Below are positions 1 through 64,000 of a DNA stretch of 64,000 bases, in pieces. The notes beneath the pieces are model-generated. The model was not told the DNA's origin, did no database searches, and worked only from the letters and a program-made list of their open reading frames with translations. The translations under genes were made by a program, and so were the position numbers. Every line of letters starts with the position of its first letter. Within the stretch, counting starts at the first letter, position 1. Source of the stretch: Aequorivita vladivostokensis (GTDB taxonomy: Bacteria; Bacteroidota; Bacteroidia; Flavobacteriales; Flavobacteriaceae); assembly GCF_000952855.1 (NCBI RefSeq), contig NZ_JSVU01000005.1, forward strand, positions 1 through 64,000, given 5' to 3'.

Positions 1-240
1 TATTTTTCGGGTATCGCTCATTAGTTCTACAACTTGTTTTACGCCTCGTTTGCGGTTGTGCGAGTATTTATCGAGCCATTTGTATACTGCCGTAGTGGAA
101 ACTTCATATTCCCTGCTGACCTCCAGGACGGTAGAAACGTTCTTCTCAATCTCTCTTACTTTTTTGCGCTTAAAGCTCTCGCTAAAATAACGATTTACAC
201 GCTGGGACGATTTATTGCTAAAATCTTCTACTTTCGCCAT
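1..240 (-). CDS. IS3-family-type transposase OrfA, partial (N-terminal 80 residues)
   Basis: The frame begins with ATG at 240 (MAKVEDFSNKSSQRVNRYFS) and stays open to base 1. It encodes a basic helix-turn-helix segment of the kind that binds IS ends: residues about 25-60 contain the element KRKKVREIEKN followed by VSREYEVSTTAVYKWLDKY, the recognition helix typical of IS3/IS911-like OrfA proteins. In this family OrfA is fused by programmed frameshifting to OrfB, a DDE integrase. OrfB would lie outside the window. Nothing in the visible part suggests inactivation. Sure of the HTH-transposase type, less sure of the exact IS family. Confidence 0.7.
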   Translation of the reverse strand, partial: MAKVEDFSNKSSQRVNRYFSESFKRKKVREIEKNVSTVLEVSREYEVSTTAVYKWLDKYSHNRKRGVKQVVELMSDTRKI

Positions 241-295
241 AATAATAAGTTGGTTTAAACTCCGTAAAACGGTCAACTTATTTCAGTACCCGACA
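1..295 (-). mobile_element. End of an IS3-like insertion sequence, cut by the window edge
   Basis: Seen: a transposase OrfA-like reading frame starts at 240 on the minus strand and runs off the window. About 55 bases before it the sequence ends in the motif TGTCGGGTACTG (minus-strand reading, outer end near 295), a plausible terminal inverted repeat because IS3-type ends usually begin with TG. A heptamer tandem array starts immediately outside, at 297. Inferred: this is one end of a larger IS element lying to the left of the window. The other end and the target duplication cannot be seen, so the boundary at 295 is a guess. It lies downstream of the last gene of the polysaccharide locus. Confidence 0.6.
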
Positions 296-296
296 G

Positions 297-370
297 TTTC
301 TGGTTTCTGGTTTCTTGTTTCTTGTTTCTTGTTTCTTGTTTCTGGTTTCTGGTTTCTGGTTTCTGGTTTC
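297..370. repeat. Heptanucleotide tandem array (TTTCTGG/TTTCTTG), about 10.5 copies
   Basis: Bases 297-366 are ten consecutive 7-base units in perfect register: two TTTCTGG, four TTTCTTG, four TTTCTGG, then a partial unit. The array abuts the putative IS end at 295. It belongs to the same family as the arrays at 35567, 39274 and 39667. Because 7 is not a multiple of 3 it stays open in several frames and produces a spurious minus-strand ORF. Confidence 0.9.
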
Positions 371-428
371 AAAGAACGCAAAGAAACTCTGTGAACTTTG
401 TGCCTTCTTAGCGTTCCTTGGTGGTTAA
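371..428. repeat. Dispersed palindromic intergenic element, copy 1
   Basis: This AT-rich element has complementary ends: GAACGC at 374-379 pairs with GCGTTC at 411-416, and the outer part carries the AACCACC word on the minus strand. Words such as AAGAAGGCACAAAG (minus strand) recur in the copies at 9971, 15777 and 44335. It lies just downstream of the last gene of the polysaccharide locus, where a hairpin could act as a terminator or mRNA stabiliser (inference). Confidence 0.6.
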
Positions 429-506
429 AACTGAATGAAGTTTGCAAATAGAACCTCATATACTTCAAACTAACTACTACCACCAATTTTCAAATTTACT
501 TAAATT

Positions 507-1520
507 TCAATCGTTCAAAAGTTTTATCCAACGCTGTTTTACTTTTTCCCAATCAAACCCTTCCGTTTTGAGGCGGGCATTTTTTGCCAGCTCCCGTGCC
601 TTTACATCATTTGAGCAAATGGCCTCGATAGCGTTTACAAAAGCCTCTGGATTGTTTGGAGGGACTAAAAGGCCGTTGACATTATTTTCAATCAAAAAAG
701 GCAAACCGCCCACATTTGTAGTAACCACGGGCATTCCCAAAGCCATCGCTTCCATTACGCTTAGGGGCATATTGTCGAAATTGGTGGTATTTATAAAAAT
801 GTCAAAATCCTTTGACAGCGCTATCCATTCCTTTTTCTTCAACATGCCGGTAAAGGTAATGGGCAGCTGCAGTTCTGCCGCAATTTTTTGGCAGCGCTGA
901 AGGGAACCGTCCTTGTCGGGGCCCACCATACAGAGGGAAACATCCATCCCTTTCCTTTTTAGCATTTCAACTATCTCCAAAGCCATCAATGGATTGTATA
1001 GTTCCGAAAAGGAACGCACCCATAATAGCTTTGGGGTGATGGAGGGTCTGGTCTTAAACGGATAGTTCTTTATTTCTATGGCATTCGGGATGCAAATAAT
1101 GTTGTGAAAGCCTGCGTCCCTAAATTGATGGAGCAGATATTCTGAAGGGGCAACATTTATATGTGCCTTTCCAAAGAGGGTATCGCTCAAGCCGTTGCTC
1201 GGCTTTAACCGGATAGGCAGGTTTCCACCGTGAAGGACGGGGATATAGGGCAAGGTGAACAGTCTGCACAAACTGGCAACAATTACCGCATAATAAAAAT
1301 TTTGGGTACTGTAGGTATCGATCAAAACCATTGTTACCCGCTTTCTGTTTTTAATGGTGGTAATTATCATGTCCCATAACCGAAATAGCTTATTGCGCTT
1401 TGAGGAAGCTGTTATCACGGTATAGCCCTCCGCCTCCAATTTTGCCGGAAGTCGATCTATGGCCGTAGGGTTCTTGCCATGGACGGCCAGTTTATTTCCT
1501 ATGTAGAGGATTTTTTTCAA
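507..1520 (-). CDS. Glycosyltransferase, GT4 type
   Basis: A 337-residue cytoplasmic or membrane-associated glycosyltransferase of the GT-B fold. The C-terminal Rossmann half shows the family pattern around residues 240-290: DIFINTTNFDNMPLSVMEAM, then LGMPVVTTNVGG and NGLLVPP, which is the E-x7-E nucleotide-sugar binding region of GT4 enzymes. It transfers an activated sugar to a growing lipid-linked glycan; donor and acceptor cannot be read from sequence. It is the last gene of the large minus-strand locus, 8 bases after the preceding membrane-protein gene, so it is very likely cotranscribed. Start ATG at 1520 (MKKILYIGNK). Confidence 0.9.
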   Translation of the reverse strand: MKKILYIGNKLAVHGKNPTAIDRLPAKLEAEGYTVITASSKRNKLFRLWDMIITTIKNRKRVTMVLIDTYSTQNFYYAVIVASLCRLFTLPYIPVLHGGNLPIRLKPSNGLSDTLFGKAHINVAPSEYLLHQFRDAGFHNIICIPNAIEIKNYPFKTRPSITPKLLWVRSFSELYNPLMALEIVEMLKRKGMDVSLCMVGPDKDGSLQRCQKIAAELQLPITFTGMLKKKEWIALSKDFDIFINTTNFDNMPLSVMEAMALGMPVVTTNVGGLPFLIENNVNGLLVPPNNPEAFVNAIEAICSNDVKARELAKNARLKTEGFDWEKVKQRWIKLLND

Positions 1521-1528
1521 GTAAATAG

Positions 1529-3112
1529 TTATTGAAGCGTATATAGAAACTGGTTTCCTATTTTCTTTTCTAATCGCAAAGCATCTGTTTCTTCATTTAA
1601 AAGCATGTAATCAACCCCTCTTTCTTTTAAATACCTTAACCTTTCTGCCTCAGAGGCCGCTTTTAAATAGAAGCGGTCCCGATGCCATTCGATGAGTTTT
1701 TGCGGATTGCCTTCAACCAAAATGTTTGCCCCCTTACTATCAAACCGAACCGAACGCTGGGCAGCGGTGCGCAAATAGTAGTTTTTATAAAATACGGCAG
1801 CAACAGGTGTATTTTCCTTGATATAATTTGCCATTTTATCAAAATCTGTTTTCCGTTCCGATAGGGGTTTAAAGACCTCAGAGAAATTAGGAACAATGGA
1901 ACGGCTAATGTCATCACCAATTAAGGGAACCTTGTTAAAAAATGGCGAATGGGAAATTGTCAAGATTAGCAAGTAGCTTGCAAAGCCATAAGAAATAAGC
2001 TGTTCGTCGATTATGTGCTTATCAACGAGCAGTACCAACAAATATCCCATTGCCAGATATGCTGGCAGAACAACCATTTTTTGGATACGTACCAGTTGGA
2101 AAGACATCCTTAAATTTATGCCCAAACCCTTGTTTAATGCCTGTTCTACATATATGCTCAAAACGGGCAGAAAAAATATTGCTCCTGTTAAAACCAACAG
2201 TATTGCGGCTTCTTTTCCATAAGTATTGGACTTAGAAAATCCGTAGAAAATAAAAACCACAAGAGGAACCAAGAAAAATAAGAATTTTGTTTTCAGCCAT
2301 GATTTAAAGACCAGATACACTTCTTGATAATGGGATGCTATTTTCGCATCAAATGCCGCCCCGTAGGCTTGAAGGTCATAAAAAACCGCGGTATCGGTTT
2401 TTCCAAAATACGTTACAACAAAGGGAAGCATCCCCGTGATAACCAATAGAACGCCTAAACTTATTTGCTTAAAGCTACATTTGGCATATTTAAAATAACA
2501 CCCACAGCACACCACCATAAAAAATATAAGGATTCCGCCCAAACCTGAAATTGGGTGAAAATTAAAAATAAGGCCTATGAGAATGCTGGCGGCATAAAAA
2601 TGTAAATTTTTCCTTTGAAACAATACTAAAAAGGGAATTGGCATTAAAGCGATATACAGCGTTCGCGGCATTATGGTCCATAAATCTGAAATGCCCCAAA
2701 TTTCGCCCGCGGGCAGCCATACGATGCCCCGCATTAAAATTGAAATAAGGAGTGCGATCCAAAATTTATTCCTGAATAACTTAAAGAGCAGGAAGAACCA
2801 GCAAATGCCGAACATCAGGCTTGAAATGAACAGTAAGATGTTTGAGACCTGCACGTAGTTTCCATCTGTAAAACCGGCAAACACCCTTAAGGTCTCTATA
2901 AAGAATGGAGTGTAGAATTTAAAATTGGTTGTGTCAGTCAAAAATAAGTCGTTGGGATATAGTTCCGGATTGTCCAGTTTCATACACATGGGTACTATAT
3001 TCTGCATATCGGAGGACAATTGGGAATAACCGACCCCGATATTTTTGACAAAGAAAGAAGTAGCTATCAAAAAGTTTAACGACAACACTAAAAAAATATG
3101 CTTTTTAGCCAT
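1529..3112 (-). CDS. Polytopic membrane protein of a polysaccharide locus, function unknown
   Basis: About 527 residues with roughly ten hydrophobic segments and a soluble C-terminal domain of about 110 residues (from LSERKTDFDKM onward) containing YKNYYLRTAAQRSVRFDSKG and a terminal YMLLNEETD segment. This layout resembles uncharacterised membrane proteins or GT-C-like transferases that recur in O-antigen and EPS clusters. I see no firm catalytic motif. The frame is open upstream to a TTG at 3145, but the ATG at 3112 (MAKKHIFLVLSLNFL) starts exactly at the first hydrophobic helix and overlaps the upstream gene by only 8 bases, so I prefer it. A sugar transferase or modification role is inference only. 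Confidence 0.75.
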   Translation of the reverse strand: MAKKHIFLVLSLNFLIATSFFVKNIGVGYSQLSSDMQNIVPMCMKLDNPELYPNDLFLTDTTNFKFYTPFFIETLRVFAGFTDGNYVQVSNILLFISSLMFGICWFFLLFKLFRNKFWIALLISILMRGIVWLPAGEIWGISDLWTIMPRTLYIALMPIPFLVLFQRKNLHFYAASILIGLIFNFHPISGLGGILIFFMVVCCGCYFKYAKCSFKQISLGVLLVITGMLPFVVTYFGKTDTAVFYDLQAYGAAFDAKIASHYQEVYLVFKSWLKTKFLFFLVPLVVFIFYGFSKSNTYGKEAAILLVLTGAIFFLPVLSIYVEQALNKGLGINLRMSFQLVRIQKMVVLPAYLAMGYLLVLLVDKHIIDEQLISYGFASYLLILTISHSPFFNKVPLIGDDISRSIVPNFSEVFKPLSERKTDFDKMANYIKENTPVAAVFYKNYYLRTAAQRSVRFDSKGANILVEGNPQKLIEWHRDRFYLKAASEAERLRYLKERGVDYMLLNEETDALRLEKKIGNQFLYTLQ

Positions 3113-4055
3113 TTTCAAAACTCTTTGGGGTTCGGAATATATCAAATTGTATAGCCTGTAATATAAGCTGAAACCCCAAAATTATCAGTAACGCACTGAT
3201 CATGATGGTTCCGAGTGGGGTAAATTGGTTTGCGCTGGAGTAGTGGTACCAATTATATCCACCAAACACAACACCTCCCAAAAATAACGGGAAACCGAAG
3301 AGAAGATAGATTGTCCCGATATTAAAATCGTACACAAAATAGCTTTTCCAAATGCGGTCAAAAAAGGTTTTAAGCAGATTTAAGGAAAAGTGGAGCGGCA
3401 TTTTAAAAAGATTCATATTCGATTTTTCATCGCCATAAATTGCGGGCATGGCGATTTCCTCGATACTTGCCTTTTGATGATAAAGGGCCGCTATAAGCGA
3501 GGTTTCAAAGTAATAGTTGTTGGAAAGTGATGTTGTGTCAATCATTTTCAGGCTTTCGGAATCTATTGCAAAAAAACCGTTGTTGAAATCAAAACAGTTC
3601 CAGTAGCCCGTTGCGGCCTTGCTTAAAAAGGAGAGCCAGAGATTTCCAAAGCGTCGTAGCGCAGGCATTTCCTTCAAGGCCTTAAAATCGCGAAAACGGT
3701 TTCCTTTTACAAACTGAGATTCTCCTGATAAAATAGCGTCAATCATTTTAGGTATATAAGAAGTATCCATTTGGTCATCGGCATCTAGTTTAATAACTAC
3801 TTTGATATTTTCTAACTGTTGCAGATATTCAAAACCTCGTTTTGTAGCACCTCCCACCCCAAGATTCTCTGAGTTTTCAATTATGATAATTTGAGGAATA
3901 GAATTAAAAACTGCTGGAAGTGGTTGGGGGCTTTTATCATTTATAATCACAATAAAATTGGAATACACTAATGCTTTTTGAACCACAAGTTGAATTTGGG
4001 CTGCAGCATTGTAATATGGAATTACTATTCCTGTAACATTTAGTTGGGATGCCAT
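3105..4055 (-). CDS. Glycosyltransferase, GT2 type with C-terminal membrane helices
   Basis: 316 residues. A GT-A fold GT2 domain covers residues 1-220: VIPYYNA near the N-terminus, NLGVGGATKRGFEYL at about 64-78, and the metal-binding aspartates in IKLDADDQMD at about 88-97. Two hydrophobic stretches near residues 245-305 look like paired transmembrane helices, as in dolichol-phosphate-mannose-synthase-like or GtrB-like enzymes that glycosylate polyprenyl phosphate. It follows the polymerase/ligase-like gene with no intergenic base. Polyprenyl-phosphate-sugar synthesis is possible, but a chain-extending role is not excluded. Confidence 0.88.
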   Translation of the reverse strand: MASQLNVTGIVIPYYNAAAQIQLVVQKALVYSNFIVIINDKSPQPLPAVFNSIPQIIIIENSENLGVGGATKRGFEYLQQLENIKVVIKLDADDQMDTSYIPKMIDAILSGESQFVKGNRFRDFKALKEMPALRRFGNLWLSFLSKAATGYWNCFDFNNGFFAIDSESLKMIDTTSLSNNYYFETSLIAALYHQKASIEEIAMPAIYGDEKSNMNLFKMPLHFSLNLLKTFFDRIWKSYFVYDFNIGTIYLLFGFPLFLGGVVFGGYNWYHYSSANQFTPLGTIMISALLIILGFQLILQAIQFDIFRTPKSFENG

Positions 4056-5339
4056 TTAGGTTGATTTTCTTAACGGTATGGTGAGCAATACAGTTATAGC
4101 CATAAAAAGGCCTAAAATACCAAATAATGGTCTATAAACATATAAATGCTCTCCAAAATAAAGGGTTATCAAAAGCGCAATTATCAAACCATTTAGAGCG
4201 AGCTGAAAGCCGGGCATTTTTCTTTTTACGATTACCATAAAGGAAAACATCCACCGCAAGAAAAGTATCAGGCCCACCAAGCCCACTTCGTTAATGAGCG
4301 ATAGATACAGGTTATGAGCGGAGGAGCCAACTCCCAATCTATTATTAAATCCTCTCCCAAAAGGAATTATAAAAGGGTTATTGAGTAAATACTTTACATA
4401 CATCATATGTAATTCTGCCCTGCCAGCACCAAGTTCATCATAAACACCCGTAAAATCCTCGTAACTAGTTAGGTCTTCTGGACCGTCTATAGCATATGCC
4501 ACCCTATCTTCCAAGGTAGCTGAGATACGATCCATCACAATTGAACTAGAATTTATTAAAATCAAAAATAAAATGCCACCTATTATCCCAAAAATCACGA
4601 AATGACCAGTTTTTGTAAGAAAAAAATATAACAAGAAAAAAATTGCACCCACATAACTTGTACGCGAGCCACTGAGGAGAATACAAATAGCTGCCAAACC
4701 TATGCCTGTATAGAGCAGTATTTTATTAGTTTTAATCTTTTTCTCACTATTCAAACCTATTAAAAATATAAACGAAATCAGCATAGTCATACCCAAAACT
4801 ATCTTATTGGGTCCCAAGGTGCCAGATAGAAATCCGTGATAAGAAATTTCATACAGTCTACTCCATAAGAAAGGTATTATCCCAATATTTTGAAGAATAA
4901 CCACTATGCCTACTGCAATAATCAATAATATTATAAACAATAAAATATTTCGATAACGTTTAATCGAACTTAAGTGATAATATAAAAAAACTGCCCCTAA
5001 GAAAAATACCCACATATGATAGAGGTATAAAAAACTTTGGACAAACCACATAATCCTATTTTTTAGAATTGAAAAAAATAATGTAAGTAAAATAGAAAAA
5101 CTACAATACATCAAAAAATAATGAAATCGTCGAAAAAATATCACATTAGATATTTCTTGTGAAATAATTCGATAATTGATAAAATATTGATAGAAGAAAA
5201 AAACTCCTAGAAAATCATATAGTCGCAATTCATTATCTCCCTTTAGAGAATAATACATTACAGGCAAATTATAGAAATAACTAAATATCAAAAGCCACAG
5301 CACCAATCTAAAAAAGGGCTTTCCTGTCAATTTCTCCAA
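4056..5339 (-). CDS. O-antigen polymerase/ligase-like membrane protein (Wzy/WaaL superfamily)
   Basis: 427 residues, about 11-12 transmembrane segments. The superfamily hallmarks are visible: LLSGSRTSYVGAIFFLL in the middle, a large periplasmic loop (DRISATLEDRVAYAIDGPED onward), and SSAHNLYLSLINEVGLVG near residue 345, the conserved H-N-L-x-L-x3-x-E-x-G-x-x-G block. Members either polymerise repeat units (Wzy) or ligate glycan to an acceptor (WaaL); sequence alone does not decide. Since the locus also carries an ABC exporter, ligation is worth considering. The first start codon is TTG at 5339; no ATG occurs before residue 28. It sits between two glycosyltransferase genes. Confidence 0.88.
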   Translation of the reverse strand: MEKLTGKPFFRLVLWLLIFSYFYNLPVMYYSLKGDNELRLYDFLGVFFFYQYFINYRIISQEISNVIFFRRFHYFLMYCSFSILLTLFFSILKNRIMWFVQSFLYLYHMWVFFLGAVFLYYHLSSIKRYRNILLFIILLIIAVGIVVILQNIGIIPFLWSRLYEISYHGFLSGTLGPNKIVLGMTMLISFIFLIGLNSEKKIKTNKILLYTGIGLAAICILLSGSRTSYVGAIFFLLYFFLTKTGHFVIFGIIGGILFLILINSSSIVMDRISATLEDRVAYAIDGPEDLTSYEDFTGVYDELGAGRAELHMMYVKYLLNNPFIIPFGRGFNNRLGVGSSAHNLYLSLINEVGLVGLILFLRWMFSFMVIVKRKMPGFQLALNGLIIALLITLYFGEHLYVYRPLFGILGLFMAITVLLTIPLRKST

Positions 5340-5370
5340 TATTTTCCTATTTCTCCGGATAATCTATTTT

Positions 5371-6513
5371 TTATCTGAAAATTTCACTAAAAATTCTATC
5401 TCTATAATTTTGGTATGTAAATTTTACCGCAAGCTGATAATTTATATTTATCATAGCGTCAAATTTTTCTGCCGTCACTTTAAAACTCGCATATAAACTT
5501 TTCGTTATGCCGGCAACATCAATACTATCTAATAAAAAACCGTTTCGACCATGTTCGATATATTGGTCTATGCAAGAAATGTTCGAGAGAATTGGAATAC
5601 AACCAAAATTCATCGCCTCACCGATAACTTTTGGAAAACCTTCACTTTGCGAGGGCAAAATTATAAAATGACAAATCTCATAAATTTTTACTAACTCTTC
5701 TTTGGATATAGCTCCGTGAAAAAATACGGAAATTTTCAATTTATCAGCTAGGTTTTCCAGCTCTTGTCTCAAATTTCCCTCTCCCACAATATGGAGTTTT
5801 GCCAAATTCTGGTGAAGGTCCATAGCCAGCAATGCCTTAATAAGTAACAAACAACCTTTGTTCGAATTCAACCCTCCCACAAAACAATAATTAATTGTTG
5901 AGGATAATTTCTTTTGACATACTACCATTTTACCATCTCTCCTATCCTTTTCATCTATGCACGGATTTTCAAAAGCTTTTATATTATTGGGCTGGTCAGG
6001 CCAGATGCCATTGACTGTCACTATCGCATTATTGTTTAAATTTTGAAGCCATTTTCGCTGTAGCTTGTAAGACAATGATGAAGCTCCTTTCCAATCGCCT
6101 GCATATTTAAACCAAAATTTTTTTTTGGGAAAAAAAAGGGAGAGAAACATAGCAATTATGGCAGGATTGGATGGCGCCCTTGAATGGATAAATTCAGCTT
6201 TAAGTATTTCCTTATATAGAATCCAAAAATATTGTGGATATTGGATTAAAATATCCAATTTATTACGAATTCCCTTTCCTCCCGTATTTTTAAGGGTTTT
6301 TATTTCAATTCGTTTATCTACAATTTTCATATACGCCCTATTCCCTTTTTGGTCTGGTCTATTAAAACCTATCCAAATAATCTTCTTAAAAAACTCAAGT
6401 TCTTCAAGCTCTTTCACTACGGGTCCAAAACCATAAAAGTCTTCTTTCTCTCGAAATATTCCCGTGTCGGAGATAACTAAGAGCTTAAAATACGGTTGTA
6501 AATTTTCAGACAT
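5371..6513 (-). CDS. Glycosyltransferase, GT4 type
   Basis: 380 residues, GT-B fold. The acceptor half starts FKLLVISDTGIF. The donor half contains INYCFVGGLNSNKGCLLLIKAL at about residue 208 and the E-x7-E block ILPSQSEGFPKVIGEAMNFG at about 290-310, followed by HGRNGFLLD. This is diagnostic for GT4 retaining transferases, although the sugar is unknown. It overlaps the end of the preceding gene (6477-7535) by 37 bases, with its start ATG at 6513, which suggests translational coupling. Confidence 0.9.
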   Translation of the reverse strand: MSENLQPYFKLLVISDTGIFREKEDFYGFGPVVKELEELEFFKKIIWIGFNRPDQKGNRAYMKIVDKRIEIKTLKNTGGKGIRNKLDILIQYPQYFWILYKEILKAEFIHSRAPSNPAIIAMFLSLFFPKKKFWFKYAGDWKGASSLSYKLQRKWLQNLNNNAIVTVNGIWPDQPNNIKAFENPCIDEKDRRDGKMVVCQKKLSSTINYCFVGGLNSNKGCLLLIKALLAMDLHQNLAKLHIVGEGNLRQELENLADKLKISVFFHGAISKEELVKIYEICHFIILPSQSEGFPKVIGEAMNFGCIPILSNISCIDQYIEHGRNGFLLDSIDVAGITKSLYASFKVTAEKFDAMININYQLAVKFTYQNYRDRIFSEIFR

Positions 6514-7535
6514 TTTTTAAAGTAATTTTCTTCAGAATAAGTCTCCAAATATAATTGATATAACTCACTGCTGTAGGTATTCATAATATTAAAATCCTTG
6601 TGATATTGAACAATTGATTGGACCCAATGTTCACAATTATTATCATGTTTAACAAGTTCGGGTATTTTTTCTATAATGCGTTTTGCTACGGCTCCAGTAT
6701 TATAAATAAGAATAGGTAACCCAACGCTCAGACATTCTACTGCTGCTAAAGGTCCTGATTCGGACAGAGAGGGATGTATTGCCAAGGAATAATTTATCAA
6801 TTGACTCTGAATGTCGAGCTCTCCTTGGATAATTTGAAGTTTATTTTCATCTACCAACATTTGGATTACGTTTTTGTTTTCTAAAAAATATGACTTCTCG
6901 ATTGAATTTACATATATGTCGCAGGAATATTCCGGTGGAAGTCTCTCAAGAATTTCAAAAAGAAAAGAATAATTTTTTATTCTCCTAAAATTTCCTATTG
7001 CCACCAATTTTTTTCTATTGGGTTGTAAGTCAACTCGCAATTTTGAGCTTCTTACAATATTTTCTAATAAAGAAATGGGGATTCCCTTAGGGAAAAAATA
7101 TTTTTGTTCTTCTGAAACAACAATTGTGGCATCTACTTTTCGGATTAATCTAAGCAAATACCCTTTCTCTTTAAAATTAGCCTCCAATTCTAATAAAGAA
7201 TGGTCGTGGTAAACCACCCGGAACGATCTATATACTTTTGGCAAAAACAATAAAAGCCCCACATACCTAAGGATATGCCTTGAATGTATATGGACGATAT
7301 CAAATTTTTGTAAAAGATGGTAGAGCTTGTTTATCATAAAAGGGTTGAATTTATTTTTTCTTCCCAAATAATATATTGGTATGGCCGAATGTAGTTCGCT
7401 GTCCAGTTCAGATTTATTTAATAAACAAAGGACACTTACGTCCATATTATTTTCAAATAAGATATTTGAAAGATTAATCAAAACCCTTTCGGCTCCACCA
7501 ACGTCTAATTTGTCAATAATCTGAAGTACTTTCAT
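6477..7535 (-). CDS. Glycosyltransferase, GT4 type
   Basis: 352 residues from the ATG at 7535 (MKVLQIIDKLDVGGAERVLI). The GGAERVL element near residue 12 is the typical acceptor-side signature of GT4 enzymes in EPS loci. The C-terminal half shows LAIHPSLSESGPLAAVECLS and VGLPILIYNTGA, a somewhat divergent E-x7-E region. The start codon overlaps the upstream stop as TGATG, so the two are probably translationally coupled. Substrate unknown. Confidence 0.9.
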   Translation of the reverse strand: MKVLQIIDKLDVGGAERVLINLSNILFENNMDVSVLCLLNKSELDSELHSAIPIYYLGRKNKFNPFMINKLYHLLQKFDIVHIHSRHILRYVGLLLFLPKVYRSFRVVYHDHSLLELEANFKEKGYLLRLIRKVDATIVVSEEQKYFFPKGIPISLLENIVRSSKLRVDLQPNRKKLVAIGNFRRIKNYSFLFEILERLPPEYSCDIYVNSIEKSYFLENKNVIQMLVDENKLQIIQGELDIQSQLINYSLAIHPSLSESGPLAAVECLSVGLPILIYNTGAVAKRIIEKIPELVKHDNNCEHWVQSIVQYHKDFNIMNTYSSELYQLYLETYSEENYFKKCLKIYNRILSS

Positions 7536-8866
7536 CAATATAATTTTTCAATTAATGCGCCCTCTTTTAATTTTTTTGATGCCAATTGCCAGGATTTGAC
7601 TACTTGAAATAAAATCAATGGTAATATTAAAATGCTCAATACAAATCCCAAGATTAACCCCGTTCTGCTTTTTTTTAGATGATATGGAACTATTGAGGGG
7701 GGTAAAAATTTCATAATTGAAAGTATAGAGGCTTTTGTTCCATAGTATTTTCTAAACTGATAAAGAACACTGGGTACAGGACGAGGGCCAAACCATTTTT
7801 TTGGTCTAAAGCCGTCCCAACTACCCATCTCTCTTAGTCCTCCAGATCCGACTTTTAAATGAATCCTATCCGCAAACGGATTAGAAACATTAATATATCC
7901 GTTTAAGTAAGCCCGCAACCCATACTCTCCATCACCCATACGCTGCTTTTCGAACTGCCTATCAAAAAGACCGATTTCTCGAAAAACCCTCTTTTTTAAT
8001 AATACATTCCCAGTATCAATTTGATCAGAAATTCGAAAGAAGGAATAGTTTAAAGGAACTTCAGCTCCCACCACTGAAATTGAAACGCCGGAAGAAATAT
8101 CTGCTTTAAAGAAATCGAGACATCTTAAATGATTTGTAATCCAGTCCGATTTTACCCTACTGTCATCATCAAAAAGAAGGATATATGTCCCTTTTGAAAT
8201 TTTAATTGCATGGTTTCGTGCTTGCCAAAGTGCGCGTTCAGTTTGGTAAACAAGTTTAATATTCAGATTAAAATTTTTGTAAAAATCTTCTCGGAAAGGA
8301 GTTGATTGATCCACGATGATTACTTCAAAATTTTTATAGTTCTGCTTCTCTAAATCATTGAGTACATCTTTTAAATATGGATATCTATTAAGAGTTGGAA
8401 CAACAATACTTATTAATGGATTCTTATCGACAAGTGTTGCTTTAAACGTAGTCCAATTGTTGTAACGAATAGGTTCCCGTTGGTAACTGCTTCTATTTAC
8501 GTCACTACTATTATACCAGGCAGTTAGTTCATTGAATGGATTTTTGAAAGATAAAATTCGCAATAACAGTACATAAAAAACCCAACCGGGGTGGAAATAT
8601 TTTCGGAGAAAAGTATATTCATCGACTAAGGGGAGCCTTTGAAAAGAAGTATAAGTTGCGGTATTTCCGATATATCCTTTTTGAAGTGCTTGCCAAGACA
8701 AGTCATACTCTATGGCTTTTGTGCTTTTGAAATTTCGCTCTTCTTCCAATTGTTCAAGGAACTCCTTTGGAAGTTCTCCAGTTATTGGAAAAATAGAAGT
8801 TCCATTTTTTCTAAATAATTGAAAGTAATGTGTTGGTTGTAGATATTTAAGAAATGAAAAAGGCAT
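7535..8866 (-). CDS. Glycosyltransferase, GT2 type, with N-terminal extension and C-terminal helix
   Basis: About 443 residues from the ATG at 8866 (MPFSFLKYLQPTHYF). The frame is open to an ATG at 8914, which would overlap the upstream gene by 38 bases and is less likely. After a leader of about 150 residues comes a GT2 domain: PLISIVVPTLNRYPYLKDVL, FEVIIVDQS, and the metal-binding motif ILLFDDDSRVKSDW. A hydrophobic segment near the C-terminus (LILGFVLSILILPLILF) suggests membrane attachment. The long leader is unusual and I do not recognise it as a domain. It is part of the locus-wide operon. Confidence 0.87.
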   Translation of the reverse strand: MPFSFLKYLQPTHYFQLFRKNGTSIFPITGELPKEFLEQLEEERNFKSTKAIEYDLSWQALQKGYIGNTATYTSFQRLPLVDEYTFLRKYFHPGWVFYVLLLRILSFKNPFNELTAWYNSSDVNRSSYQREPIRYNNWTTFKATLVDKNPLISIVVPTLNRYPYLKDVLNDLEKQNYKNFEVIIVDQSTPFREDFYKNFNLNIKLVYQTERALWQARNHAIKISKGTYILLFDDDSRVKSDWITNHLRCLDFFKADISSGVSISVVGAEVPLNYSFFRISDQIDTGNVLLKKRVFREIGLFDRQFEKQRMGDGEYGLRAYLNGYINVSNPFADRIHLKVGSGGLREMGSWDGFRPKKWFGPRPVPSVLYQFRKYYGTKASILSIMKFLPPSIVPYHLKKSRTGLILGFVLSILILPLILFQVVKSWQLASKKLKEGALIEKLY

Positions 8867-8876
8867 TTTCTCTTTA

Positions 8877-9935
8877 TTAAGTAATTGCATTGAAAAAATG
8901 GTTAAAAAATCCATTCATCGAAAGTTTCTCCATCCAAATTGTTCTATTGGAAATTTGTAATGCTCTAAATTCCTCATCAGTCAAAGTTTTATGAAATTTT
9001 TTCACTTTTTCTACTACTTGTTTACGTTCTTGGTATTCAATCCATACCACATGCTTCTTCCAATCAATAATTTTGTCAAGTGGCAATGCACAATCTGTAT
9101 TAATAAATACAGGAATCCTTCCCATAGCCAATGTTTCATAAAAACGGACGGAGAAATTACCTGCTCCGCGAACACAGACCACATAATCGGAATCCTTTAG
9201 GTTGTTATAAAATTCCAAGGTAGTGCTATGGATGTCTTTATGTTCCGTAATTCCTGCCCTATATTTTTTTCGAAGTATAAAATTGGTTTGAATATCCTTC
9301 GAGTTTTGTAAAGTTTGAAGTACCGAAGCTCTTAAAAAAGATGTAGATAGCAGTTGCTGGGCTTCGTCTTTTGACTTCCCAATAAAGCTTTTTAAATTTC
9401 GTAAGGATGTTTTGAAAACCTCTTTTGCGGCATTGAAAGCAGAAGGATTAGCTTGTCCGCAAAAACCAACAATGGCTTTCGTTTGATAGGGTCTTTCAAA
9501 AATTTTATCAGTCTCAAAATACTTCTTTAAAGGATCAGCAATAAAAGCTGGAAGTGCGTATTCGTTGTTGGTAAATTTAGATTTATAACCGCTGGGACGA
9601 AGTACAATCAGATTTCCGTAATAAGGAATCTGCACTCCAAAGTCGCCCGCGTTAAAGGCAATCACTTTTTTATTTAGGGCTCCACATTCATTTACAAAAG
9701 TAATTGCGAGACTTTCTTGCTTTGTTTTTACGTAATAGTTCCAAGCCATGGTTAAAATTACCAAATCGGCCTCTTGTAAAAGATCGGTAAACTCGAAATC
9801 CATTTCGGAAACCCCATAGGTAACAATGCGCTCTGCATCGGCGTATCCCTCTGCTTTAAGGAAGGGCTTCAATAATGGAAAGAGCAGGCCGCGATGGGCT
9901 TTGCTGTAGTGTGATTTTGGGTAGTATAGTTTCAA
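8877..9935 (-). CDS. Exostosin-family protein (GT47-like glycosyltransferase)
   Basis: 352 residues with the exostosin-type architecture seen in Bacteroidota EPS loci: an N-terminal KLYYPKSHYSKAHRGLLFP block, a central IVGFCGQANP motif, and the C-terminal DSDYVVCVRGAGNFSVRFYE followed by LAMGRIPVFINTDCALPLD, the conserved nucleotide-sugar binding part of the family. Known exostosins polymerise heparan-type glycans in animals; bacterial members are less defined. The start is TTG at 9935: the frame is closed 42 bases upstream and the next methionine lies beyond residue 40, inside the conserved fold. A 139-base gap with a palindromic repeat precedes it. Confidence 0.85.
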   Translation of the reverse strand: MKLYYPKSHYSKAHRGLLFPLLKPFLKAEGYADAERIVTYGVSEMDFEFTDLLQEADLVILTMAWNYYVKTKQESLAITFVNECGALNKKVIAFNAGDFGVQIPYYGNLIVLRPSGYKSKFTNNEYALPAFIADPLKKYFETDKIFERPYQTKAIVGFCGQANPSAFNAAKEVFKTSLRNLKSFIGKSKDEAQQLLSTSFLRASVLQTLQNSKDIQTNFILRKKYRAGITEHKDIHSTTLEFYNNLKDSDYVVCVRGAGNFSVRFYETLAMGRIPVFINTDCALPLDKIIDWKKHVVWIEYQERKQVVEKVKKFHKTLTDEEFRALQISNRTIWMEKLSMNGFFNHFFNAIT

Positions 9936-9970
9936 TGTTTCTGCTGCTATATTAGAATGCTTCTTTTTTT

Positions 9971-10052
9971 AACCACAAAGAACATTAAGAAGGCACAAAG
10001 GGCACAAAGAAATTCCCTAGGTATTTTGTGTATCCCGTTATGAACTTTGTGG
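9971..10052. repeat. Dispersed palindromic intergenic element, copy 2
   Basis: CCACAAAG at 9973-9980 pairs with CTTTGTGG at 10045-10052, enclosing AAGAAGGCACAAAGGGCACA. The outer words match the copies at 371, 15777 and 44335. It fills most of the gap between two genes of the locus and may form a hairpin in the transcript. Confidence 0.65.
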
Positions 10053-10074
10053 GGAAATATTCTATAATATTGAC

Positions 10075-10968
10075 TTAAAATTTTTTGTTTCTAATTTGAA
10101 TCTTTTCACTTTTCAATATTCGTTTGGCGACAAATTGAAAATCCCTAACAAAAACTGTATTAAATTTATGGGTGTTAAAATTTTTCAATTCGATTAGTGT
10201 GCGTTGTGTAAAATCATATTCCATAGGCTTAAAGCCTTTTTCCAATAGCATTTGAAATACCTCTACGTCTTCTACTTCATATTTTTTTCCTGAGCCGTTG
10301 AGTTCTAAAACCACTACTTTCAAATCTGGTGATTCGAGTAACTGTCCCGCTCCTTGCAGTGCAAAGTATTCATATCCTTCCACATCTATTTTGAGGGCTA
10401 TAGGTACATCATTTTTGATAATAGCGTCTATTGTGGAAACGGAAACTTGAATCGAATTTTTATAGGTCTCGGCAACAATTCTATCCATCGTATTGCGGTC
10501 TGTTGAAAAATTTAGCCTTCCTTCATTTTCAGCAACACCAAAATTGTATGATTCGATAAGGCTCTCCAATTTGTTTAATTTAATATTCCTTACCAATTGA
10601 TTGTATGTTGCAGGAATTGGTTCCACAGCTATACTTCTACATTTCTTCATCCCGGATAACAATAATGAATAATGACCCAAATTGGCACCAGCATCCAAAA
10701 AAACATCTCCTTCTTTTAGAAAATGAAGCAAGAATATAGACTCTTCAAATTCATAAACCCCGTAATAAATATTTCCAACTAAGCCTGCATCTCCTTTACG
10801 CGCATAAAATTTAAGGTTTCCTATCCAATCGATTATTTGCTCACGGAAAAGCCTATTCTTTAAATTAAAAAATATATATCTCCACAAAGCAACATAAGGT
10901 CTATCCTTTGTTAAAGGATGTTCCTTAAATTGAATTAACCTTCGTTTTACTTTCTTATAAATATTCAC
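10075..10968 (-). CDS. FkbM-family SAM-dependent methyltransferase
   Basis: 297 residues. The SAM-binding motif I is VFLDAGANLGHYSLLLSG at about residue 89, with the acidic motif II (IAVEPIPATYNQL) and the FkbM signature ALKIDVEGYEYFALQGA at about residue 194. FkbM enzymes O-methylate sugars or polyketides, so methylation of a glycan residue is the likely role (inference). The start codon is GTG at 10968. It is flanked by an exostosin and a GT4 gene. Confidence 0.87.
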   Translation of the reverse strand: MNIYKKVKRRLIQFKEHPLTKDRPYVALWRYIFFNLKNRLFREQIIDWIGNLKFYARKGDAGLVGNIYYGVYEFEESIFLLHFLKEGDVFLDAGANLGHYSLLLSGMKKCRSIAVEPIPATYNQLVRNIKLNKLESLIESYNFGVAENEGRLNFSTDRNTMDRIVAETYKNSIQVSVSTIDAIIKNDVPIALKIDVEGYEYFALQGAGQLLESPDLKVVVLELNGSGKKYEVEDVEVFQMLLEKGFKPMEYDFTQRTLIELKNFNTHKFNTVFVRDFQFVAKRILKSEKIQIRNKKF

Positions 10969-11104
10969 CGATGAGCTTAATTTAATGTTGATTAACTATC
11001 ACAATTTTTCCATTGGAATCTTTTATTGAAAAAGGTGAGCATCTGAAATTCATTTTTCCAATGTCCCCCTAAACTCCTTACTTCCACCTCGCTCAGCACA
11101 GGTT

Positions 11105-12283
11105 TCAAACGGGGGTTTTTGTTTTGTAAAATCTTATAAATTCGGACTGCTGTTTTTCTATGTTGAACTCTTCCTTTACTCGTTTTTGCGCGTATTCGGT
11201 AATGGTTTTCCTTTCTTCACTATTTAAGCCCAATACTCTGTTTATTGTCTCGGCCAGTAACTGGGGTTTGTATTTGGGTACTACCCATCCCGTTTTCCCG
11301 TGTAAAACATTTTCCGAAAGGCCCTCGGCATTACTTACTATACAGAGTTTGCCCATGGCCTGTGCCTCCAATACGGCATTACAAAATCCTTCCTGTATGC
11401 TGTATTGGATATATATACTTGCACTCTCCAATTCTTTCTTTACTTGATGATGGGGCAGTTTCCCCAAAAACAGAATTTCATTCTTTAAACCCAATTGATA
11501 GGCACCGAAGGCAATACGTTCGTATTCGGGACCCTCTCCTATAATTTTATAAGTAAACTTCAAGCCTTGTGCTTTTAAAATCGCCAAAGCTTCAACAGTC
11601 TGTACAAAGCCTTTTTTCCAATGCAAACGACCGGTGGTCATAAAAACTAACTCCTTTGCATTCACAATCTGAGAATCAGATTTAAATAAATTGACATCAA
11701 TGGCAGGGGTAATTTTTTCAATAGGAATATCCTCTGGCAGGCCATGCTTTTTTGCCAATACCAGTAGATCATTGGATATGGTATGCCCTTTATCCAAATA
11801 TTTCCATAGCATTCTATAACAATCTGGTTGCTTCACTGGATAAACGGCAATATCAAACCCCCGAAAGCTCACCGCCATTTTCGCTTCAATAGCCTTTGCC
11901 ACCGTCTCGCTGCCCAAAGCCATGGTGGCAAAACCAAAGTGCAACCAGTCCAATTTGGCTTTTAATAAATGCGCGTTGAGATATGTCTTTTTAAAAAGTT
12001 GGAGAACACCAGTGCCCTCTTTCCGTTCCAGCTTTATATAGCGGATTACGGCGGGTAAATGTGGTAAGAGCAATACAACTTCCTTTAAGAAATACCAAGA
12101 CTGAAAAAACGGATTGCGGCTTACCCGTGGACTAAGGATAACAGGGCAAAGGTTAAAATCGTCTTTTTTGCCCTGGCAATACAAACGGACGTCCATTCCA
12201 TGCTCCCGAAGCCCCTTAATCTTGGAATTAAAAAAGGTTTCGGAATAACCAGGGGTTTGGGAGAGGACGAGGCCGATGTGCAT
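11105..12283 (-). CDS. Glycosyltransferase, GT4 type (WcaL-like)
   Basis: 392 residues. The N-terminus MHIGLVLSQTPGYSETFFNS is typical of colanic-acid-type WcaL/AmsK-like GT4 enzymes (PGYSETF segment). The donor domain carries FMTTGRLHWKKGFVQTVEAL at about residue 214 and IQYSIQEGFCNAVLEAQAMG at about 295, followed by LHGKTGWVVP. It probably adds a sugar to the lipid-linked intermediate. It is separated by only 8 bases from the preceding sulfotransferase gene. Confidence 0.9.
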   Translation of the reverse strand: MHIGLVLSQTPGYSETFFNSKIKGLREHGMDVRLYCQGKKDDFNLCPVILSPRVSRNPFFQSWYFLKEVVLLLPHLPAVIRYIKLERKEGTGVLQLFKKTYLNAHLLKAKLDWLHFGFATMALGSETVAKAIEAKMAVSFRGFDIAVYPVKQPDCYRMLWKYLDKGHTISNDLLVLAKKHGLPEDIPIEKITPAIDVNLFKSDSQIVNAKELVFMTTGRLHWKKGFVQTVEALAILKAQGLKFTYKIIGEGPEYERIAFGAYQLGLKNEILFLGKLPHHQVKKELESASIYIQYSIQEGFCNAVLEAQAMGKLCIVSNAEGLSENVLHGKTGWVVPKYKPQLLAETINRVLGLNSEERKTITEYAQKRVKEEFNIEKQQSEFIRFYKTKTPV

Positions 12284-12291
12284 GTTCTTTA

Positions 12292-13143
12292 TTATTTACG
12301 CGGGTAAAGATCACAATTAAATCTATCCAGCAATTTATTTATATTCTCCAATTCAGGAATTGTAAAACTTAACTCTTTTGCATCGCTAGTGATAACAGTA
12401 CTTTTGGGATGTGTTTTTGAAGAGGGTCTCTCGTATTCCATTTGAATATTAGGCAGGGGCTCTATATCAAAATCGTTACATAGGTCCAAAAAAATTTGAA
12501 TATTATTTCTCAAATCCTCATGTTTTAAAACCCGGTGTTTATGTTGATAAGGCTGCCAAATTTGCAAGGGCAATACATTTTCAATACACCATCGCACAGT
12601 TAAGGTTTCTATTGACGAAATGTTTCTAGTATCTTTTATAAGATCATAGTCAAATTCTTTCTTTAGAGTCTGCACCAATTCGTTCTGATTTTTAAAATGC
12701 CCCAAATTATACAACCATGGAAATTTTACGCGATGTTGGGAAGCGATAACATCATACGGATTCCTGATGATATGAATGAGTGGAATTTTAAACATTTCAT
12801 TCATATATTTCGCAGAAAGATTGGCCCGTACAAATTTGATGATGTATTTTTTGGGGATAAATGGCCAAAGGTGCATTTTGTATTTTCGATTGCTCACCTG
12901 CCCAATCCAATCACTGTCCACACGATTGCTGAAAACTTTGTTTAAATATTGATGCGCCTCGGGGGCATCTTCTTTTCTTCTTATCCATCGATCGCAGAGC
13001 AGCTTTCCTTTATCCGTATTGAATTCGTGTTCGGGCTCAAAAAGCATCCTGTACCGAAATTGCCGTGCAATTACTTCACTCAACCAACTGGTTCCGCTTC
13101 TGGCCGAACCTGTAATGATTATATGTTTGTTGAAGCGCTTCAC
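12292..13143 (-). CDS. PAPS-dependent sulfotransferase family protein
   Basis: 283 residues. The 5'-phosphosulfate-binding loop is IITGSARSGTSWLSEVIARQ at residues 9-28, and a 3'-phosphate-binding motif is visible as IIRNPYDVIASQHRVKFPW (family pattern R-N-P-x-D-V-x-x-S). It ends with a typical helical C-terminal region. The family transfers sulfate from PAPS to hydroxyl or amino groups, here presumably on a sugar of the locus glycan (inference from context). It lies between two GT4 genes with gaps of 8 and 4 bases. A second, unrelated sulfotransferase lies at 18920. Confidence 0.85.
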   Translation of the reverse strand: MKRFNKHIIITGSARSGTSWLSEVIARQFRYRMLFEPEHEFNTDKGKLLCDRWIRRKEDAPEAHQYLNKVFSNRVDSDWIGQVSNRKYKMHLWPFIPKKYIIKFVRANLSAKYMNEMFKIPLIHIIRNPYDVIASQHRVKFPWLYNLGHFKNQNELVQTLKKEFDYDLIKDTRNISSIETLTVRWCIENVLPLQIWQPYQHKHRVLKHEDLRNNIQIFLDLCNDFDIEPLPNIQMEYERPSSKTHPKSTVITSDAKELSFTIPELENINKLLDRFNCDLYPRK

Positions 13144-13147
13144 TAAT

Positions 13148-14200
13148 TTATTTTACCAATTTTTTATATAATCTTTCATAGGCCCTTACTTCCTTATCCA
13201 GAGAATGATTTTCTGCAATATTTTGAACCTCTTTGGCCGTCATATTTTTTTTTCCCTTTACATCCAAATGATAAATTTCCAATATTTTCAGAACCAATTC
13301 GTCTGTGTCTTTTAAAGAAAAGATACGATCTGAATCCAATAAATATTTTGCAGCCCCACCCGAGTCTGAACTCAATACAGGAATTCCGCAAGCCAAGGCT
13401 TCCAAAATGGAAACGGGCATTCCTTCCTGAAAGGAAGCAAGCACAAATACATCCAAATTTCCAAAAACTTCAGGAAGTTTTTTGTTTTCAACAAATCCAT
13501 GAAAGTGGATGCGACTTTTTAAATTGTGTTTAAAAATCTTTTCCTCCAAAAGCTTTCTATATTCTTCCTCTTCATTTCCATACAGGTGCAAAACCACATT
13601 TTCCGGAAGATCTTTTAAGCCTTCAATTATAAACAATTGGTTTTTGTTCGCTCCAATATTTCCGATGCATCCAATATTAAAGGTTTGGCGCACCTTTCTA
13701 TCCCTGGGTTTAAATATCTCCACATCAACTCCGTGGGGAACAAAAGTGATTTTTTTTCGAAATAAAAATGAATCAAAAAAACGCTTTTTCATCTCGGGAT
13801 TATCGTAAGCAATATGATGGGATAATACACTTTTAAGCTTCCATCTTTTGGACCAAGCGTTGTTCTTTTTGGTATATAAATATTTCGCACTCGAAAATCT
13901 GCACGCAAGTGGCTCCAAATAATTTGATTTATAATCCCAAGAATGGAGCACGTCTATATTATTTTCCATTAAAATTTTACGTAAACCAATTAAATCAATT
14001 TTGTGATTTCCAGTAAATTCAAAGACAAGACGACGATCCATAGGAATTGCATCGGGTATGGTCTCGGAAAATTTTTCAACGCACACATAGGGGTCAAAAA
14101 GCGTTTTATCAATTTTATTGTAAAGTGACAACAAAACATACTGACTGCCCGCAGTCTTGAAGTTGGGAATGGTATATAAAATTTTTATGCGTTTACCCAT
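13148..14200 (-). CDS. Glycosyltransferase, GT4 type
   Basis: 350 residues. Acceptor-side start KILYTIPNFKTAGSQYVLLS. Donor half: IGCIGNIGANKNQLFIIEGL at about residue 184, and FVLASFQEGMPVSILEALAC with GIPVLSSDSGGAAKYLL at about 255-290, the E-x7-E block of GT4. The second half of the locus starts about 100 bases upstream. ATG at 14200. Sugar specificity unknown. Confidence 0.9.
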   Translation of the reverse strand: MGKRIKILYTIPNFKTAGSQYVLLSLYNKIDKTLFDPYVCVEKFSETIPDAIPMDRRLVFEFTGNHKIDLIGLRKILMENNIDVLHSWDYKSNYLEPLACRFSSAKYLYTKKNNAWSKRWKLKSVLSHHIAYDNPEMKKRFFDSFLFRKKITFVPHGVDVEIFKPRDRKVRQTFNIGCIGNIGANKNQLFIIEGLKDLPENVVLHLYGNEEEEYRKLLEEKIFKHNLKSRIHFHGFVENKKLPEVFGNLDVFVLASFQEGMPVSILEALACGIPVLSSDSGGAAKYLLDSDRIFSLKDTDELVLKILEIYHLDVKGKKNMTAKEVQNIAENHSLDKEVRAYERLYKKLVK

Positions 14201-14305
14201 TCTTAAATTTAGGGTTCAAAGATTATTTTCAAACTTAACCAAAACATTCAACTCTACATAGAACGAACTCTCAATAATCACAACTCACATCTCTTGTCTC
14301 ACATC

Positions 14306-15697
14306 TTAATTCTCACGTCTGAGGCAATCATTCCACATCGCCAAAGTAAGCAACATACTCAATGGATGCGAATATTTCACCGCGTCAACCGCTTTAAAGT
14401 TATTATAAAAGCGCGCAATTAGCGGTTTAGATAAAAAAGGATGCAAGTTTTGTCCAAAAAGCCGTTCCTGCAACTTTTCGTCGTTTTCCATACCAAGAAA
14501 CTGGAGTTCCCAATTGCGTTGTATGTAGGGTTTGCCCAATTTACCTCTCACCTCCCGTTTCAATTTATTGCCAATTCTGTATGGCAGATTGTGTGGGGAT
14601 TTATTCCTTTCAAATGTATATAAATTATAGGGCCTATGATCTTGCCACGTAATCTTGGCCAAAGCCGGATTTTGTTGTTTAATATAAGCTATTTGTAGCT
14701 TCCTATCTGCCAGATATTCCTCCGGAACGGTACAGATAAATTTGCACATCCTATCGTCATAATAGGGTAAGTTTATAGGGTGTGCGGCCTCAAAGACGGA
14801 AAGGTTGACCGAGGTCCATCGTGGCGCCCAATATAGACTTTTAAAGGCGCGGAGTTTTGCACTGGGATTAGCTATTTTAATTTTATTTAGTAAAGAGGCA
14901 ATCCGTTCACGGAAATAGCTTTCAAAATCTCCTTCCAACTCCCACTCCTGCCAAAGGGCGGTGGCGAGTTCCATCCCGCCTTTTTTGACAATTTTCTTGA
15001 TAATAATATCCAACAGATCTTCTTCTCTTGTCCCTTCGGGAGCTCCCCGGTCAAACAAGACATCGCCCCAATGCCCCAGGGAAAACAGGCCTTCCATTTT
15101 TTTAAATTCTTCCAAAACCGCCATTTGCCGGGGATGCGTAAAATCGGAATAACATTGGTTTATGGAAGCCAGTGCTTCCAGTTTTGGCCAAAGATATCCT
15201 GGTTTAATAATAAACTCCTTAAAATCAAAGCCACATGCCTTCGCAATTCTCTTACCGATCCCACTTTCCGAAAAACCACCTTTAAAGGAATAGCTATACG
15301 CTGTAACGGGTTTCTTAAGCTTTGCCAGCGCAACTGCTTGGGTGCGGCTGTCCAATCCGCCCGAAAGGGGTAGGATTACATTTGAATCTGTATGTTGTTC
15401 CGAAATAATTTGCTCAAAAAGCGCAGTAAATTCTTCCAATGCCGCTTCGAAACTGATATCCCGCGGACTGTAATGCCATTGGAACCAAGGTTTGCTTACA
15501 ATTAAGAAACCGTTATCATCCAATATATTATCGGAAGCGGTAGGCAATACTTTTTTGTTTTTCCAATAGGTATCAGAATCCAAAAAGAACCCGGTGGCGG
15601 CAAAGATGCAGATGGCTTTTTTGTCGAGTTCATGGGATGCATGGACTTCGGCAAACTGTTGATGTGATGGAATTATGGGCGTTTTGATTGTAGTCAC
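14306..15697 (-). CDS. Asparagine-synthetase-like ATP-pyrophosphatase lacking the glutaminase domain
   Basis: 463 residues. The PP-loop of the asparagine synthetase domain is seen as VILPLSGGLDSRTQAVALAK at about residues 107-126. C-terminal blocks such as NLPYYDDRM follow. Unlike the AsnB at 20827, the N-terminus (MTTIKTPIIPSHQQ, GTG start at 15697) has no Cys2 and is too short for a full class II glutaminase, so it would need free ammonia or a partner. In polysaccharide loci such proteins are thought to amidate uronic acids. Upstream 140 bases contain only a repeat, so this is not the fragment of a frameshifted longer gene. Confidence 0.8.
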   Translation of the reverse strand: MTTIKTPIIPSHQQFAEVHASHELDKKAICIFAATGFFLDSDTYWKNKKVLPTASDNILDDNGFLIVSKPWFQWHYSPRDISFEAALEEFTALFEQIISEQHTDSNVILPLSGGLDSRTQAVALAKLKKPVTAYSYSFKGGFSESGIGKRIAKACGFDFKEFIIKPGYLWPKLEALASINQCYSDFTHPRQMAVLEEFKKMEGLFSLGHWGDVLFDRGAPEGTREEDLLDIIIKKIVKKGGMELATALWQEWELEGDFESYFRERIASLLNKIKIANPSAKLRAFKSLYWAPRWTSVNLSVFEAAHPINLPYYDDRMCKFICTVPEEYLADRKLQIAYIKQQNPALAKITWQDHRPYNLYTFERNKSPHNLPYRIGNKLKREVRGKLGKPYIQRNWELQFLGMENDEKLQERLFGQNLHPFLSKPLIARFYNNFKAVDAVKYSHPLSMLLTLAMWNDCLRREN

Positions 15698-15776
15698 TGC
15701 TTGAGGAACGTATTTTGGTGTGGTAAAAATATAAAATTAAGGGTTTGTACGTTGAACGCTTATCCTTTAAAAGTTT

Positions 15777-15831
15777 AACCACAGAGACACAGAGTTTACA
15801 AAGCCCTCTGTGCCCTCTGTGTTTTTGTGGT
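15777..15831. repeat. Dispersed palindromic intergenic element, copy 3
   Basis: AACCACAGAGACACAGAG at 15777-15794 faces CTCTGTG...TTTGTGG at the right end, giving a hairpin with an AT-rich loop. It is the shortest and most symmetrical of the four copies seen in the window and fills the gap between two locus genes. Confidence 0.7.
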
Positions 15832-15838
15832 GAAAACC

Positions 15839-17038
15839 TTATCGCCCATTTAAGAAAAGAACTTCAAAATACAAATCCTCCATCTCATCAACCATTTGAG
15901 CCTCATTATGTTTAGCTTCTACAGTTTTACGAGCTGATTTACGAACATCTTCGAGTCCTTCTTCAGAAACCAATAAAAAGGAAATAATTGCTTTGGCGAT
16001 TGCTTCCGGGCTTCGCACAGTAACCAACCAACCCGTTTCATTGTCAACAATCAATTCCTCTACGCCACCACATTTTGTTGAAATAACCGGAAGGCCCACG
16101 GCCATAGCCTCCACGGCAATGTTTGGCAAGCCTTCTATTACCGATGGCAAAAGTAGTAAATCGCTTTGTCTCATGATTTCATAAACTTTTTCTTGGGAAA
16201 TCCTTTCCGTAAACCGAACGGATTCCTTTATTCCTAAATCATCAACCAAAAACTGCAGCTCCTCATTTCCTTCCCCCCCCACGACAGTATATTCAAAACT
16301 GATATTTTTCTCCTTTAAAATAGCACAGGCCCGTAAAGCATATTCATACCCTTTTACCCAGTGTGGCCTCCCGATGGAAAGCAATTTTAAGGTTTGGTTT
16401 TTTATATAATTGAAATTAAACGGCAGTTTTTCAAAATCAAAACCCGAATAAACAACTTTATCAATTTTATTTGCCAAATGAAAAATTTTATCGCCAACCT
16501 TTGAAATTTCTTTTGAAACCGAATGAAAGCCATCTATTTTTGGATAATAATCCTGCAATTCCGAAAAATTTTCAGCATCCACAAAAGGGCGAACATTGCT
16601 TTGAAACCCCCTTTGACTCAAAACAGTCTTTATTTTTGGGTTTGCAATTGCATCTGCGCACAACCCCAAAAGTGAAGGCCACTGAATATGCAGTATATCT
16701 GGAGCAATCACTTGAAGTGTCTTATTGAAATTTTCCTGTTTTAATCTTTCTGTCTTTTTAGTGACGATATATTTCAATGTTCTAAAAAAATGATTGAAAT
16801 CACCCCATTTGAAAACAGCCATTAGTGCAATTTTTAAGGAATGGTATAACAAATTAAAAGCATTTTGTGTAGTACCCAAAGCCATATATTCCACTCCTTT
16901 TACTTTTTGTTTCAAACTGTCATTGAAGCCAATGATATAAACGGTATGTTTTTTTGCCAGTCCTTCTGCCAATCTGTTTATGAATGGCGTGGTTTTTAGG
17001 CTGCCATCAAAAAGAACTATGGTCAATGATTCTTTCAC
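15839..17038 (-). CDS. Glycosyltransferase, GT4 type
   Basis: 399 residues, GTG start at 17038 that overlaps the upstream stop (GTGA), so probably translationally coupled. The donor half contains LLSIGRPHWVKGYEYALRAC at about 218-237, LLLPSVIEGLPNIAVEAMAV at about 301-320 and GLPVISTKCGGVEELIVDNE, followed by TGWLV. This is a textbook GT4 E-x7-E region. Substrate unknown. Confidence 0.9.
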   Translation of the reverse strand: MKESLTIVLFDGSLKTTPFINRLAEGLAKKHTVYIIGFNDSLKQKVKGVEYMALGTTQNAFNLLYHSLKIALMAVFKWGDFNHFFRTLKYIVTKKTERLKQENFNKTLQVIAPDILHIQWPSLLGLCADAIANPKIKTVLSQRGFQSNVRPFVDAENFSELQDYYPKIDGFHSVSKEISKVGDKIFHLANKIDKVVYSGFDFEKLPFNFNYIKNQTLKLLSIGRPHWVKGYEYALRACAILKEKNISFEYTVVGGEGNEELQFLVDDLGIKESVRFTERISQEKVYEIMRQSDLLLLPSVIEGLPNIAVEAMAVGLPVISTKCGGVEELIVDNETGWLVTVRSPEAIAKAIISFLLVSEEGLEDVRKSARKTVEAKHNEAQMVDEMEDLYFEVLFLNGR

Positions 17039-18036
17039 TTTTTAAGGATTAGGCTTTTGAAGACTTTTTGAACGGAAATTATTTCAGTTAATGGAGAAGG
17101 CAATTTTTTAAATAAAAAATAAGTCTTTTCTTTTTTCAAATCCTTTACTTCCGCTTCCGTAAAAAGTAGATTTTCTTTAAAATATTCTTTAAGTTCCATA
17201 ACATCCATTCCAGAAGTATTGACAATATCACGCAACAAAAGTTTTATACTTTCCACCTTGTTACCTGATAAAAACGTATTAGGATGATCGCTGAAATTTG
17301 TAAATTTTTTTATAAAATCCAGAGCGTCATAAGCGTGATAATGTAGGATATTGCCCTTATTTAAAGTATCCGCCTTACTACCGTCCTTTCTTTTAAATCT
17401 GTGCACATTGTGCGGGATTATTTCCCTGTCGATTCGTATCGCTCCTTTACCCAAATGCTGCCCATACCACCACGAAAATTTTGTCGAGGTTTCTGTAAAA
17501 GGGTTAAACAACTTTTTATAAATAGGACGACCATTCTTCAGCTTCCGGTTTTGTTTGAAAAGCGTTTCTTCCAAAAAAACATTTCCATAGCTTTCTCTTC
17601 GCTGAAGGACTTCAAGTGTGTTAAAATTCACTACCTCAACATTTTTAGCTATTCCCTTAAAAAATGACTTCAAATTGGAAGGTTTTATAAAATGGGTACA
17701 TATCAATTCGTCCGCATCCAAGGAAATCAGCCAATCAATCCCTTCCTTTTTACATAGTTGTTGGGCATCAAAAGTATTTAAACATTGGCGTGCGGTATGG
17801 TGCTCTCTTGCTTGGGAAGTAAATTTTTCCAAATAGTGCAAATGCCCATATTTTTTAGCAGACACCGAATCATTAATGGTAACAAATTCAAAATCTGAAA
17901 TGGATTCTTTTCCTTGGTCAGTTGTGTTATCAAAATATACAAATATTCGGTCTACTCCTATTGCATCATGATACAGCAGATTGTTTCGCAACAAGCGATT
18001 TTCGTTTTTTACGGTAAGCACCACAGCAATTTTCAT
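17035..18036 (-). CDS. Glycosyltransferase of the GT2/GT92-like family (Glyco_tranf_2_4 type)
   Basis: 333 residues. The N-terminus KIAVVLTVKNENRLLRNNLL with GVDRIFVYFDN is typical of the Glyco_tranf_2_4 family. The metal-binding motif is LISLDADELICT at about residue 99, and the HNVHRFKRK segment near residue 213 resembles the family's conserved histidine region. The family's activities are mostly predicted; a galactosyl or rhamnosyl transfer cannot be specified. It is followed without a gap by a GT4 gene and preceded by a GT2 gene 3 bases away. Confidence 0.85.
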   Translation of the reverse strand: MKIAVVLTVKNENRLLRNNLLYHDAIGVDRIFVYFDNTTDQGKESISDFEFVTINDSVSAKKYGHLHYLEKFTSQAREHHTARQCLNTFDAQQLCKKEGIDWLISLDADELICTHFIKPSNLKSFFKGIAKNVEVVNFNTLEVLQRRESYGNVFLEETLFKQNRKLKNGRPIYKKLFNPFTETSTKFSWWYGQHLGKGAIRIDREIIPHNVHRFKRKDGSKADTLNKGNILHYHAYDALDFIKKFTNFSDHPNTFLSGNKVESIKLLLRDIVNTSGMDVMELKEYFKENLLFTEAEVKDLKKEKTYFLFKKLPSPLTEIISVQKVFKSLILKK

Positions 18037-18039
18037 AGA

Positions 18040-18909
18040 TCAATTAGATTTCAACAATTGAAAACGATAGTAAAGATAGAGCTTGAAATAGGCAACAGAC
18101 AATTTATCTTTACGGGAAACCCTATCGCGCACTCTTTTAAAAAAGCGATGGATATATGGTTTTCGAGCTTTCTGCAAGGCATTATCTTTTTTGCTGGCCA
18201 GATTTATAAACTCTATATGCTCCCAAAAGTATTCAGAAAGGTATTTCAAGGTTTTGGAGCCTAAATTTGAAAGGTTTTTCAATTCCTGCCGAAAATAACT
18301 TAGGGTGCTGTCATTAAAAACCAATTTTTTGCCGTGAAAAAATTCATGATAAAAAACTCTATCGCCTATTATCCTAAAGTCAGCGAATTTGGAATCGTGA
18401 AGTTTTTGATTGTCTATTTTCTGAAATAATGCGGAACTCACATTAAGAACTGGACAATACCAAATAAGTTCTTTATTCAAAATTGCTTCATCACCTTTAA
18501 TAAAAGCGGGATGAGACAACTCTTTTCCTACCAATTCACCATTAAACACAATAGTTTTTGCAACGCTCATATCACAGTTTTTAAGATGCTGCAACTGCAT
18601 TTCCAAGAAATTAAGTTCACAGCGGTCATCACTTTCGGCTATCCACATATAATCGCCTTGTGCCAATTCCAATCCTTTTTTCCACTGTTTAAAGGGAGAG
18701 CCGCTGTTCTCTGTATTTACTATAAAATGGGAGACTTTCGGATGATTTCTATAACTATCCAAGATTGACAGACTATCGTCTGTCGATGCATCATCCAAAA
18801 TAATAACTTCGTAATTTTGATAGGTTTGGTTGAAAATACTAGTTAAACGCTCTTTTAAATATAAGGAGTGATTGTAACTGGGAAGAATAACTGAAACCAA
18901 ATTTTCCAT
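18040..18909 (-). CDS. Glycosyltransferase, GT2 type
   Basis: 289 residues. GT-A fold with SVILPSYNHSLYLKERLTSI at the N-terminus, YEVIILDDASTDDSL at about residue 34, and the MWIAESDDRCE metal site near residue 92. The C-terminal 80 residues are basic and may sit on the membrane. It adds a sugar to the growing unit; donor unknown. It lies 10 bases after the sulfotransferase gene at 18920. Confidence 0.9.
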   Translation of the reverse strand: MENLVSVILPSYNHSLYLKERLTSIFNQTYQNYEVIILDDASTDDSLSILDSYRNHPKVSHFIVNTENSGSPFKQWKKGLELAQGDYMWIAESDDRCELNFLEMQLQHLKNCDMSVAKTIVFNGELVGKELSHPAFIKGDEAILNKELIWYCPVLNVSSALFQKIDNQKLHDSKFADFRIIGDRVFYHEFFHGKKLVFNDSTLSYFRQELKNLSNLGSKTLKYLSEYFWEHIEFINLASKKDNALQKARKPYIHRFFKRVRDRVSRKDKLSVAYFKLYLYYRFQLLKSN

Positions 18910-18919
18910 TTTAATGCGT

Positions 18920-19705
18920 TTATACCCTCCAGCCTAAAATTCCAGAAAACCCCTTATAGAATGCTGCGAGCTTTGGATATTTATATTTAAATTTTGACTT
19001 GTAAGTTGGTGGGAATTGATATCTAAATGGTAGTTTTATTTTATCCATAACAGTTTTTCTTTCCTCAAACTGATATTTCAAAAAGGATATGTCTTTCTTG
19101 AATTTCTCCTCCACCAACCTTTTTCGTTTATTGTTGTAAAATAAAGAATAATGTGCCAGTTTTTTGGAAGATGTATTCACCCTATGCGTAAAAAAGTCTC
19201 TTGGCAGAACTAACTGCTGTGTAACCAAATCAAGACCCGTATTTAAGTTTTCAAAATAAACAATCTGGTCATAATTTATTCCTTTTCCATGCATGAAAAA
19301 ATAATCTATTTGTGGATACAAATGATCGCCTCTAAATCGTTTGGTAGTTTTATGCATTATTTCCTTAAACCCACCTTCTCCATTTATATATTCTTCAAAT
19401 GAACCGTAGATTTTGGAGTTTTCAATGAGCCAATAATAATCTGAATACGCTCGACTCCAAGGATTTCGGACAATTATGAACTTGTAATAGGCGGCCCATA
19501 CTTCAGGGCTAATATAGCCAAGATCCAAAAGCTGTTGGGGAGTGGCGTGTTGCAAAAAAAGTTTGTTTTGTGGACACCACCCAAAAAGATGCTCATAATC
19601 TGTAGGTGTATTTTTGTGAACATTCACCCCAAAGGCATGTTCCACACTGCTACCTGCGCATTTTGTGATGTGTATGAATATACATTTATGGATATGGGAT
19701 ATCAT
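18920..19705 (-). CDS. Sulfotransferase family protein (Sulfotransfer_2-like)
   Basis: 261 residues. The N-terminal 5'-PSB motif is KCIFIHITKCAGSSVEHAFG at residues 7-26. The 3'-phosphate site is FIIVRNPWSRAYSDYYWLI at about residues 76-94, matching the RNPxxRxxSxY pattern of carbohydrate sulfotransferases of the heparan/chondroitin type. It differs in type from the protein at 12292, so the locus may direct sulfation at two positions (inference). ATG at 19705. About 110 bases separate it from the methyltransferase upstream. Confidence 0.85.
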   Translation of the reverse strand: MISHIHKCIFIHITKCAGSSVEHAFGVNVHKNTPTDYEHLFGWCPQNKLFLQHATPQQLLDLGYISPEVWAAYYKFIIVRNPWSRAYSDYYWLIENSKIYGSFEEYINGEGGFKEIMHKTTKRFRGDHLYPQIDYFFMHGKGINYDQIVYFENLNTGLDLVTQQLVLPRDFFTHRVNTSSKKLAHYSLFYNNKRKRLVEEKFKKDISFLKYQFEERKTVMDKIKLPFRYQFPPTYKSKFKYKYPKLAAFYKGFSGILGWRV

Positions 19706-19813
19706 AATTTATTTAATATCAAGTCTTCTAAGAAACAGATTATAAAACTGCTGTATAATATCTCTATTCTTAGAAAAGTGCCTATTGATTTTACATTTTA
19801 AACACCTTTGCAT

Positions 19814-20728
19814 TTATTTTTTAACCAGCCATAGGTTGCCTCCGGTATTTTCGTAGGAAAGCGGCATTTTCGCAAATGATTCTTTATGGAAGGTGTGGAT
19901 ATAATCTGAGAACAAAATGATTTCGAAATCAATATTGTACATCAAAAAAGCTTTTAGAAAATAGGTTTCATTCCAGTTATGCCCATTAAAGACCCATTGT
20001 TTCGGATATTCAAAAGGATAAAAAATATCGTGAAAATGAATGAGAACCCCTTCGTTTAAGATGGGAAGAATTTCGAATAAAATATAATTTACATCGCTTC
20101 CCGTTTTCACTATATGAGAACTATCAATAAACAAAATATCATTTTTTTCTAACTTATTAAAAAACTTTAAATCAATATCCTGAGCGTTTTTTTCAATTAA
20201 GACTGTATTCTTGTTTTCCCTTAAAGCCATCAAAGTTTTTAATCGGGTGGGATAAGGCTCTATGAAATTTAGATTAATTTCACTGTTAAAGAAAATATCA
20301 TTTACATCCATCATCACCGCCGAGGAAAACCCCGAGCCTATTTCTATGATAGATTTTGGTTTAAAATGACGTAACATAGCATAAAGTACAATTCCATCTG
20401 TATAGGAGTAATAGGTATTATTCAAATAATATCTATTTTCCTCATTGGCTTCTGCGGTAAAAGGTAACTCCGGATAATAACATTCAAGAACCCCGAGTAA
20501 TTTCCTCTGCTTTTCAGGGTTCAAGTCGATTCCATTCAGTTTATCTATTTTATCTTCTTTCCAAATAATATTCTCTTTCGATTTCACTTGTTCCAGAGAG
20601 ACAATTGGGGAATAATAATGGCCTGGGGGAAATTTGGAATTTGATTTAAGTTTTAGATTTTCTTTATATAATCCCCGAATATGTGGAAGCATGTTCAGTA
20701 ATTTTTTCATAGATTGTTTTAAATCCAT
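19814..20728 (-). CDS. Class I SAM-dependent methyltransferase
   Basis: About 304 residues from the ATG at 20728 (MDLKQSMKKLLNML); the frame is open 9 bases further to a TTG. Motif I is SIIEIGSGFSSAVMMDVND at about residue 135, followed by the acidic motif II INLNFIEPYPTRL and the post-motif block NDILFIDSSHIVKTGSDVN. It resembles the Methyltransf_24-type proteins found in EPS loci. Target unknown; methylation of a sugar is inferred from context. Confidence 0.82.
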   Translation of the reverse strand: MDLKQSMKKLLNMLPHIRGLYKENLKLKSNSKFPPGHYYSPIVSLEQVKSKENIIWKEDKIDKLNGIDLNPEKQRKLLGVLECYYPELPFTAEANEENRYYLNNTYYSYTDGIVLYAMLRHFKPKSIIEIGSGFSSAVMMDVNDIFFNSEINLNFIEPYPTRLKTLMALRENKNTVLIEKNAQDIDLKFFNKLEKNDILFIDSSHIVKTGSDVNYILFEILPILNEGVLIHFHDIFYPFEYPKQWVFNGHNWNETYFLKAFLMYNIDFEIILFSDYIHTFHKESFAKMPLSYENTGGNLWLVKK

Positions 20729-20826
20729 TCTTTGCAAGATTTGTTTAGCAATTGTTTATATATCTTTTATTTTTCATGCTTCCAATTCGATATTGAAAGT
20801 TATTAATTTCTTAAAACATAGGAATA

Positions 20827-22668
20827 TTAAATATTTTTCTTATTTAATACGCATTTATTTGCCCATTTTTGCCACGCATAAATATGCCAAACTCCCCAAC
20901 CATTATTGTGCTTTTCTTCTAAAAAAGCTTGCACATATTCTTTTAATTTAATTTGGTCGAAATGTTCGTTGCCATAAAGATTTGAATTTAGAACTGTTTT
21001 AATCAAATCTGGTTTTAATTGATTTCTCAACCACAATACAATGGGTACAGAAAAACCTTTCTTTTTTTGCATAATAAGATTTTGGGGAATAAGATGTTGC
21101 ACTTGACTTTTCAGAGGTCTTTTAAGGTCTTTCAAGTTATCAAGTGGAAAATAAGTTTTCCAAGATTCCTCAATAACCTCTTTGTCTAAAAAAGGAATCC
21201 GCACCTCTAGACTGTTTTTCATACTCGTTCGATCCACTTTTATAAGTATTCGTTGCATGTGTCCATAAAACTCATTCCAACGCAAAAATTGCTGTAACTG
21301 TCTTTTATTGTATTTTTTATCCAAACGATAAAGGTTGCTGCTCATTTCTACTGAATACCCTGTTTTAAAAAGAGAATCCAAAATTTCGCTCGGGAGTTTA
21401 ATGTGCTTATCCATGCAAAATTGCTCCAAGCTTTTTGTAAAAGGGGCAAACGTATTGGTGATCCCAAATTTATTGGTGACTTTTACCAAGTTCTTTCTTA
21501 AAAATAGGGGTAGTTTAAACCACCAAGCTTTTTTCAACACATCATACATTCTTGGATAGCCCCAAAACAATTCATCACCCCCATCCCCCGATAACATCGC
21601 AGTGTGATATTGTGCCGCTTTTTTGGTTACCATATAAGTTGGGATACTTGAATAATCCCCAAAAGGTTCTGAAAAAGCTTCAAAATGTTCTTCTACAATA
21701 GAGACCAATTCGTTTTCATCTATTTCTACATTAGTATGGTTTAGGTTTAAATGTTGCGCATAACTTTTGGCAAACTCACTTTCATTTAACTTTTCATCAT
21801 TCACTTTTAGGGTAAATCCCTCAATATCATCTTTAGTTTCTTTTGCATAAGCTGTTATCAAAGTGCTATCAACGCCTCCGCTTAAAAAGGAAGCCAATGG
21901 CCTATCACAGTTTAATTGCAGTTTTACAGATTTTTGTAATGCTTTTCTACATTTCGATAAATCATAATGCGTGTTTAAAAGTGATTCCTTCGGAAAATGC
22001 AAAATGTTTTCTTTAATTATTTTACCGTCATTAGTAATCTTCAAAAGCTCACCGGGGTTAATCTGAAATATATTTTCATAAAGGGTGTTAGGAGCCTGCA
22101 TATAACCAAAGGCGAAATACTCACGGACAATTTTAGGTCTTAATTTAAGATTTTCAGTGAACCAAGAGTGTTTAAAAACTTGGTCAAATTGGGATGCAAA
22201 TACAACCCCAATATCATTTATGCCATAAAAAAGTGGTTTTATTCCAGCGAAGTCACGAGTAAGATAAAGTGTGTATGTTTCAATATCGACAATAACGATG
22301 GCAAACATGCCATTAAGTTGTTGCATCGTTTTCACAACTCCAATACTATCCAGTAAATGTAAGATTACCTCAGTGTCTGATGTGGATTCTAAGTTCTGCA
22401 AATCATATTTAACAATGAGTTCTCGGTAATTATAAACTTCGCCGTTATAGACCAGGTGATATCTTTCGGATGGACTTTTTTTTGGCTGTTCACCTGCAGA
22501 ACTTAAATCTAAAAGAGCCAACCTATTAAAACCCAATCTATATTTTTCACCAGTTTCTATTTTTGTGGAATCTGGGCCACGGTGTTTGGATAAAGATAGA
22601 AGGTTCGCAAAACTTTCTGAATCTGATAAATTATTCACAAATGAATATTCACCTAAAAGACCACACAT
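20827..22668 (-). CDS. asnB: Asparagine synthase (glutamine-hydrolysing) family protein
   Basis: 613 residues. MCGLLGEYS places the catalytic Cys2 of the class II glutaminase right after Met1. The N-terminal half includes HRGPDSTKIETG and LVYNGEVYNYRELI. The synthetase half has the PP-loop LASFLSGGVDSTLITAYAKE at about residue 262, plus HTAMLSGDGGDELFWGYPRM and RIPFLDKEVIEES. The enzyme moves ammonia from glutamine to an acyl-adenylate. Here the acceptor may be a uronic acid of the locus glycan rather than aspartate (inference from context). Gene symbol given for the family only. Confidence 0.88.
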   Translation of the reverse strand: MCGLLGEYSFVNNLSDSESFANLLSLSKHRGPDSTKIETGEKYRLGFNRLALLDLSSAGEQPKKSPSERYHLVYNGEVYNYRELIVKYDLQNLESTSDTEVILHLLDSIGVVKTMQQLNGMFAIVIVDIETYTLYLTRDFAGIKPLFYGINDIGVVFASQFDQVFKHSWFTENLKLRPKIVREYFAFGYMQAPNTLYENIFQINPGELLKITNDGKIIKENILHFPKESLLNTHYDLSKCRKALQKSVKLQLNCDRPLASFLSGGVDSTLITAYAKETKDDIEGFTLKVNDEKLNESEFAKSYAQHLNLNHTNVEIDENELVSIVEEHFEAFSEPFGDYSSIPTYMVTKKAAQYHTAMLSGDGGDELFWGYPRMYDVLKKAWWFKLPLFLRKNLVKVTNKFGITNTFAPFTKSLEQFCMDKHIKLPSEILDSLFKTGYSVEMSSNLYRLDKKYNKRQLQQFLRWNEFYGHMQRILIKVDRTSMKNSLEVRIPFLDKEVIEESWKTYFPLDNLKDLKRPLKSQVQHLIPQNLIMQKKKGFSVPIVLWLRNQLKPDLIKTVLNSNLYGNEHFDQIKLKEYVQAFLEEKHNNGWGVWHIYAWQKWANKCVLNKKNI

Positions 22669-22672
22669 TAGT

Positions 22673-23800
22673 TTATTGTTTTGCTAAGATTGAATATACC
22701 TCTTTTAATTTATTGACTTCTGCTGAAATAGTGAATTTTGAATTTACATATTTAATTGCCTCCCTTGAAAAGGAATTATACATTTCTATATTTTCCCATA
22801 AATAGAGCATGTTTTTAGCGGCATCTTCAATATTGTAAGTATCAACACTGAATCCGGTCTTTCCATCAATAATTGATTCTGGCAAACCATCGCTGTTTGA
22901 AACTATAGCTGGAACTCCGTATGCTTGTGCTTCTACAACAGAAATGCCTAAGGATTCTGAGTGACTTAGTTGAAGAAAGAAATCATATTGGGGTAATAAA
23001 TTCTTTAGAACTTCATTTTTAATCTTGCGATGGTAACAAACACAATCTGATAAATTATATTTATCGATAAGATAAAAAAGTTGCCCCACATCTGAACCAT
23101 CCCCATAGACATCGTATTGCACTGGAATCCCCATATTTTTTAATGATTTTATGGTTCTTAAATTGCCATCTATATTCTTTTCCCAACACATTCTAAATGC
23201 AGAAATTATTTTCATAACATCTTTATTGGGTTGCTTGGGTTGAACCTCAACCTTATACCCATATGAAATTGGAACTACGTAGATCCTTTCTTTACTTACC
23301 CCCCATTTGCTGTGTAAATACTCTTTTTGATGTTCGCTCATAGTAATAAATGCATCTACCTTATTTCCAAAATTTTCAAAAAAATCTGACCATTTTTTAT
23401 AATGCCAAGGTTTTACATAAGTATCTCCTCCTCTTAATGTAATTATAATTTTCGGACGTTTATTTGTTAACATTGAGAGTAAGCCTAAAACTTTTGGAAA
23501 CAAATAGGAATGTTGAATATGAACGATGTCTATTTTATTTTGAAGAAAGAAGATCTCGGCATAATTTAATTTTGGCAATTTTGTATGGCTAACAGCAAAT
23601 ATTTTTTCCTTAAATTTTCTTTTGTAATGCGCAGGAAAAACTTTTACGTTCTTATTACTTTCCCCATTAAATGCATTTACCTCAATTTTTAAATTATCTA
23701 TTTTTAATAACGACTCAATAACTGGTGGAATGTAGGGCTGATAGAAATTTGAGTAACTATCAAAAAGGTGGTTTATTCTTATTTTTTGTCTATCTAACAT
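22673..23800 (-). CDS. Glycosyltransferase, GT4 type
   Basis: 375 residues. IRINHLFDSYSNFYQPYI at the N-terminus and the donor-side block FFLQLSHSESLGISVVEAQA at about residue 275, followed by YGVPAIVSNSDGLPESIIDG and KTGFSV, the GT4 E-x7-E region. It starts with ATG at 23800 and ends 4 bases before asnB. AT-rich compared with the housekeeping genes of the window. Confidence 0.9.
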   Translation of the reverse strand: MLDRQKIRINHLFDSYSNFYQPYIPPVIESLLKIDNLKIEVNAFNGESNKNVKVFPAHYKRKFKEKIFAVSHTKLPKLNYAEIFFLQNKIDIVHIQHSYLFPKVLGLLSMLTNKRPKIIITLRGGDTYVKPWHYKKWSDFFENFGNKVDAFITMSEHQKEYLHSKWGVSKERIYVVPISYGYKVEVQPKQPNKDVMKIISAFRMCWEKNIDGNLRTIKSLKNMGIPVQYDVYGDGSDVGQLFYLIDKYNLSDCVCYHRKIKNEVLKNLLPQYDFFLQLSHSESLGISVVEAQAYGVPAIVSNSDGLPESIIDGKTGFSVDTYNIEDAAKNMLYLWENIEMYNSFSREAIKYVNSKFTISAEVNKLKEVYSILAKQ

Positions 23801-23825
23801 CTATGGACTTTGTTTAATGCACAAT

Positions 23826-24779
23826 TCATGGATAATCCTTAAAAAAAATATAGCCTCTACCCGTTATAAAAAAAACTAGAAATCCAACGGCAGTTTTTAA
23901 CGAATCATTAAAACGACCATATTCTAATTGTTTTAAAAATAGTAAATTAAAGAGGAAGTAAACATTTTTATCACTTTTTATAATTGCCATTTTTAGATAT
24001 TTCTTATGCCTTCTTAATAAAAAAGTGTGGATTACCTCTTTATTTATATCCTTTCTTTTCTCTAATATTGCCAAATGTTTATCACGAGCCTTAAATTCAG
24101 AAATAAGCTCTAATTTGTTTAGTTTTCTTAACTCATTTGAAAATGAATCTTTATGAAGCCTATATTGAAATAAAATATCGTCCAAAAACACGATTTTAGG
24201 TTTTTCATATAACATTCGCAAATTAAAGTCCCAGTCATCCATATTCCTTATATTAATATCAAATAATTCATCCTGTTTTAAAAGAAAAGTTCGATTCCAT
24301 AGGATCCCTCCTATATAGAACGTTATTTTGCCTGTGAAATAATCTTCAATTAGATTATGAGAAAAAACTTTGTTAGTGCTTATTCGTGTGTCAGTAAGAA
24401 AATCGAAACAGTCAGTTTTGGCTACTATTGCATCTGGATTTCCAATTGATGATTTTATAAGGAGACCTATGGCGTTTGAAAGCAATAAATCATCACTATC
24501 AAACCATTGTATAAAAGCACCCTTGCTTTTCTCAAAACCAAAGTTTCTACAACTATTGGGACCTTGTACTCTACTTTCGGGTCTTTGGTAATAAGAAAAC
24601 CTACTATCCAGTTTAAGGTATTCCCCAATCACTCCCTCTGTATTATCAGTACTCCTATCATCCACAACAATACATTCCCAATTTTGGTAAGTCTGGGAAA
24701 TTATGCTATCTAATGTCTCGCTAATTATGTGGGCGCGATTATAGGTAGGGATAATTATAGAAACTAACGGATTATTCAT
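23826..24779 (-). CDS. Glycosyltransferase, GT2 type
   Basis: 317 residues. The GT-A pattern is complete: PLVSIIIPTYNRAHIISETL, WECIVVDDRSTDNTEGVI, and FIQWFDSDDLLLSNAIGL as metal site at about residue 89. The C-terminal tail has a hydrophobic segment (FLVFFITGRGYIFF). ATG at 24779. The product is a chain-extending transferase of unknown specificity. Confidence 0.9.
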   Translation of the reverse strand: MNNPLVSIIIPTYNRAHIISETLDSIISQTYQNWECIVVDDRSTDNTEGVIGEYLKLDSRFSYYQRPESRVQGPNSCRNFGFEKSKGAFIQWFDSDDLLLSNAIGLLIKSSIGNPDAIVAKTDCFDFLTDTRISTNKVFSHNLIEDYFTGKITFYIGGILWNRTFLLKQDELFDINIRNMDDWDFNLRMLYEKPKIVFLDDILFQYRLHKDSFSNELRKLNKLELISEFKARDKHLAILEKRKDINKEVIHTFLLRRHKKYLKMAIIKSDKNVYFLFNLLFLKQLEYGRFNDSLKTAVGFLVFFITGRGYIFFKDYP

Positions 24780-24839
24780 TTAGTTATTTAATTGAAGACG
24801 TGTTGCTTACCAAAAATTCTTATGCCATTAAAATTATTA

Positions 24840-25679
24840 CTATTTCCTTTTTGTTGACACTAACCTTTTCGTTATCTTTAATAATTTCATAAAATGAAAA
24901 ATAATTTTTTTCTGTAAAGCTGATTGTTCCAATTCAGTCAAAAGTTTGATGTTTTTAGAATTTAATCTCCTTTCTATATTTGAAAGGTAGATATAGTCAT
25001 CATAGATTGAAACTGGCAATATTTCTTGTAAAACCTGCTTTCTTTCGTTTTTCATGGTTGTTTTGTTAATATTGCTTATACCACCCATGTCGAAGTAAGA
25101 AATATTAATGTCTGCATATTTTATATTGGCGTCATTCAATCCTAATGCTATCAAAAACCACTTCCAATCAGAAACAATCCTTATAGATTCATCATATTTT
25201 CCATGTTTGTCAAACAATCTTGTACTGATAAATGTGACCGGGTGATTCAACGTGCCTTTAAAAAAAGTATTTAAAGTAATCGGCTTGCCTTTGGGACCTT
25301 TATCCACATGAAGCTTTCCGTTGGAAAGTACTTTTATCATATTGCCATATAGTAAATCGCAACCTTCTAAGCTAGGTTTTATTCCTTTAATAACGTTTTC
25401 ATCCGCCAACCAATCCCCACTATTCAAAAACAACAAATATTCCCCAGTAGCTTTATCAATCCCTTTGTTCATCGCATTATAAATACCAGTATCGGGTTCA
25501 CTTACCCAATAAACCAGGGAATCCTGGCGCGTTTCTATATATTCCTTACTGCCATCATTGGAGCCACCATCTATTACTATATATTCAATGGTGCTGTAGG
25601 TCTGGCCTAAAACACTGGTCATGGTTTTTTTCAATCCCTCCAGATCGTTGTAGTTGATTGTAATTATAGAAATTAGCAC
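24840..25679 (-). CDS. Glycosyltransferase, GT2 type (WcaE-like)
   Basis: 279 residues, GTG start at 25679. ISIITINYNDLEGLKKTM, YIVIDGGSNDGSKEYI, and SEPDTGIYNAMNKGIDKATG followed by YLLFLNSGDWL at about residue 82. The DTGIYNAMNKGI block is typical of the WcaE/PgaC-like GT2 group that adds hexoses in colanic-acid-type pathways. It is adjacent to fcl and gmd, so fucosyl-related chemistry nearby is plausible but unproven. Confidence 0.9.
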   Translation of the reverse strand: MLISIITINYNDLEGLKKTMTSVLGQTYSTIEYIVIDGGSNDGSKEYIETRQDSLVYWVSEPDTGIYNAMNKGIDKATGEYLLFLNSGDWLADENVIKGIKPSLEGCDLLYGNMIKVLSNGKLHVDKGPKGKPITLNTFFKGTLNHPVTFISTRLFDKHGKYDESIRIVSDWKWFLIALGLNDANIKYADINISYFDMGGISNINKTTMKNERKQVLQEILPVSIYDDYIYLSNIERRLNSKNIKLLTELEQSALQKKIIFHFMKLLKITKRLVSTKRK

Positions 25680-25687
25680 GTTTCTTC

Positions 25688-26611
25688 TTAATTTAAAAAA
25701 GTTTCCCTATAAACCCTTCTGATTCCTTCTTCCAGTTCAATTTTATGTTCCCACCCCAAACTGTGTATTAATGAGACGTCCAATAATTTACGGGGAGTGC
25801 CATCTGGTTTGGCGGTCTTCCAATTAATTTCACCCGTAAAACCTACAATTTCTTTAATCAATAAAGCTAGTTCTTTTATGGAAATATCTTTTCCAGTGCC
25901 TATATTCACGGAAACATTGCCTTCATAGGTGTTCATCAAATGCAAACAGGCCTTCGCCAAATCGTCCACATGCAGGAACTCCCTCTTTGGCTCGCCTGTG
26001 CCCCACGCTCCCACCGAGGCATCCCCCTTTAGTTTTGCTTCGTGAAACTTCCGCAAAAGGGCGGGCAAAACGTGGGCACTTTCTAAATCGTAATTATCAT
26101 TGGGCCCGTATAAGTTGGTGGGCATTACTGAAATAAAGTTGCAACCGTATTGTCTGTTGTAATTTTCACACATCTTTACTCCGGCTATTTTTGCAATAGC
26201 ATAAGGTTCATTGGTTTCTTCCAAGGTTCCGGTAAGTAAAGAAGTCTCTTTTATGGGCTGGGGCGCAAATTTGGGATAGATGCAAGACGAAGCCAAAAAC
26301 AACAGTTTTTGAACACCATGTATATAACTTTGATGTATCACATTGGTCTGTATCATCAAGTTATCATATAAAAACTCAGCTCTATAGGTATTGTTCGCCT
26401 CTATACCGCCCACTTTTGCAGCTGCAAGGAATACGTATTCGGGTTTTTCGGCTTCAAAAAAGGATTGCACTTGGGCTTGAACACGCAGATCGAGCTCAGT
26501 GGAGGTTTTTAGGACCAAATTGGTATAGCCCCTTTCCTGCAATTGTCTAACAATTGCCGACCCTACCATTCCCTTATGTCCGGCTATATATATCTTGGCA
26601 CTTTTATCCAT
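25688..26611 (-). CDS. fcl: GDP-L-fucose synthase
   Basis: 307 residues from the ATG at 26611 ([20 protein letters not shown]). The frame extends further to 26653, but that part overlaps the gmd stop and has no domain character, so the internal start is preferred. The NAD(P)-binding motif GHKGMVG, the YAIAKIAG catalytic Yxxx[11 protein letters not shown] and the C-terminal [15 protein letters not shown] block are all present. The bifunctional 3,5-epimerase/4-reductase converts GDP-4-keto-6-deoxy-mannose to GDP-L-fucose. It competes with the aminotransferase at 29530 for the same intermediate. Confidence 0.92.
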
Positions 26612-26627
26612 TTTGCAATTTTCGTAA

Positions 26628-27740
26628 CTATTCGTGGTAGTCCAAGGTGTCATGGCCCGCTTCCCGCAAATACTTTTCTTTTCTAAACAGCTTTAAATCT
26701 GATTCCATCATTTCAGCAACCAAGGCCTCCAAGGTGTATTTTGGATTCCAGTTCAGCTTTTCCTTGCACTTGGTGGCATCGCCAATCAATAAGTCCACTT
26801 CGGTTGGGCGATGGTAGTTTGGATCTATCTTAACTACTTCCTTTCCTCTTGGCAATTGATATTCTGGAATGCTACAGGAAACCACTGTACCGATTTCCTT
26901 TTCCTTTTCGCCACTAAAATTTAGGGTCACCCCTACTTCCCCAAACGCCATTTGCACAAATTCACGTACTGAAGTGGTTTTCCCCGTGGCAATTACATAG
27001 TCATCGGGCTCATCCTGTTGCAGCATCAACCACATAGCCTCCACATAGTCTTTGGCATGACCCCAATCCCTTCTGGCGTTTAGGTTGCCAAGATACAAAG
27101 TGTCCTGCATTCCCAAAACAATCTTTGCCGTGGCACGGGTAATCTTTCGGGTTACAAATGTTTCGCCGCGTAAAGGAGATTCATGATTGAAGAGAATCCC
27201 GTTACAGGCAAAGATGTTATAGGCTTCCCTGTAATTTACCGTAATCCAATAGGCATACAATTTTGCCACACCATACGGGCTTCGCGGGTAAAAGGGGGTT
27301 TTCTCGGTCTGGGGCACTTGCTGTACCAGGCCATAAAGTTCCGACGTGGAGGCTTGGTATATTTTTGTCTTTTCCGTTAAGGCCAATAAACGCACTGCCT
27401 CCAATATTCTTAAAGTGCCCAGCCCATCCACATTGGCGGTATATTCCGGGGTATCAAAACTCACCTTTACGTGCGACATGGCCCCGAGGTTGTATATTTC
27501 ATCGGGCTGTACTTCCTGAATAATACGCGTAAGGTTCATGGCATCGCTCAAATCGCCATAATGCAATTTAAAGCAGATGTCCTTTTCGTGGGGGTCTTGG
27601 TATAAATGATCTATTCTATCGGTGTTAAATGAGGAAGCCCTTCTCTTTATACCGTGCACCTCATAGCCTTTGGTCAATAACAATTCAGCCAAGTAAGCAC
27701 CATCCTGTCCCGTGATTCCTGTTATTAAGGCTTTTTTCAT
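26628..27740 (-). CDS. gmd: GDP-mannose 4,6-dehydratase
   Basis: About 370 residues from the ATG at 27740 ([20 protein letters not shown]). The ORF opens earlier, but the extra 17 residues overlap the upstream gene. The [12 protein letters not shown] Rossmann motif, [34 protein letters not shown] (YxxxK) and [18 protein letters not shown] are family signatures. It makes GDP-4-keto-6-deoxy-D-mannose, the branch point towards GDP-fucose (fcl) or GDP-perosamine (aminotransferase at 29530). It is 4 bases from the preceding GT4 gene. Confidence 0.95.
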
Positions 27741-27744
27741 TTGT

Positions 27745-28920
27745 TTATTTAGATATTGCTTCATAAACTTTTGAAATTTTGGAAGCTGCATTATTATTAC
27801 TTATTTTTTCTGCCTGTACATTTAGCAAAGCTATATTTTCTTTTCTGTAATTTAAATCGAACCATATTTTATTGATTTTATCGGCAATATCAACAATATC
27901 CTTCGGATTAAAAACAAAACTTTCATCACCTATTGTTTCGGGCAAGGAAGTGACATTGGAGCACACCACTGGAATTCCCATTAAAATACTTTCCATAAGC
28001 GGAAAACTTCCTGCCTCATATAAGGTTGGTATTACTACTGCTCTACATTTATGGTACAGTTCAAACAAAACCTCATCTGAAACAATACCGAGAAATTTTA
28101 CTTGTTTTGAGAGTTTTTCTGATTCTAAATATGGCAAAATATTTTTTACATAATGGTCATTCTGATGTCCCGTACAAACTAGATATATTTCAGGGTCATC
28201 TAAACATTTCATTGCTTCGAGCAAACGAAGATGATTCTTATGTGCCCAAGTGGCCGCTGGATAAAGTAAGAATTTATCAGGTAACAGATAAGCATCCAAT
28301 AATCCAGTATCTCGAATTACTATTTTATCGAACCATAAATCTTTCATGTCCAATAAGACGGTAAAAACTTCATTTTCTGGCTTCTCAAAGTAATTGACTA
28401 TATCTTGTTTTACATGTTTATAACTAACTATTACTGCATCCGCTCCATCGATGGCTCTTTTATAGTTTACAGCTCTGTAGGCTCTTTGGGCTGAAGTGAA
28501 AAATTCTGGGAAATGTAATTCTTGTACATCGTGCAAAGTAGTTATACTTTTTACATTTGGTTTTTTGACTAAAGATTGAAATGGGGTATGGATTATATCA
28601 ATATCATGCTTTCTTACTATCACATCATATATATCTTCTTTTTTAAATCTTTTTTTTAGGCCAAGAACACGAAAAACTATATTTACTATTCTGAAAGCTA
28701 AAAGCTTCTTCTTTGAGTATGTAGGATTAGAAACTGATACTAAAGTAAAGTTTGAATTGGCATTTACAATTATTTTTACATCCTCATCTGGTTTATGACA
28801 AAAGATAAAAAAGTCATGCGGTAAATTTCCAGTTGCCAAAATATTCAATAAGGCTAATGAATATTGATACACCCCACCCTGGGTTTTACTCAGTTTGGGT
28901 ATGTCTAATAGAATATTCAC
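27745..28920 (-). CDS. Glycosyltransferase, GT4 type
   Basis: 391 residues, GTG start at 28920 overlapping the stop of the acetyltransferase gene (GTGA). Starts [20 protein letters not shown]. The donor half shows [20 protein letters not shown] at about residue 216, [20 protein letters not shown] and [20 protein letters not shown], a classical GT4 block resembling mannosyl- or rhamnosyltransferases of the WbaZ type. Sugar not assigned. Confidence 0.9.
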
Positions 28921-29528
28921 GCAATTTTTTTTACTGGATTACCAACATATACTCCAGGCTCCTTAATTGATTTAACTACAACTGCGTTTGCACCAATAGT
29001 AACGTCGCTACAAATTTCTATTTTATCTACTACAACAGCTCCCGCACCTATAAAACAATTGCTGCCAAGGGTGGCTCTTCCGCATATTATTGCTCCCACG
29101 GATATATGATTATGAGAGCCAATAACAACCTCGTGTTCAATGATAGCTCCTGTATTTATTATATTATTATCTCCAAAAATTACATTCGAATTACTAAATG
29201 TATTTGCGAAAAATAAATTTGACACACCCAGTATTACAGTGTTATCTATAAAACTCGTTGGATGGCATATGGTTTTCTTTAAAACATTTTTTCTGTATAA
29301 CAAGAACAATTCTCTTCTTTTAATATTATCACCAACGGCGAGTACAATTTTACCTGTATAATTGTAACTTTCAATATCCCCTATTAATTTAACTGAATTG
29401 ATTATCTCGATGTTGTTCTTATTAAAAGATTCGTCATAGATGCCAACAACTTTAATGTTACAAGCTTTCAGCAATGAAATAACTGACCTTGCCTGCCCTC
29501 CAGCTCCAATTAAATATAATTGTTCCAT
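28917..29528 (-). CDS. PglD/NeuD/PerB-like sugar O- or N-acetyltransferase
   Basis: 203 residues from the ATG at 29528 (MEQLYLIGAGGQARSVISLL). N-terminal Rossmann-like sugar-nucleotide binding part with GAGGQARSV, then a left-handed beta-helix of hexapeptide repeats (ISVGAIICG, IGAGAVVVD, IGANAVVV) ending in [12 protein letters not shown] histidine in GAIIEHEVVIGSHNH is a candidate catalytic base. The start is one base after the aminotransferase stop, so the pair probably acts in sequence to make an N-acetylated amino sugar. PerB-like (GDP-perosamine) is my preferred reading. Confidence 0.85.
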   Translation of the reverse strand: MEQLYLIGAGGQARSVISLLKACNIKVVGIYDESFNKNNIEIINSVKLIGDIESYNYTGKIVLAVGDNIKRRELFLLYRKNVLKKTICHPTSFIDNTVILGVSNLFFANTFSNSNVIFGDNNIINTGAIIEHEVVIGSHNHISVGAIICGRATLGSNCFIGAGAVVVDKIEICSDVTIGANAVVVKSIKEPGVYVGNPVKKIA

Positions 29529-29529
29529 T

Positions 29530-30621
29530 TTAAAAGGTTTTAAGTGCTGTTGTAATTTGTAAAACATCTTCTCTATTCAGTTCAGGAAAACTTGGCAAAT
29601 TCATACCACGCCTAGCCAATCTGTCCGCTACTTGATGTTTTTCGTACTTTTTGAAATATATCGGCATTGTGTGTATAGGATAAAACATAGGCCGTGTTTC
29701 TATTCCTTTATCAATTAAAAATTGTTTTAGGTCATCCCTATCCATTTCTTCAGGAAGTAGTATTGTATTCATCCAATATGAATGGAATACATCTCCAGAT
29801 TCGCTGTGAAAAACAAAAGGAGTATCCTTCAAAAACTCTCTGTACCAATCTGCGATTTGCCGTTTTTTAGATAGTACACTGTCAATTTGTTCCAATTGGG
29901 CAACACCAATGGCCGCACAGATATTTGTCATTCTATAATTATATCCAACTGCATCATGCCAATACTCCCGATACTTGGCCAATCCCTGTCCCTTCAAATG
30001 GACAATCCTATCGTGAAGTGCACCATCATTGGTTAAGACCATACCGCCCTCACCAGTGGTTATTGTTTTATTTCCATAAAAACTAAAAGTAGCAACATCG
30101 CCAAAAGTCCCCACATGTTGTCCTTTGTATTTAGAGCCTATGGCTTCTGCGCAATCTTCAATAAGAAATAAATTATGATCATCACAAAGCTTTTTTAATG
30201 CTTCCATATTACAAGGATGCCCATAAAGATGGACTGCCATAACAGCTTTTGTCTTCGATGTGATTTTGCGCCTAACATCTTCGGGATCAATCTGCCAAGT
30301 ATGCTCCAAAGAATCAACAAATACTGGTTTCGCATTAGTATAGGTTATTGAATTAACAGAGGCTATATAAGTTAATGTAGGCACTATTACTTCATCACCC
30401 TCTCCAATTCCTAATCCCAATAACGCTAAGTGTAAGGCTACTGTTCCATTGCTTACAGCTGTTCCATACTTAGTTCCGACAAAATTTGAAAATTGATCCT
30501 CAAATAGATTTACAAATTTACCTTTACTTGAAATCCAAGAAGAATCAAGACATTCATTGACATACTTTTTTTCATTCCCATTCAAACTGGGTTGATATAC
30601 GGGATATTTAATAGCTACCAT
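29530..30621 (-). CDS. DegT/DnrJ/EryC1-type aminotransferase, GDP-perosamine synthase-like
   Basis: 363 residues, PLP-dependent. The presumed Schiff-base lysine lies in FSFYGNKTITTGEGGM at about residue 185, with TVSNGTVALHLA-type PLP loop and IEDCAEAIGS at about residue 154. From memory, the sequence resembles V. cholerae RfbE (perosamine synthase) over nearly the full length, including YPVYQPSLNGNEKKYVNEC, the GNKTITTGEGGM block and the NYRMTNICAAIGVAQLEQID block. With gmd in the same operon the substrate is plausibly GDP-4-keto-6-deoxy-mannose. The exact sugar is inferred, not demonstrated. Confidence 0.85.
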   Translation of the reverse strand: MVAIKYPVYQPSLNGNEKKYVNECLDSSWISSKGKFVNLFEDQFSNFVGTKYGTAVSNGTVALHLALLGLGIGEGDEVIVPTLTYIASVNSITYTNAKPVFVDSLEHTWQIDPEDVRRKITSKTKAVMAVHLYGHPCNMEALKKLCDDHNLFLIEDCAEAIGSKYKGQHVGTFGDVATFSFYGNKTITTGEGGMVLTNDGALHDRIVHLKGQGLAKYREYWHDAVGYNYRMTNICAAIGVAQLEQIDSVLSKKRQIADWYREFLKDTPFVFHSESGDVFHSYWMNTILLPEEMDRDDLKQFLIDKGIETRPMFYPIHTMPIYFKKYEKHQVADRLARRGMNLPSFPELNREDVLQITTALKTF

Positions 30622-31574
30622 TATAGTTCTTCTATTTTATTAGTTCTAGTATTAAATACATCAAGTCCCTTTATTATATCTAAACGTTCACTACCTCTTA
30701 AATAGGTAAGTTTCCCTTCCTTATTTCTTGATTCCCTAAATTTGGATTCTACATAACCTTCTTCAGCTGTTAATGGCTTCAAGTCTTTCAAATGATTATT
30801 CTTTACAAAATAAGCATTATTTCCCGTGCTATTACTGCCAATAAAGGTGAAGCCTTTTTCTTTTGCCAAATCACATAAAGCCGCAATGGAAGCACCCGCA
30901 TACAGATTGCTATAATGCGCATCAGTTCTAAAAAAATCTGACCTATAAGGTACAGTTATAGATCGATCACTACCAAACACACTGTTGTATTCAACAATCA
31001 TAATAATGGGTTCAACAATATGTAAGGCTTTCCATATCCAATAATCATTACCGTCAATATCAATATGCAATAATCCAATTTCCCCCTTAAACCCTACTTC
31101 TTCAATTAAAGAGTTTATATTTTCTGATGTTATAAACGCAGATTTAGCTATCAAATCATATTTCCAATAAAAATCAGATTTTTTAATTTTATCCACATTA
31201 GTTGAACTTCCGTCCATTACCAAACCCGTCCAATTGTTATTCATTAGTAAATATCGAGTATTAGACTCTAAATAATTTTCTACACCAAACTCAATAAAAA
31301 CCTTATTACCAATTTCTAAATAGTTAATTAGATATTGAATAATTCCATCATCGCCCCATTGAGAAAAAACTTTAAATTCAGTGTCTTGTATTGAAGAAAT
31401 ATTTTTTTTGCGTAAAATATTCTCTAACAAAATTTTTCCATTTTGAAGCATAGTGTTTTCTAATAAACTGTCAAATATGCCATTTTGCTTCTTAACTTTT
31501 TCAAGGGTATCAGTAACCCTATTATATCCTAATATTTTATTTTTTACCTTTTTTAACATATAACAATCGACCAT
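30621..31574 (-). CDS. FkbM-like or unclassified SAM-fold protein of the polysaccharide locus
   Basis: About 317 residues from the ATG at 31574 (MVDCYMLKKVKNK); the frame opens at a TTG at 31586, and an ATG at 31559 is another candidate. The core FIEFGVENYLESNTRYLL and GLLHIDIDGNDYWIWKAL resembles FkbM-like methyltransferase folds, but motif I is altered (EFGVENYL, lacking the usual glycine-rich loop), so catalysis is uncertain. I do not recognise it as a characterised family. It sits between a GNT-I-like glycosyltransferase and the perosamine synthase gene. Strongly AT-rich. Confidence 0.6.
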   Translation of the reverse strand: MVDCYMLKKVKNKILGYNRVTDTLEKVKKQNGIFDSLLENTMLQNGKILLENILRKKNISSIQDTEFKVFSQWGDDGIIQYLINYLEIGNKVFIEFGVENYLESNTRYLLMNNNWTGLVMDGSSTNVDKIKKSDFYWKYDLIAKSAFITSENINSLIEEVGFKGEIGLLHIDIDGNDYWIWKALHIVEPIIMIVEYNSVFGSDRSITVPYRSDFFRTDAHYSNLYAGASIAALCDLAKEKGFTFIGSNSTGNNAYFVKNNHLKDLKPLTAEEGYVESKFRESRNKEGKLTYLRGSERLDIIKGLDVFNTRTNKIEEL

Positions 31575-31582
31575 TCTATATC

Positions 31583-32542
31583 TCAAACTAATTTTAGAGA
31601 CTTCAATCCATTTTTAAGTAGAACTTTTAATTTTTTTAAAGCCTTTTGTGGAGTCTTTGATTGGGATTTTTTGCTTTTTTTAATCAAGCGCAACTCAAAG
31701 CTCTGTTTTACCAAAGCAACTAATTTATTGTTCAATGTTAGCGCTAATGGTTCAACTTTAATTTCATTGTTATTAATATTAATAATACTAAAAAAATTAT
31801 CTGTTTTACAGTGGATTCCCGAGTTGTCAAAACCAATATTCCGAACCAAAGATTTATTTGGGAAAAGAAAAAAACCCTTGTTTAAGAACATAGAAGCATA
31901 AAAACGGATAGCCCAAGAATCGTTTTTAGATTTAATTTGGTCTTCCAGCATTTCATAATACGGATAATTACCGAAATTAATTTTACTTTTTAATTGATTG
32001 GCATCTATCGCGGTTTTTAATTGTCTCGAATCAAAATTTACTTTTTTCCATCGATCTGCCCAGGTAGCATAACTCCATGAACTTCCTATAGGCAAAAAAT
32101 ATGTCGGTTCTTCAATTTTAGTTATTGAGGGGTACGAGTATCCCGAAACCCCAAAAACCTGCGATTCATTCTCATACAGTTCCAGCGCATCATTCATAAA
32201 CTTTAAAAAATAAGTTCCCGTAAGTATATCATCCTCCAAAACAATAACGCGCCCATGCTTTTCAATAACCTCAGTTACACCTTTGATTACGGATTCAGCC
32301 AAACCCAAGTTTTGGTCTCTTTCCTTAATTATTATTTCCTTGCACCAGTGCTTTTTCCTGATTACACCGCGGACCTCTTCTATTTTGGTTAGGTCCACGG
32401 GCGAAGCATCTTTTTTCGGGCCATCGCTAAAAATATACAAGACGCTTTGATCTGCCAATAGATTTATGGACAAAGCTTCCAATGTCTGTTCTGTGTGCCA
32501 AGGACGGTTGTAAACGAATAATATTATTGGGGCTAATTTCAT
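31583..32542 (-). CDS. GNT-I-like glycosyltransferase
   Basis: About 319 residues from the ATG at 32542 (MKLAPIILFVYNRPWHTEQT). The segments VYIFSDG-type, NLGLAESVIKGVTEVIEKHG and VIVLEDDILTGTYFLKFMND place it near the GNT-I-like (GT13-related) family found in bacterial glycan loci. The LEDDIL is the likely nucleotide-sugar/metal motif at about residue 104. Specificity is unknown. A 12-base gap separates it from the methyltransferase gene upstream; the downstream gene begins just before its stop. Very AT-rich. Confidence 0.82.
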   Translation of the reverse strand: MKLAPIILFVYNRPWHTEQTLEALSINLLADQSVLYIFSDGPKKDASPVDLTKIEEVRGVIRKKHWCKEIIIKERDQNLGLAESVIKGVTEVIEKHGRVIVLEDDILTGTYFLKFMNDALELYENESQVFGVSGYSYPSITKIEEPTYFLPIGSSWSYATWADRWKKVNFDSRQLKTAIDANQLKSKINFGNYPYYEMLEDQIKSKNDSWAIRFYASMFLNKGFFLFPNKSLVRNIGFDNSGIHCKTDNFFSIININNNEIKVEPLALTLNNKLVALVKQSFELRLIKKSKKSQSKTPQKALKKLKVLLKNGLKSLKLV

Positions 32543-32554
32543 TAACATCAATTA

Positions 32555-33253
32555 TTAAATATCTAATACATTCGGATTTTTATAATAAACTGAAGTACAT
32601 TTTTTATAAAATAAACCAGGGGATATTCCCCAAAAATCCAAGCTTTTAAATCCATCTTCTTTGAGCTTATCAATTCCTAATTGATAGGAAATTCTTTCGG
32701 AATCATCAAGAATTAATACACCATTATCCTTCAATGATTCTATTGAATTAATAATACAGTTGACTCTATCTCTTCCATCAACTATAATAACGTCGAATTT
32801 CAAGTCTTTCTTTTGGGAAGTAAGAGAATATTCTCCTCCATATTCTAATTCTACATTTTCTATCATAACATTTTTCGGAAGTGTTTGTGACACTTTATTA
32901 AACCAATCAATATCATGTTCAACTGTATAAACTTTTTTTACTTTTGAACTATAATATATCGTTGAATTTCCAGATCCATATTCGAATATAATCATATTCT
33001 TATTCAGTCGATTTTCTATAAAATCAATAAAGCTATACGTAACCCAAGGCAATGCTTTACTATCCAAATCTAATGGTGATTTTGTTTCCCAAGATTTCCA
33101 CCAACCCTTATCATAAAGAAATCCATACCTCAAATGTTTCAGTGCTTCCTTTTCTGACGGTAATAATACGGTTGCTAGTATTTTATTTTTACTTACATAT
33201 CTAACAGTATATTTTAATAAATGTTTCTTTACTAAATATTTAAACTTTTTCAT
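32555..33253 (-). CDS. Putative class I SAM-dependent methyltransferase
   Basis: 232 residues. Motif I is MIIFEYGSGNSTIYYSSKV at about residue 86, then VYTVEHDIDWFNKVS (acidic motif II), FDVIIVDGRDRVNC and NGVLILDDSERISY. The pattern is that of a Rossmann methyltransferase (Methyltransf_24-like). The target is unknown, and it may modify a sugar or the exported chain end. It is the first gene after wzt, 11 bases downstream, so it is expressed with the ABC exporter. Start ATG at 33253. Confidence 0.78.
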   Translation of the reverse strand: MKKFKYLVKKHLLKYTVRYVSKNKILATVLLPSEKEALKHLRYGFLYDKGWWKSWETKSPLDLDSKALPWVTYSFIDFIENRLNKNMIIFEYGSGNSTIYYSSKVKKVYTVEHDIDWFNKVSQTLPKNVMIENVELEYGGEYSLTSQKKDLKFDVIIVDGRDRVNCIINSIESLKDNGVLILDDSERISYQLGIDKLKEDGFKSLDFWGISPGLFYKKCTSVYYKNPNVLDI

Positions 33254-33264
33254 AAAGAGAAAAA

Positions 33265-34545
33265 TTAATAAAATTCATGCTTTACTAAAATATGCCCCTG
33301 ATTTACCGGAATAACACGTCCTGTATTGAAGAAATCTCCATTCTCTACTTCAAATGAGCCCGCATTCATAACCCAATCGGAAACACTTCCATCTTGACTC
33401 GCAAAGAGTGTGAAATAGTAATGTCCAGACTGAAAAGGATTTGTGGGGACAAAAATTTTTATCAATTTGGTTTCGTGAGAATCAAAACTAATTAGTTGAT
33501 TTGTTAAGTCATTACTGTATATGGTAATTCGTCTTGCTTGGTCATCATCTATACCAACAGAAATTCTGATGTTATGAACGTGACTCTTAGAAGTATTTTC
33601 AATTTTTAAAACCATAATATAAGCAATTCCAGATGGAATTATGTGGATCCTTTCACAGTCAAAATTTTCAAACCAATAATCCAGAAATTTTAAGCTTCCG
33701 TCTCCTTTTCTATCCGTTCTCAATGATAGTTCCTGAGCGACTTCTTCATTTCTGAATTTTTTTAGATAATAACTAATTACGTTTTCAGTATCTCCTATAA
33801 CATCAACAACACCATTATTCAAAAGCATAACACGTGTGCATAGGTTTTGGATCGAAGCCATATTATGGCTTACAAACAAAACGGTTCTTCCGTTACCTGT
33901 TGATATATCTTTCATCTTGTCTATCGCCTTCTTCTGAAACTCGGCATCACCTACCGCCAGCACCTCATCAACCACCAAAATATCCGGCTCCAAATGCGCG
34001 GCAACGGCAAAGGCCAAACGCACGGTCATTCCACTGCTATAACGCTTTGTTGGGGTATCTATATACATTTCGCAACCCGAAAATTCCACAATCTCATCGA
34101 GTTTGGCGGTTATTTCGGCGCGTGTCATTCCCAGAATGGCTCCGTTTAAATAAATATTTTCCCGTCCCGTAAGCTCGGGATGAAAACCCGTCCCCACTTC
34201 CAGTAAACTGGCTATTCGTCCTTTAGTTTTAATTACGCCCGTAGTAGGGCTCGTAACTCTTGAAAGAATTTTAAGCAAAGTAGATTTCCCCGCCCCGTTT
34301 TTACCGATAATACCGAGTACTTCTCCTTCCTGCACTTCAAAATTGATATCGCGTAGCGCCCATACGTATTCTTCCTTGCCCTTACTGCTCCGGTCGTTTA
34401 CCGCCCCCACTTTTAAATAAGGATCTTCCTTGCCACGTATCTTATGCCAAAAACGATTGAAATCATGCTTAATAGTTCCGGTACCTACTTGCCCCAGGCG
34501 ATACTGTTTGCTAATATTTTCAGCCTTTAGAATAATATTTTTCAT
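33265..34545 (-). CDS. wzt: Polysaccharide ABC transporter ATP-binding protein
   Basis: 426 residues. Nucleotide-binding domain with Walker A VLGIIGKNGAGKSTLLKIL at about residue 76, ABC signature RYSSGMTVRLAFAVAAHLE at about 167, and Walker B ILVVDEVLAVGD. The last 180 residues form a beta-rich Wzt C-terminal type domain (FFNTGRVIPVNQGHILV near the end) that in the E. coli O9a/O8 systems binds the modified non-reducing end of the glycan. Start ATG overlaps the wzm stop (TAATG). The 3' half of the gene is markedly AT-richer than the 5' half, suggesting a chimera. Confidence 0.9.
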   Translation of the reverse strand: MKNIILKAENISKQYRLGQVGTGTIKHDFNRFWHKIRGKEDPYLKVGAVNDRSSKGKEEYVWALRDINFEVQEGEVLGIIGKNGAGKSTLLKILSRVTSPTTGVIKTKGRIASLLEVGTGFHPELTGRENIYLNGAILGMTRAEITAKLDEIVEFSGCEMYIDTPTKRYSSGMTVRLAFAVAAHLEPDILVVDEVLAVGDAEFQKKAIDKMKDISTGNGRTVLFVSHNMASIQNLCTRVMLLNNGVVDVIGDTENVISYYLKKFRNEEVAQELSLRTDRKGDGSLKFLDYWFENFDCERIHIIPSGIAYIMVLKIENTSKSHVHNIRISVGIDDDQARRITIYSNDLTNQLISFDSHETKLIKIFVPTNPFQSGHYYFTLFASQDGSVSDWVMNAGSFEVENGDFFNTGRVIPVNQGHILVKHEFY

Positions 34546-35411
34546 TATACCGTATCAATAAATGATTTTTCCGTTCTATTGAAAATTACCAAACCTAATA
34601 AAAACAGCGCTATGCTAATAATTAAAACATAGAAAAATCCTATCCAACTAAAACTACCCGTATCCAGAAGCATGTATCGAAAACCTTCTATAGTTTGGGT
34701 TAGAGGATTATATGCCACTAAATCTGCGGCATAGTCCGGCAGCTTTTTTCTCGCCTCGGAAAGCGGGTAAGGCACGGCAGAAACGTACATTAATAAAGAA
34801 ACCGCAAAACCCACCAAGACATTTAAATCTCGATACTTGGTGGTCATGGAACTGATGGTCATTCCAAGACCGAGCCCCAGCAAAGCCATCATTACAATAT
34901 AAACAGGAAAAAGAAGTAAATGCAAGTTTGGACTTAATTGAAACCCCTGTAATAAATAATAACAATAAAAAATAATAAATATCAATAATTGGATTCCAAA
35001 TTTCATCAGGTTGCTAATGGTAACCGACATAGGCATAATGACCCTTGGAAAATACACCTTTCCAAAAATTCCTGCATTGCTCCTAAATGTATTGGAAGTT
35101 CCCGTGAAACAGGCCGTAAAGTAATTCCAAGCCGTAATCCCGGCAAGGTTAAAAAGAAATGGAGGTACACTACCCGTACTAATACTTCCCAAATTGTTGA
35201 ACACCAAGGTAAAGATAACCGAAGTAAAAAGAGGCTGGATAAAATACCACAAAGGTCCAAGAATAGTCTGCTTATAGACTGTTGTTATATCCCGTTTTAC
35301 AAAGAGTATAAGCAGGTCGCGATAGCGCCACACTTCCTTTAGGTTAAGATCAAAAGCTTTCTTTTCAGACGAAATCTCGTAAAGCCAGGTATCGTTTTCT
35401 TGGGGAGTCAA
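34545..35411 (-). CDS. wzm: Polysaccharide ABC transporter permease
   Basis: 288 residues with six predicted membrane segments, ABC2-type. Opens WRYRDLLILFVKRDITTVYKQ, the typical cytoplasmic gate helix and coupling segment, then ILGPLWYFIQPLF. It moves undecaprenyl-pyrophosphate-linked glycan across the inner membrane with wzt. The first start is a TTG at 35411 (TTG ACT CCC CAA), because the in-frame codon two upstream is a stop. It is the first gene of the locus, so the operon promoter should lie within the following 60 bases. An AT-rich TATATTAG element at 35434-35441 (minus reading) is a weak candidate. Confidence 0.9.
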   Translation of the reverse strand: MTPQENDTWLYEISSEKKAFDLNLKEVWRYRDLLILFVKRDITTVYKQTILGPLWYFIQPLFTSVIFTLVFNNLGSISTGSVPPFLFNLAGITAWNYFTACFTGTSNTFRSNAGIFGKVYFPRVIMPMSVTISNLMKFGIQLLIFIIFYCYYLLQGFQLSPNLHLLLFPVYIVMMALLGLGLGMTISSMTTKYRDLNVLVGFAVSLLMYVSAVPYPLSEARKKLPDYAADLVAYNPLTQTIEGFRYMLLDTGSFSWIGFFYVLIISIALFLLGLVIFNRTEKSFIDTV

Positions 35412-35566
35412 ATGTTAGGGTTTTGTTTGGGGGCTAATATAGGGATTTTGGGGGAGTTGGGATTTGTTAATTTGTTAATTCGGGATTGGTTGATTCGGGA
35501 TTCGTTGATTCGGGATTCGGGATTCGTTGATTTGGGATTCGGGATTCGTTGATTTGGGATTCGGGG

Positions 35567-35685
35567 TTTCTTGTTTTTTGTTTCTGGTTTCAGGTTTCAG
35601 GTTCCAAGTTTCAGGTTTCAGGTTCCAAGTTTCAGGTTTCAGGTTCCAGGTTTCAGGTTCCAAGTTTCGGGTTTCAGGTTTCAGG
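35567..35685. repeat. Heptanucleotide tandem array, 17 units
   Basis: Every 7 bases reads TTTCAGG, TTCCAAG or a close variant, from 35567 to 35685 in one unbroken register (TTTCTTG, TTTTTTG, TTTCTGG, then TTTCAGG/TTCCAAG alternation). The same word set forms the array at 39274. The variation between units excludes simple recent slippage of one unit only. Confidence 0.92.
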
Positions 35686-35939
35686 GGGTTGGTGTGTAGG
35701 GTGATAGATTCGAGGCTTGAGGCATGGGGTATGAGGTATGAGGTATGAGGTGTAAGGTTTTCGTATTTCTACTTTCGTATTTCATATTTGGTTTTAGTGG
35801 TTTATAGTTTATTGTTTCGGGTTTTCTTGAATCTTGAATCTTGAATCTATCCCCCTTTAGGGGGCAGGGGGTCCGCTCGAATTTTGAAAGGTTTCAAGTA
35901 TTCATATTTCCGATTTCGTATTTGCTTTGGGATTTAGAA

Positions 35940-35967
35940 CCTGCCTGCCAGAGGCACGACAGGCAGG
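35940..35967. repeat. Palindromic element CCTGCCTG...CAGGCAGG
   Basis: CCTGCCTG at 35940-35947 pairs with CAGGCAGG at 35960-35967, enclosing a nested TGCC-AGA-GGCA hairpin. A copy lies at 39196-39222 and a related 20-base near-palindrome at 62777-62796. The second and the first copies are followed by similar GGATT-type words. Confidence 0.8.
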
Positions 35968-36260
35968 TTTGGGATTTGTTGATTCGCGATTCGTTGATTC
36001 GGGATTTGGGATTGGGGATATGGATCTTGTGCTTCGTTTTTCCTACTTCGTCGTTCTTACCCCTGTACTTCCCCTGTCAGGTCGCGTGAATTTAAGGAAG
36101 CGACAGCGAGCTTAAATTTGTATCGAAACCCTAACTAGATAATTTATACTATGTTTGAGGATATTTTAGAAACCCAAATGCCCCGTAATATTAAAATAAG
36201 TTTTAAATTTGAAAATAAGCTAGCCTTTAGCGTATAGCCTAAAGCTTAAAGCCAATAAAA

Positions 36261-36668
36261 ATGGATCAAAAAATACACCAAGGCCGCAACGTAAAACGTT
36301 TTCGTGAAATGCTGGGCATTAAGCAGGAAGCCTTGGCCTATGAACTTGGGGAGGACTGGAACCAAAAGAAAATATCATTACTGGAACAGAAGGAAACTAT
36401 TGATACGCCCCTCTTGGAACAGATCTCTGAGGTGCTGCACATTCCCGCGGAGGCGTTTAAAAATTTTGATGAGGAACAGGCGGTGAACTTTATTTCCAAC
36501 TCCTTCGATAATGGCGCTATTGGTTATCAAAAGAATGATGGCTGCACATTTCATCCAATCGAAAAGATAATTCAACTTCATGAAGAAAAAATCGCCCTTT
36601 ACGAACGTATGCTAAAGGAAAAGGATGAGATGATGGCACGTTTGGAAAAATTGCTTAATAAGCAATAA
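36261..36668 (+). CDS. XRE-family helix-turn-helix transcriptional regulator
   Basis: 135 residues. The N-terminal HTH is GRNVKRFREMLGIKQEALAY with the recognition helix near QKKISLLEQKE (residues about 33-45). The C-terminal third is a charged coiled-coil (EKIIQLHEEKIALYERMLKE) that may dimerise. The family represses or activates neighbouring genes. It is divergent from wzm and separated by 850 bases of repeats, so it could control the polysaccharide locus (inference only). ATG at 36261, preceded by AAA-rich sequence. Confidence 0.82.
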   Translation: MDQKIHQGRNVKRFREMLGIKQEALAYELGEDWNQKKISLLEQKETIDTPLLEQISEVLHIPAEAFKNFDEEQAVNFISNSFDNGAIGYQKNDGCTFHPIEKIIQLHEEKIALYERMLKEKDEMMARLEKLLNKQ

Positions 36669-37245
36669 GTGTTATGCGTGAGAAGTGAGACGGACCCCTG
36701 ACCACTGAACACTGAACACTCTTTAACGCCTAAGGCCTACAGCTTATAACCTATAGTTTTTAAAAAGTACCCCAGAGCATAGAAGTTAGCTAATGTATGG
36801 TTCGAAGTGAGCCCATGTATAGTTCGAAGTGAGCTAATGTATGGTTCAAGGGGGTTGAATGTATGGTTAATGCTACGTTTAAGCTACGTTAATGGTACGT
36901 TTAAGCTACCATACTCCTACTATCAAGCTACTTTTGGGGTTTTCGGTTGTCTGTTGTCGGTCTTGGGCTATCCATTAGCCCGTAATCGAGTGGTTAGATT
37001 GTTGAATTGTTTAATCGTTTAATCGGGATTGGGGAATCGTTGATTCGGGATTTGTTGATTCGGGATTCGTTAATTCGGGATTCGTTGATTTGGGATTCGG
37101 GATTCGGAATTTGGAATTTGGAATTTGGAATTTGCTAATATGACCCTGAATTTTCTAAATAAATTGTCAACTTCTCATAATCTGCAGTAAGGGGTTTGCG
37201 CCGCATTCAAGTTGGCGCCTTTGAACAGATTTGAGGGGAACAATA
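36669..37245. other. Intergenic region with 22-bp and GATTCG-type repeats
   Basis: No gene supported. Contains a three-copy 22-base repeat at 36783-36848, GTTTAAGCTAC/GCTACGTT words around 36868-36912, direct repeats of GATTCG words at about 37022-37110, and GGAATTTGGAATTT runs. Two genes end here from opposite sides; I see no strong terminator. Confidence 0.6.
36783..36848. repeat. 22-bp direct repeat, three copies
   Basis: The unit AAGTGAGCTAATGTATGGTT (plus CG) occurs three times at 36783, 36805 and 36827 with up to three base changes. It reads through no ORF of interest. Function unknown. Confidence 0.85.
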
Positions 37246-38130
37246 TTAGTGTTCGTAATTTGTAGGCTCAATGTGAATAAGCACATGGCCTAAATTGGGA
37301 ATTTCTTTGCGCAGATGATCCTTCAGCTTATGCGATAATTCATGGCCTTCCCGAACCGGAATCTCCCCATCCACAATCGCGTGCAGATCCACATGATATT
37401 CCATTCCTGCTTTTCTTATAAAACACTTCTCGGTTCCTTTTATCCCTTTCACCTTCATGGATTCTTCCCGTATCTCTTCCAAGAGATCGTCGTATATATG
37501 TTCGTCCATAATCTCTCCCAAGGCCGGTCTAAAGATAAGGTAGCTATTATAAAGAATAAAGCCCGAGGCCAGAAGTGCAGCCCAATCATCGGCCGTTTCA
37601 TAGCCTTTTCCAAAAATTAAGGCGATTGAAATGCCCAGAAAGGCCATAACGGAAGTAATAGCATCGCTTCTGTGGTGCCAGGCATCTGCCTTTAAAGAGG
37701 AGCTGTTGGTAAGTTTGCTCTTGTTCAGTACATATCGGTAAGAGCCTTCCTTCCACAAAATGATAAGTCCGAGTACAATAAGGGTCCAAGTTTCCGGAAT
37801 TTTGTGTGGGGTTTGGATGTTAATAATACTTTCATAGGCGATTACAGTAGCTGAAGTAACCAAAAAAGCTACAACCACAAAGGTAATCAGGGGCTCTATG
37901 CGGGAATGACCGTAGGGATGGTTATCGTCTGGAGGGCGCTGGGCATATTTGATACCGAAAAGTACAAACAAAGAGGAAAATACATCGGTGGTAGATTCAA
38001 TGCCATCTGCTATCAATGCATAGGAATTGCCCAAGAAGCCTGAGACCAATTTAATTGCTGCCAATAGAATATTGCCCACTATACTGAAATAGGATGCCTT
38101 AATTGCCGCTTTGACTGTTGCAGACTCCAC
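37246..38130 (-). CDS. Cation diffusion facilitator family transporter
   Basis: 294 residues. Six-helix CDF fold with the metal site ALIADGIESTTDVFSSLFVL at about residue 38 (a D-x3-D arrangement) and a second site in ADAWHHRSDAITS at about residue 147 (H-x3-D). The C-terminal cytoplasmic domain carries YHVDLHAIVDGEIPVREGHE and HVLIHIEP. It exports Zn, Fe, Co or Mn in exchange for protons. ATG at 38130. It lies 6 bases downstream of the membrane-protein gene at 38137, so the two may be cotranscribed. Confidence 0.9.
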   Translation of the reverse strand: MESATVKAAIKASYFSIVGNILLAAIKLVSGFLGNSYALIADGIESTTDVFSSLFVLFGIKYAQRPPDDNHPYGHSRIEPLITFVVVAFLVTSATVIAYESIINIQTPHKIPETWTLIVLGLIILWKEGSYRYVLNKSKLTNSSSLKADAWHHRSDAITSVMAFLGISIALIFGKGYETADDWAALLASGFILYNSYLIFRPALGEIMDEHIYDDLLEEIREESMKVKGIKGTEKCFIRKAGMEYHVDLHAIVDGEIPVREGHELSHKLKDHLRKEIPNLGHVLIHIEPTNYEH

Positions 38131-38136
38131 TGCTAT

Positions 38137-38646
38137 TTATTTAACAAATTCAGCACAATCTGCTGAAGGTTTATAAGTACCCGCACCCTGTTGATAGACC
38201 AAACTTGCCCCAAGGTGACCAGTATAGATTAAGCCTCCCAGAGCCGCGGTAAGTAAAATAAGCACAACAACTTTTATAAATTTTGGAAAAGTACTTGGGG
38301 AAAAAAGTTTAACCATAATTAAACCCAAAGCGCCCGAATAAGCAAAGAGGGTGGCATATGCCCACCATGAATGCTCCTGCAGCACTTTTGGATCACATAT
38401 TTTTCTTACCTCAACCGAATACGCAATTTCCCCCGTATAGATAGCTGCCCAACCGGATATAACCCCAATGGCCAATAGTACCATAACGAGTTTTCCGAGA
38501 AACAAACGATGGGTGGAACTACATACCCCATAAACCATGGCCGTAAGAGAGGCCAAAAACAAGGTAGCTATGGGTAAGTGTACCGATAGTGCATGCCAAA
38601 CTTCCTCTCTCCAGATAGAGGGAATTTCCGGAGCCAATAACATCAT
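38137..38646 (-). CDS. DUF2231-like membrane protein
   Basis: 169 residues with about four hydrophobic segments. Starts EIPSIWREEVWHALSVHLPI, where H18 and the following helix match the DUF2231 pattern, and contains VISGWAAIYTGEIAYSVE and GHLGASLVYQQGAG. Function of the family is unproven; links to haem or electron transfer have been suggested for cytochrome-associated members. ATG at 38646. It is flanked by a CDF transporter and a lipoprotein gene on the same strand. Confidence 0.75.
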   Translation of the reverse strand: MMLLAPEIPSIWREEVWHALSVHLPIATLFLASLTAMVYGVCSSTHRLFLGKLVMVLLAIGVISGWAAIYTGEIAYSVEVRKICDPKVLQEHSWWAYATLFAYSGALGLIMVKLFSPSTFPKFIKVVVLILLTAALGGLIYTGHLGASLVYQQGAGTYKPSADCAEFVK

Positions 38647-38652
38647 CAGTAA

Positions 38653-38973
38653 TTAATCCAGTATCTTGACCGATACGGGAACGTTTTTATTTCCTTCCTT
38701 GGTTACGGTAACCTCTACTTTTCCATTTTCTTTTAAGGATTCAAAATTAGTAGTTTGGCCATCGGAAGTCATTAGTTGAGTTGCGTCAGTGAAATAAAGC
38801 TCAATAAGTTTATCGTCTGCCGTTCTAACATAGATTTCCTTTTCACCCGGCTCTACTTCTTCTGCTACACCTTGGTAGGTTCCTGATTCAACAACATCAG
38901 TGTTTTTGTTTTCTCCGCAAGATGTAAATAAGAAGGTTAATCCAAGGAAAAGGCCTAAAATAAGTTTTTTCAT
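38653..38973 (-). CDS. Small lipoprotein, function unknown
   Basis: 106 residues from the ATG at 38973 (MKKLILGLFLGLTFLFTSCG), a clear signal peptide with a lipobox ending in TSC (Cys19). The frame continues upstream into repeats, so the ATG is the right start. The mature part is a compact domain of about 85 residues with alternating acidic and beta segments (YVRTADDKLIELYFTDATQL). No family recognised. It is 6 bases upstream of the DUF2231-like gene and so is probably in the same operon. Confidence 0.75.
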   Translation of the reverse strand: MKKLILGLFLGLTFLFTSCGENKNTDVVESGTYQGVAEEVEPGEKEIYVRTADDKLIELYFTDATQLMTSDGQTTNFESLKENGKVEVTVTKEGNKNVPVSVKILD

Positions 38974-39195
38974 AATGTAATACTTTTGGTTTTTTTCAAA
39001 AATAAACATAAGAAGTGGAAGGCGTAGGAGATTTATAGTAAAATTAAGATATTTTGGAGAGGGATACGGGATGCGGAGATCCCTTTGTTGAAACAAATCT
39101 TGATACATTCGTCTCCTGTCTCGGCGAACACACAAACTGAAGATATAAGCAAAGGTAGGGTGAGGGATTAGATTGTGGAATCGGTTAATGGGGAT

Positions 39196-39222
39196 CTGCC
39201 TGCCAGAGGCACGACAGGCAGG
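39196..39222. repeat. Palindromic element CTGCCTGCC...GACAGGCAGG, second copy
   Basis: The arms CTGCCTG and CAGGCAG pair as in the copy at 35940, with an identical central AGAGGCACGA. It is followed by GATTCGTTGATT words like those after the first copy. Confidence 0.8.
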
Positions 39223-39230
39223 TTTGGGAT

Positions 39231-39654
39231 TCGTTGATTTGGGATTCGGGATTCGTTGATTCGGGATTTGGGGTTTCTTGTTTTTTGTTTCTGGTTTCAA
39301 GTTTCAGGTTCCAAGTTTCAGGTTTCAGGTTTCAAGTTTCAGGTTTCAGGTTTCAGATTTCAGGTTTCAGGTTTCAGGTTCCAAGTTTCAGGTTTCAGGT
39401 TCCAAGTTTCAGGTTCCAGGTTTCAGATTTCAGGTTTCAGGTTCCAAGTTTCAGGTTTCAGGTTTCAGGTGGTTGGTGGTGGGTGATAGATTCGAGGCTT
39501 GAGGTATGAGGTATGAGGTATGAGGTGTAAGGTTTTCGTATTTCTACTTTCGTATTTTATGTTTGGTTTTAGTGGTTTATAGTTTATTGTTTCGGGTTTT
39601 CTTGAATCTTAAATCTTGAATCTATCCCCCTTTAGGGGGCAGGGGGACTGCTTG
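39231..39654. repeat. Duplicated intergenic block (paired with about 35532-35878)
   Basis: Outside the heptamer array, the segment from GATAGATTCGAGGCTTGAGG (39485) through the CCCCCTTTAGGGGG hairpin is nearly identical to 35703-35870, including the run of TATGAGG heptamers, GTGTAAGGTTTTCGTATTTC and GGTTTATAGTTTATTGTTTC. The copies differ by a handful of substitutions. The array sits at the same relative position but has more units here. Confidence 0.85.
39274..39469. repeat. Heptanucleotide tandem array, 28 units
   Basis: Unbroken 7-base register from 39274 (TTTCTTG, TTTTTTG, TTTCTGG, TTTCAAG, TTTCAGG, TTCCAAG, ...) to 39469. Same unit words as the array at 35567, but 28 rather than 17 copies, so the count differs between duplicated blocks. 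All three plus-strand frames remain open because 7 bases shift the frame and no unit contains a stop in any frame. Confidence 0.92.
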
Positions 39655-40049
39655 TGGGGTTAGGGGTTACAAGTTACAAGTTTCAAGTTTCAGGTTACAG
39701 GTTTTTAAACTATATCCTGGGAATCTTAAAACTAAGTATATTCCCCCTTTGGGGGTCAGGGGGACTGCTTGAAATGTTCGGGCTAATGGGTTTCGTTTTC
39801 GAAATTGTTTCGGGATTTGGATCCGGATAGGTATCGGGTTGGAATTTCTAGTTTCAAGATCTCTTCCGTGGGAAATTCCCAATTGTTTCCAGAATTTAGC
39901 AGGATATTTGTTTTATAATCCTTATCGGCCCATTTATGTGGCGCGGTAGGTTTGTGGAATAATATATGAAATGCACTGGGATAGTGCTTCCATTTATTGA
40001 ACATATACTCTCAAAGTAAATAGGTATCTGTAGAATAAACATCAGAAAA

Positions 40050-40901
40050 ATGAAAAAACTAAAATACATATTTGGAATAATACTTCTTATATTGGTAATA
40101 TCGCTTGGTTTTGGCTTTGTATGGCAAGATTCCAAAGAAAAAAAATTCACCAACGGGAACTATACTGTTGAAGCCGAGTGGAAATTGCCCGAAGAGCTCA
40201 ATGAAATAAGTGGCATTGCCTGGCTTTCGGAAAATGAGATAGCTGCGGTCCAGGATGAGGAGGGTGTAATCTTTATCTATGACTTAACACAGAAAAAAAT
40301 TATAAATAAAATAGACTTCGCCGGAGCCGGGGATTACGAAGGGATAGCTTTGCGAGACAAGGATGCTTATGTCTTGCGCAGCGATGGTCTTATTTATGAA
40401 GTGCTAAACTTCCGGGAAGCGACACCTAAAATACATACTTTCCAGACAGATTTTTCGGAGGATAACAATATAGAAACGCTAGCATTTGATAAGAAAAATA
40501 ATTCCTTGATCGTGGTGCCGAAGGATAGGGACAAAGTTGATGCTTATAAGGGGTTGTATTCTATTTCCCTAGATTCAAAGGTCATGCAGTCTGAGCCTGA
40601 TATTACAATTAAAATGAATGATGGGGCATTTAAAGACCTTCAGAAGAAAAAAGCCTATAAAACCTTTAATCCATCAGATCTTGCCATACATCCGAAAACT
40701 GGCGATTATTATGTGTTGGAAGGAAAAAATCCAAGCTTGTTGATCCTCGATAAGGGCGGTGCCATCAAAAAATTACACGAACTGGACGAAGCGAAATTTG
40801 CCCAGCCCGAAGGTATTACCTTTAGTCCCGACGGAATACTCTATATATCCAATGAGGCAGGTGATGCTGAAGCCAACATTTTACGGGTGCGGTTTCACTA
40901 A
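40050..40901 (+). CDS. SdiA-regulated-like secreted or membrane-anchored beta-propeller protein
   Basis: 283 residues. N-terminal hydrophobic anchor (IFGIILLILVISLGFGFVW). The domain begins LPEELNEISGIAWLSENEIA and contains DYEGIALRDKDAYVLRSDGL, HPKTGDYYVLEGKNPSLLIL and AQPEGITFSPDGILYISNEA, the DYEGIA and EGITFSPDG patterns of the SdiA-regulated / esterase-like beta-propeller family. The role is unproven, possibly sugar or phosphate related. Located on the plus strand between minus-strand genes. ATG at 40050. Confidence 0.78.
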   Translation: MKKLKYIFGIILLILVISLGFGFVWQDSKEKKFTNGNYTVEAEWKLPEELNEISGIAWLSENEIAAVQDEEGVIFIYDLTQKKIINKIDFAGAGDYEGIALRDKDAYVLRSDGLIYEVLNFREATPKIHTFQTDFSEDNNIETLAFDKKNNSLIVVPKDRDKVDAYKGLYSISLDSKVMQSEPDITIKMNDGAFKDLQKKKAYKTFNPSDLAIHPKTGDYYVLEGKNPSLLILDKGGAIKKLHELDEAKFAQPEGITFSPDGILYISNEAGDAEANILRVRFH

Positions 40902-41001
40902 TGCATATGCGTAGCTACATTACCTGCATCCGTGTCCATCCTGAACGAATTGGAAAATAGCCCAGCGTTTTGCTTGTGAAAGTAACACCTATATTTTTTG
41001 T

Positions 41002-42912
41002 TTATTCCTTTTCTTCTGAAAGATCAGCTGTAAAAGGTGCGGCATTTTTTCTTTTGATGTTGCTTCTTATCACGGGCTTAACATCTTTCGTTTCCAACTG
41101 GATAGCCTCAACTTTTAGTGGTCCTGGACCTTCTGGTAAGCGGAGACCCACATGTTTTGAAATGATATTTCCATTAGCATCTTTGGAATCGGCTCTATTA
41201 GCCACGATTTGCCAGGAAAAGGAAACATTACTTGTTCCTCCCTGTAACTCTTTTACTGTAAAACCATCACTGGATTTATCGGTAACATACACACCCTTAC
41301 AATCACCCTCTAGAGTGACATAAACTTTTAGTGGATGTTGATCATCGATATACAACGAATGTCTTAATATAGGATCTATACGAATTCTTGCTACTCCATT
41401 TGTAAGCTTGCCAACACCATAATCCTGAAAAACAATTTCCGGTGATTCTGGGGCAAACATGATTCTTGGGTTATTATTATGATCGTTAATTAATGTAGAA
41501 ACAGTACCAGGCCCAATAATTTTATAATCCGTACCAGTAGTTCCGTTGGATCCGGTATTGTATCTCAAACCCACGTATGAATAACTGGGTGGGGTGCCAG
41601 AGGCATTTTCATTCCCCCCACTGAAATAACCGCCAAAATAACTATCTGCGACGGGTAGATTGGGCACTCCTCCAGGTCCAGAGGCAGCTATATCATCAAA
41701 ACCGGCTAAAATTGCAGTTGCCCTATTGCCATTTGTAGCCGTATTGGTAGTAGGATCATTATCTGAATCCAAAATAAACTCCCCGCCATGGTTCCCTCTA
41801 TTTCCATTTGCTATGCTCCCTAATCCAGCATATCCAAAAATTCCTAAAACGCTTCCCGAGCCGGCCAAGCCGGAGCCGTTAGGAGAAACCGCAATAGAAG
41901 CATTGTTATTTCCCGAAGCAATCACTCCTGTTCCTGTAGCCGTTAAGGATCGTCCGTACATCCCTGTATTTCCCGAACCTGCCACACCAGATCCACCACC
42001 TAAATAATTTCCAAGAGCATTATTTCCAGATGCAAGTAGGCCAGTACCCGAGCTATTGCTATTGTGTGCTCTCATCCCCATGCCTGTACTATTATCTACT
42101 ATACCATAACTTCCGTAAAGTACTCCATCACCATAGGTTCCGAAAGAACCAGATCCATAGACTCCATATCTTGCGGCTATTGCCACCATGCCATCATATC
42201 CTATACTTTCAGCAAAGACTCCCACCCCATTAGCGCCAGAAGCATAAGCATTAATTGCATATTCATTATCAGCTCCATGTACGGTAAATCTATCGAACGC
42301 ATATAATGGATTACCATTGAATGATGCTTGCGATGCGGAAAAACCAAGCGTGTTTGCCGATATACGATACATTCCTAAGTCTGTATCTGTCTGCCACGAA
42401 TAAGTGGGCCGGGCCGCTGAACCGTTTTCAAAAGCGCGTAATCTACCTCTATTGGCAGCATTACCACTTGAAATTTCAAATTTATCTGAATTATAGGTTC
42501 TAAATCTCAACGCCATATCGTCAGTAGTGCCTAAAAAATTAGTGTTCGCGACTGTCCCAGCATTTCCAGCTCTAGACCAGTCATCACTTGGAGCATCGGC
42601 AGCAAGGCGTACCCATTGCGAGCCGTTGTTATAGTAATAGCCGGGGGTGACATCGCCAGCGGTGTTTTTGTTATACACAACCATCCCTTGTACATGGGCC
42701 GTCATAGGCGCAAAACTGGATGTATTTACAAGGTTTACCCTCGGCAATAACAGACCCTTTGTAGTTGTAGTGGCATCTCCAATTTCAAGAAGTGCATCGT
42801 TATTTGGATTAGTATTTCCAATACCAACTTGGGCAAAAGAATTAAATGAAAGAAATAAAAATAGGCAGCAAATACTAAATGCACATGCTTGGGGAAATGA
42901 CCAATTTTTCAT
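41002..42912 (-). CDS. Secreted tail-fibre-like protein with glycine/serine-rich repeats
   Basis: 636 residues with an N-terminal signal sequence (ACAFSICCLFLFLSFNSFAQ, cleavage near Ala-Gln). The mature part starts VGIGNTNPNNDALLEIGD and KGLLLPRVNLVNTSS, a motif common at the N-terminus of flavobacterial cell-surface proteins of this type. Middle repeats are rich in Gly/Ser/Asn (GVGVFAESIG, GTYGDGVLYGSYGI, GSGNTGMYGRS) in a beta-helix-like style seen in phage tail fibres. The C-terminal domain begins near CKGVYVTDKSSDGFTVKELQ. No enzymatic motif. It may be an adhesin or matrix protein. ATG at 42912. Confidence 0.75.
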   Translation of the reverse strand: MKNWSFPQACAFSICCLFLFLSFNSFAQVGIGNTNPNNDALLEIGDATTTTKGLLLPRVNLVNTSSFAPMTAHVQGMVVYNKNTAGDVTPGYYYNNGSQWVRLAADAPSDDWSRAGNAGTVANTNFLGTTDDMALRFRTYNSDKFEISSGNAANRGRLRAFENGSAARPTYSWQTDTDLGMYRISANTLGFSASQASFNGNPLYAFDRFTVHGADNEYAINAYASGANGVGVFAESIGYDGMVAIAARYGVYGSGSFGTYGDGVLYGSYGIVDNSTGMGMRAHNSNSSGTGLLASGNNALGNYLGGGSGVAGSGNTGMYGRSLTATGTGVIASGNNNASIAVSPNGSGLAGSGSVLGIFGYAGLGSIANGNRGNHGGEFILDSDNDPTTNTATNGNRATAILAGFDDIAASGPGGVPNLPVADSYFGGYFSGGNENASGTPPSYSYVGLRYNTGSNGTTGTDYKIIGPGTVSTLINDHNNNPRIMFAPESPEIVFQDYGVGKLTNGVARIRIDPILRHSLYIDDQHPLKVYVTLEGDCKGVYVTDKSSDGFTVKELQGGTSNVSFSWQIVANRADSKDANGNIISKHVGLRLPEGPGPLKVEAIQLETKDVKPVIRSNIKRKNAAPFTADLSEEKE

Positions 42913-43327
42913 AAAAAAATGTTTTTAGATTAAAACGAAATTATTATGATAAGGGGCGTAACAATAATATTGAAGGCTTTGTAAAAATGCAAATTTTGTG
43001 CGCTATACTTAAGGTATGGGGCGTTTGTCAGAAAAATTGGCAGAATATCCGTTAAGATGTTTTCAAATTTCGATAAAGGCTTTTTTTGTGTAGGAAACTA
43101 TTGACACCGAAAGCCTTATCGGACAGCGCTGTTAAAACTTTAACATTTCAAAATTGCCAATTTGAAGCAAAATTCTTCTGGAATTTGAAAAAAGGGGTGT
43201 CCTTTAACGATATATTTTTCTACTTATCCATTTTAGATATGAACCAATAAAAGCAATGAAGTTTCGTAAAACTTCCATCTCTATTGATTGGATTCTGGAG
43301 AAATAATTCCGGGGTTGAAGTGCGGTT
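42913..43327. other. Intergenic region, about 415 bases
   Basis: AT-rich, no gene, no tandem repeat and no tRNA that I can see. Contains the promoter of the gene at 42912 (not localised) and the 3' end region of the epimerase gene at 43328. Confidence 0.5.
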
Positions 43328-44302
43328 CTAAAACTGTTCCCAGGTAAGCTGGAGGCCCTGCTTTACGGAAAACAATGGGTTATATTCCAAAAGTTTTCTC
43401 GCCTTGTCTATATTCGCCAAAGAATCGCGCACATCGCCCTTGCGGGGGGGACCATAGGTAGCCGTAATATCGATTCCTGAGATGGATTTAAGGTTTTCCC
43501 ACAGCGTATTTAAACTTATCCTTTCGCCAAAAGCCACATTAAAGACCTCATTAACCGCCTCCTCTTTTGCGAAAAAAGCACGCACATTTGCCTGCACTGC
43601 GTTCTGCACGAAAGTAAAATCGCGTGTCTGTTCGCCATCGCCGTTTATGGTGGGCGACTTCTTATCTTTTAGCGCCTGCATAAACAGGGGAATGACCGCC
43701 GCATAAGCCCCCGTAGGACTCTGGTTGGGGCCAAACACGTTGAAATAACGCAATCCGATGGTTTCGGTACCATAGGTCTTATGGAACACATCGGCATAAA
43801 GTTCGTTTACCAGTTTGGTAACCGCATAAGGCGAAAGGGGTTTACCTATGGTATGTTCTACTTTTGGAAGGTTTTTGCTATCGCCGTAGGTAGAACTGGA
43901 AGCTGCGTACACCAATCGTTTCACACTTTCACTTTCCTTTTGTGCCACCAGCATATTCACAAAACCCGTAACGTTCACTTCGTTTGAAGTAAGGGGATCG
44001 TTGATGGAGCGCGGTACGGAACCCAAGGCGGCTTGGTGCGACACATAGTCGATCCCGTCCATGGCTTTTTTACAGGTTTCCAAATCGCGGATATCGCCTT
44101 CCAGAAATTCAAAACTGGGATTATCCTGAAACGCATCAAGATTCTTCCTAAATCCTGTAGCTAGATTATCTAGGACTCGAACTTTTTTGGCATTGTTTCC
44201 CAATAAATAAGCGACAAGGTTTGAGCCTATAAAGCCTGCACCGCCGGTTATGAGGAAAGAATGTTTTGAGAGGTCTGTGGTGTGGTATTTGGGAGTCTGC
44301 AA
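43328..44302 (-). CDS. UDP-N-acetylglucosamine 4-epimerase, WbpP/TviC type
   Basis: 324 residues. SDR-extended epimerase: GGAGFIGSNLVAYLLGN at about residue 20, the SSSTYGDS and SPYAVTKLVNEL block (YxxxK), and FNVFGPNQSPTGAYAAVIPL. AALGSVPRSINDPL is the hallmark of the WbpP/TviC group, which interconverts UDP-GlcNAc and UDP-GalNAc. It is followed upstream by the TviB-type dehydrogenase gene. TTG start at 44302; no ATG precedes residue 80. A palindromic repeat lies in the 210-base gap to the dehydrogenase. Confidence 0.88.
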   Translation of the reverse strand: MQTPKYHTTDLSKHSFLITGGAGFIGSNLVAYLLGNNAKKVRVLDNLATGFRKNLDAFQDNPSFEFLEGDIRDLETCKKAMDGIDYVSHQAALGSVPRSINDPLTSNEVNVTGFVNMLVAQKESESVKRLVYAASSSTYGDSKNLPKVEHTIGKPLSPYAVTKLVNELYADVFHKTYGTETIGLRYFNVFGPNQSPTGAYAAVIPLFMQALKDKKSPTINGDGEQTRDFTFVQNAVQANVRAFFAKEEAVNEVFNVAFGERISLNTLWENLKSISGIDITATYGPPRKGDVRDSLANIDKARKLLEYNPLFSVKQGLQLTWEQF

Positions 44303-44334
44303 AGCGTTAATTGTAAATTATGGATTTATCTTTT

Positions 44335-44419
44335 AACCACAGAGGACACTGAGTTTTTCACAAAGGTCACAAATATTTTCGCAGTGTCCCTTTGTGCCTT
44401 CTTTGATTTCTCTATGGTT
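44335..44419. repeat. Dispersed palindromic intergenic element, copy 4
   Basis: AACCACAGAGGACACTG on the left and CAGTGTCC...CTATGGTT on the right form a hairpin (GGACACTG at 44344-44351 pairs with CAGTGTCC at 44382-44389). The outer CCACAGAG/CTATGG words and AAGGCACAAAGGGACAC-like interior are shared with the other three copies. It separates the epimerase and the dehydrogenase genes. Confidence 0.7.
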
Positions 44420-44512
44420 TACTTTTTATGGAATTCGTAATTTTTTTTATTCATTAATACAAAGGTTGTCATCGAGCGCATAATCAAACATCCAAAACCT
44501 AGCAACCGACAA

Positions 44513-45799
44513 CTACAGGCAGCCATCAACCCAAGTTTTGGGGAAAAATGATTTCACGTCAAAAACGATCGAGGGAGAGGCCCTGTGCTTCTCCAATTGG
44601 AAATCAGAAAACTCCTTGTGTCCTACTGCCAAAATAATGGCCTCGTAACTCTGTTTCAGCTGTCCTTCCTCGCTTAATAAGCGTAGGCCGAATTCATTTG
44701 AAACTTCAGATGCCTTGGCCCAAGGATCATAGACATCTATATTGAGATTGTATTTACGCAATTGTTCTATAACATCTATAACCTTGCTATTGCGGATGTC
44801 GGGACAGTTTTCCTTAAAGGTAATGCCCAGAACGAGCACGTGGCCTCCCTTCACCTTACATTCCTTTTGGATCATCAGCTTAACTACCTCTTGGGCCACG
44901 TAATTGCCCATACCGTCATTCATGCGTCTTCCGGCCAGAATAATCTCTGGGTTATACCCTTCTTCCTGAGCCTTTTGGGCCAAGTAATACGGATCCACGC
45001 CTATGCAATGTCCGCCCACTAGGCCAGGCGTAAACTTTAAAAAGTTCCATTTGGTACCTGCCGCCTCCAAGACATCTTGGGTATCTATATCCAGCAATCT
45101 GAAAATCTTTGAGAGTTCATTTACGAAAGCTATGTTGATGTCGCGTTGCGAATTCTCAATCACTTTAGCTGCCTCCGCTACTTTTATGGACGGAGCCAAA
45201 TGGGTGCCTGCCGTTATTATGGAGGCATACAGATTGTCAACATACTGCGCGGCTTCGGGGGTGGAACCCGAAGTAACCTTTAAAATTTTGGTCACGGTAT
45301 GTTGCTTATCGCCGGGATTGATTCGTTCTGGAGAATAGCCCGCGTAAAAATCCTTGTTGAACTTCAACTTGGAATGTTCTTCCAAAATAGGCACACAGAT
45401 ATCCTCTGTCACCCCGGGATACACCGTAGATTCATAGATTACCGTATCTCCAGGCTTCAGGAGTTTTCCCACGGTCTCACTGGCCTTCTGTAACGGGACT
45501 AAAACGGGTTGGTTATATCTGTTAGTAGGCGTGGGAACAGTCACGATAAATACGGTGGCAGCAGCCATTTCCGATGGGTCGTCAGTCACTTTAAGACCAC
45601 TATTACCATCCTGTGATAAGGCCTTCTTTACTTCTTCCGAAGAAAGCTCCAATGTATTGTCAACACCTTGCTGCAATTGTTTGATACGTTCTGAATTGAT
45701 ATCGAAACCGATTACTTTATATTTTTCCGCGAATGCAGCGGCAAGAGGTAGGCCTACGTAACCTAAGCCAATGATTGCGATTGTGGGGTCTTGTTTCAT
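44513..45799 (-). CDS. UDP-N-acetyl-D-hexosamine 6-dehydrogenase, TviB/WbpO type
   Basis: 428 residues. NAD-binding IAIIGLGYVGLPLAAAFAEK, VIYESTVYPGVTEDICVPIL, NPGDKQHTV, the catalytic cysteine in GLVGGHCIGVDPYYLAQKAQ at about residue 262, and VLGITFKENCPDIRNSKVID. These features match the Vi-antigen-type UDP-HexNAc dehydrogenases. With the neighbouring epimerase it should yield UDP-GalNAcA (inference). ATG at 45799. A 9-base tandem array lies 22 bases upstream. Confidence 0.9.
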   Translation of the reverse strand: MKQDPTIAIIGLGYVGLPLAAAFAEKYKVIGFDINSERIKQLQQGVDNTLELSSEEVKKALSQDGNSGLKVTDDPSEMAAATVFIVTVPTPTNRYNQPVLVPLQKASETVGKLLKPGDTVIYESTVYPGVTEDICVPILEEHSKLKFNKDFYAGYSPERINPGDKQHTVTKILKVTSGSTPEAAQYVDNLYASIITAGTHLAPSIKVAEAAKVIENSQRDINIAFVNELSKIFRLLDIDTQDVLEAAGTKWNFLKFTPGLVGGHCIGVDPYYLAQKAQEEGYNPEIILAGRRMNDGMGNYVAQEVVKLMIQKECKVKGGHVLVLGITFKENCPDIRNSKVIDVIEQLRKYNLNIDVYDPWAKASEVSNEFGLRLLSEEGQLKQSYEAIILAVGHKEFSDFQLEKHRASPSIVFDVKSFFPKTWVDGCL

Positions 45800-45820
45800 G
45801 TTGTGGGACTGTGGGTCGTG

Positions 45821-45919
45821 TTGATGCTGTTGATGCTGTTGATGCTGTTGATACTATTGATACTATTGATACTGTTGTTGCTTTTGATGCTTTTGATGCT
45901 TTTGATGCTTTTGATGCTT
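45821..45919. repeat. 9-bp tandem repeat, 11 units, upstream of the UDP-HexNAc dehydrogenase
   Basis: Units TTGATGCTG (3), TTGATACTA/G (3), TTGTTGCTT (1) and TTGATGCTT (4) run in perfect register from 45821. The array ends 22 bases before the dehydrogenase start codon at 45799 (minus strand), so it falls in the 5' leader or promoter. A 9-base unit keeps any reading frame. A copy-number effect on expression is possible but speculative. Confidence 0.9.
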
Positions 45920-46170
45920 TTGCTGAGACAATCTCATTTTCAATACTATTTCGATTATCGGCTTCTTTGGTCGGCAAAATTAAGGGTTTTAACGGAAAGT
46001 ACTGCTGTTAAAATTAAAAACATCCCTCCCCCGGCTCTACTTCGACTTCGCTCAGCACATCGCCTTCAAAGGGAGGAGCCCGAGTCGGAAAAAAAATTAT
46101 ATTTTATTGAAAGAAATAAAAGTCTCCCTACGAAGGGGGTCTAGAGGGACGTCAGTCTAAATTATGTCCT

Positions 46171-46202
46171 AAAAATTAAAAGCCCCCTCTTCGAAGAGGG
46201 GG
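46171..46202 (-). terminator. Probable terminator after wzc
   Basis: Reading the minus strand, CCCCCTCTTCGAAGAGGGGG is a perfect 20-base palindrome (46183-46202) followed by CTTTTAATTTTT (46171-46182). It begins 13 bases after the wzc stop. GGGGG/CCCCC palindromes of this kind also recur elsewhere in the window, so a dispersed repeat role is possible too. Confidence 0.55.
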
Positions 46203-46215
46203 TTGGGGGGAGATG

Positions 46216-48684
46216 TTACTTTCTTATAAAAATACCCTTAACCCGATCCAAGAAAGTGGTGGGCTTGATATGTTCGTGATAGCCATTGCCGTAATTGCCA
46301 TAAGTGCCGTAACCATAGCCGTAACCGTACCCATAGCCGTAGCCGTAACCTCTGCCGGCCTTCTCCACATACCCGTTGAGCACGATGCTGATGTGTTTTA
46401 CTTCACCCGTTTTGTATTTTTCGTTTACGAAGGTGAACATATTTTTATGAGTATAATTGAACCGTGCCATATATAGTGTAGCATCCACGTGTTTCATTAG
46501 TTCCAACGAATCGGAAACAAGGCCCAGGGGCGGGGAATCCAGAATAATATAATCATAGCGCTCTTTTAGGCCATTGATCAATTCATCCAATTTTTCACTG
46601 ATTAGCAGTTCTGAAGGGTTGGGCGGAATGGGGCCAGAGGGAATCACGTCCAAATGCGCTATTTCGGTCTTTTGTATTACGGTATCAATATCGGCTTCGG
46701 CGATAAGGAAGTTCACTACCCCCATATCGTTATTTATATTAAAGTCGCCAAATATCTTTGGCTTTCTAAGATCAAGACCCACCAAGACCGTTTTCTTTTC
46801 ACTAAGGGCAAAGACGGAGGCTAGGTTAATGGAACAAAAGGTTTTCCCTTCCCCACTCACAGAGCTGGTTACCAATACGGTTTTGGCGCCTTTTATACCC
46901 TGTTTTTTGTATATAAATTGCAAACTGGAGCGCAGCGCCCTAAAGGCTTCGGCCATGGCCGATTTTGGTTTTGTAAGGACCACCAGATTGGTGTCTATAG
47001 GACTTTTCCCGATAATCCCCAAAAGTGGAATTGAAGTAACCCGTTCCAAATCCTTTACATTACTGATCTTGGTGTCGAAAAACACCCTGAGGAATACAAA
47101 AATCAAAGGAAAGAAAAAGCCCAGCAAGCCCGCCATCATATAGTTTAATTGGGTGTTGGGGCCAATCTGTCCGCCACCCGTATCCTTCGCAGAATCGATA
47201 ACCATTACGTCACTCACATTGGCAGCCTTTACAAGTCCTGCCTCGCTGCGTTTTGCCAAAAACAGGTTGTAGGTACCTTGGCTCAGGTTATAGCGGCGCT
47301 CTATATTCAATAAGTCCTGTTGTTCCTTTGGAAGTTTTCGTATTTCTCCCTCATAGCGGCCAATATCGCGATTGATGGAACTCAATTCCTGATTTTTTAA
47401 ACTTTTTGAAGAACGGATATTTTCCAATAAAACCGTTTTCACAGCATTTATCTGCCTATCTATATCGTTAAAAATAGGAGCGCCCTCCTTAAAGGAATAT
47501 TGAAGCTTATTGCGTTCCTCGGCAAGGGCCACTATCTTGCCTACCCCAGCCACTACACTAGCTTCCGAAATGCCCGCAACTGAGGGCGCCGGCACATCGC
47601 GATAGTCGGAGCGATTTATCAAATAATCCTGGAGGGTGTTGTAGTAGTTGAGTTCTCGGTTTACCGATTCCTTCCGCAGATCCAATTCGTTCAACTTGGC
47701 ATTGATCTCAGAACCTTCATTTTCAAGATTGAAGATGGCATTCTTGTTTTTGAATTGGTTGAGTTCATCCTCAACGGTCGACAGTTCGGCCGACTTGATA
47801 GCGAGACTGCTGTCAATAAACTTGATGGTCTTGGTGGCAAAGAGGTTTTTGCGCTCCAGCATATCTTCACTTAAAACCTCGACCGAAGTATTTAGGTAAT
47901 CTACCAACTGGGCCTTATTATCGCCCGTAAGCCGCATTCTAAGCACCGAGGAACCTTTGCTTTCCGGATCAACGCGTATGCCCAAGTACCTCCGCACAAT
48001 GCCGTCATAATTTCTAAAGACAATGTAATACGGCGTACCGGGATTTGAGATTACTTCGGGATTGGGCATTAATACGCCACTGAAAAAAGGTAGCCGCACG
48101 GGTTCGCCAATTTTAAAATCCTGCGAAAATTCGCCCGCATCCACAAATCTAGTACTTCTCTCTTTGGTACTGTAATTTTGAAGGTTGATGTTTCCTGCCT
48201 CTTTAAAGGAAACACTAAGGTTGTAGTTCACCGAATCCTTAAAAACAATCTTAATCTGCTTATTCAGCATTTGTGGTTTGGTAGTATCCACTTCCACAAG
48301 AAAAGGCGTTTGCCGGTAGGCGTTTACCTGCTGATATTTCCCATCGCGCAAATAGTTCAAATAATATTGCAGACGCTCTACCACTTTTTCGTTATGCGAT
48401 CGGGACTGTAGGGTAATAACGGCCGTATTTACCTTATCGGTAGTACCGCCCCAATTAAAGGTTAGGCTAGTATTGCTGGTGAAAAAGGGGTTTTGGTCGT
48501 CCTTAATGGAAAGCATATTCTCCATCTGATACACCGGCAGTTTGCGGACATTTATATAATAGGCTATGGAGAAGGCAATGGCCAAGGAAACCAGAAACAG
48601 CGGCCAATGGTGCAAAAGCCTAAACAGAAAACCTTTAAAATCAAAAGTGGTATGGGTTTCGTTTATTTCGAATTCCTCGCTCAT
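46216..48684 (-). CDS. wzc: Polysaccharide co-polymerase / tyrosine autokinase
   Basis: 822 residues. Two membrane segments flank a large periplasmic domain (residues about 30-520) with coiled-coil stretches near residues 280-460. Cytoplasmic BY-kinase domain: Walker A SSVSGEGKTFCSINLAS at about residue 610, Walker A' GLDLRKP, and Walker B YIILDSPPLGLVSDS. The C-terminal tyrosine cluster is a (Gly-Tyr)7 run with 10 Tyr at residues 780-802. The protein controls chain length and export of capsule or EPS with Wza. Cotranscribed with wza (5-base gap). Confidence 0.92.
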   Translation of the reverse strand: MSEEFEINETHTTFDFKGFLFRLLHHWPLFLVSLAIAFSIAYYINVRKLPVYQMENMLSIKDDQNPFFTSNTSLTFNWGGTTDKVNTAVITLQSRSHNEKVVERLQYYLNYLRDGKYQQVNAYRQTPFLVEVDTTKPQMLNKQIKIVFKDSVNYNLSVSFKEAGNINLQNYSTKERSTRFVDAGEFSQDFKIGEPVRLPFFSGVLMPNPEVISNPGTPYYIVFRNYDGIVRRYLGIRVDPESKGSSVLRMRLTGDNKAQLVDYLNTSVEVLSEDMLERKNLFATKTIKFIDSSLAIKSAELSTVEDELNQFKNKNAIFNLENEGSEINAKLNELDLRKESVNRELNYYNTLQDYLINRSDYRDVPAPSVAGISEASVVAGVGKIVALAEERNKLQYSFKEGAPIFNDIDRQINAVKTVLLENIRSSKSLKNQELSSINRDIGRYEGEIRKLPKEQQDLLNIERRYNLSQGTYNLFLAKRSEAGLVKAANVSDVMVIDSAKDTGGGQIGPNTQLNYMMAGLLGFFFPLIFVFLRVFFDTKISNVKDLERVTSIPLLGIIGKSPIDTNLVVLTKPKSAMAEAFRALRSSLQFIYKKQGIKGAKTVLVTSSVSGEGKTFCSINLASVFALSEKKTVLVGLDLRKPKIFGDFNINNDMGVVNFLIAEADIDTVIQKTEIAHLDVIPSGPIPPNPSELLISEKLDELINGLKERYDYIILDSPPLGLVSDSLELMKHVDATLYMARFNYTHKNMFTFVNEKYKTGEVKHISIVLNGYVEKAGRGYGYGYGYGYGYGYGTYGNYGNGYHEHIKPTTFLDRVKGIFIRK

Positions 48685-48689
48685 AGCTG

Positions 48690-49484
48690 TTATAATCGGG
48701 TAAATAACAATATGGTTGTTACCAATGCTGTTGTTATGGATATAATTGTAGTGAATGATTGCAACCCAGTGGTGCCCGTACCCAACGATTTTTGCGGCAA
48801 TGGATTTATTAAAATCAGGTCATTCGGTTTTACGTAATAATATGGCGAGTTCATCGCGTCCAGGCGGGTAAGGTCTATGTGGTGCACCTTTTGGCCGGCA
48901 GGGTATTGGCGAATGATCACCACATCGGTCCTATCGCCCGTAAGGGTGATATCGCCACTGTTGGCGATGGCTTCCATAATGCTCACTTGGTCGCGATAAA
49001 TAATTTTTGAGCCCGGGCTGCCTATTTCGCCATTGATGGTATAACGGATACCCGCCAATTTGACGGTTACAAATACATTTGCCTCGGCTTTAAAATAATC
49101 GCGTAGTAATATTTCCTCCAAACGTTCGCGCACCTCATCTACAGTATAGCCCAATACGTTCATCTCGCCGAGACTCGGAATGCGGATATTGCCGTGGTCG
49201 TCCACCACAAAGCCATCGTAATACAGCCTTTCCTCCCCGGTAGCGTTTGGGTTGGCATCGCTAATGGGGTTAAAGATGCCCACTGTCTCCTGGTCCAAAG
49301 CTTTTACCCGGATACTCAACAGGTCGTTTATCTGAAGTCGGTACGGCTCCTGTCTTTTTCGCAATAGCGCCAGAGTATCGGCACTGCTGGTGTTTTCCTG
49401 CAAATACGTAAGTTGTTTGGTAGTAACGCAGGAAGTTGTGCATACGGCAACAATCAAAAACAGCAATAGATACGTAAACTTCAT
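48690..49484 (-). CDS. wza: Outer-membrane polysaccharide export lipoprotein
   Basis: 264 residues from the ATG at 49484 (MKFTYLLLFLIVAVCTTSCV). Signal peptide with lipobox TTSC. The Poly_export domain follows (YRLQINDLLSIRVKALDQET) and then an SLBB domain (YTINGEIGSPGSKIIYRDQV). A C-terminal hydrophobic stretch (TTIISITTALVTTILLFTRL) is the likely membrane helix. Smaller than E. coli Wza (about 380 residues), but of the length usual in Bacteroidota. The frame is open further upstream, but the ATG gives a perfect lipoprotein signal. Confidence 0.9.
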   Translation of the reverse strand: MKFTYLLLFLIVAVCTTSCVTTKQLTYLQENTSSADTLALLRKRQEPYRLQINDLLSIRVKALDQETVGIFNPISDANPNATGEERLYYDGFVVDDHGNIRIPSLGEMNVLGYTVDEVRERLEEILLRDYFKAEANVFVTVKLAGIRYTINGEIGSPGSKIIYRDQVSIMEAIANSGDITLTGDRTDVVIIRQYPAGQKVHHIDLTRLDAMNSPYYYVKPNDLILINPLPQKSLGTGTTGLQSFTTIISITTALVTTILLFTRL

Positions 49485-49506
49485 ACAAGGCAGGGTTGTT
49501 AATGGA

Positions 49507-49514
49507 CAAATATA
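49507..49514 (-). promoter_or_regulatory. Candidate promoter for wza-wzc
   Basis: On the minus strand the sequence TATATTTG fits the Bacteroidota -7 consensus TAnnTTTG exactly, 22 bases upstream of the wza start codon. A TTC (near TTG) precedes it by 19 bases, close to the expected -33 spacing. Confidence 0.55.
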
Positions 49515-49707
49515 AAGTAACGCATTTAATAATGAAACATTTTTTCTTATCCTTAATTGTGATAAACTTTGGGCTGTAGACTTTAAGCATTTACTTGCTT
49601 TTAAAAGCATTGCTAACTTAATTGTTTTTTAATATTAAAATAACACACTCCCCTTAAACGGTTTCTATTTTCGGCAATTATTTATAATTCCTAAAAATGA
49701 AAAATAA

Positions 49708-51537
49708 ATGCCGCGTTCCAAGAAAATCAGTTTTGTCTTAATACTATTCTCCAGTATAAGTATTTCGCTTTTTTATTCCTTTTCACCGTCAAATAAAGAA
49801 TTTGTAAAACTGTATGTTCTTCAGCAGCAGCTTTCACAATTTAAAAATACTACGGCGGCGTTGGAAAAAGTGGCGTCCGACTATCAACTTGGAAAAACAA
49901 ATCAGGAGTCACTTCAAAAAGCAGTGCTTTCCGCTCGGGAAGCTTATAAAAAAATTGAGTTTTACATTGCCTTCCAATATCCGGAATATACGAACGAACA
50001 TTTTAACGGGGCGCCCCTGCTCCATATAGAACGCGAAAATACTCGTCCTACCGTTTTGGAACCGGAAGGATTGCAGGTTTTGGACGAATTGGTTTTTTCA
50101 GAAGAAGCCTTTGATGAAAAAACAAAAATCGCTACCCTCGCCACAAAACTCAATGCCAGCTATAGCTTGCTCTATAATTCCCTTCCGAAAACAAAAAACC
50201 TTTTTGATAATGACATTGCTGCCATGCGTCTGCAATTAATTAGAATATTTTCTATGGGAATCACAGGTTTTGATACTCCGGGCTCATTAAGCGCCCTCCC
50301 GGAAGCGGAATCTTCCTTAAAGGGAATGAAAGCTTATTTTGCTGAAAATTATAAAAATGAAAAAATTATTTCTCTTTTTGAAGGTGCCATTGTAAATATT
50401 CAAAATGCGTCAAACTTTGAAACTTTTGACCGATTACAATTTCTAAAAAAATACATCGATCCACTTTATAAAAATCTGGGGATGATTCAATCCCCAAAAA
50501 TTGATGCTTCCCTTGCAAATACAACCTCATGGAATCCCACAAGTAATTCCATTTTTGCTGCAGATTTTTTGAATCCCTATTTTTTCACCGGATTAAAGAA
50601 AGAGGAAGATAATGCACAAATAAAGCTTTTGGGAGAGGACCTTTTTTACGATGCCTCCATTAGCAACAATGGGCAATTAAGCTGTATTTCCTGTCATAAT
50701 CCCGAAATGGCCTTTACGGATAATGCTTCAAAATCTGCCAGTAATGTGCAAGGCAAAACGGTGCTCCGCAATGCGCCAACACTTTTAAATTCAGTGTATG
50801 CCGATCGTTATTTTTATGATTTGCGAGCCTTCACATTGGAACAACAGGCTGAGCATGTAATTTTTAATGAAGACGAGTTCAACACTGCATATAGCGATAT
50901 TTTGAAGAAACTGAACGAGAATGAAAAGTATGCCAAAAAATTCAGGGAAGTTTTTGGAAAAGGGGAAATAACACGCGAAAAATTTTCAAAAGCTTTGGCC
51001 TCGTATGTGCTTTCACTTACTTCCTGGAACAGTAAATTTGATAAATACGTACGCAATGAATCCAATAATCTTTCTATGGAAGAAAAAAATGGCTTCAATC
51101 TTTTTATGGGAAAAGCGAGCTGCGCCACCTGCCACTTCGCCCCTACTTTTTCAGGTTTGGTTCCCCCTTTTTACAGCGAAAATGAAACTGAAATTTTAGG
51201 TGTTCTGAAAGATCCAAAAGCGAAAATTAAAACCCTTGATACCGACGCAGGAAGAATTGCAAATAACATATTAAGTGAAGAAGCTTGGATTTATGAAAAA
51301 TCCTTTAAAACTTCTACGGTTCGAAATGTGGAATTCACTGGCCCATATTTTCACAATGGGGCTTATGAAACCTTGGAAGAGGTAATTGATTTCTACAACG
51401 AAGGTGGCGGTGCGGGAATGGGACTGAATGTGGCAAATCAAACTTTGGCGCCCGACAAACTAGAGCTAACCGATATAGAAAAAAAAGAATTGATTGCGTT
51501 TATGAAAACGTTAAGTGATATAAATTCTTATAAATAG
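49708..51537 (+). CDS. Di-haem cytochrome c peroxidase-type protein
   Basis: 609 residues. N-terminal hydrophobic signal (FVLILFSSISISLFYSF), then about 270 residues of helical sequence I cannot assign. Two haem-binding CxxCH motifs: SCISCHNPEMAFTD at residue 326 and SCATCHFAPTFSG at residue 472, as in the MauG/CcpA family. It reduces hydrogen peroxide with electrons from a cytochrome in the periplasm. The long N-terminal extension is unusual. Divergent from wza. ATG at 49708 (MPRSKKISFVLILF). Confidence 0.88.
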   Translation: MPRSKKISFVLILFSSISISLFYSFSPSNKEFVKLYVLQQQLSQFKNTTAALEKVASDYQLGKTNQESLQKAVLSAREAYKKIEFYIAFQYPEYTNEHFNGAPLLHIERENTRPTVLEPEGLQVLDELVFSEEAFDEKTKIATLATKLNASYSLLYNSLPKTKNLFDNDIAAMRLQLIRIFSMGITGFDTPGSLSALPEAESSLKGMKAYFAENYKNEKIISLFEGAIVNIQNASNFETFDRLQFLKKYIDPLYKNLGMIQSPKIDASLANTTSWNPTSNSIFAADFLNPYFFTGLKKEEDNAQIKLLGEDLFYDASISNNGQLSCISCHNPEMAFTDNASKSASNVQGKTVLRNAPTLLNSVYADRYFYDLRAFTLEQQAEHVIFNEDEFNTAYSDILKKLNENEKYAKKFREVFGKGEITREKFSKALASYVLSLTSWNSKFDKYVRNESNNLSMEEKNGFNLFMGKASCATCHFAPTFSGLVPPFYSENETEILGVLKDPKAKIKTLDTDAGRIANNILSEEAWIYEKSFKTSTVRNVEFTGPYFHNGAYETLEEVIDFYNEGGGAGMGLNVANQTLAPDKLELTDIEKKELIAFMKTLSDINSYK

Positions 51538-51730
51538 TTTCTTTTTTTGCTAACTACCTACAAATAAAAAGATAACAATAATTTCTTTCTAAAAGACCAA
51601 ATTCTCCAGGTTAAGGATTTAATAACACCCGCAACATAGGATTTACCCAACCTTAAATTTCAGGTTACTGTAGGGCAACTTACCGAAACTACTTTTACAG
51701 CACTTAATAAAACCCTCTAAACCACAAAAA

Positions 51731-54700
51731 ATGAAAAAACAATTCCTATTGGTCAATTTATTAGTGGCCATTTTAATGGGCTTTGGCGTAAAAGCTGAAA
51801 CGCCAAAAAATGTTTCGATCAGCACAGCTTGTGTTGCCGGGACTTCAGAAAACATTGCCGTAAACGGTGTGTTTCCCATTCCTGCTTTAAGCGAATGGAA
51901 ATACAACGATACGGGCGTAGATCTTGGTACAACTTGGAAAGATGTGGCATTTGATGATACCGCCTGGGCATCCGGAAATGGTATTTTCGGATATGGTGAT
52001 GGTGTTGAAACCACTACCTTGAATTTTGGTCCAGATGCAAACAACAAATACCCCACCTATTATTTCAGAAATACTTTTGATATTGCTGATGCGTCACAAT
52101 TTCTCGATTTAATTTTTGACGTTCGCCGTGATGATGGCGTTGTTGTTTACGTAAATGGCACCGAAGCTTTCCGCATGAATATGCCTTCGGGTCCTATTAC
52201 CTATAATACGTATGCTTCTTCTACTGTGGGCGGTTCCAATGAAACTACTTATTTTCAAGAAGTAACTGCTAATTTACTTCAAAATGGCACTAATGTTATC
52301 GCTGTTGAACTTCACCAAGCTTCAGCTAATAGCAGCGATCTTGGTTTTGATATGGCCGTGAGTTCCACAGAGGTGCTTCCTCCCTTGGAACCAACTCCTT
52401 TTCCCGTTGCAAAGGATTCCCGCTGGAAATATTTAGACAACGGCACAAGTCTGGATGGCGAAAACTGGACGGAATTGGCGTATGATAATTCATCTTGGGC
52501 CAATGGCCATGGAACATTAGGTTATGGTGATCCTGTAAATACCTTAATTTCTTTTGGTCCAAATTCGAACGACAAATATATTACCTATTATTTTTCAAAG
52601 GATATTGAAGTTGATTTGGCAAATGTTTCAGAATTTGTTGAATTCGGCTTAAAAAGAGACGATGGCGCAATTGTTTATGTGAATGGAGTTGAAGTTTTCC
52701 GTGATAATATGCCTGAAGAACCAACTGATTATTTAACGCATTCGTCAACCATAATTGATGGAATAAACGAAAATATTTACTTCACCCAACAAGTACCAAA
52801 AAGTGTTCTTGTGAACGGTATCAACCGTATTTCCGTTGAAATTCATAACCGCGACGGTCAGAGTTCAGACTTGCGTTTTGATATGTATATCAAGAATTAT
52901 GAAGACCTTTCGGTGGAATGTGCAGATGAGCACATTGGTTGTTTTACATCTATCGTTCCCACAGGGCAAACCTCTAATATGATTATTCCACAAGAGCACA
53001 ATTTCCAACAGATTTTAAAGCAAGGAAGCGCCTATACAATTGGCGGCGGAACAGTACCTGGGAACCACGATTTTACAGGATATATTGGAAATGCCGGCAG
53101 CAGCGAGCTTGGATATCTTTCAGTAAACCACGAAAACAGTCCGGGAGGAGTTTCAATGGTAAATCTTCATTTGGATAATGCAACAAATCTTTGGGTTTTG
53201 GATGATACACAAGCAGTTGATTTTTACAATAATGCTTTGGTAACTACTATAAGAAACTGTTCGGGGGGTATTTCTCCCTGGGGAACCGCAATAACGGCCG
53301 AGGAAAATACAAGTGGTGGCGATGCCAATGGCGATGGCTATCAGGACGTAGGCTGGCTTGTGGAAATCGACCCTGTTACCGCACAGGTTATGGATTATGG
53401 AAATGGACAGGAAAAACTTTGGGCAATGGGCCGTATGAACCATGAAAACGTAGTTGTTTCTGCTGACGGCACAACTGCATATTACGGTGAAGATGGAGGC
53501 ACGGACTGTGTGTACAAATTTGTGGCCGACACTCCCGGCGATCTTACAAGCGGAACCGTGTATGTATTGAAATTGGATCTTCCACTTTCAGGAAACGATC
53601 CAAGTTCATCTACCGCTACGTGGATACAGGTTCCGAATACCACAAAAGCTGACCGCAATAATATTTCATCGGTTGCAGGAGCCCTTGGCGGAACAAACTT
53701 TAACGGTGTGGAAGATTGCGAAATAAATCCAATAACCGGAAAAATTTATTTTACCGCTAAAGGAAAAGATCGCGTTTATAGATTTAAGGATGATGGAAAC
53801 ACAATTTCTGAATTTGAAACATTTGTCGGCGGAAAATCATACGACATAAATACAGACCAAGGTGTATTTACAGAAGCTTGGAGCGATGGAAACGACAATC
53901 TTACTTTTGATGACAAAGGAAACCTTTGGGTTCTTCAGGATGGCGGTCGCAATTACATTTGGGTAGTGCGTCCAGACCACACCCAGAGCAATCCAAAAGT
54001 ATTGTTACACAGCTCTATGCCCGCTGGGTCTGAGCCAACGGGTTTAACTTTTACTCCAGATTATAAATATGGATTTTTTTCCGTACAACATCCAAGTGGT
54101 GGCAATTCCCCACAGCAGGATGCAACTTTGAACGATGTAACTTTCAATGCTTCGGCAACTGTTGTTTTCGCACTTCGCACCGAGATTGGAATACAAGCTC
54201 CGATTGCAGATTTTGAGGCTAATAACACAATAATTACGGAAGGTGAAACAGTTACATTTACTGATTTAAGTGAAAACACTCCAGATGCGTGGAACTGGAC
54301 TTTTGAAGGTGGAATTCCGGAAACCTCAACCGATCAATCACCTGTGGTTACTTACAATACTCCGGGTACATTCGATGTTACGCTTGTGGTCTCAAATATT
54401 GCCGGAACAAGTGATGCGCAAATCAAAACAGAATATATAACTGTTGATCAGGACCCACTTTCCGATTTTGAAGCAAATGACCTATTAATTACCGAAGGGG
54501 AAACAGTAACCTTTACCGATTTAAGTGGAAATACTGCAGATTCTTGGTTATGGACTTTTGAAGGCGGAACGCCAGCAACCTCAACTGATCCATCCCCTGT
54601 TGTTACTTACAACACTCCCGGAGAATATGACGTTACACTTGAAATTTCCAATCTTGCCGGAGCCAGTGATAGCGAAATGAAAACAGATTATATTAGAGTA

Positions 54701-55252
54701 GCTGAAATGCCTGTAGCCGCTTTTGAAGCTGATAGAGTTTTTGTTAGCGAAGGTGAATCAGTCACATTTACCGATCTTAGCCAGAACAACACAAATTCAT
54801 GGTTTTGGACTTTTGAAGGTGGAACACCGGCTACCTCCTCAGATGAATCTCCTGTTGTTACATACAATACTGCTGGCGTATATGATGTTTCGCTCGAAGT
54901 TTTAAATATTGCCGGAACAAGTGCTACTGAAGTAAAATCACAATACATAACAGTAGAAATGTTGGTTGGAATTGATGAAAATGATGCGCTTCAAAACCTA
55001 TCTCTGTATCCAAACCCGACAAAAGGTGATATTACTTTGGAGTTGAATTCCGCAGATGCAGGAAAAACAGTTAAAATTGAAGTTTACGATCTTTTGGGAA
55101 GAAGCCTTTACAGCACAAACGCTGAAACTACGGGCGGAAACCAAAAAATAGAGCTGGACCTTTCAAGCTTTACTGCAAGCAACAATGTGCTGATAATGAA
55201 TATAGAAATTGACGGCAAAATGGGTCAGTTTAAAATTCTAACAAGTAAATAA
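51731..55252 (+). CDS. PhoX-like secreted phosphatase with PKD repeats and T9SS sorting domain
   Basis: 1173 residues. Signal peptide (FLLVNLLVAILMGFGVKA), then two tandem galactose-binding-like modules (about residues 50-220 and 225-395; matching words SEWKYNDTG and SRWKYLDNG, RRDDGVVVYVNG and KRDDGAIVYVNG). A PhoX-like beta-propeller domain follows, with the family motif RNCSGGISPWGTAITAEEN; Cys510 is the probable Fe ligand. Three PKD-type repeats of about 85 residues and a C-terminal type IX sorting domain (LSLYPNPTKGDITLEL and QFKILTSK) complete it. It should be exported and anchored outside. ATG at 51731. Confidence 0.85.
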   Translation: MKKQFLLVNLLVAILMGFGVKAETPKNVSISTACVAGTSENIAVNGVFPIPALSEWKYNDTGVDLGTTWKDVAFDDTAWASGNGIFGYGDGVETTTLNFGPDANNKYPTYYFRNTFDIADASQFLDLIFDVRRDDGVVVYVNGTEAFRMNMPSGPITYNTYASSTVGGSNETTYFQEVTANLLQNGTNVIAVELHQASANSSDLGFDMAVSSTEVLPPLEPTPFPVAKDSRWKYLDNGTSLDGENWTELAYDNSSWANGHGTLGYGDPVNTLISFGPNSNDKYITYYFSKDIEVDLANVSEFVEFGLKRDDGAIVYVNGVEVFRDNMPEEPTDYLTHSSTIIDGINENIYFTQQVPKSVLVNGINRISVEIHNRDGQSSDLRFDMYIKNYEDLSVECADEHIGCFTSIVPTGQTSNMIIPQEHNFQQILKQGSAYTIGGGTVPGNHDFTGYIGNAGSSELGYLSVNHENSPGGVSMVNLHLDNATNLWVLDDTQAVDFYNNALVTTIRNCSGGISPWGTAITAEENTSGGDANGDGYQDVGWLVEIDPVTAQVMDYGNGQEKLWAMGRMNHENVVVSADGTTAYYGEDGGTDCVYKFVADTPGDLTSGTVYVLKLDLPLSGNDPSSSTATWIQVPNTTKADRNNISSVAGALGGTNFNGVEDCEINPITGKIYFTAKGKDRVYRFKDDGNTISEFETFVGGKSYDINTDQGVFTEAWSDGNDNLTFDDKGNLWVLQDGGRNYIWVVRPDHTQSNPKVLLHSSMPAGSEPTGLTFTPDYKYGFFSVQHPSGGNSPQQDATLNDVTFNASATVVFALRTEIGIQAPIADFEANNTIITEGETVTFTDLSENTPDAWNWTFEGGIPETSTDQSPVVTYNTPGTFDVTLVVSNIAGTSDAQIKTEYITVDQDPLSDFEANDLLITEGETVTFTDLSGNTADSWLWTFEGGTPATSTDPSPVVTYNTPGEYDVTLEISNLAGASDSEMKTDYIRVAEMPVAAFEADRVFVSEGESVTFTDLSQNNTNSWFWTFEGGTPATSSDESPVVTYNTAGVYDVSLEVLNIAGTSATEVKSQYITVEMLVGIDENDALQNLSLYPNPTKGDITLELNSADAGKTVKIEVYDLLGRSLYSTNAETTGGNQKIELDLSSFTASNNVLIMNIEIDGKMGQFKILTSK

Positions 55253-55273
55253 TTAGTTTAATAATAAGAATTT

Positions 55274-55304
55274 AAAGGGCCGATATTTATGTATCGGTCC
55301 TTTT
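55274..55304 (+). terminator. Rho-independent terminator after the PhoX-like gene
   Basis: AAAGGGCCGATA (55274-55285) pairs with TATCGGTCCTTT (55292-55303) around a six-base loop TTTATG, with one G-T pair, followed by TTTC. It lies 21 bases after the stop codon. Confidence 0.7.
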
Positions 55305-55326
55305 CTCATAAAATATTTTCACAAAG

Positions 55327-56262
55327 ATGAGCTATTCCCCAAAAAAAAGATGCTTCAGAATATTCCTTTACATTTTGCTGATTTTTAGTTTTTATACTTC
55401 CGTTGTGGCACAAAATGCCAATCCATTAAAAGCTCCGGTATATCAAAGTATTGAAGTAGCCTTGGCAGAAAATAAAAGAGCAACCCAATTGAATTTTCGC
55501 GATCGCCATTTATTTCAAATTTCAGATTCCATAAAACTGCTTAAAAACCTACGTTTCATCAATTTAATGGGAAATAATCTGGAAACATTGAACCCACATT
55601 TATTTAGTTTAAAAAAATTGGAAGTGCTGAACTTAATGCTGAATTCATTAAAATATATTCCCGAAGAAATTGACCAATTAAAAAATTTAATACGTTTAAA
55701 CCTTTCAAACAATGAAATCGCGGAAGTGCCCACGGGAATAAATAAATTGAGAAACCTGCGTTATCTGCATCTTTCCTTTAATTATATCACCGTATTGCCC
55801 GAAAGTATCAACAAATGCAAAAGTCTGGAGGTTTTGGAACTGGACAACAACCAACTGAGCTTTATGCCGCATACATTTTTTGAAGTAAGAAAACTAAAAT
55901 CGCTTGATTTGGGTTTTAACCAATTTAATGAGTTCAACGAGGGTTGGTCGCAGCTAGAAAAATTGGAAGAATTGAATATGGAGCACAACCAATTGCAGCA
56001 TCTTCCAAAGGAAATTGGCACTTTTCACAATTTGAAATCGCTGCTGCTGAATGACAATAAATTAAAATCACTTCCCGAATCGTTTTCAAATTTGGAATCA
56101 TTGGAGCTTTTGATTCTTTCAAACAACCATCTTAAAACGATGCCAAACCACTTGGAAAAACTTAAAAACCTTAAAACACTTATTTTGGTGGGCAATCCAA
56201 TTGCTGCTTCGGAAAAAGAAAGAATTAAGGGTTTGCTGCCAAATTGTAGCGTTTATTTTTAA
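55327..56262 (+). CDS. Secreted leucine-rich-repeat protein
   Basis: 311 residues with an N-terminal signal sequence (IFLYILLIFSFYTSVVAQ). About ten leucine-rich repeats of 23 residues start near residue 70, of the type LKNLIRLNLSNNEIAEVPTG (L-x2-L-x-L-x-N-x-L). The repeats resemble the bacterial LRR_8 class used for protein or carbohydrate binding. No catalytic domain. ATG at 55327. Confidence 0.85.
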   Translation: MSYSPKKRCFRIFLYILLIFSFYTSVVAQNANPLKAPVYQSIEVALAENKRATQLNFRDRHLFQISDSIKLLKNLRFINLMGNNLETLNPHLFSLKKLEVLNLMLNSLKYIPEEIDQLKNLIRLNLSNNEIAEVPTGINKLRNLRYLHLSFNYITVLPESINKCKSLEVLELDNNQLSFMPHTFFEVRKLKSLDLGFNQFNEFNEGWSQLEKLEELNMEHNQLQHLPKEIGTFHNLKSLLLNDNKLKSLPESFSNLESLELLILSNNHLKTMPNHLEKLKNLKTLILVGNPIAASEKERIKGLLPNCSVYF

Positions 56263-56330
56263 AGCGCCAACTATTTTCACTAATCCATATTTTTTGTTAT
56301 TTTTCGAAATAATGCTTTCAGCAGAAAATA

Positions 56331-56846
56331 ATGGGAAAACAAGATTTGGTTAAAAGATTGCGTTGGTACTACCCTTTGGAGAAGTTGCACGCTTTTTTCA
56401 CATTTCCCCTTTTGGCGATCTATTTTCTTACCCAACATCCATTTGTAAGAAGTATTTGGTTTCTCTATGGCATGATGCTGTGTATTTTTATTCTTTACCA
56501 AGGTCAAAAATACTGGCAACTTAAGCTATGGCGAATGGAAGGAAAGCCAGTTCTGCAAGTGAAAAATTTAAAGTTTTTCAAGAAGGCCAAACGCATTAAT
56601 CTCTTTTTGATAATGGGCATCCCTATAATTTTTGCATTCCAGCTATTACTTGTGAGTTGGAATGAGTTTCATGCGAATATTTTAATGTGGTCTTTTGCCG
56701 CAAACCTCTTTGCCATTTTGGAGCACATCAATTATTACCACACCCAATTAATGGTTGACAATACTTCGGATATGGCATATATCCTTAGGAATAAAAAGTT
56801 GAAGACCGCCAGTTTGGCGAAGGATTTAAAGGAAAACAAAATTTAA
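56331..56846 (+). CDS. Hypothetical membrane protein
   Basis: 171 residues with four hydrophobic helices (AFFTFPLLAIYFLTQ, IWFLYGMMLCIFIL, LFLIMGIPIIFAFQLLLV, ILMWSFAANLFAIL) and basic loops; near the C-terminus HINYYHTQLMVDN. Four helices with positively charged loops suggest an inner-membrane protein. No family recognised. ATG at 56331, 9 bases upstream of a TIMP-like gene, so probably the same transcript. Confidence 0.65.
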   Translation: MGKQDLVKRLRWYYPLEKLHAFFTFPLLAIYFLTQHPFVRSIWFLYGMMLCIFILYQGQKYWQLKLWRMEGKPVLQVKNLKFFKKAKRINLFLIMGIPIIFAFQLLLVSWNEFHANILMWSFAANLFAILEHINYYHTQLMVDNTSDMAYILRNKKLKTASLAKDLKENKI

Positions 56847-56855
56847 TATTTAGAA

Positions 56856-57329
56856 ATGAAAAACTTCATATTCATTATAATTTTCGTTTTAATTTCCATT
56901 ACACAGGCCCTTGCATGCAGCTGTATAGAGGAAAATATTAGTTTGGGAAAAAAAGTAAAAATTGAATTCCAAAGATCTGATTTGGTTTTCACAGGAAAAG
57001 TGATAGACATTATTGATAATGAAACTGGAGAAACCACATTTTCCGGTTATCCCCTAATCTATATTTTTGAAGTTGTCCAAACTTTTAAGGGACAGAGTGA
57101 AACCAAAATAATTGAAGTGGTTTCTGCAAGAGAATCCGCAAGTTGTGGTTATAAATTCAATTTAGGAGAAACATACCTTGTTTATTCGATTAATTCAGAT
57201 TTCTATAATAGTTATACAAGGAATAATTCAGATTTCATAACAAGTTTATGTGATCGCAATAAGCCTTTGGCAACAATTGAAAAAAGGGAAATTCGAAAAT
57301 TGCAACGTTTGTCAAAATATAGTAATTGA
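56856..57329 (+). CDS. Small secreted protein resembling a TIMP/NTR-type domain
   Basis: 157 residues. Signal peptide FIFIIIFVLISITQALA, then mature CSC at the N-terminus: ACSCIEENISLGKKV. SDLVFTGKVIDI and VVQTFKGQSETKII follow. The N-terminal C-x-C with the DLVFTGKV block is the pattern of netrin-like / tissue-inhibitor-of-metalloproteinase (TIMP) domains that occur in Bacteroidota; cysteine 118-type partner residues are visible in ASCGYKF and SLCDRN. Function in bacteria is unknown. Confidence 0.7.
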   Translation: MKNFIFIIIFVLISITQALACSCIEENISLGKKVKIEFQRSDLVFTGKVIDIIDNETGETTFSGYPLIYIFEVVQTFKGQSETKIIEVVSARESASCGYKFNLGETYLVYSINSDFYNSYTRNNSDFITSLCDRNKPLATIEKREIRKLQRLSKYSN

Positions 57330-57388
57330 AATATTACATAAACTATCAACAAAAATTCCATTAAATATTATTCATTAAACATTTACAG

Positions 57389-57396
57389 TACTTTTG
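57389..57396 (+). promoter_or_regulatory. Candidate promoter for the ABC-F gene
   Basis: TACTTTTG matches the -7 consensus TAnnTTTG and lies 16 bases before the GTG start at 57412, leaving a leader of under 10 bases. No clear TTG at -33. Confidence 0.45.
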
Positions 57397-57411
57397 CCAA
57401 AAATATAAACC

Positions 57412-59280
57412 GTGAACTACCTTTCAGTAGAAAATATCTCCAAGTCCTTCGGGATGCGGGTTTTGTTTGAGAATATCTCCTTTGGAATTAACGAAGGGCA
57501 AAAAATAGGTTTTGTTGCCAAGAACGGAACCGGAAAAACATCGCTTCTCAATATAATCGCCGGAAACGATAAGGCCGACACCGGAAATGTGGTTTTCAGA
57601 AAAGGTTTGAAAATCGCCTATCTGCCGCAGGAACCGGATTTAGATCCTTCACTTACGATAGAGCAAACCATTTTTGATTCAGATAATCCGATTCTCAAAA
57701 TAATTGAGAATTACGAACACGCCATTGAAAATCCCGACGATTCCGAAGCATACCAAAAAGCCTTCGACGCAATGGATGCACATCACGCTTGGGATTTTGA
57801 AACGCGTTATAAGCAAATTCTTTTTAAACTGAAATTGGAAGATTTACAGGCAAAAGTTGGAAGCTTGAGCGGCGGACAGAAAAAGCGACTCGCACTGGCG
57901 AACGCACTTCTTACTACACCCGATTTGCTGATCATGGACGAGCCCACCAACCATTTGGACCTTGAAATGATCGAGTGGCTGGAAAATCTATTTGCCAAGG
58001 AAAATTTCACGCTGTTTATGGTTACGCACGACCGTTATTTTTTGGAGCGCGTTTGTAATGAAATTGTGGAATTGGACGAAGGCACGCTTTACAGCTATAA
58101 GGGCAATTACAGCTATTACCTCGAAAAACGTGAGGCTAGAATAGAAAACGAAGCCACCGAAACGGGAAAGGCGAAGCAACTTTTCAAAAATGAATTGGAA
58201 TGGATGCGCCGCCAACCTAAGGCACGGACCACAAAAAGCAAAAGCCGGATTGATGATTTCCACGAAATAAAGGACCGCGCCAGCAAACGCCGCAACGACC
58301 ACCAAGTGCAACTGGAATTGAACATGGAACGTATGGGAACCAAGGTTGTGGAGCTTCATAAAATATCAAAATCGTTCGGAGATAAATTGTTATTGGATAA
58401 GTTTGAATACAATTTCAACCGTGGCGAACGTGTAGGGATTATCGGGAAAAATGGAACTGGGAAATCTACTTTTTTAAATATTCTCACAGGAGCATTAAAA
58501 CCCGATTCGGGGAAAGTGGTTGTGGGTGAAACGGTACAATTCGGTTATTACACCCAAGCCGGAATCAATATAAAAGAAGGCCAAAAGGTAATTGACGTCA
58601 TCCGCGAATACGGCGATTATATTCCACTAAAAAAAGGAAGACAGATTTCGGCCTCGCAACTTTTGGAGCGCTTTCTTTTCGACCCCAAAAAGCAATATGA
58701 TTTTGTAGAAAAATTGAGCGGTGGAGAACGCAAGCGCCTTTATTTGTGTACCGTTCTTATCAAAAACCCAAATTTTTTAATTCTCGATGAGCCTACGAAC
58801 GACCTTGATATTGTTACGCTAAACGTTTTGGAAAGTTTTCTTTTGGATTTCCCCGGCTGTCTTTTGGTGGTGAGCCACGACAGGTATTTTATGGATAAAA
58901 TCGTGGACCATCTTTTTGTTTTTAGAGGGAATGCCGAAGTGGAGGATTTCCCCGGAAATTATACCGATTTCAGGGTTTACGAAGATAGTAATATACAGGA
59001 AAAGCGCGAGGCCAGTGAGGCAGCACCAAAAGTAAAAAAAGACTGGAAGCAGGATAATACTCCCGCAAAATTGAGCTATAACGAGCAGAAGGAATACCAA
59101 AAACTGGAAAAGGAAATAGCCAATCTGGAAAAGGAGCGCGAAGAACTTCAAAATAAATTTGCCACGGAAAACTGGGACGGCGAAGAAATTGATAAGCAAT
59201 CCATAAAACTACAGGAGATTATAGATACCATTGAAGCAAAGGAAGAACGTTGGTTTGAGCTTTCAGCAAAAATGGAATAA
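57412..59280 (+). CDS. ABC-F family ATPase
   Basis: 622 residues with two ABC domains on one chain and no membrane segment. Domain 1: Walker A GFVAKNGTGKTSLLN and LSGGQKKRLALANALLTTPD; Walker B LLIMDEPTNHLDLEM. Domain 2: GIIGKNGTGKSTFLN, LSGGERKRLYLCTVL and FLILDEPTNDLDIV. A coiled-coil linker follows domain 1 and a charged C-terminal coiled-coil (EKEIANLEKEREELQNKFAT) resembles Uup. Acts on ribosomes or on DNA (Uup). GTG start at 57412 follows a candidate promoter directly. Confidence 0.92.
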   Translation: MNYLSVENISKSFGMRVLFENISFGINEGQKIGFVAKNGTGKTSLLNIIAGNDKADTGNVVFRKGLKIAYLPQEPDLDPSLTIEQTIFDSDNPILKIIENYEHAIENPDDSEAYQKAFDAMDAHHAWDFETRYKQILFKLKLEDLQAKVGSLSGGQKKRLALANALLTTPDLLIMDEPTNHLDLEMIEWLENLFAKENFTLFMVTHDRYFLERVCNEIVELDEGTLYSYKGNYSYYLEKREARIENEATETGKAKQLFKNELEWMRRQPKARTTKSKSRIDDFHEIKDRASKRRNDHQVQLELNMERMGTKVVELHKISKSFGDKLLLDKFEYNFNRGERVGIIGKNGTGKSTFLNILTGALKPDSGKVVVGETVQFGYYTQAGINIKEGQKVIDVIREYGDYIPLKKGRQISASQLLERFLFDPKKQYDFVEKLSGGERKRLYLCTVLIKNPNFLILDEPTNDLDIVTLNVLESFLLDFPGCLLVVSHDRYFMDKIVDHLFVFRGNAEVEDFPGNYTDFRVYEDSNIQEKREASEAAPKVKKDWKQDNTPAKLSYNEQKEYQKLEKEIANLEKEREELQNKFATENWDGEEIDKQSIKLQEIIDTIEAKEERWFELSAKME

Positions 59281-59281
59281 G

Positions 59282-59318
59282 AGCCATAAGCTGTAGGCTG
59301 TAGGCTGTAGGCTGTAGG
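59282..59318. repeat. Heptanucleotide tandem repeat GCTGTAG
   Basis: Four GCTGTAG units in a row after the ABC-F stop (about 59289-59316). It is another 7-base repeat with a different unit from the TTTCAGG arrays. Confidence 0.8.
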
Positions 59319-59381
59319 CAAATTATATGAAATCTGTACTTTAGCATACAGCTTAGAGCATAAAGTCTAAAGCCCTAAAAA

Positions 59382-60155
59382 ATGATCCATCAATCAAAAA
59401 GTTACATAAAATTTATTCGCCTTGCCAAAAACAGACACGGCGTGCACTCCCCTTTTGTATATGATTTGGTGACAAATTGTTTTAACGACAAAACGAAATA
59501 TCCCGAATACGAAACTTTAAAAAAACATCGCAAAGCATTGCGAGGCGACACTTCCAAGTTTGAGATGAAGGATTTTGGCCAAGGTTCCCGCGTATTTAAA
59601 GGCAATGCGCGAAAGGTTTCCGCTGTTATAAAAAATGCAGGAATGAAAAAGAAACGCCAAAGACTGCTCTTCCGCTTGGCGAAATATTTTAAAAGTGAAA
59701 CTGTTTTGGAATTGGGTACCTCTCTGGGTTTGGGCACGGTGGCCCTATCGCTTTCCAATGAGTTTTCCACAATCCAGACAGTGGAAGGTTGCCCAAATAC
59801 CTTGCAAAAAGCGCAGGAATATTTTGAAAAATTCAACTTGCACAATATACAGATACACCAAAAGCTTTTCAGTGAATTTCTTCAAAATACTCATGAAAAA
59901 TTTGATTTAATATTTATAGACGGCGACCACAATGGCGAAAGGACATTGGAATATTTTCATTCCCTATTAAAAAATGTACATAACAATTCCGTAATTGTAT
60001 TTGACGATATTTACTGGAGCAAGGATATGACGACGGCGTGGCAGCAAATAATCGCCAATGATATCGTAACGGTGAGCATAGATACTTTTCAATGGGGATT
60101 GGTTTTCTTTAGAAAAGAACAGGCAAAGCAGCATTTTATTATTCGTATTGGTTGA
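59382..60155 (+). CDS. O-methyltransferase, class I SAM fold
   Basis: 257 residues. Motif I TVLELGTSLGLGTVALSLS at about residue 107, IQTVEGCPNTLQKAQEY (acidic end of beta 2), DLIFIDGDHNGERTLEYF and NNSVIVFDDIYWSKDMTTAW, the pattern of RrmJ-like or Methyltransf_24-type enzymes. Substrate unknown. N-terminus contains HGVHSPFVYDLVTNCF. ATG at 59382. It is followed by a GGTTGAT heptamer run. Confidence 0.8.
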   Translation: MIHQSKSYIKFIRLAKNRHGVHSPFVYDLVTNCFNDKTKYPEYETLKKHRKALRGDTSKFEMKDFGQGSRVFKGNARKVSAVIKNAGMKKKRQRLLFRLAKYFKSETVLELGTSLGLGTVALSLSNEFSTIQTVEGCPNTLQKAQEYFEKFNLHNIQIHQKLFSEFLQNTHEKFDLIFIDGDHNGERTLEYFHSLLKNVHNNSVIVFDDIYWSKDMTTAWQQIIANDIVTVSIDTFQWGLVFFRKEQAKQHFIIRIG

Positions 60156-60180
60156 TGGTTGATGGTTGATGGTTGATGGA
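60151..60180. repeat. Heptanucleotide tandem repeat GGTTGAT
   Basis: The run GGTTGATGGTTGATGGTTGA and its continuation make four units from 60148 onward, overlapping the 3' end and stop codon of the methyltransferase gene. It is a fourth distinct heptamer unit in the window. Confidence 0.8.
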
Positions 60181-60327
60181 AAAAATTATAGTTTTCCCTC
60201 TTCTCTCCGTTCTTTTCTCTACTCTCTTCTGTATTTTCTTTTCTCTTTTACCTTTTCGTTAATTGCTTTCCCACATAACTTTAAACTATTAACTTTGAAC
60301 TTTTAACTAAGATTGTAACAACCCACC

Positions 60328-60335
60328 TACCTTTG
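60328..60335 (+). promoter_or_regulatory. Candidate promoter for the LolD-like gene
   Basis: TACCTTTG fits TAnnTTTG exactly, 30 bases before the start codon at 60365. No good -33 TTG is evident at the usual distance, so confidence is modest. Confidence 0.45.
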
Positions 60336-60364
60336 CGTCCTATAAAACAAATTGAAATACACCC

Positions 60365-61069
60365 ATGAGCTTAGTAATTAAAATTCGAAATATTACGCGC
60401 GATTTCCCGCTTGGGAATGAAGTGGTCAAAGTTTTAAAGGGAATAGATTTGGACATTGAACGGGGCGAATACGTTGCCTTGATGGGGCCTTCGGGTTCGG
60501 GGAAATCTACCTTGATGAACCTTTTGGGATGTTTGGACACGCCAACTTCGGGCAGTTATGAGCTAAACGGAAGGGATGTGAGCAATATGACCGATGATGA
60601 ACTGGCCGAAATACGGAACAAGGAAATTGGCTTCGTCTTCCAAACCTTTAACCTCCTCCCCCGCACCACCGCCCTGGAAAACGTTGCCCTGCCCATGATT
60701 TATGCAGGTGCCTCAAAAAGCGACCGCACCGAACGCGCCAAACAAGTATTGACCGATGTTGGATTGGCAGACCGGATGGACCACAAACCCAACCAACTCT
60801 CGGGTGGGCAGCGCCAACGCGTTGCCGTAGGCCGGGCCTTGGTAAATCGTCCTTCCATCATTTTGGCAGATGAACCTACCGGAAACCTGGATTCAAAAAC
60901 ATCGGAAGAGATAATGAAGCTGTTCGGGGACATCCACAAAGCCGGCAATACGGTAATTCTCGTTACCCACGAAGAGGATATTGCCGAAAACGCCCATAGA
61001 ATTATTCGCTTGCGGGATGGAATTGTGGAAAGTGATACTAAAAAAGTCGCAGTTGACAGTCGCAGTTGA
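60365..61069 (+). CDS. LolD/MacB-type ABC transporter ATP-binding protein
   Basis: 234 residues. Walker [19 protein letters not shown] at about residue 40, Q-loop [17 protein letters not shown], signature [20 protein letters not shown], Walker [18 protein letters not shown]-loop VTHEEDIA. It resembles lipoprotein-release or antimicrobial-peptide exporters (LolD/MacB/YknY). No permease gene lies nearby in the window. The last seven residues (VAVDSRS) are encoded by a 13-base tandem repeat; the conserved protein probably ends near VESDTKK. ATG at 60365. Confidence 0.88.
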
Positions 61070-61253
61070 CAGTCGCGGTTGACAATCGCAGTTGACAGTC
61101 GCGGTTGACAATCGCGGTTGACAGTCGCAGTTGACAGTCGCGGTTGACAGTCGGAGTTGACAGTCGCGGTTGACAGTCGGAGTTGACAGTCGCGGTTGAC
61201 AGTCGCAGTTGACAGTCGCAGTTGACAGTCGCAGTTGACAGTCCCGGTTTTCA
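61046..61253. repeat. 13-bp tandem repeat, 15 full units, overlapping the 3' end of the LolD-like gene
   Basis: The unit GTCGCAGTTGACA (variants GTCGCGG, GTCGGAG, ATCGCGG) repeats without a gap from 61046 to 61240 plus a degenerate unit. Thirteen is not a multiple of three, so the gene's own frame closes after two units at 61069. The other strand carries TGTCAACTGCGAC. No spacers are present, so it is not a CRISPR array. Confidence 0.93.
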
Positions 61254-61341
61254 GTAAAATTGTTTTAAAAGTGAATTCGTTAATTCGTATCATTATATTT
61301 CAATCGTAAATCGTAAATCTGCAATCGTAAATTTCTTGAAT

Positions 61342-61512
61342 ATGGAACTTTCGAACCCCATTGTTTTAATAATTGGCGGCATTTTACTGCTTGCCATTCT
61401 CTATTTTTGGAACAAGCGCAATGCTTCAAACCAGAAAGCACGTCGCAATAGAAATTTCCGAAGCAGTTATTACGAGCGGAAAAAGGAACGGGATGAAAAA
61501 AGTAAGCAGTAA
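61342..61512 (+). CDS. Small single-helix membrane protein, hypothetical
   Basis: 56 residues from the ATG at 61342: MELSNPIVLIIGGILLLAIL, then YFWNKRNASN and a very basic tail RRNRNFRSSYYERKKERDEK. One transmembrane helix of about 18 residues and a positively charged C-terminal tail, which suggests a small inner-membrane peptide with N-out/C-in topology. No family recognised. Preceded by a 13-base repeat array and an AT-rich stretch. Confidence 0.6.
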   Translation: MELSNPIVLIIGGILLLAILYFWNKRNASNQKARRNRNFRSSYYERKKERDEKSKQ

Positions 61513-61644
61513 ATCAGTACGCAGTAATCGGTGGCAGTTGGCAGTTAAAACTTTGCGACTTTGTGACTTTGCGAGCATGTTAAAACAGTTATTCGTAAAT
61601 TTGCCTAAAACCTCATACCTCATCCCTAAAACCACACACCCAAA

Positions 61645-62217
61645 ATGAAAATATATACAAAAACCGGCGATGCAGGCACAACAGCCCTTTTCGGTGGTAC
61701 ACGCGTTCCAAAACACAACATCCGGATTGAAAGTTATGGCACCGTTGATGAACTAAACTCCTATCTGGGCTTGGTGCGCACCCAGGAAATAGACCCGCGC
61801 AGCAAAGAAATTTTAACACATATACAAGATAGATTATTTACACTGGGAGCTATTTTAGCGACAGACCCCGCAAAGGCAACGCTGAAAAGTGGAAAGGAAC
61901 GGCTGAATATTCCAAAAATAACCGAGGAGAATATAACCCTCTTGGAAAATGAAATGGACCGAATGAACGATGCCCTGCCACCCATGACACATTTCATTTT
62001 GCCCGGCGGAAATACTACCGTGTCATATTGTCACATAGCCCGTACGGTCTGCCGCCGAGCCGAACGCCGCGCCACACTACTAAATGAAAATGAACCCATT
62101 GACGAAATGGTCCTTAAGTATTTAAACCGACTATCTGACTACCTCTTTGTGCTGGCACGAAAGTTGTCTAAAGACACCAACGCAGAAGAGACGCAGTGGA
62201 TTCCGGAGAAGTTGTGA
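61645..62217 (+). CDS. Cob(I)yrinic acid a,c-diamide adenosyltransferase (PduO type)
   Basis: 190 residues. Starts MKIYTKTGDAGTTALFGGTR, the ATP-binding signature of PduO-type ATP:cob(I)alamin adenosyltransferases, with ESYGTVDELNSYLG, NEMDRMNDALPPMTHFILPG at about residue 93, and the cobalamin-side CRRAERRATLL and YLNRLSDYLFVLAR. It converts cob(I)alamin to adenosylcobalamin. No other B12 genes are close by. ATG at 61645. Confidence 0.9.
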   Translation: MKIYTKTGDAGTTALFGGTRVPKHNIRIESYGTVDELNSYLGLVRTQEIDPRSKEILTHIQDRLFTLGAILATDPAKATLKSGKERLNIPKITEENITLLENEMDRMNDALPPMTHFILPGGNTTVSYCHIARTVCRRAERRATLLNENEPIDEMVLKYLNRLSDYLFVLARKLSKDTNAEETQWIPEKL

Positions 62218-62372
62218 GTTGATTGAGTTATTTAGTTATTGAAATAAACGAAAAATAACCAAACACCTCCGCTTTGTCTTAATAACTTATTAATAAATAA
62301 CTTTATAACTAATTCAAAATCAACACAAAAGAAACGTTCTTTAAAATAGTGCAGAAATAATTTGGATTTTTC

Positions 62373-62402
62373 TTGACTTTTTAATCTAAAAAATTACTTT
62401 TG
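62373..62402 (+). promoter_or_regulatory. Promoter of the DUF2795 gene
   Basis: TTG at 62373-62375 and TACTTTTG at 62395-62402 are separated by exactly 19 bases, matching the Bacteroidota consensus TTG-N19-TAnnTTTG. The start codon follows 25 bases later. This is the best promoter in the window. Confidence 0.8.
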
Positions 62403-62426
62403 CAGAAAATTAAAACCTAAAGTGCT

Positions 62427-62648
62427 ATGTACTGGACATTAGAATTAGCATCCTATTTGAGCGATGCGCCCTGGCCCGCAACCAAAGACGAATTGATTGA
62501 TTACGCGATCAGGACCGGTGCTCCACTGGAAGTAGTGGAAAACCTTCAGGCTATTGAGGACGAGGGAGACTCCTACGACTCTATTGAAGAGATCTGGGCA
62601 GACTACCCGACCGACGATGATTATCTTTGGAACGAGGATGAATATTAA
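62427..62648 (+). CDS. DUF2795 family protein
   Basis: 73 residues, acidic. MYWTLELASYLSDAPWPATK and LIDYAIRTGAPLEVVENLQA match the DUF2795 pattern; ends in a very acidic tail (WADYPTDDDYLWNEDEY). The family is short and of unknown function and is common in Bacteroidota upstream of secA. ATG at 62427, promoter and a downstream terminator are visible, so it is probably monocistronic. Confidence 0.85.
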   Translation: MYWTLELASYLSDAPWPATKDELIDYAIRTGAPLEVVENLQAIEDEGDSYDSIEEIWADYPTDDDYLWNEDEY

Positions 62649-62683
62649 TCCCAAGGTTTTGGGAAACAATTAAAAAATAATAT

Positions 62684-62713
62684 AAAAAGTCTCTTTTAAG
62701 GGGCTTTTTTTTT
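62684..62713 (+). terminator. Rho-independent terminator after the DUF2795 gene
   Basis: AAAAAGTCTC (62684-62693) pairs with GGGGCTTTTT (62700-62709) using two G-T pairs, loop TTTTAA, followed by a run of T. It lies about 36 bases after the stop codon. Confidence 0.7.
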
Positions 62714-62776
62714 ATTTAAAAAGTATTGAAAAAGAAAACCACCAATACACGAATTGTATAAATAATTATTCGTGTA

Positions 62777-62796
62777 CCTGCCTGCCGGCAAGCAGG
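62777..62796. repeat. Palindromic element CCTGCCTGCCGGCAAGCAGG
   Basis: A 20-base near-palindrome (one mismatched pair) related to the two elements at 35940 and 39196. It lies between the DUF2795 terminator and secA. Function unknown. Confidence 0.75.
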
Positions 62797-62937
62797 TTCG
62801 TGGTAAGAAAACATAAATAGTTCTTCGAGTTCCTATTGCTGAAGGGAAGCTTACGTTCCCCTTGCTGCTCGAACGGACAAAAATTATAAATTGACAAAAC
62901 AGTGCTGCCCGGCAACACTTCAAAATAAATTTACATT

Positions 62938-64000
62938 ATGGGAATATTAGATAACGTACTTAAAGTATTTGTAGGCGATAAATCAAAAAAGGACATTGGC
63001 CAAATACAGCCACTTGTTAACGAGATAAAGAAACACGAAGCAGCCATTGAAAAACTCTCCCACGATGAACTGCGGGCAAAGTCCGATTTCTTCCGAAAAG
63101 AAATAAAAGACGCCCAAAAAGAGGTGCAGGACCAAATTGATGCCCTTGAAAAACAATCTGAAAGCGAGGAAGACATCAACAAAAAAGAAGACTACTACAA
63201 CCAAATAGACAAACTGAAGGACGACCGCTACGAAATTGAAAAAGCGACCCTTACCAAAATACTTCCCGAAGCCTTTGCCGTAATGAAAGAAACCGCAAAG
63301 CGATTTAAAAACAACGAAACCATTACCGTAACCGCCAGCCCTTTTGACCGGGAAATTTCCGCAATAAAGGAGTACGTAACCCTTGAGGACGACAAGGCCA
63401 TTTGGAAAAACTCCTGGGATGCCGCGGGAAAACCCATTACTTGGGATATGGTACATTACGATGTACAGCTTATTGGCGGGGTTGCCCTGCACGAGGGAAA
63501 AGTAGCCGAAATGCAAACAGGGGAAGGTAAAACCTTGGTCGCCACGCTGCCAATGTACCTCAACGCCCTTGCCGGAAATGGCGTGCACCTAGTAACTGTG
63601 AACGATTATCTGGCAAAACGTGACAGTGCGTGGATGGCACCATTGTTTGAGTTTCACGGGATGACCGTGGACTGTATTGACAACCACCGTCCCAATTCTG
63701 CGGCGCGGCGGAAAGCATATTTATCAGATATAACCTACGGAACGAATAACGAATTCGGATTTGACTATTTGCGCGATAATATGGCGCATTCGCCGGATGA
63801 TCTTGTACAGCGTCCGCACCACTATGCCATTGTGGATGAGGTGGATTCGGTTTTGATTGACGATGCGCGTACGCCACTTATTATTTCCGGACCCGTACCG
63901 GAAGGTGACCGCCACGAGTTCAACGAACTGAAACCTAAAATCAACAACATTGTTGAGGTTCAAAAAAAGTACTTGAACGGCGTGCTGGCTGAAGCCAAAA
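62938..64000 (+). CDS. secA: Preprotein translocase subunit SecA, N-terminal part
   Basis: 354 residues before the window ends; the gene continues beyond 64000. ATG at 62938 ([20 protein letters not shown]). The N-terminal region includes a charged alpha-helical insert at about residues 45-110, then nucleotide-binding domain 1 with the Walker [21 protein letters not shown] at about residue 191, [14 protein letters not shown], and [20 protein letters not shown] (DEVD Walker B). SecA is the ATPase that drives export through SecYEG. Conserved housekeeping gene, usually about 1100 residues in this group. Confidence 0.93.

Follow-up and report, generated by a model that had tools for sequence, protein, structure and literature searches.

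What surface glycan does the gene run at positions 507-35411 make, and is it a single unit? A sequence-only reading of the window (the whole stretch of DNA that was analysed, 64,000 nucleotides) had proposed one unusual unit directing the synthesis of a heavily decorated polysaccharide.

Gene content and setting of the locus

The locus contains 32 open reading frames, all on the minus strand, with a coding density of 0.98 and a widest intergenic gap of 141 bases. The sequence-only reading had described about 33 co-directional genes; the co-directionality stands and the count is 32. Several of the reading frames are listed from TTG or GTG codons, and their true starts may be further in. Position 1 of the window is base 1 of the contig, whose end truncates the locus. 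The sequence at the start of the window recurs at four other places in the same genome and, from its open reading frame, appears to encode a transposase. Kinship to flavobacteria is suggested by the nearest perosamine-synthase loci and by a type IX secretion tail. The genes are listed below, with profile scores in bits versus the family cut-off.

Exporter half (17035-35411):
34545..35411, minus: Wzm, ABC-2 permease (PF01061, 66.1 bits; 91-93% identity in congeners G001, G018 and G022)
33265..34545, minus: Wzt, ATPase (PF00005) with C-terminal carbohydrate-binding domain (PF14524, Wzt_C, 34.9 versus 30.4)
32555..33253, minus: methyltransferase-like protein directly behind wzt, candidate cap writer (weak Methyltransf_24 match, E=0.0064, under cut-off)
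31583..32551, minus: putative glycosyltransferase (sequence only; 39% identical gene in L002)
30621..31586, minus: methyltransferase-fold protein linked to perosamine synthase (model pLDDT 86; nearest PDB folds are SAM methyltransferases)
29530..30621, minus: GDP-perosamine synthase, RfbE/PerA type (64% identity to E. coli RfbE; PDB 3bn1/3dr7)
28917..29567, minus: perosamine N-acetyltransferase, NeuD/PerB type (TIGR03570, 166.7 versus 160.8; best PDB 4ea7)
27745..28920, minus: GT4, candidate perosaminyltransferase (relatives with at least 38% identity in 18 of 80 perosamine-synthase loci)
26628..27791, minus: Gmd, GDP-mannose 4,6-dehydratase (TIGR01472, 597.5 versus 415)
25688..26653, minus: Fcl, GDP-fucose synthase (NF047922, 493.7 versus 500)
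24840..25679, minus: GT2 glycosyltransferase (PF00535)
23826..24779, minus: GT2 glycosyltransferase (PF00535)
22673..23800, minus: GT4 glycosyltransferase (PF00534)
20827..22668, minus: AsnB-type amidotransferase with glutaminase domain (TIGR01536, 335.9 versus 267.1)
19814..20737, minus: methyltransferase (Methyltransf_24, 32.9 versus 26.3; 80% identity in G019)
18920..19705, minus: sulfotransferase 2 (PF03567, Sulfotransfer_2, 44.7 versus 22)
18040..18909, minus: GT2 glycosyltransferase (PF00535)
17035..18036, minus: GT2/GT92-like glycosyltransferase (accompanies module A in G076, G015 and G023)

Module A (507-17038; n/24 refers to genomes' fetched loci, n/28 to genus genomes, own included):
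15839..17038, minus: GT4 (15/24)
14306..15697, minus: asparagine-synthetase-like, no glutaminase domain (PF00733, 31.3 versus 21; 20/28)
13148..14200, minus: GT4, optional part (7/24)
12292..13143, minus: sulfotransferase 1, Sulfotransfer_1-like, optional part (21.6 versus 22)
11105..12283, minus: GT4 (GT4d; 21/24)
10075..10968, minus: FkbM methyltransferase, optional part (TIGR01444, 85.8 versus 37.7; 2/24)
8877..9935, minus: GT47, exostosin-like (PF03016, 43.7 versus 33.4; 17/28)
7535..8914, minus: GT2 (20/24)
6477..7538, minus: GT4 (Pfam)
5371..6513, minus: GT4 (Pfam)
4056..5339, minus: Wzy_C membrane protein, candidate O-antigen ligase (PF04932, 40.6 versus 31.7)
3105..4055, minus: GT2 with hydrophobic C-terminal part, candidate lipid-P-sugar synthase (PF00535; sequence)
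1529..3145, minus: hydrophobic membrane protein of no family, candidate periplasmic sugar transferase from its sequence; it could alternatively be a transporter
507..1520, minus: GT4, last gene before the contig end (12/24)

The gene content claimed by the sequence-only reading was confirmed, mostly in family searches. Of its approximately 16 glycosyltransferases, 15 are above the Pfam cut-off and the other is the putative enzyme at 31583-32551, for which there was no family above cut-off and no relevant PDB match, and one weak nucleotidyltransferase match (E=0.044). Gmd, the two unrelated sulfotransferases, the two asparagine-synthetase-like proteins, the polymerase/ligase-like protein (Wzy_C) and Wzm/Wzt (with Wzt_C above cut-off) were all found, with Fcl and sulfotransferase 1 slightly under their cut-offs. 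Four proteins are methyltransferase-like: those at 10075, 19814, 30621 (by fold model only) and 32555 (weak, under cut-off). Family searches of the 32 genes detected no flippase and no initiating transferase; for four of the genes, no Pfam family was matched at E 0.001.

Predicted sugars and decorations

The prediction that the glycan contains perosamine, fucose and sulfate is well supported, in agreement with the sequence-only reading. The aminotransferase is nearest to known GDP-perosamine synthases, with gmd nearby at 26628, and its best PDB matches are perosamine synthetases; that of the adjacent acetyltransferase, which is above the cut-off of the NeuD/PglD/PerB profile, is the perosamine N-acetyltransferase PerB. 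By homology, Gmd, the RfbE-type enzyme and the NeuD/PerB-type enzyme would produce GDP-N-acetylperosamine, and Gmd and Fcl, both family matches, would produce GDP-fucose. Among the 80 perosamine-synthase loci, gmd with at least 50% identity was in the fetched flank of 20, and relatives of the methyltransferase-fold protein at 30621 were in 11; a PDB search with the 30621 alignment as query gave no match. In the RfbE control, 307 of 5426 E. coli genomes gave a match at the DNA level, and the eight matches listed were all annotated rfbE.

The sequence-only reading had allowed that a profile might assign the aminotransferase to another sugar. The best-scoring NCBIfam profile for 29530-30621 is indeed TIGR04181 (LegC), which would indicate an enzyme for a UDP-linked 4-amino sugar. 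However, the score of 390 bits is below the cut-off of 420, genuine E. coli RfbE scores 392.9 with the same profile, there is no LegB above cut-off in the genome, and the gene is in the same run as gmd and is 64% identical to rfbE in its product. We set the LegC reading aside on these grounds and consider it highly improbable.

Both sulfotransferases have conserved motif residues that we take to bind PAPS (conserved in 4/4 sequences for 18920-19705 and invariant in 6/6 for 12292-13143). Supply genes elsewhere in the genome include a ManC beta-helix domain (GDP-mannose) and APS kinase (PAPS). From the gene content, methylation and amidation of the glycan are plausible. The profile match of 20827..22668 says asparagine synthase and nothing narrower; a possible uronic-acid-amidating counterpart is the WbpS-type glycan amidotransferase. 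We infer an acidic character for the glycan. The idea that a sulfotransferase and a perosamine synthase are a common pair elsewhere was not borne out for Sulfotransfer_2, which was present in 1 of the 35 genomes behind the loci covered (36 of the 80 loci, L002 left out, Sulfotransfer_2 only).

Two modules and the route of export

The locus is a patchwork of a half that is common in the genus (module A, approximately 507-17038) and a swapped exporter half. The proposal of one unusual unit did not hold: the two modules have different distributions, the sugar core is present in two other genera, and both sulfotransferases recur in the genus. Six module A genes were present in 12-21 of the 24 genomes with fetched loci, and eight genes of the perosamine half (those for perosamine synthase, acetyltransferase, GT4h, Gmd, Fcl, 30621, 31583 and 32555) were in 0 to 2 of the 24. 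By whole-genome search, the perosamine synthase had a close match in 1 of 23 congeners. The perosamine half is not entirely unique to our locus: G010 has close Gmd (94%) and Fcl (83%) but lacks perosamine synthase, and G013 has all three enzymes. The nine-gene core of the exporter module keeps its gene order in loci L002-L004, which belong to Flaviramulus sp. and Christiangramia and differ from our locus in the Wzt C-terminal domain (no match or at most 22%) and in the downstream genes; no homologue of either of our sulfotransferases was found in these stretches at E 1e-8.

The sulfotransferases are optional, recurring parts of both modules. Strong homologues of sulfotransferase 1 were between GT4d and GT4e/AsnL in 5/5 relatives that have one. 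Homologues of sulfotransferase 2 were behind wzt, as the first gene (slot 1) in G015, the second (slot 2) in G075 and the third (slot 3) in G023.

It is quite unlikely that the 32 genes together produce a single repeat of great length and heavy decoration. The single strand and the tight gene packing fit such a product, and the modules also adjoin in G001, G002, G006, G009 and G010, and partly in G016 and G022. However, in G023 approximately 77 kb separate module A from wzt, in G015, G012 and G018 the two are on different contigs (a different contig is not proof of distance), module A also occurs in genomes with no Wzt_C match (e.g., G004, G005 and G017), and the perosamine synthase is rare among congeners. 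We therefore set aside the reading of one operon for one glycan. The ABC-exported O-antigens known from earlier work are built of simple repeats, with which 16 glycosyltransferases are hard to square unless two glycans are made; we infer that the two-module structure most simply explains the excess of these enzymes.

Judging from gene content, we believe that the locus is probably an ABC-exported, O-antigen-like locus of two modules at a site that varies within the genus, with a capped chain that would be exported and probably ligated by the Wzy_C protein. The most likely product is a surface polysaccharide that leaves the cell by ABC export and bears perosamine and fucose as well as methyl and sulfate groups. 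The combination of Wzm with a Wzt that has a Wzt_C domain is that of an ABC-transporter-dependent capped system. The exporter-linked glycosyltransferases would build the chain in the cytoplasm, where sulfo-, methyl- and perhaps amido-transfer would decorate it; a cap, most likely written by the methyltransferase-like protein directly behind wzt, would close the chain end and be recognised by the C-terminal domain of Wzt for export by Wzm/Wzt. Module A probably supplies a common portion, such as core or linker, or else directs a second glycan.

A capsule or exopolysaccharide whose synthesis involves the nearby Wza and Wzc is a possible but less likely product. The genes for these proteins are neighbours of the locus (46216-49610), and congeners as well as L002-L005 show them in synteny with Wzm/Wzt. 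Wza and Wzc suit a capsule no less than an O-antigen, whereas the ligase-family protein inside the locus, the Wzt_C domain of the exporter and the lack of a flippase family among the locus genes favor the O-antigen-like assignment.

Known systems share parts of this arrangement. The E. coli O157 O-antigen locus resembles ours in rfbE and also carries gmd, fcl and an acetyltransferase gene. It has a Wzx flippase gene beside rfbE, whereas our locus has Wzm/Wzt with sulfo- and methyltransferases, and O157-type Wzx/Wzy assembly does not fit 32 genes with no flippase family. The wbsalmo locus of Aeromonas salmonicida directs an O-antigen exported by Wzm/Wzt, whose trisaccharide repeat was called the first of its kind among ABC-exported O-antigens (excerpt of PMC4483657); it differs from ours in that repeat and its rml (rhamnose) genes, and the excerpt names no perosamine genes. 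In E. coli O8/O9a and Aquifex aeolicus, the chain terminates in a methyl or methyl phosphate cap that the C-terminal domain of Wzt recognises (excerpts of PMC3482155, PMC9445017), as a cap would be in our locus. According to excerpts of PMC11766843 and PMC11641403, Cobetia marina KMM 1449 and Vibrio sp. KMM 8419 encode ABC export and sulfotransferases for their sulfated capsules in one large cluster, as in our locus, but these capsules are of group III type, with sulfate in the repeat and PAPS genes in the cluster.

The gene directly behind wzt

The gene in slot 1 encodes a modification enzyme in all 12 Wzt_C loci of the genus: a methyltransferase in five (including the weak match in our locus), a sulfotransferase in six (G006, G009, G010, G012, G015 and G023), a pyruvyltransferase in one and a glycosyltransferase in none. 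Modification enzymes were in 12/12 of slot 1 versus 10/23 of slots 2-3 (p=8e-4), and sulfotransferases in 6/12 of slot 1 versus 3/152 elsewhere (p=3e-6). The Wzt C-terminal domain varies among the 12 loci; that of our Wzt has at most 31% identity in congeners, and its ATPase domain has 84-88% in seven of them.

The gene behind wzt may write the chain-end cap read by Wzt, and sulfate and pyruvate may be export caps. The excerpted literature has methyl, (methyl) phosphate and Kdo as export caps. We tentatively suggest, as a reading that is less likely than not, that the genus and scattered other lineages (Bradyrhizobium, Aeromonas) have an exchangeable cap-writer slot, and that sulfate and pyruvate caps license export via the Wzt C-terminal domain. 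We give about an even chance to the alternative that the gene encodes an in-chain decoration enzyme placed there by operon habit. The enrichment at slot 1 argues against this alternative, and several comparisons argue for it: G010 and G012 have Wzt C-terminal domains that are 80% identical, dissimilar slot-1 sulfotransferases and a slot-2 gene that is 88% identical; G006 and G075 (49% domain identity) have no slot gene in common; G002 and G016 share slot 2 and not slot 1; L016 and L028 from other genera (64% domain identity) have different slot-1 genes; and, beyond the genus, annotation as a methyl- or sulfotransferase was limited to 5 of 17 neighbours on the same strand.

The slot-1 gene and the Wzt C-terminal domain were only partly co-inherited. 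Among the four strongest domain pairs of the genus (G010/G012, G006/G075, own/G001 and G002/G016), the slot-1 gene was homologous in one and of the same chemistry in three. In other genera, where loci were selected by perosamine synthase, itself the slot-1 gene in L017, L028, L037 and L068, slot 1 agreed in L003/L004/L005 and L002/L016 and disagreed in L016/L028 and L002/L008 (42%). A universal slot-1 rule was rejected from 20 plasmid neighbourhoods (20 of 60 matches listed, picked without a Wzt_C criterion and some without an adjacent permease).

The lead on this slot matters more than the single locus. If sulfate and pyruvate are also caps, then the slot behind wzt could be used to predict which group ends the chain in many surface glycans not yet studied, and a puzzling gene of A. 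salmonicida would gain a role: ORF19, next after wzt, is a sulfotransferase-domain protein with no assigned role in Table 2 of PMC4483657, and the O-antigen structure reported there has no sulfate residue. A single terminal sulfate per chain would explain both observations. Taken by itself, our locus adds another example to the variable O-antigen-like loci and is of use for its predicted glycan with sulfate and perosamine. Because its slot 1 holds a methyltransferase-like protein, its sulfate would be an in-chain decoration under the cap-writer model. This protein has 26% identity to the slot-1 Methyltransf_24 protein of G001, and its structure model was unusable (pLDDT 37).

Two modules in the locus

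The locus at 507-35411 comprises 32 minus-strand ORFs with a coding density of 0.98 and a largest gap of 141 bases; its G+C content is 0.355 versus 0.409 in 40000-64000. Gene families were assigned with Pfam and NCBIfam profiles, and the inventory in the sequence-only reading was borne out within approximately one gene. Flippase and initiating sugar-phosphate transferase families were not found by Pfam among the 32 proteins, four of which (1529, 30621, 31583, and 32555) had no family at E 0.001. Such an apparent absence of both from the locus is expected of ABC export with initiation elsewhere. Genes referred to below, all on the minus strand, are:

507-1520, glycosyltransferase GT4a
7535-8914, glycosyltransferase GT2b
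8877-9935, glycosyltransferase GT47
11105-12283, glycosyltransferase GT4d
12292-13143, Sulfotransfer_1-like protein
13148-14200, glycosyltransferase GT4e
14306-15697, AsnL
15839-17038, glycosyltransferase GT4f
18920-19705, Sulfotransfer_2 protein
20827-22668, AsnB
27745-28920, glycosyltransferase GT4h
29530-30621, aminotransferase (perosamine synthase)
30621-31586, protein without a Pfam match over cut-off

We mapped the 32 proteins onto loci fetched from 24 genomes (at least 40% identity, at least 60% cover); the counts refer to fetched stretches, some holding only one of two modules. Genes of the glycosyltransferase module were common: GT4d was present in 21, GT2b in 20, AsnL in 19, GT47 and GT4f in 15 each, and GT4a in 12. 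In the perosamine half, perosamine synthase was found in 1, Gmd in 1 (also in congener G010, 94%, under laxer cover), and Fcl in 2; the acetyltransferase, GT4h, and proteins 30621, 31583, and 32555 were found in none. AsnB was likewise in none. Among 23 congeners, only G013 had a close homologue (65%) of perosamine synthase. In a whole-genome search of 28 genomes, our own counted, AsnL occurred in 20 and GT47 in 17. In G023, one contig carries both the glycosyltransferase module and wzt, separated by ~77 kb; in G015, G012, and G018 the two are on different contigs, which need not mean distance.

The exporter half of the locus has a core of nine genes, Wzm-Wzt-(30621 protein)-perosamine synthase-acetyltransferase-GT4h-Gmd-Fcl-GT2e, in common with Flaviramulus (L002) and two Christiangramia loci (L003 and L004), in the same order with intervening genes allowed. 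Of the 11 congeners with Wzt_C that were mapped, over stretches of limited length, 5 have an ABC-F/Wza/Wzc/UGD neighbourhood adjoining wzm and 2 more have Wza/Wzc there without the rest of it. The proposal of one unusual polysaccharide unit is thus not supported: two modules differ in distribution, and the core recurs in other genera. The locus belongs to a known kind. We infer that the two modules account for the large number of glycosyltransferases, so that a single giant repeat need not be assumed.

The perosamine, fucose, and sulfate predicted in that reading did find support. Over 357 residues, the aminotransferase shares 64% identity with E. coli RfbE, which carries the annotation GDP-perosamine synthase, and the closest PDB relatives of the aminotransferase are perosamine synthetases. 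The top NCBIfam profile of the aminotransferase was LegC, which would point to another sugar, but the score was below cut-off (390 versus 420), RfbE scored 392.9 on the same profile, and a profile search of the genome found no LegB over cut-off (11 weaker matches). The adjoining acetyltransferase is of the NeuD/PerB type, Gmd is above its NCBIfam cut-off and Fcl slightly below, and a ManC-type domain and APS kinase are encoded elsewhere in the genome. These genes lead us to expect a supply of GDP-N-acetylperosamine, GDP-fucose, and PAPS. The 30621-31586 protein, with a predicted methyltransferase-like fold, belongs to a family with members close to perosamine synthase; of 80 loci, 11 have one, among them loci of Bacteroidota and records from an Anabaena and a Sericytochromatia.

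The 18920-19705 protein is over the Pfam cut-off, and that at 12292-13143 is just under (21.6 bits versus 22). Aligned with three and five relatives, respectively, both largely keep the N-terminal P-loop-like and RN(P) motif residues, which we take to bind PAPS. In each of the five congeners with a strong homologue of the 12292-13143 protein, that homologue is located within the glycosyltransferase module, flanked by GT4d and GT4e/AsnL.

The gene directly behind wzt

Seven congeners have a Wzt ATPase domain of 84-88% identity, and five others a more distant type (43-46%). The C-terminal domain reached 31% at best, mostly with no match, and protein comparison added a few weak matches. A Wzt_C search gave 12 genus loci, our own included (9 of 12 over the family cut-off). 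A thirteenth, G075, came from a sulfotransferase search and was excluded from the counts; the first and second genes behind its wzt (slots 1 and 2) encode a methyltransferase and a sulfotransferase. Gaps between wzt and slot 1 were -14 to +54 bases.

Slot-1 genes in the 12 genus loci
Methyltransferase (Pfam): the window, G001, G002, G016, G022
Sulfotransfer_1: G010, G012, G023
Sulfotransfer_2: G015
Sulfotransfer_3: G009
Sulfotransfer_4: G006
Pyruvyltransferase: G018

All were over Pfam cut-offs except that of the window (17.8 versus 26.3), whose protein is 26% identical to the G001 slot-1 methyltransferase. Modification enzymes filled 12 of 12 slot-1 positions versus 10 of 23 in slots 2 and 3 (p=8e-4, Fisher, loci treated as independent). 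The 23 (G018 has no slot 3) included 10 glycosyltransferases, three of them inferred, below or barely at cut-off, and 3 others; two of the 10 modification enzymes owe their assignment to fold or homology, not to Pfam. Sulfotransferases made up 6 of 12 slot-1 genes versus 3 of 152 other followed genes (p=3e-6, same test and assumption), the latter from loci followed to unequal depth (2 to 30 genes) and, beyond slot 3, searched with known seeds and a motif that could miss unrelated families. The slot-1 genes are mostly dissimilar to one another, which points to separate replacements. In slot 2, two congeners encode a 736-742 aa protein with radical-SAM and polysaccharide pyruvyltransferase domains (L114:12513-14723 and L113:7814-10042), and G023 a 707 aa protein with methyltransferase-domain matches at 322-462 and 521-647 (L116:12730-14853).

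The slot-1 pattern is strong in the genus and only partial outside it, since 20 plasmid neighbourhoods, out of at least 60 matches listed, had mixed slot-1 annotations (eight genes also checked by Pfam): methyltransferase (4), acyltransferase (3), hypothetical (3), opposite strand (3), rfaE2-like (2), and aminotransferase, nitroreductase, glycosyltransferase, purB, and sulfotransferase (1 each). The sulfotransferase, one of two in tandem, is on a plasmid of Bradyrhizobium sp. ISRA443 (L177:1-6036; asnB, glycosyltransferase, wzm, wzt, two sulfotransferases), an alphaproteobacterial layout much like that of the congeners' wzt loci. Two Christiangramia and a Dokdonia (L003:7597-8904, L004, and L005) share a 435-442 aa slot-1 family, whose L003 member has no Pfam match; their Wzt C-terminal domains are also alike.

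In studied systems, a terminator adds a cap to the chain, and it is chains with such a cap that the Wzt C-terminal domain lets through (PMC3482155, PMC9445017, PMC11231755). A variable reader domain beside a variable modification gene is as expected of a changing cap. Nonetheless, we put at about even the chance that the slot-1 gene is not the cap writer. The C-terminal domains of G010 and G012 are 80% identical and their slot-1 sulfotransferases dissimilar, while their slot-2 radical-SAM/pyruvyltransferase proteins are 88% identical and could write the cap there. G002 and G016 have slot 2 but not slot 1 in common, G006 and G075 share no slot gene, and loci L016 and L028 differ in slot 1 with C-terminal domains 64% alike. 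In the window itself, wzt is a long way from either sulfotransferase gene.

If slot 1 does encode the cap writer, the G018 pyruvyltransferase points to a pyruvate cap. Sulfate caps, suggested by the six slot-1 sulfotransferases, are possible but less likely than not. In Aeromonas salmonicida, the ORF that follows wzt (ORF19) encodes a protein with a sulfotransferase domain, and the O-antigen structure showed no such residue (PMC4483657). We found no proposal of sulfate as an export cap in the titles and displayed abstracts of the open-licence papers that our searches listed; sulfated O-antigen repeats are already known (Pseudoalteromonas marinoglutinosa, as cited in PMC3210612). The slot behind wzt is a lead that may merit work.

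Repeats and other features of the window

Two arrays of repeats 7 to 22 bases long, at 35494-35899 and 39195-39704, resemble each other: over a stretch of 200 bases they are 87% alike, at a spacing of 3775 bases. The block that they flank holds a cation-efflux gene, a DUF2231 gene, and 38653-39300, which has no family. Further arrays of this sort are at 296-370 and at other genome sites. In G018, wzm adjoins an SdiA-like gene, and the cation-efflux/DUF2231 block had no match in the fetched stretch. The contig start (1-299), with an ORF read as a putative transposase, recurs at four other genome sites, of which three are contig starts, with 95-100% identity. At 61045-61243, a 13-base repeat (AGTCGCAGTTGAC) in approximately 15 copies spans the end of an ABC-ATPase ORF. 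The 51731-55252 gene encodes a PhoX-like protein of 1173 aa that carries PKD repeats and, at its C terminus, a Por secretion (type IX) domain.
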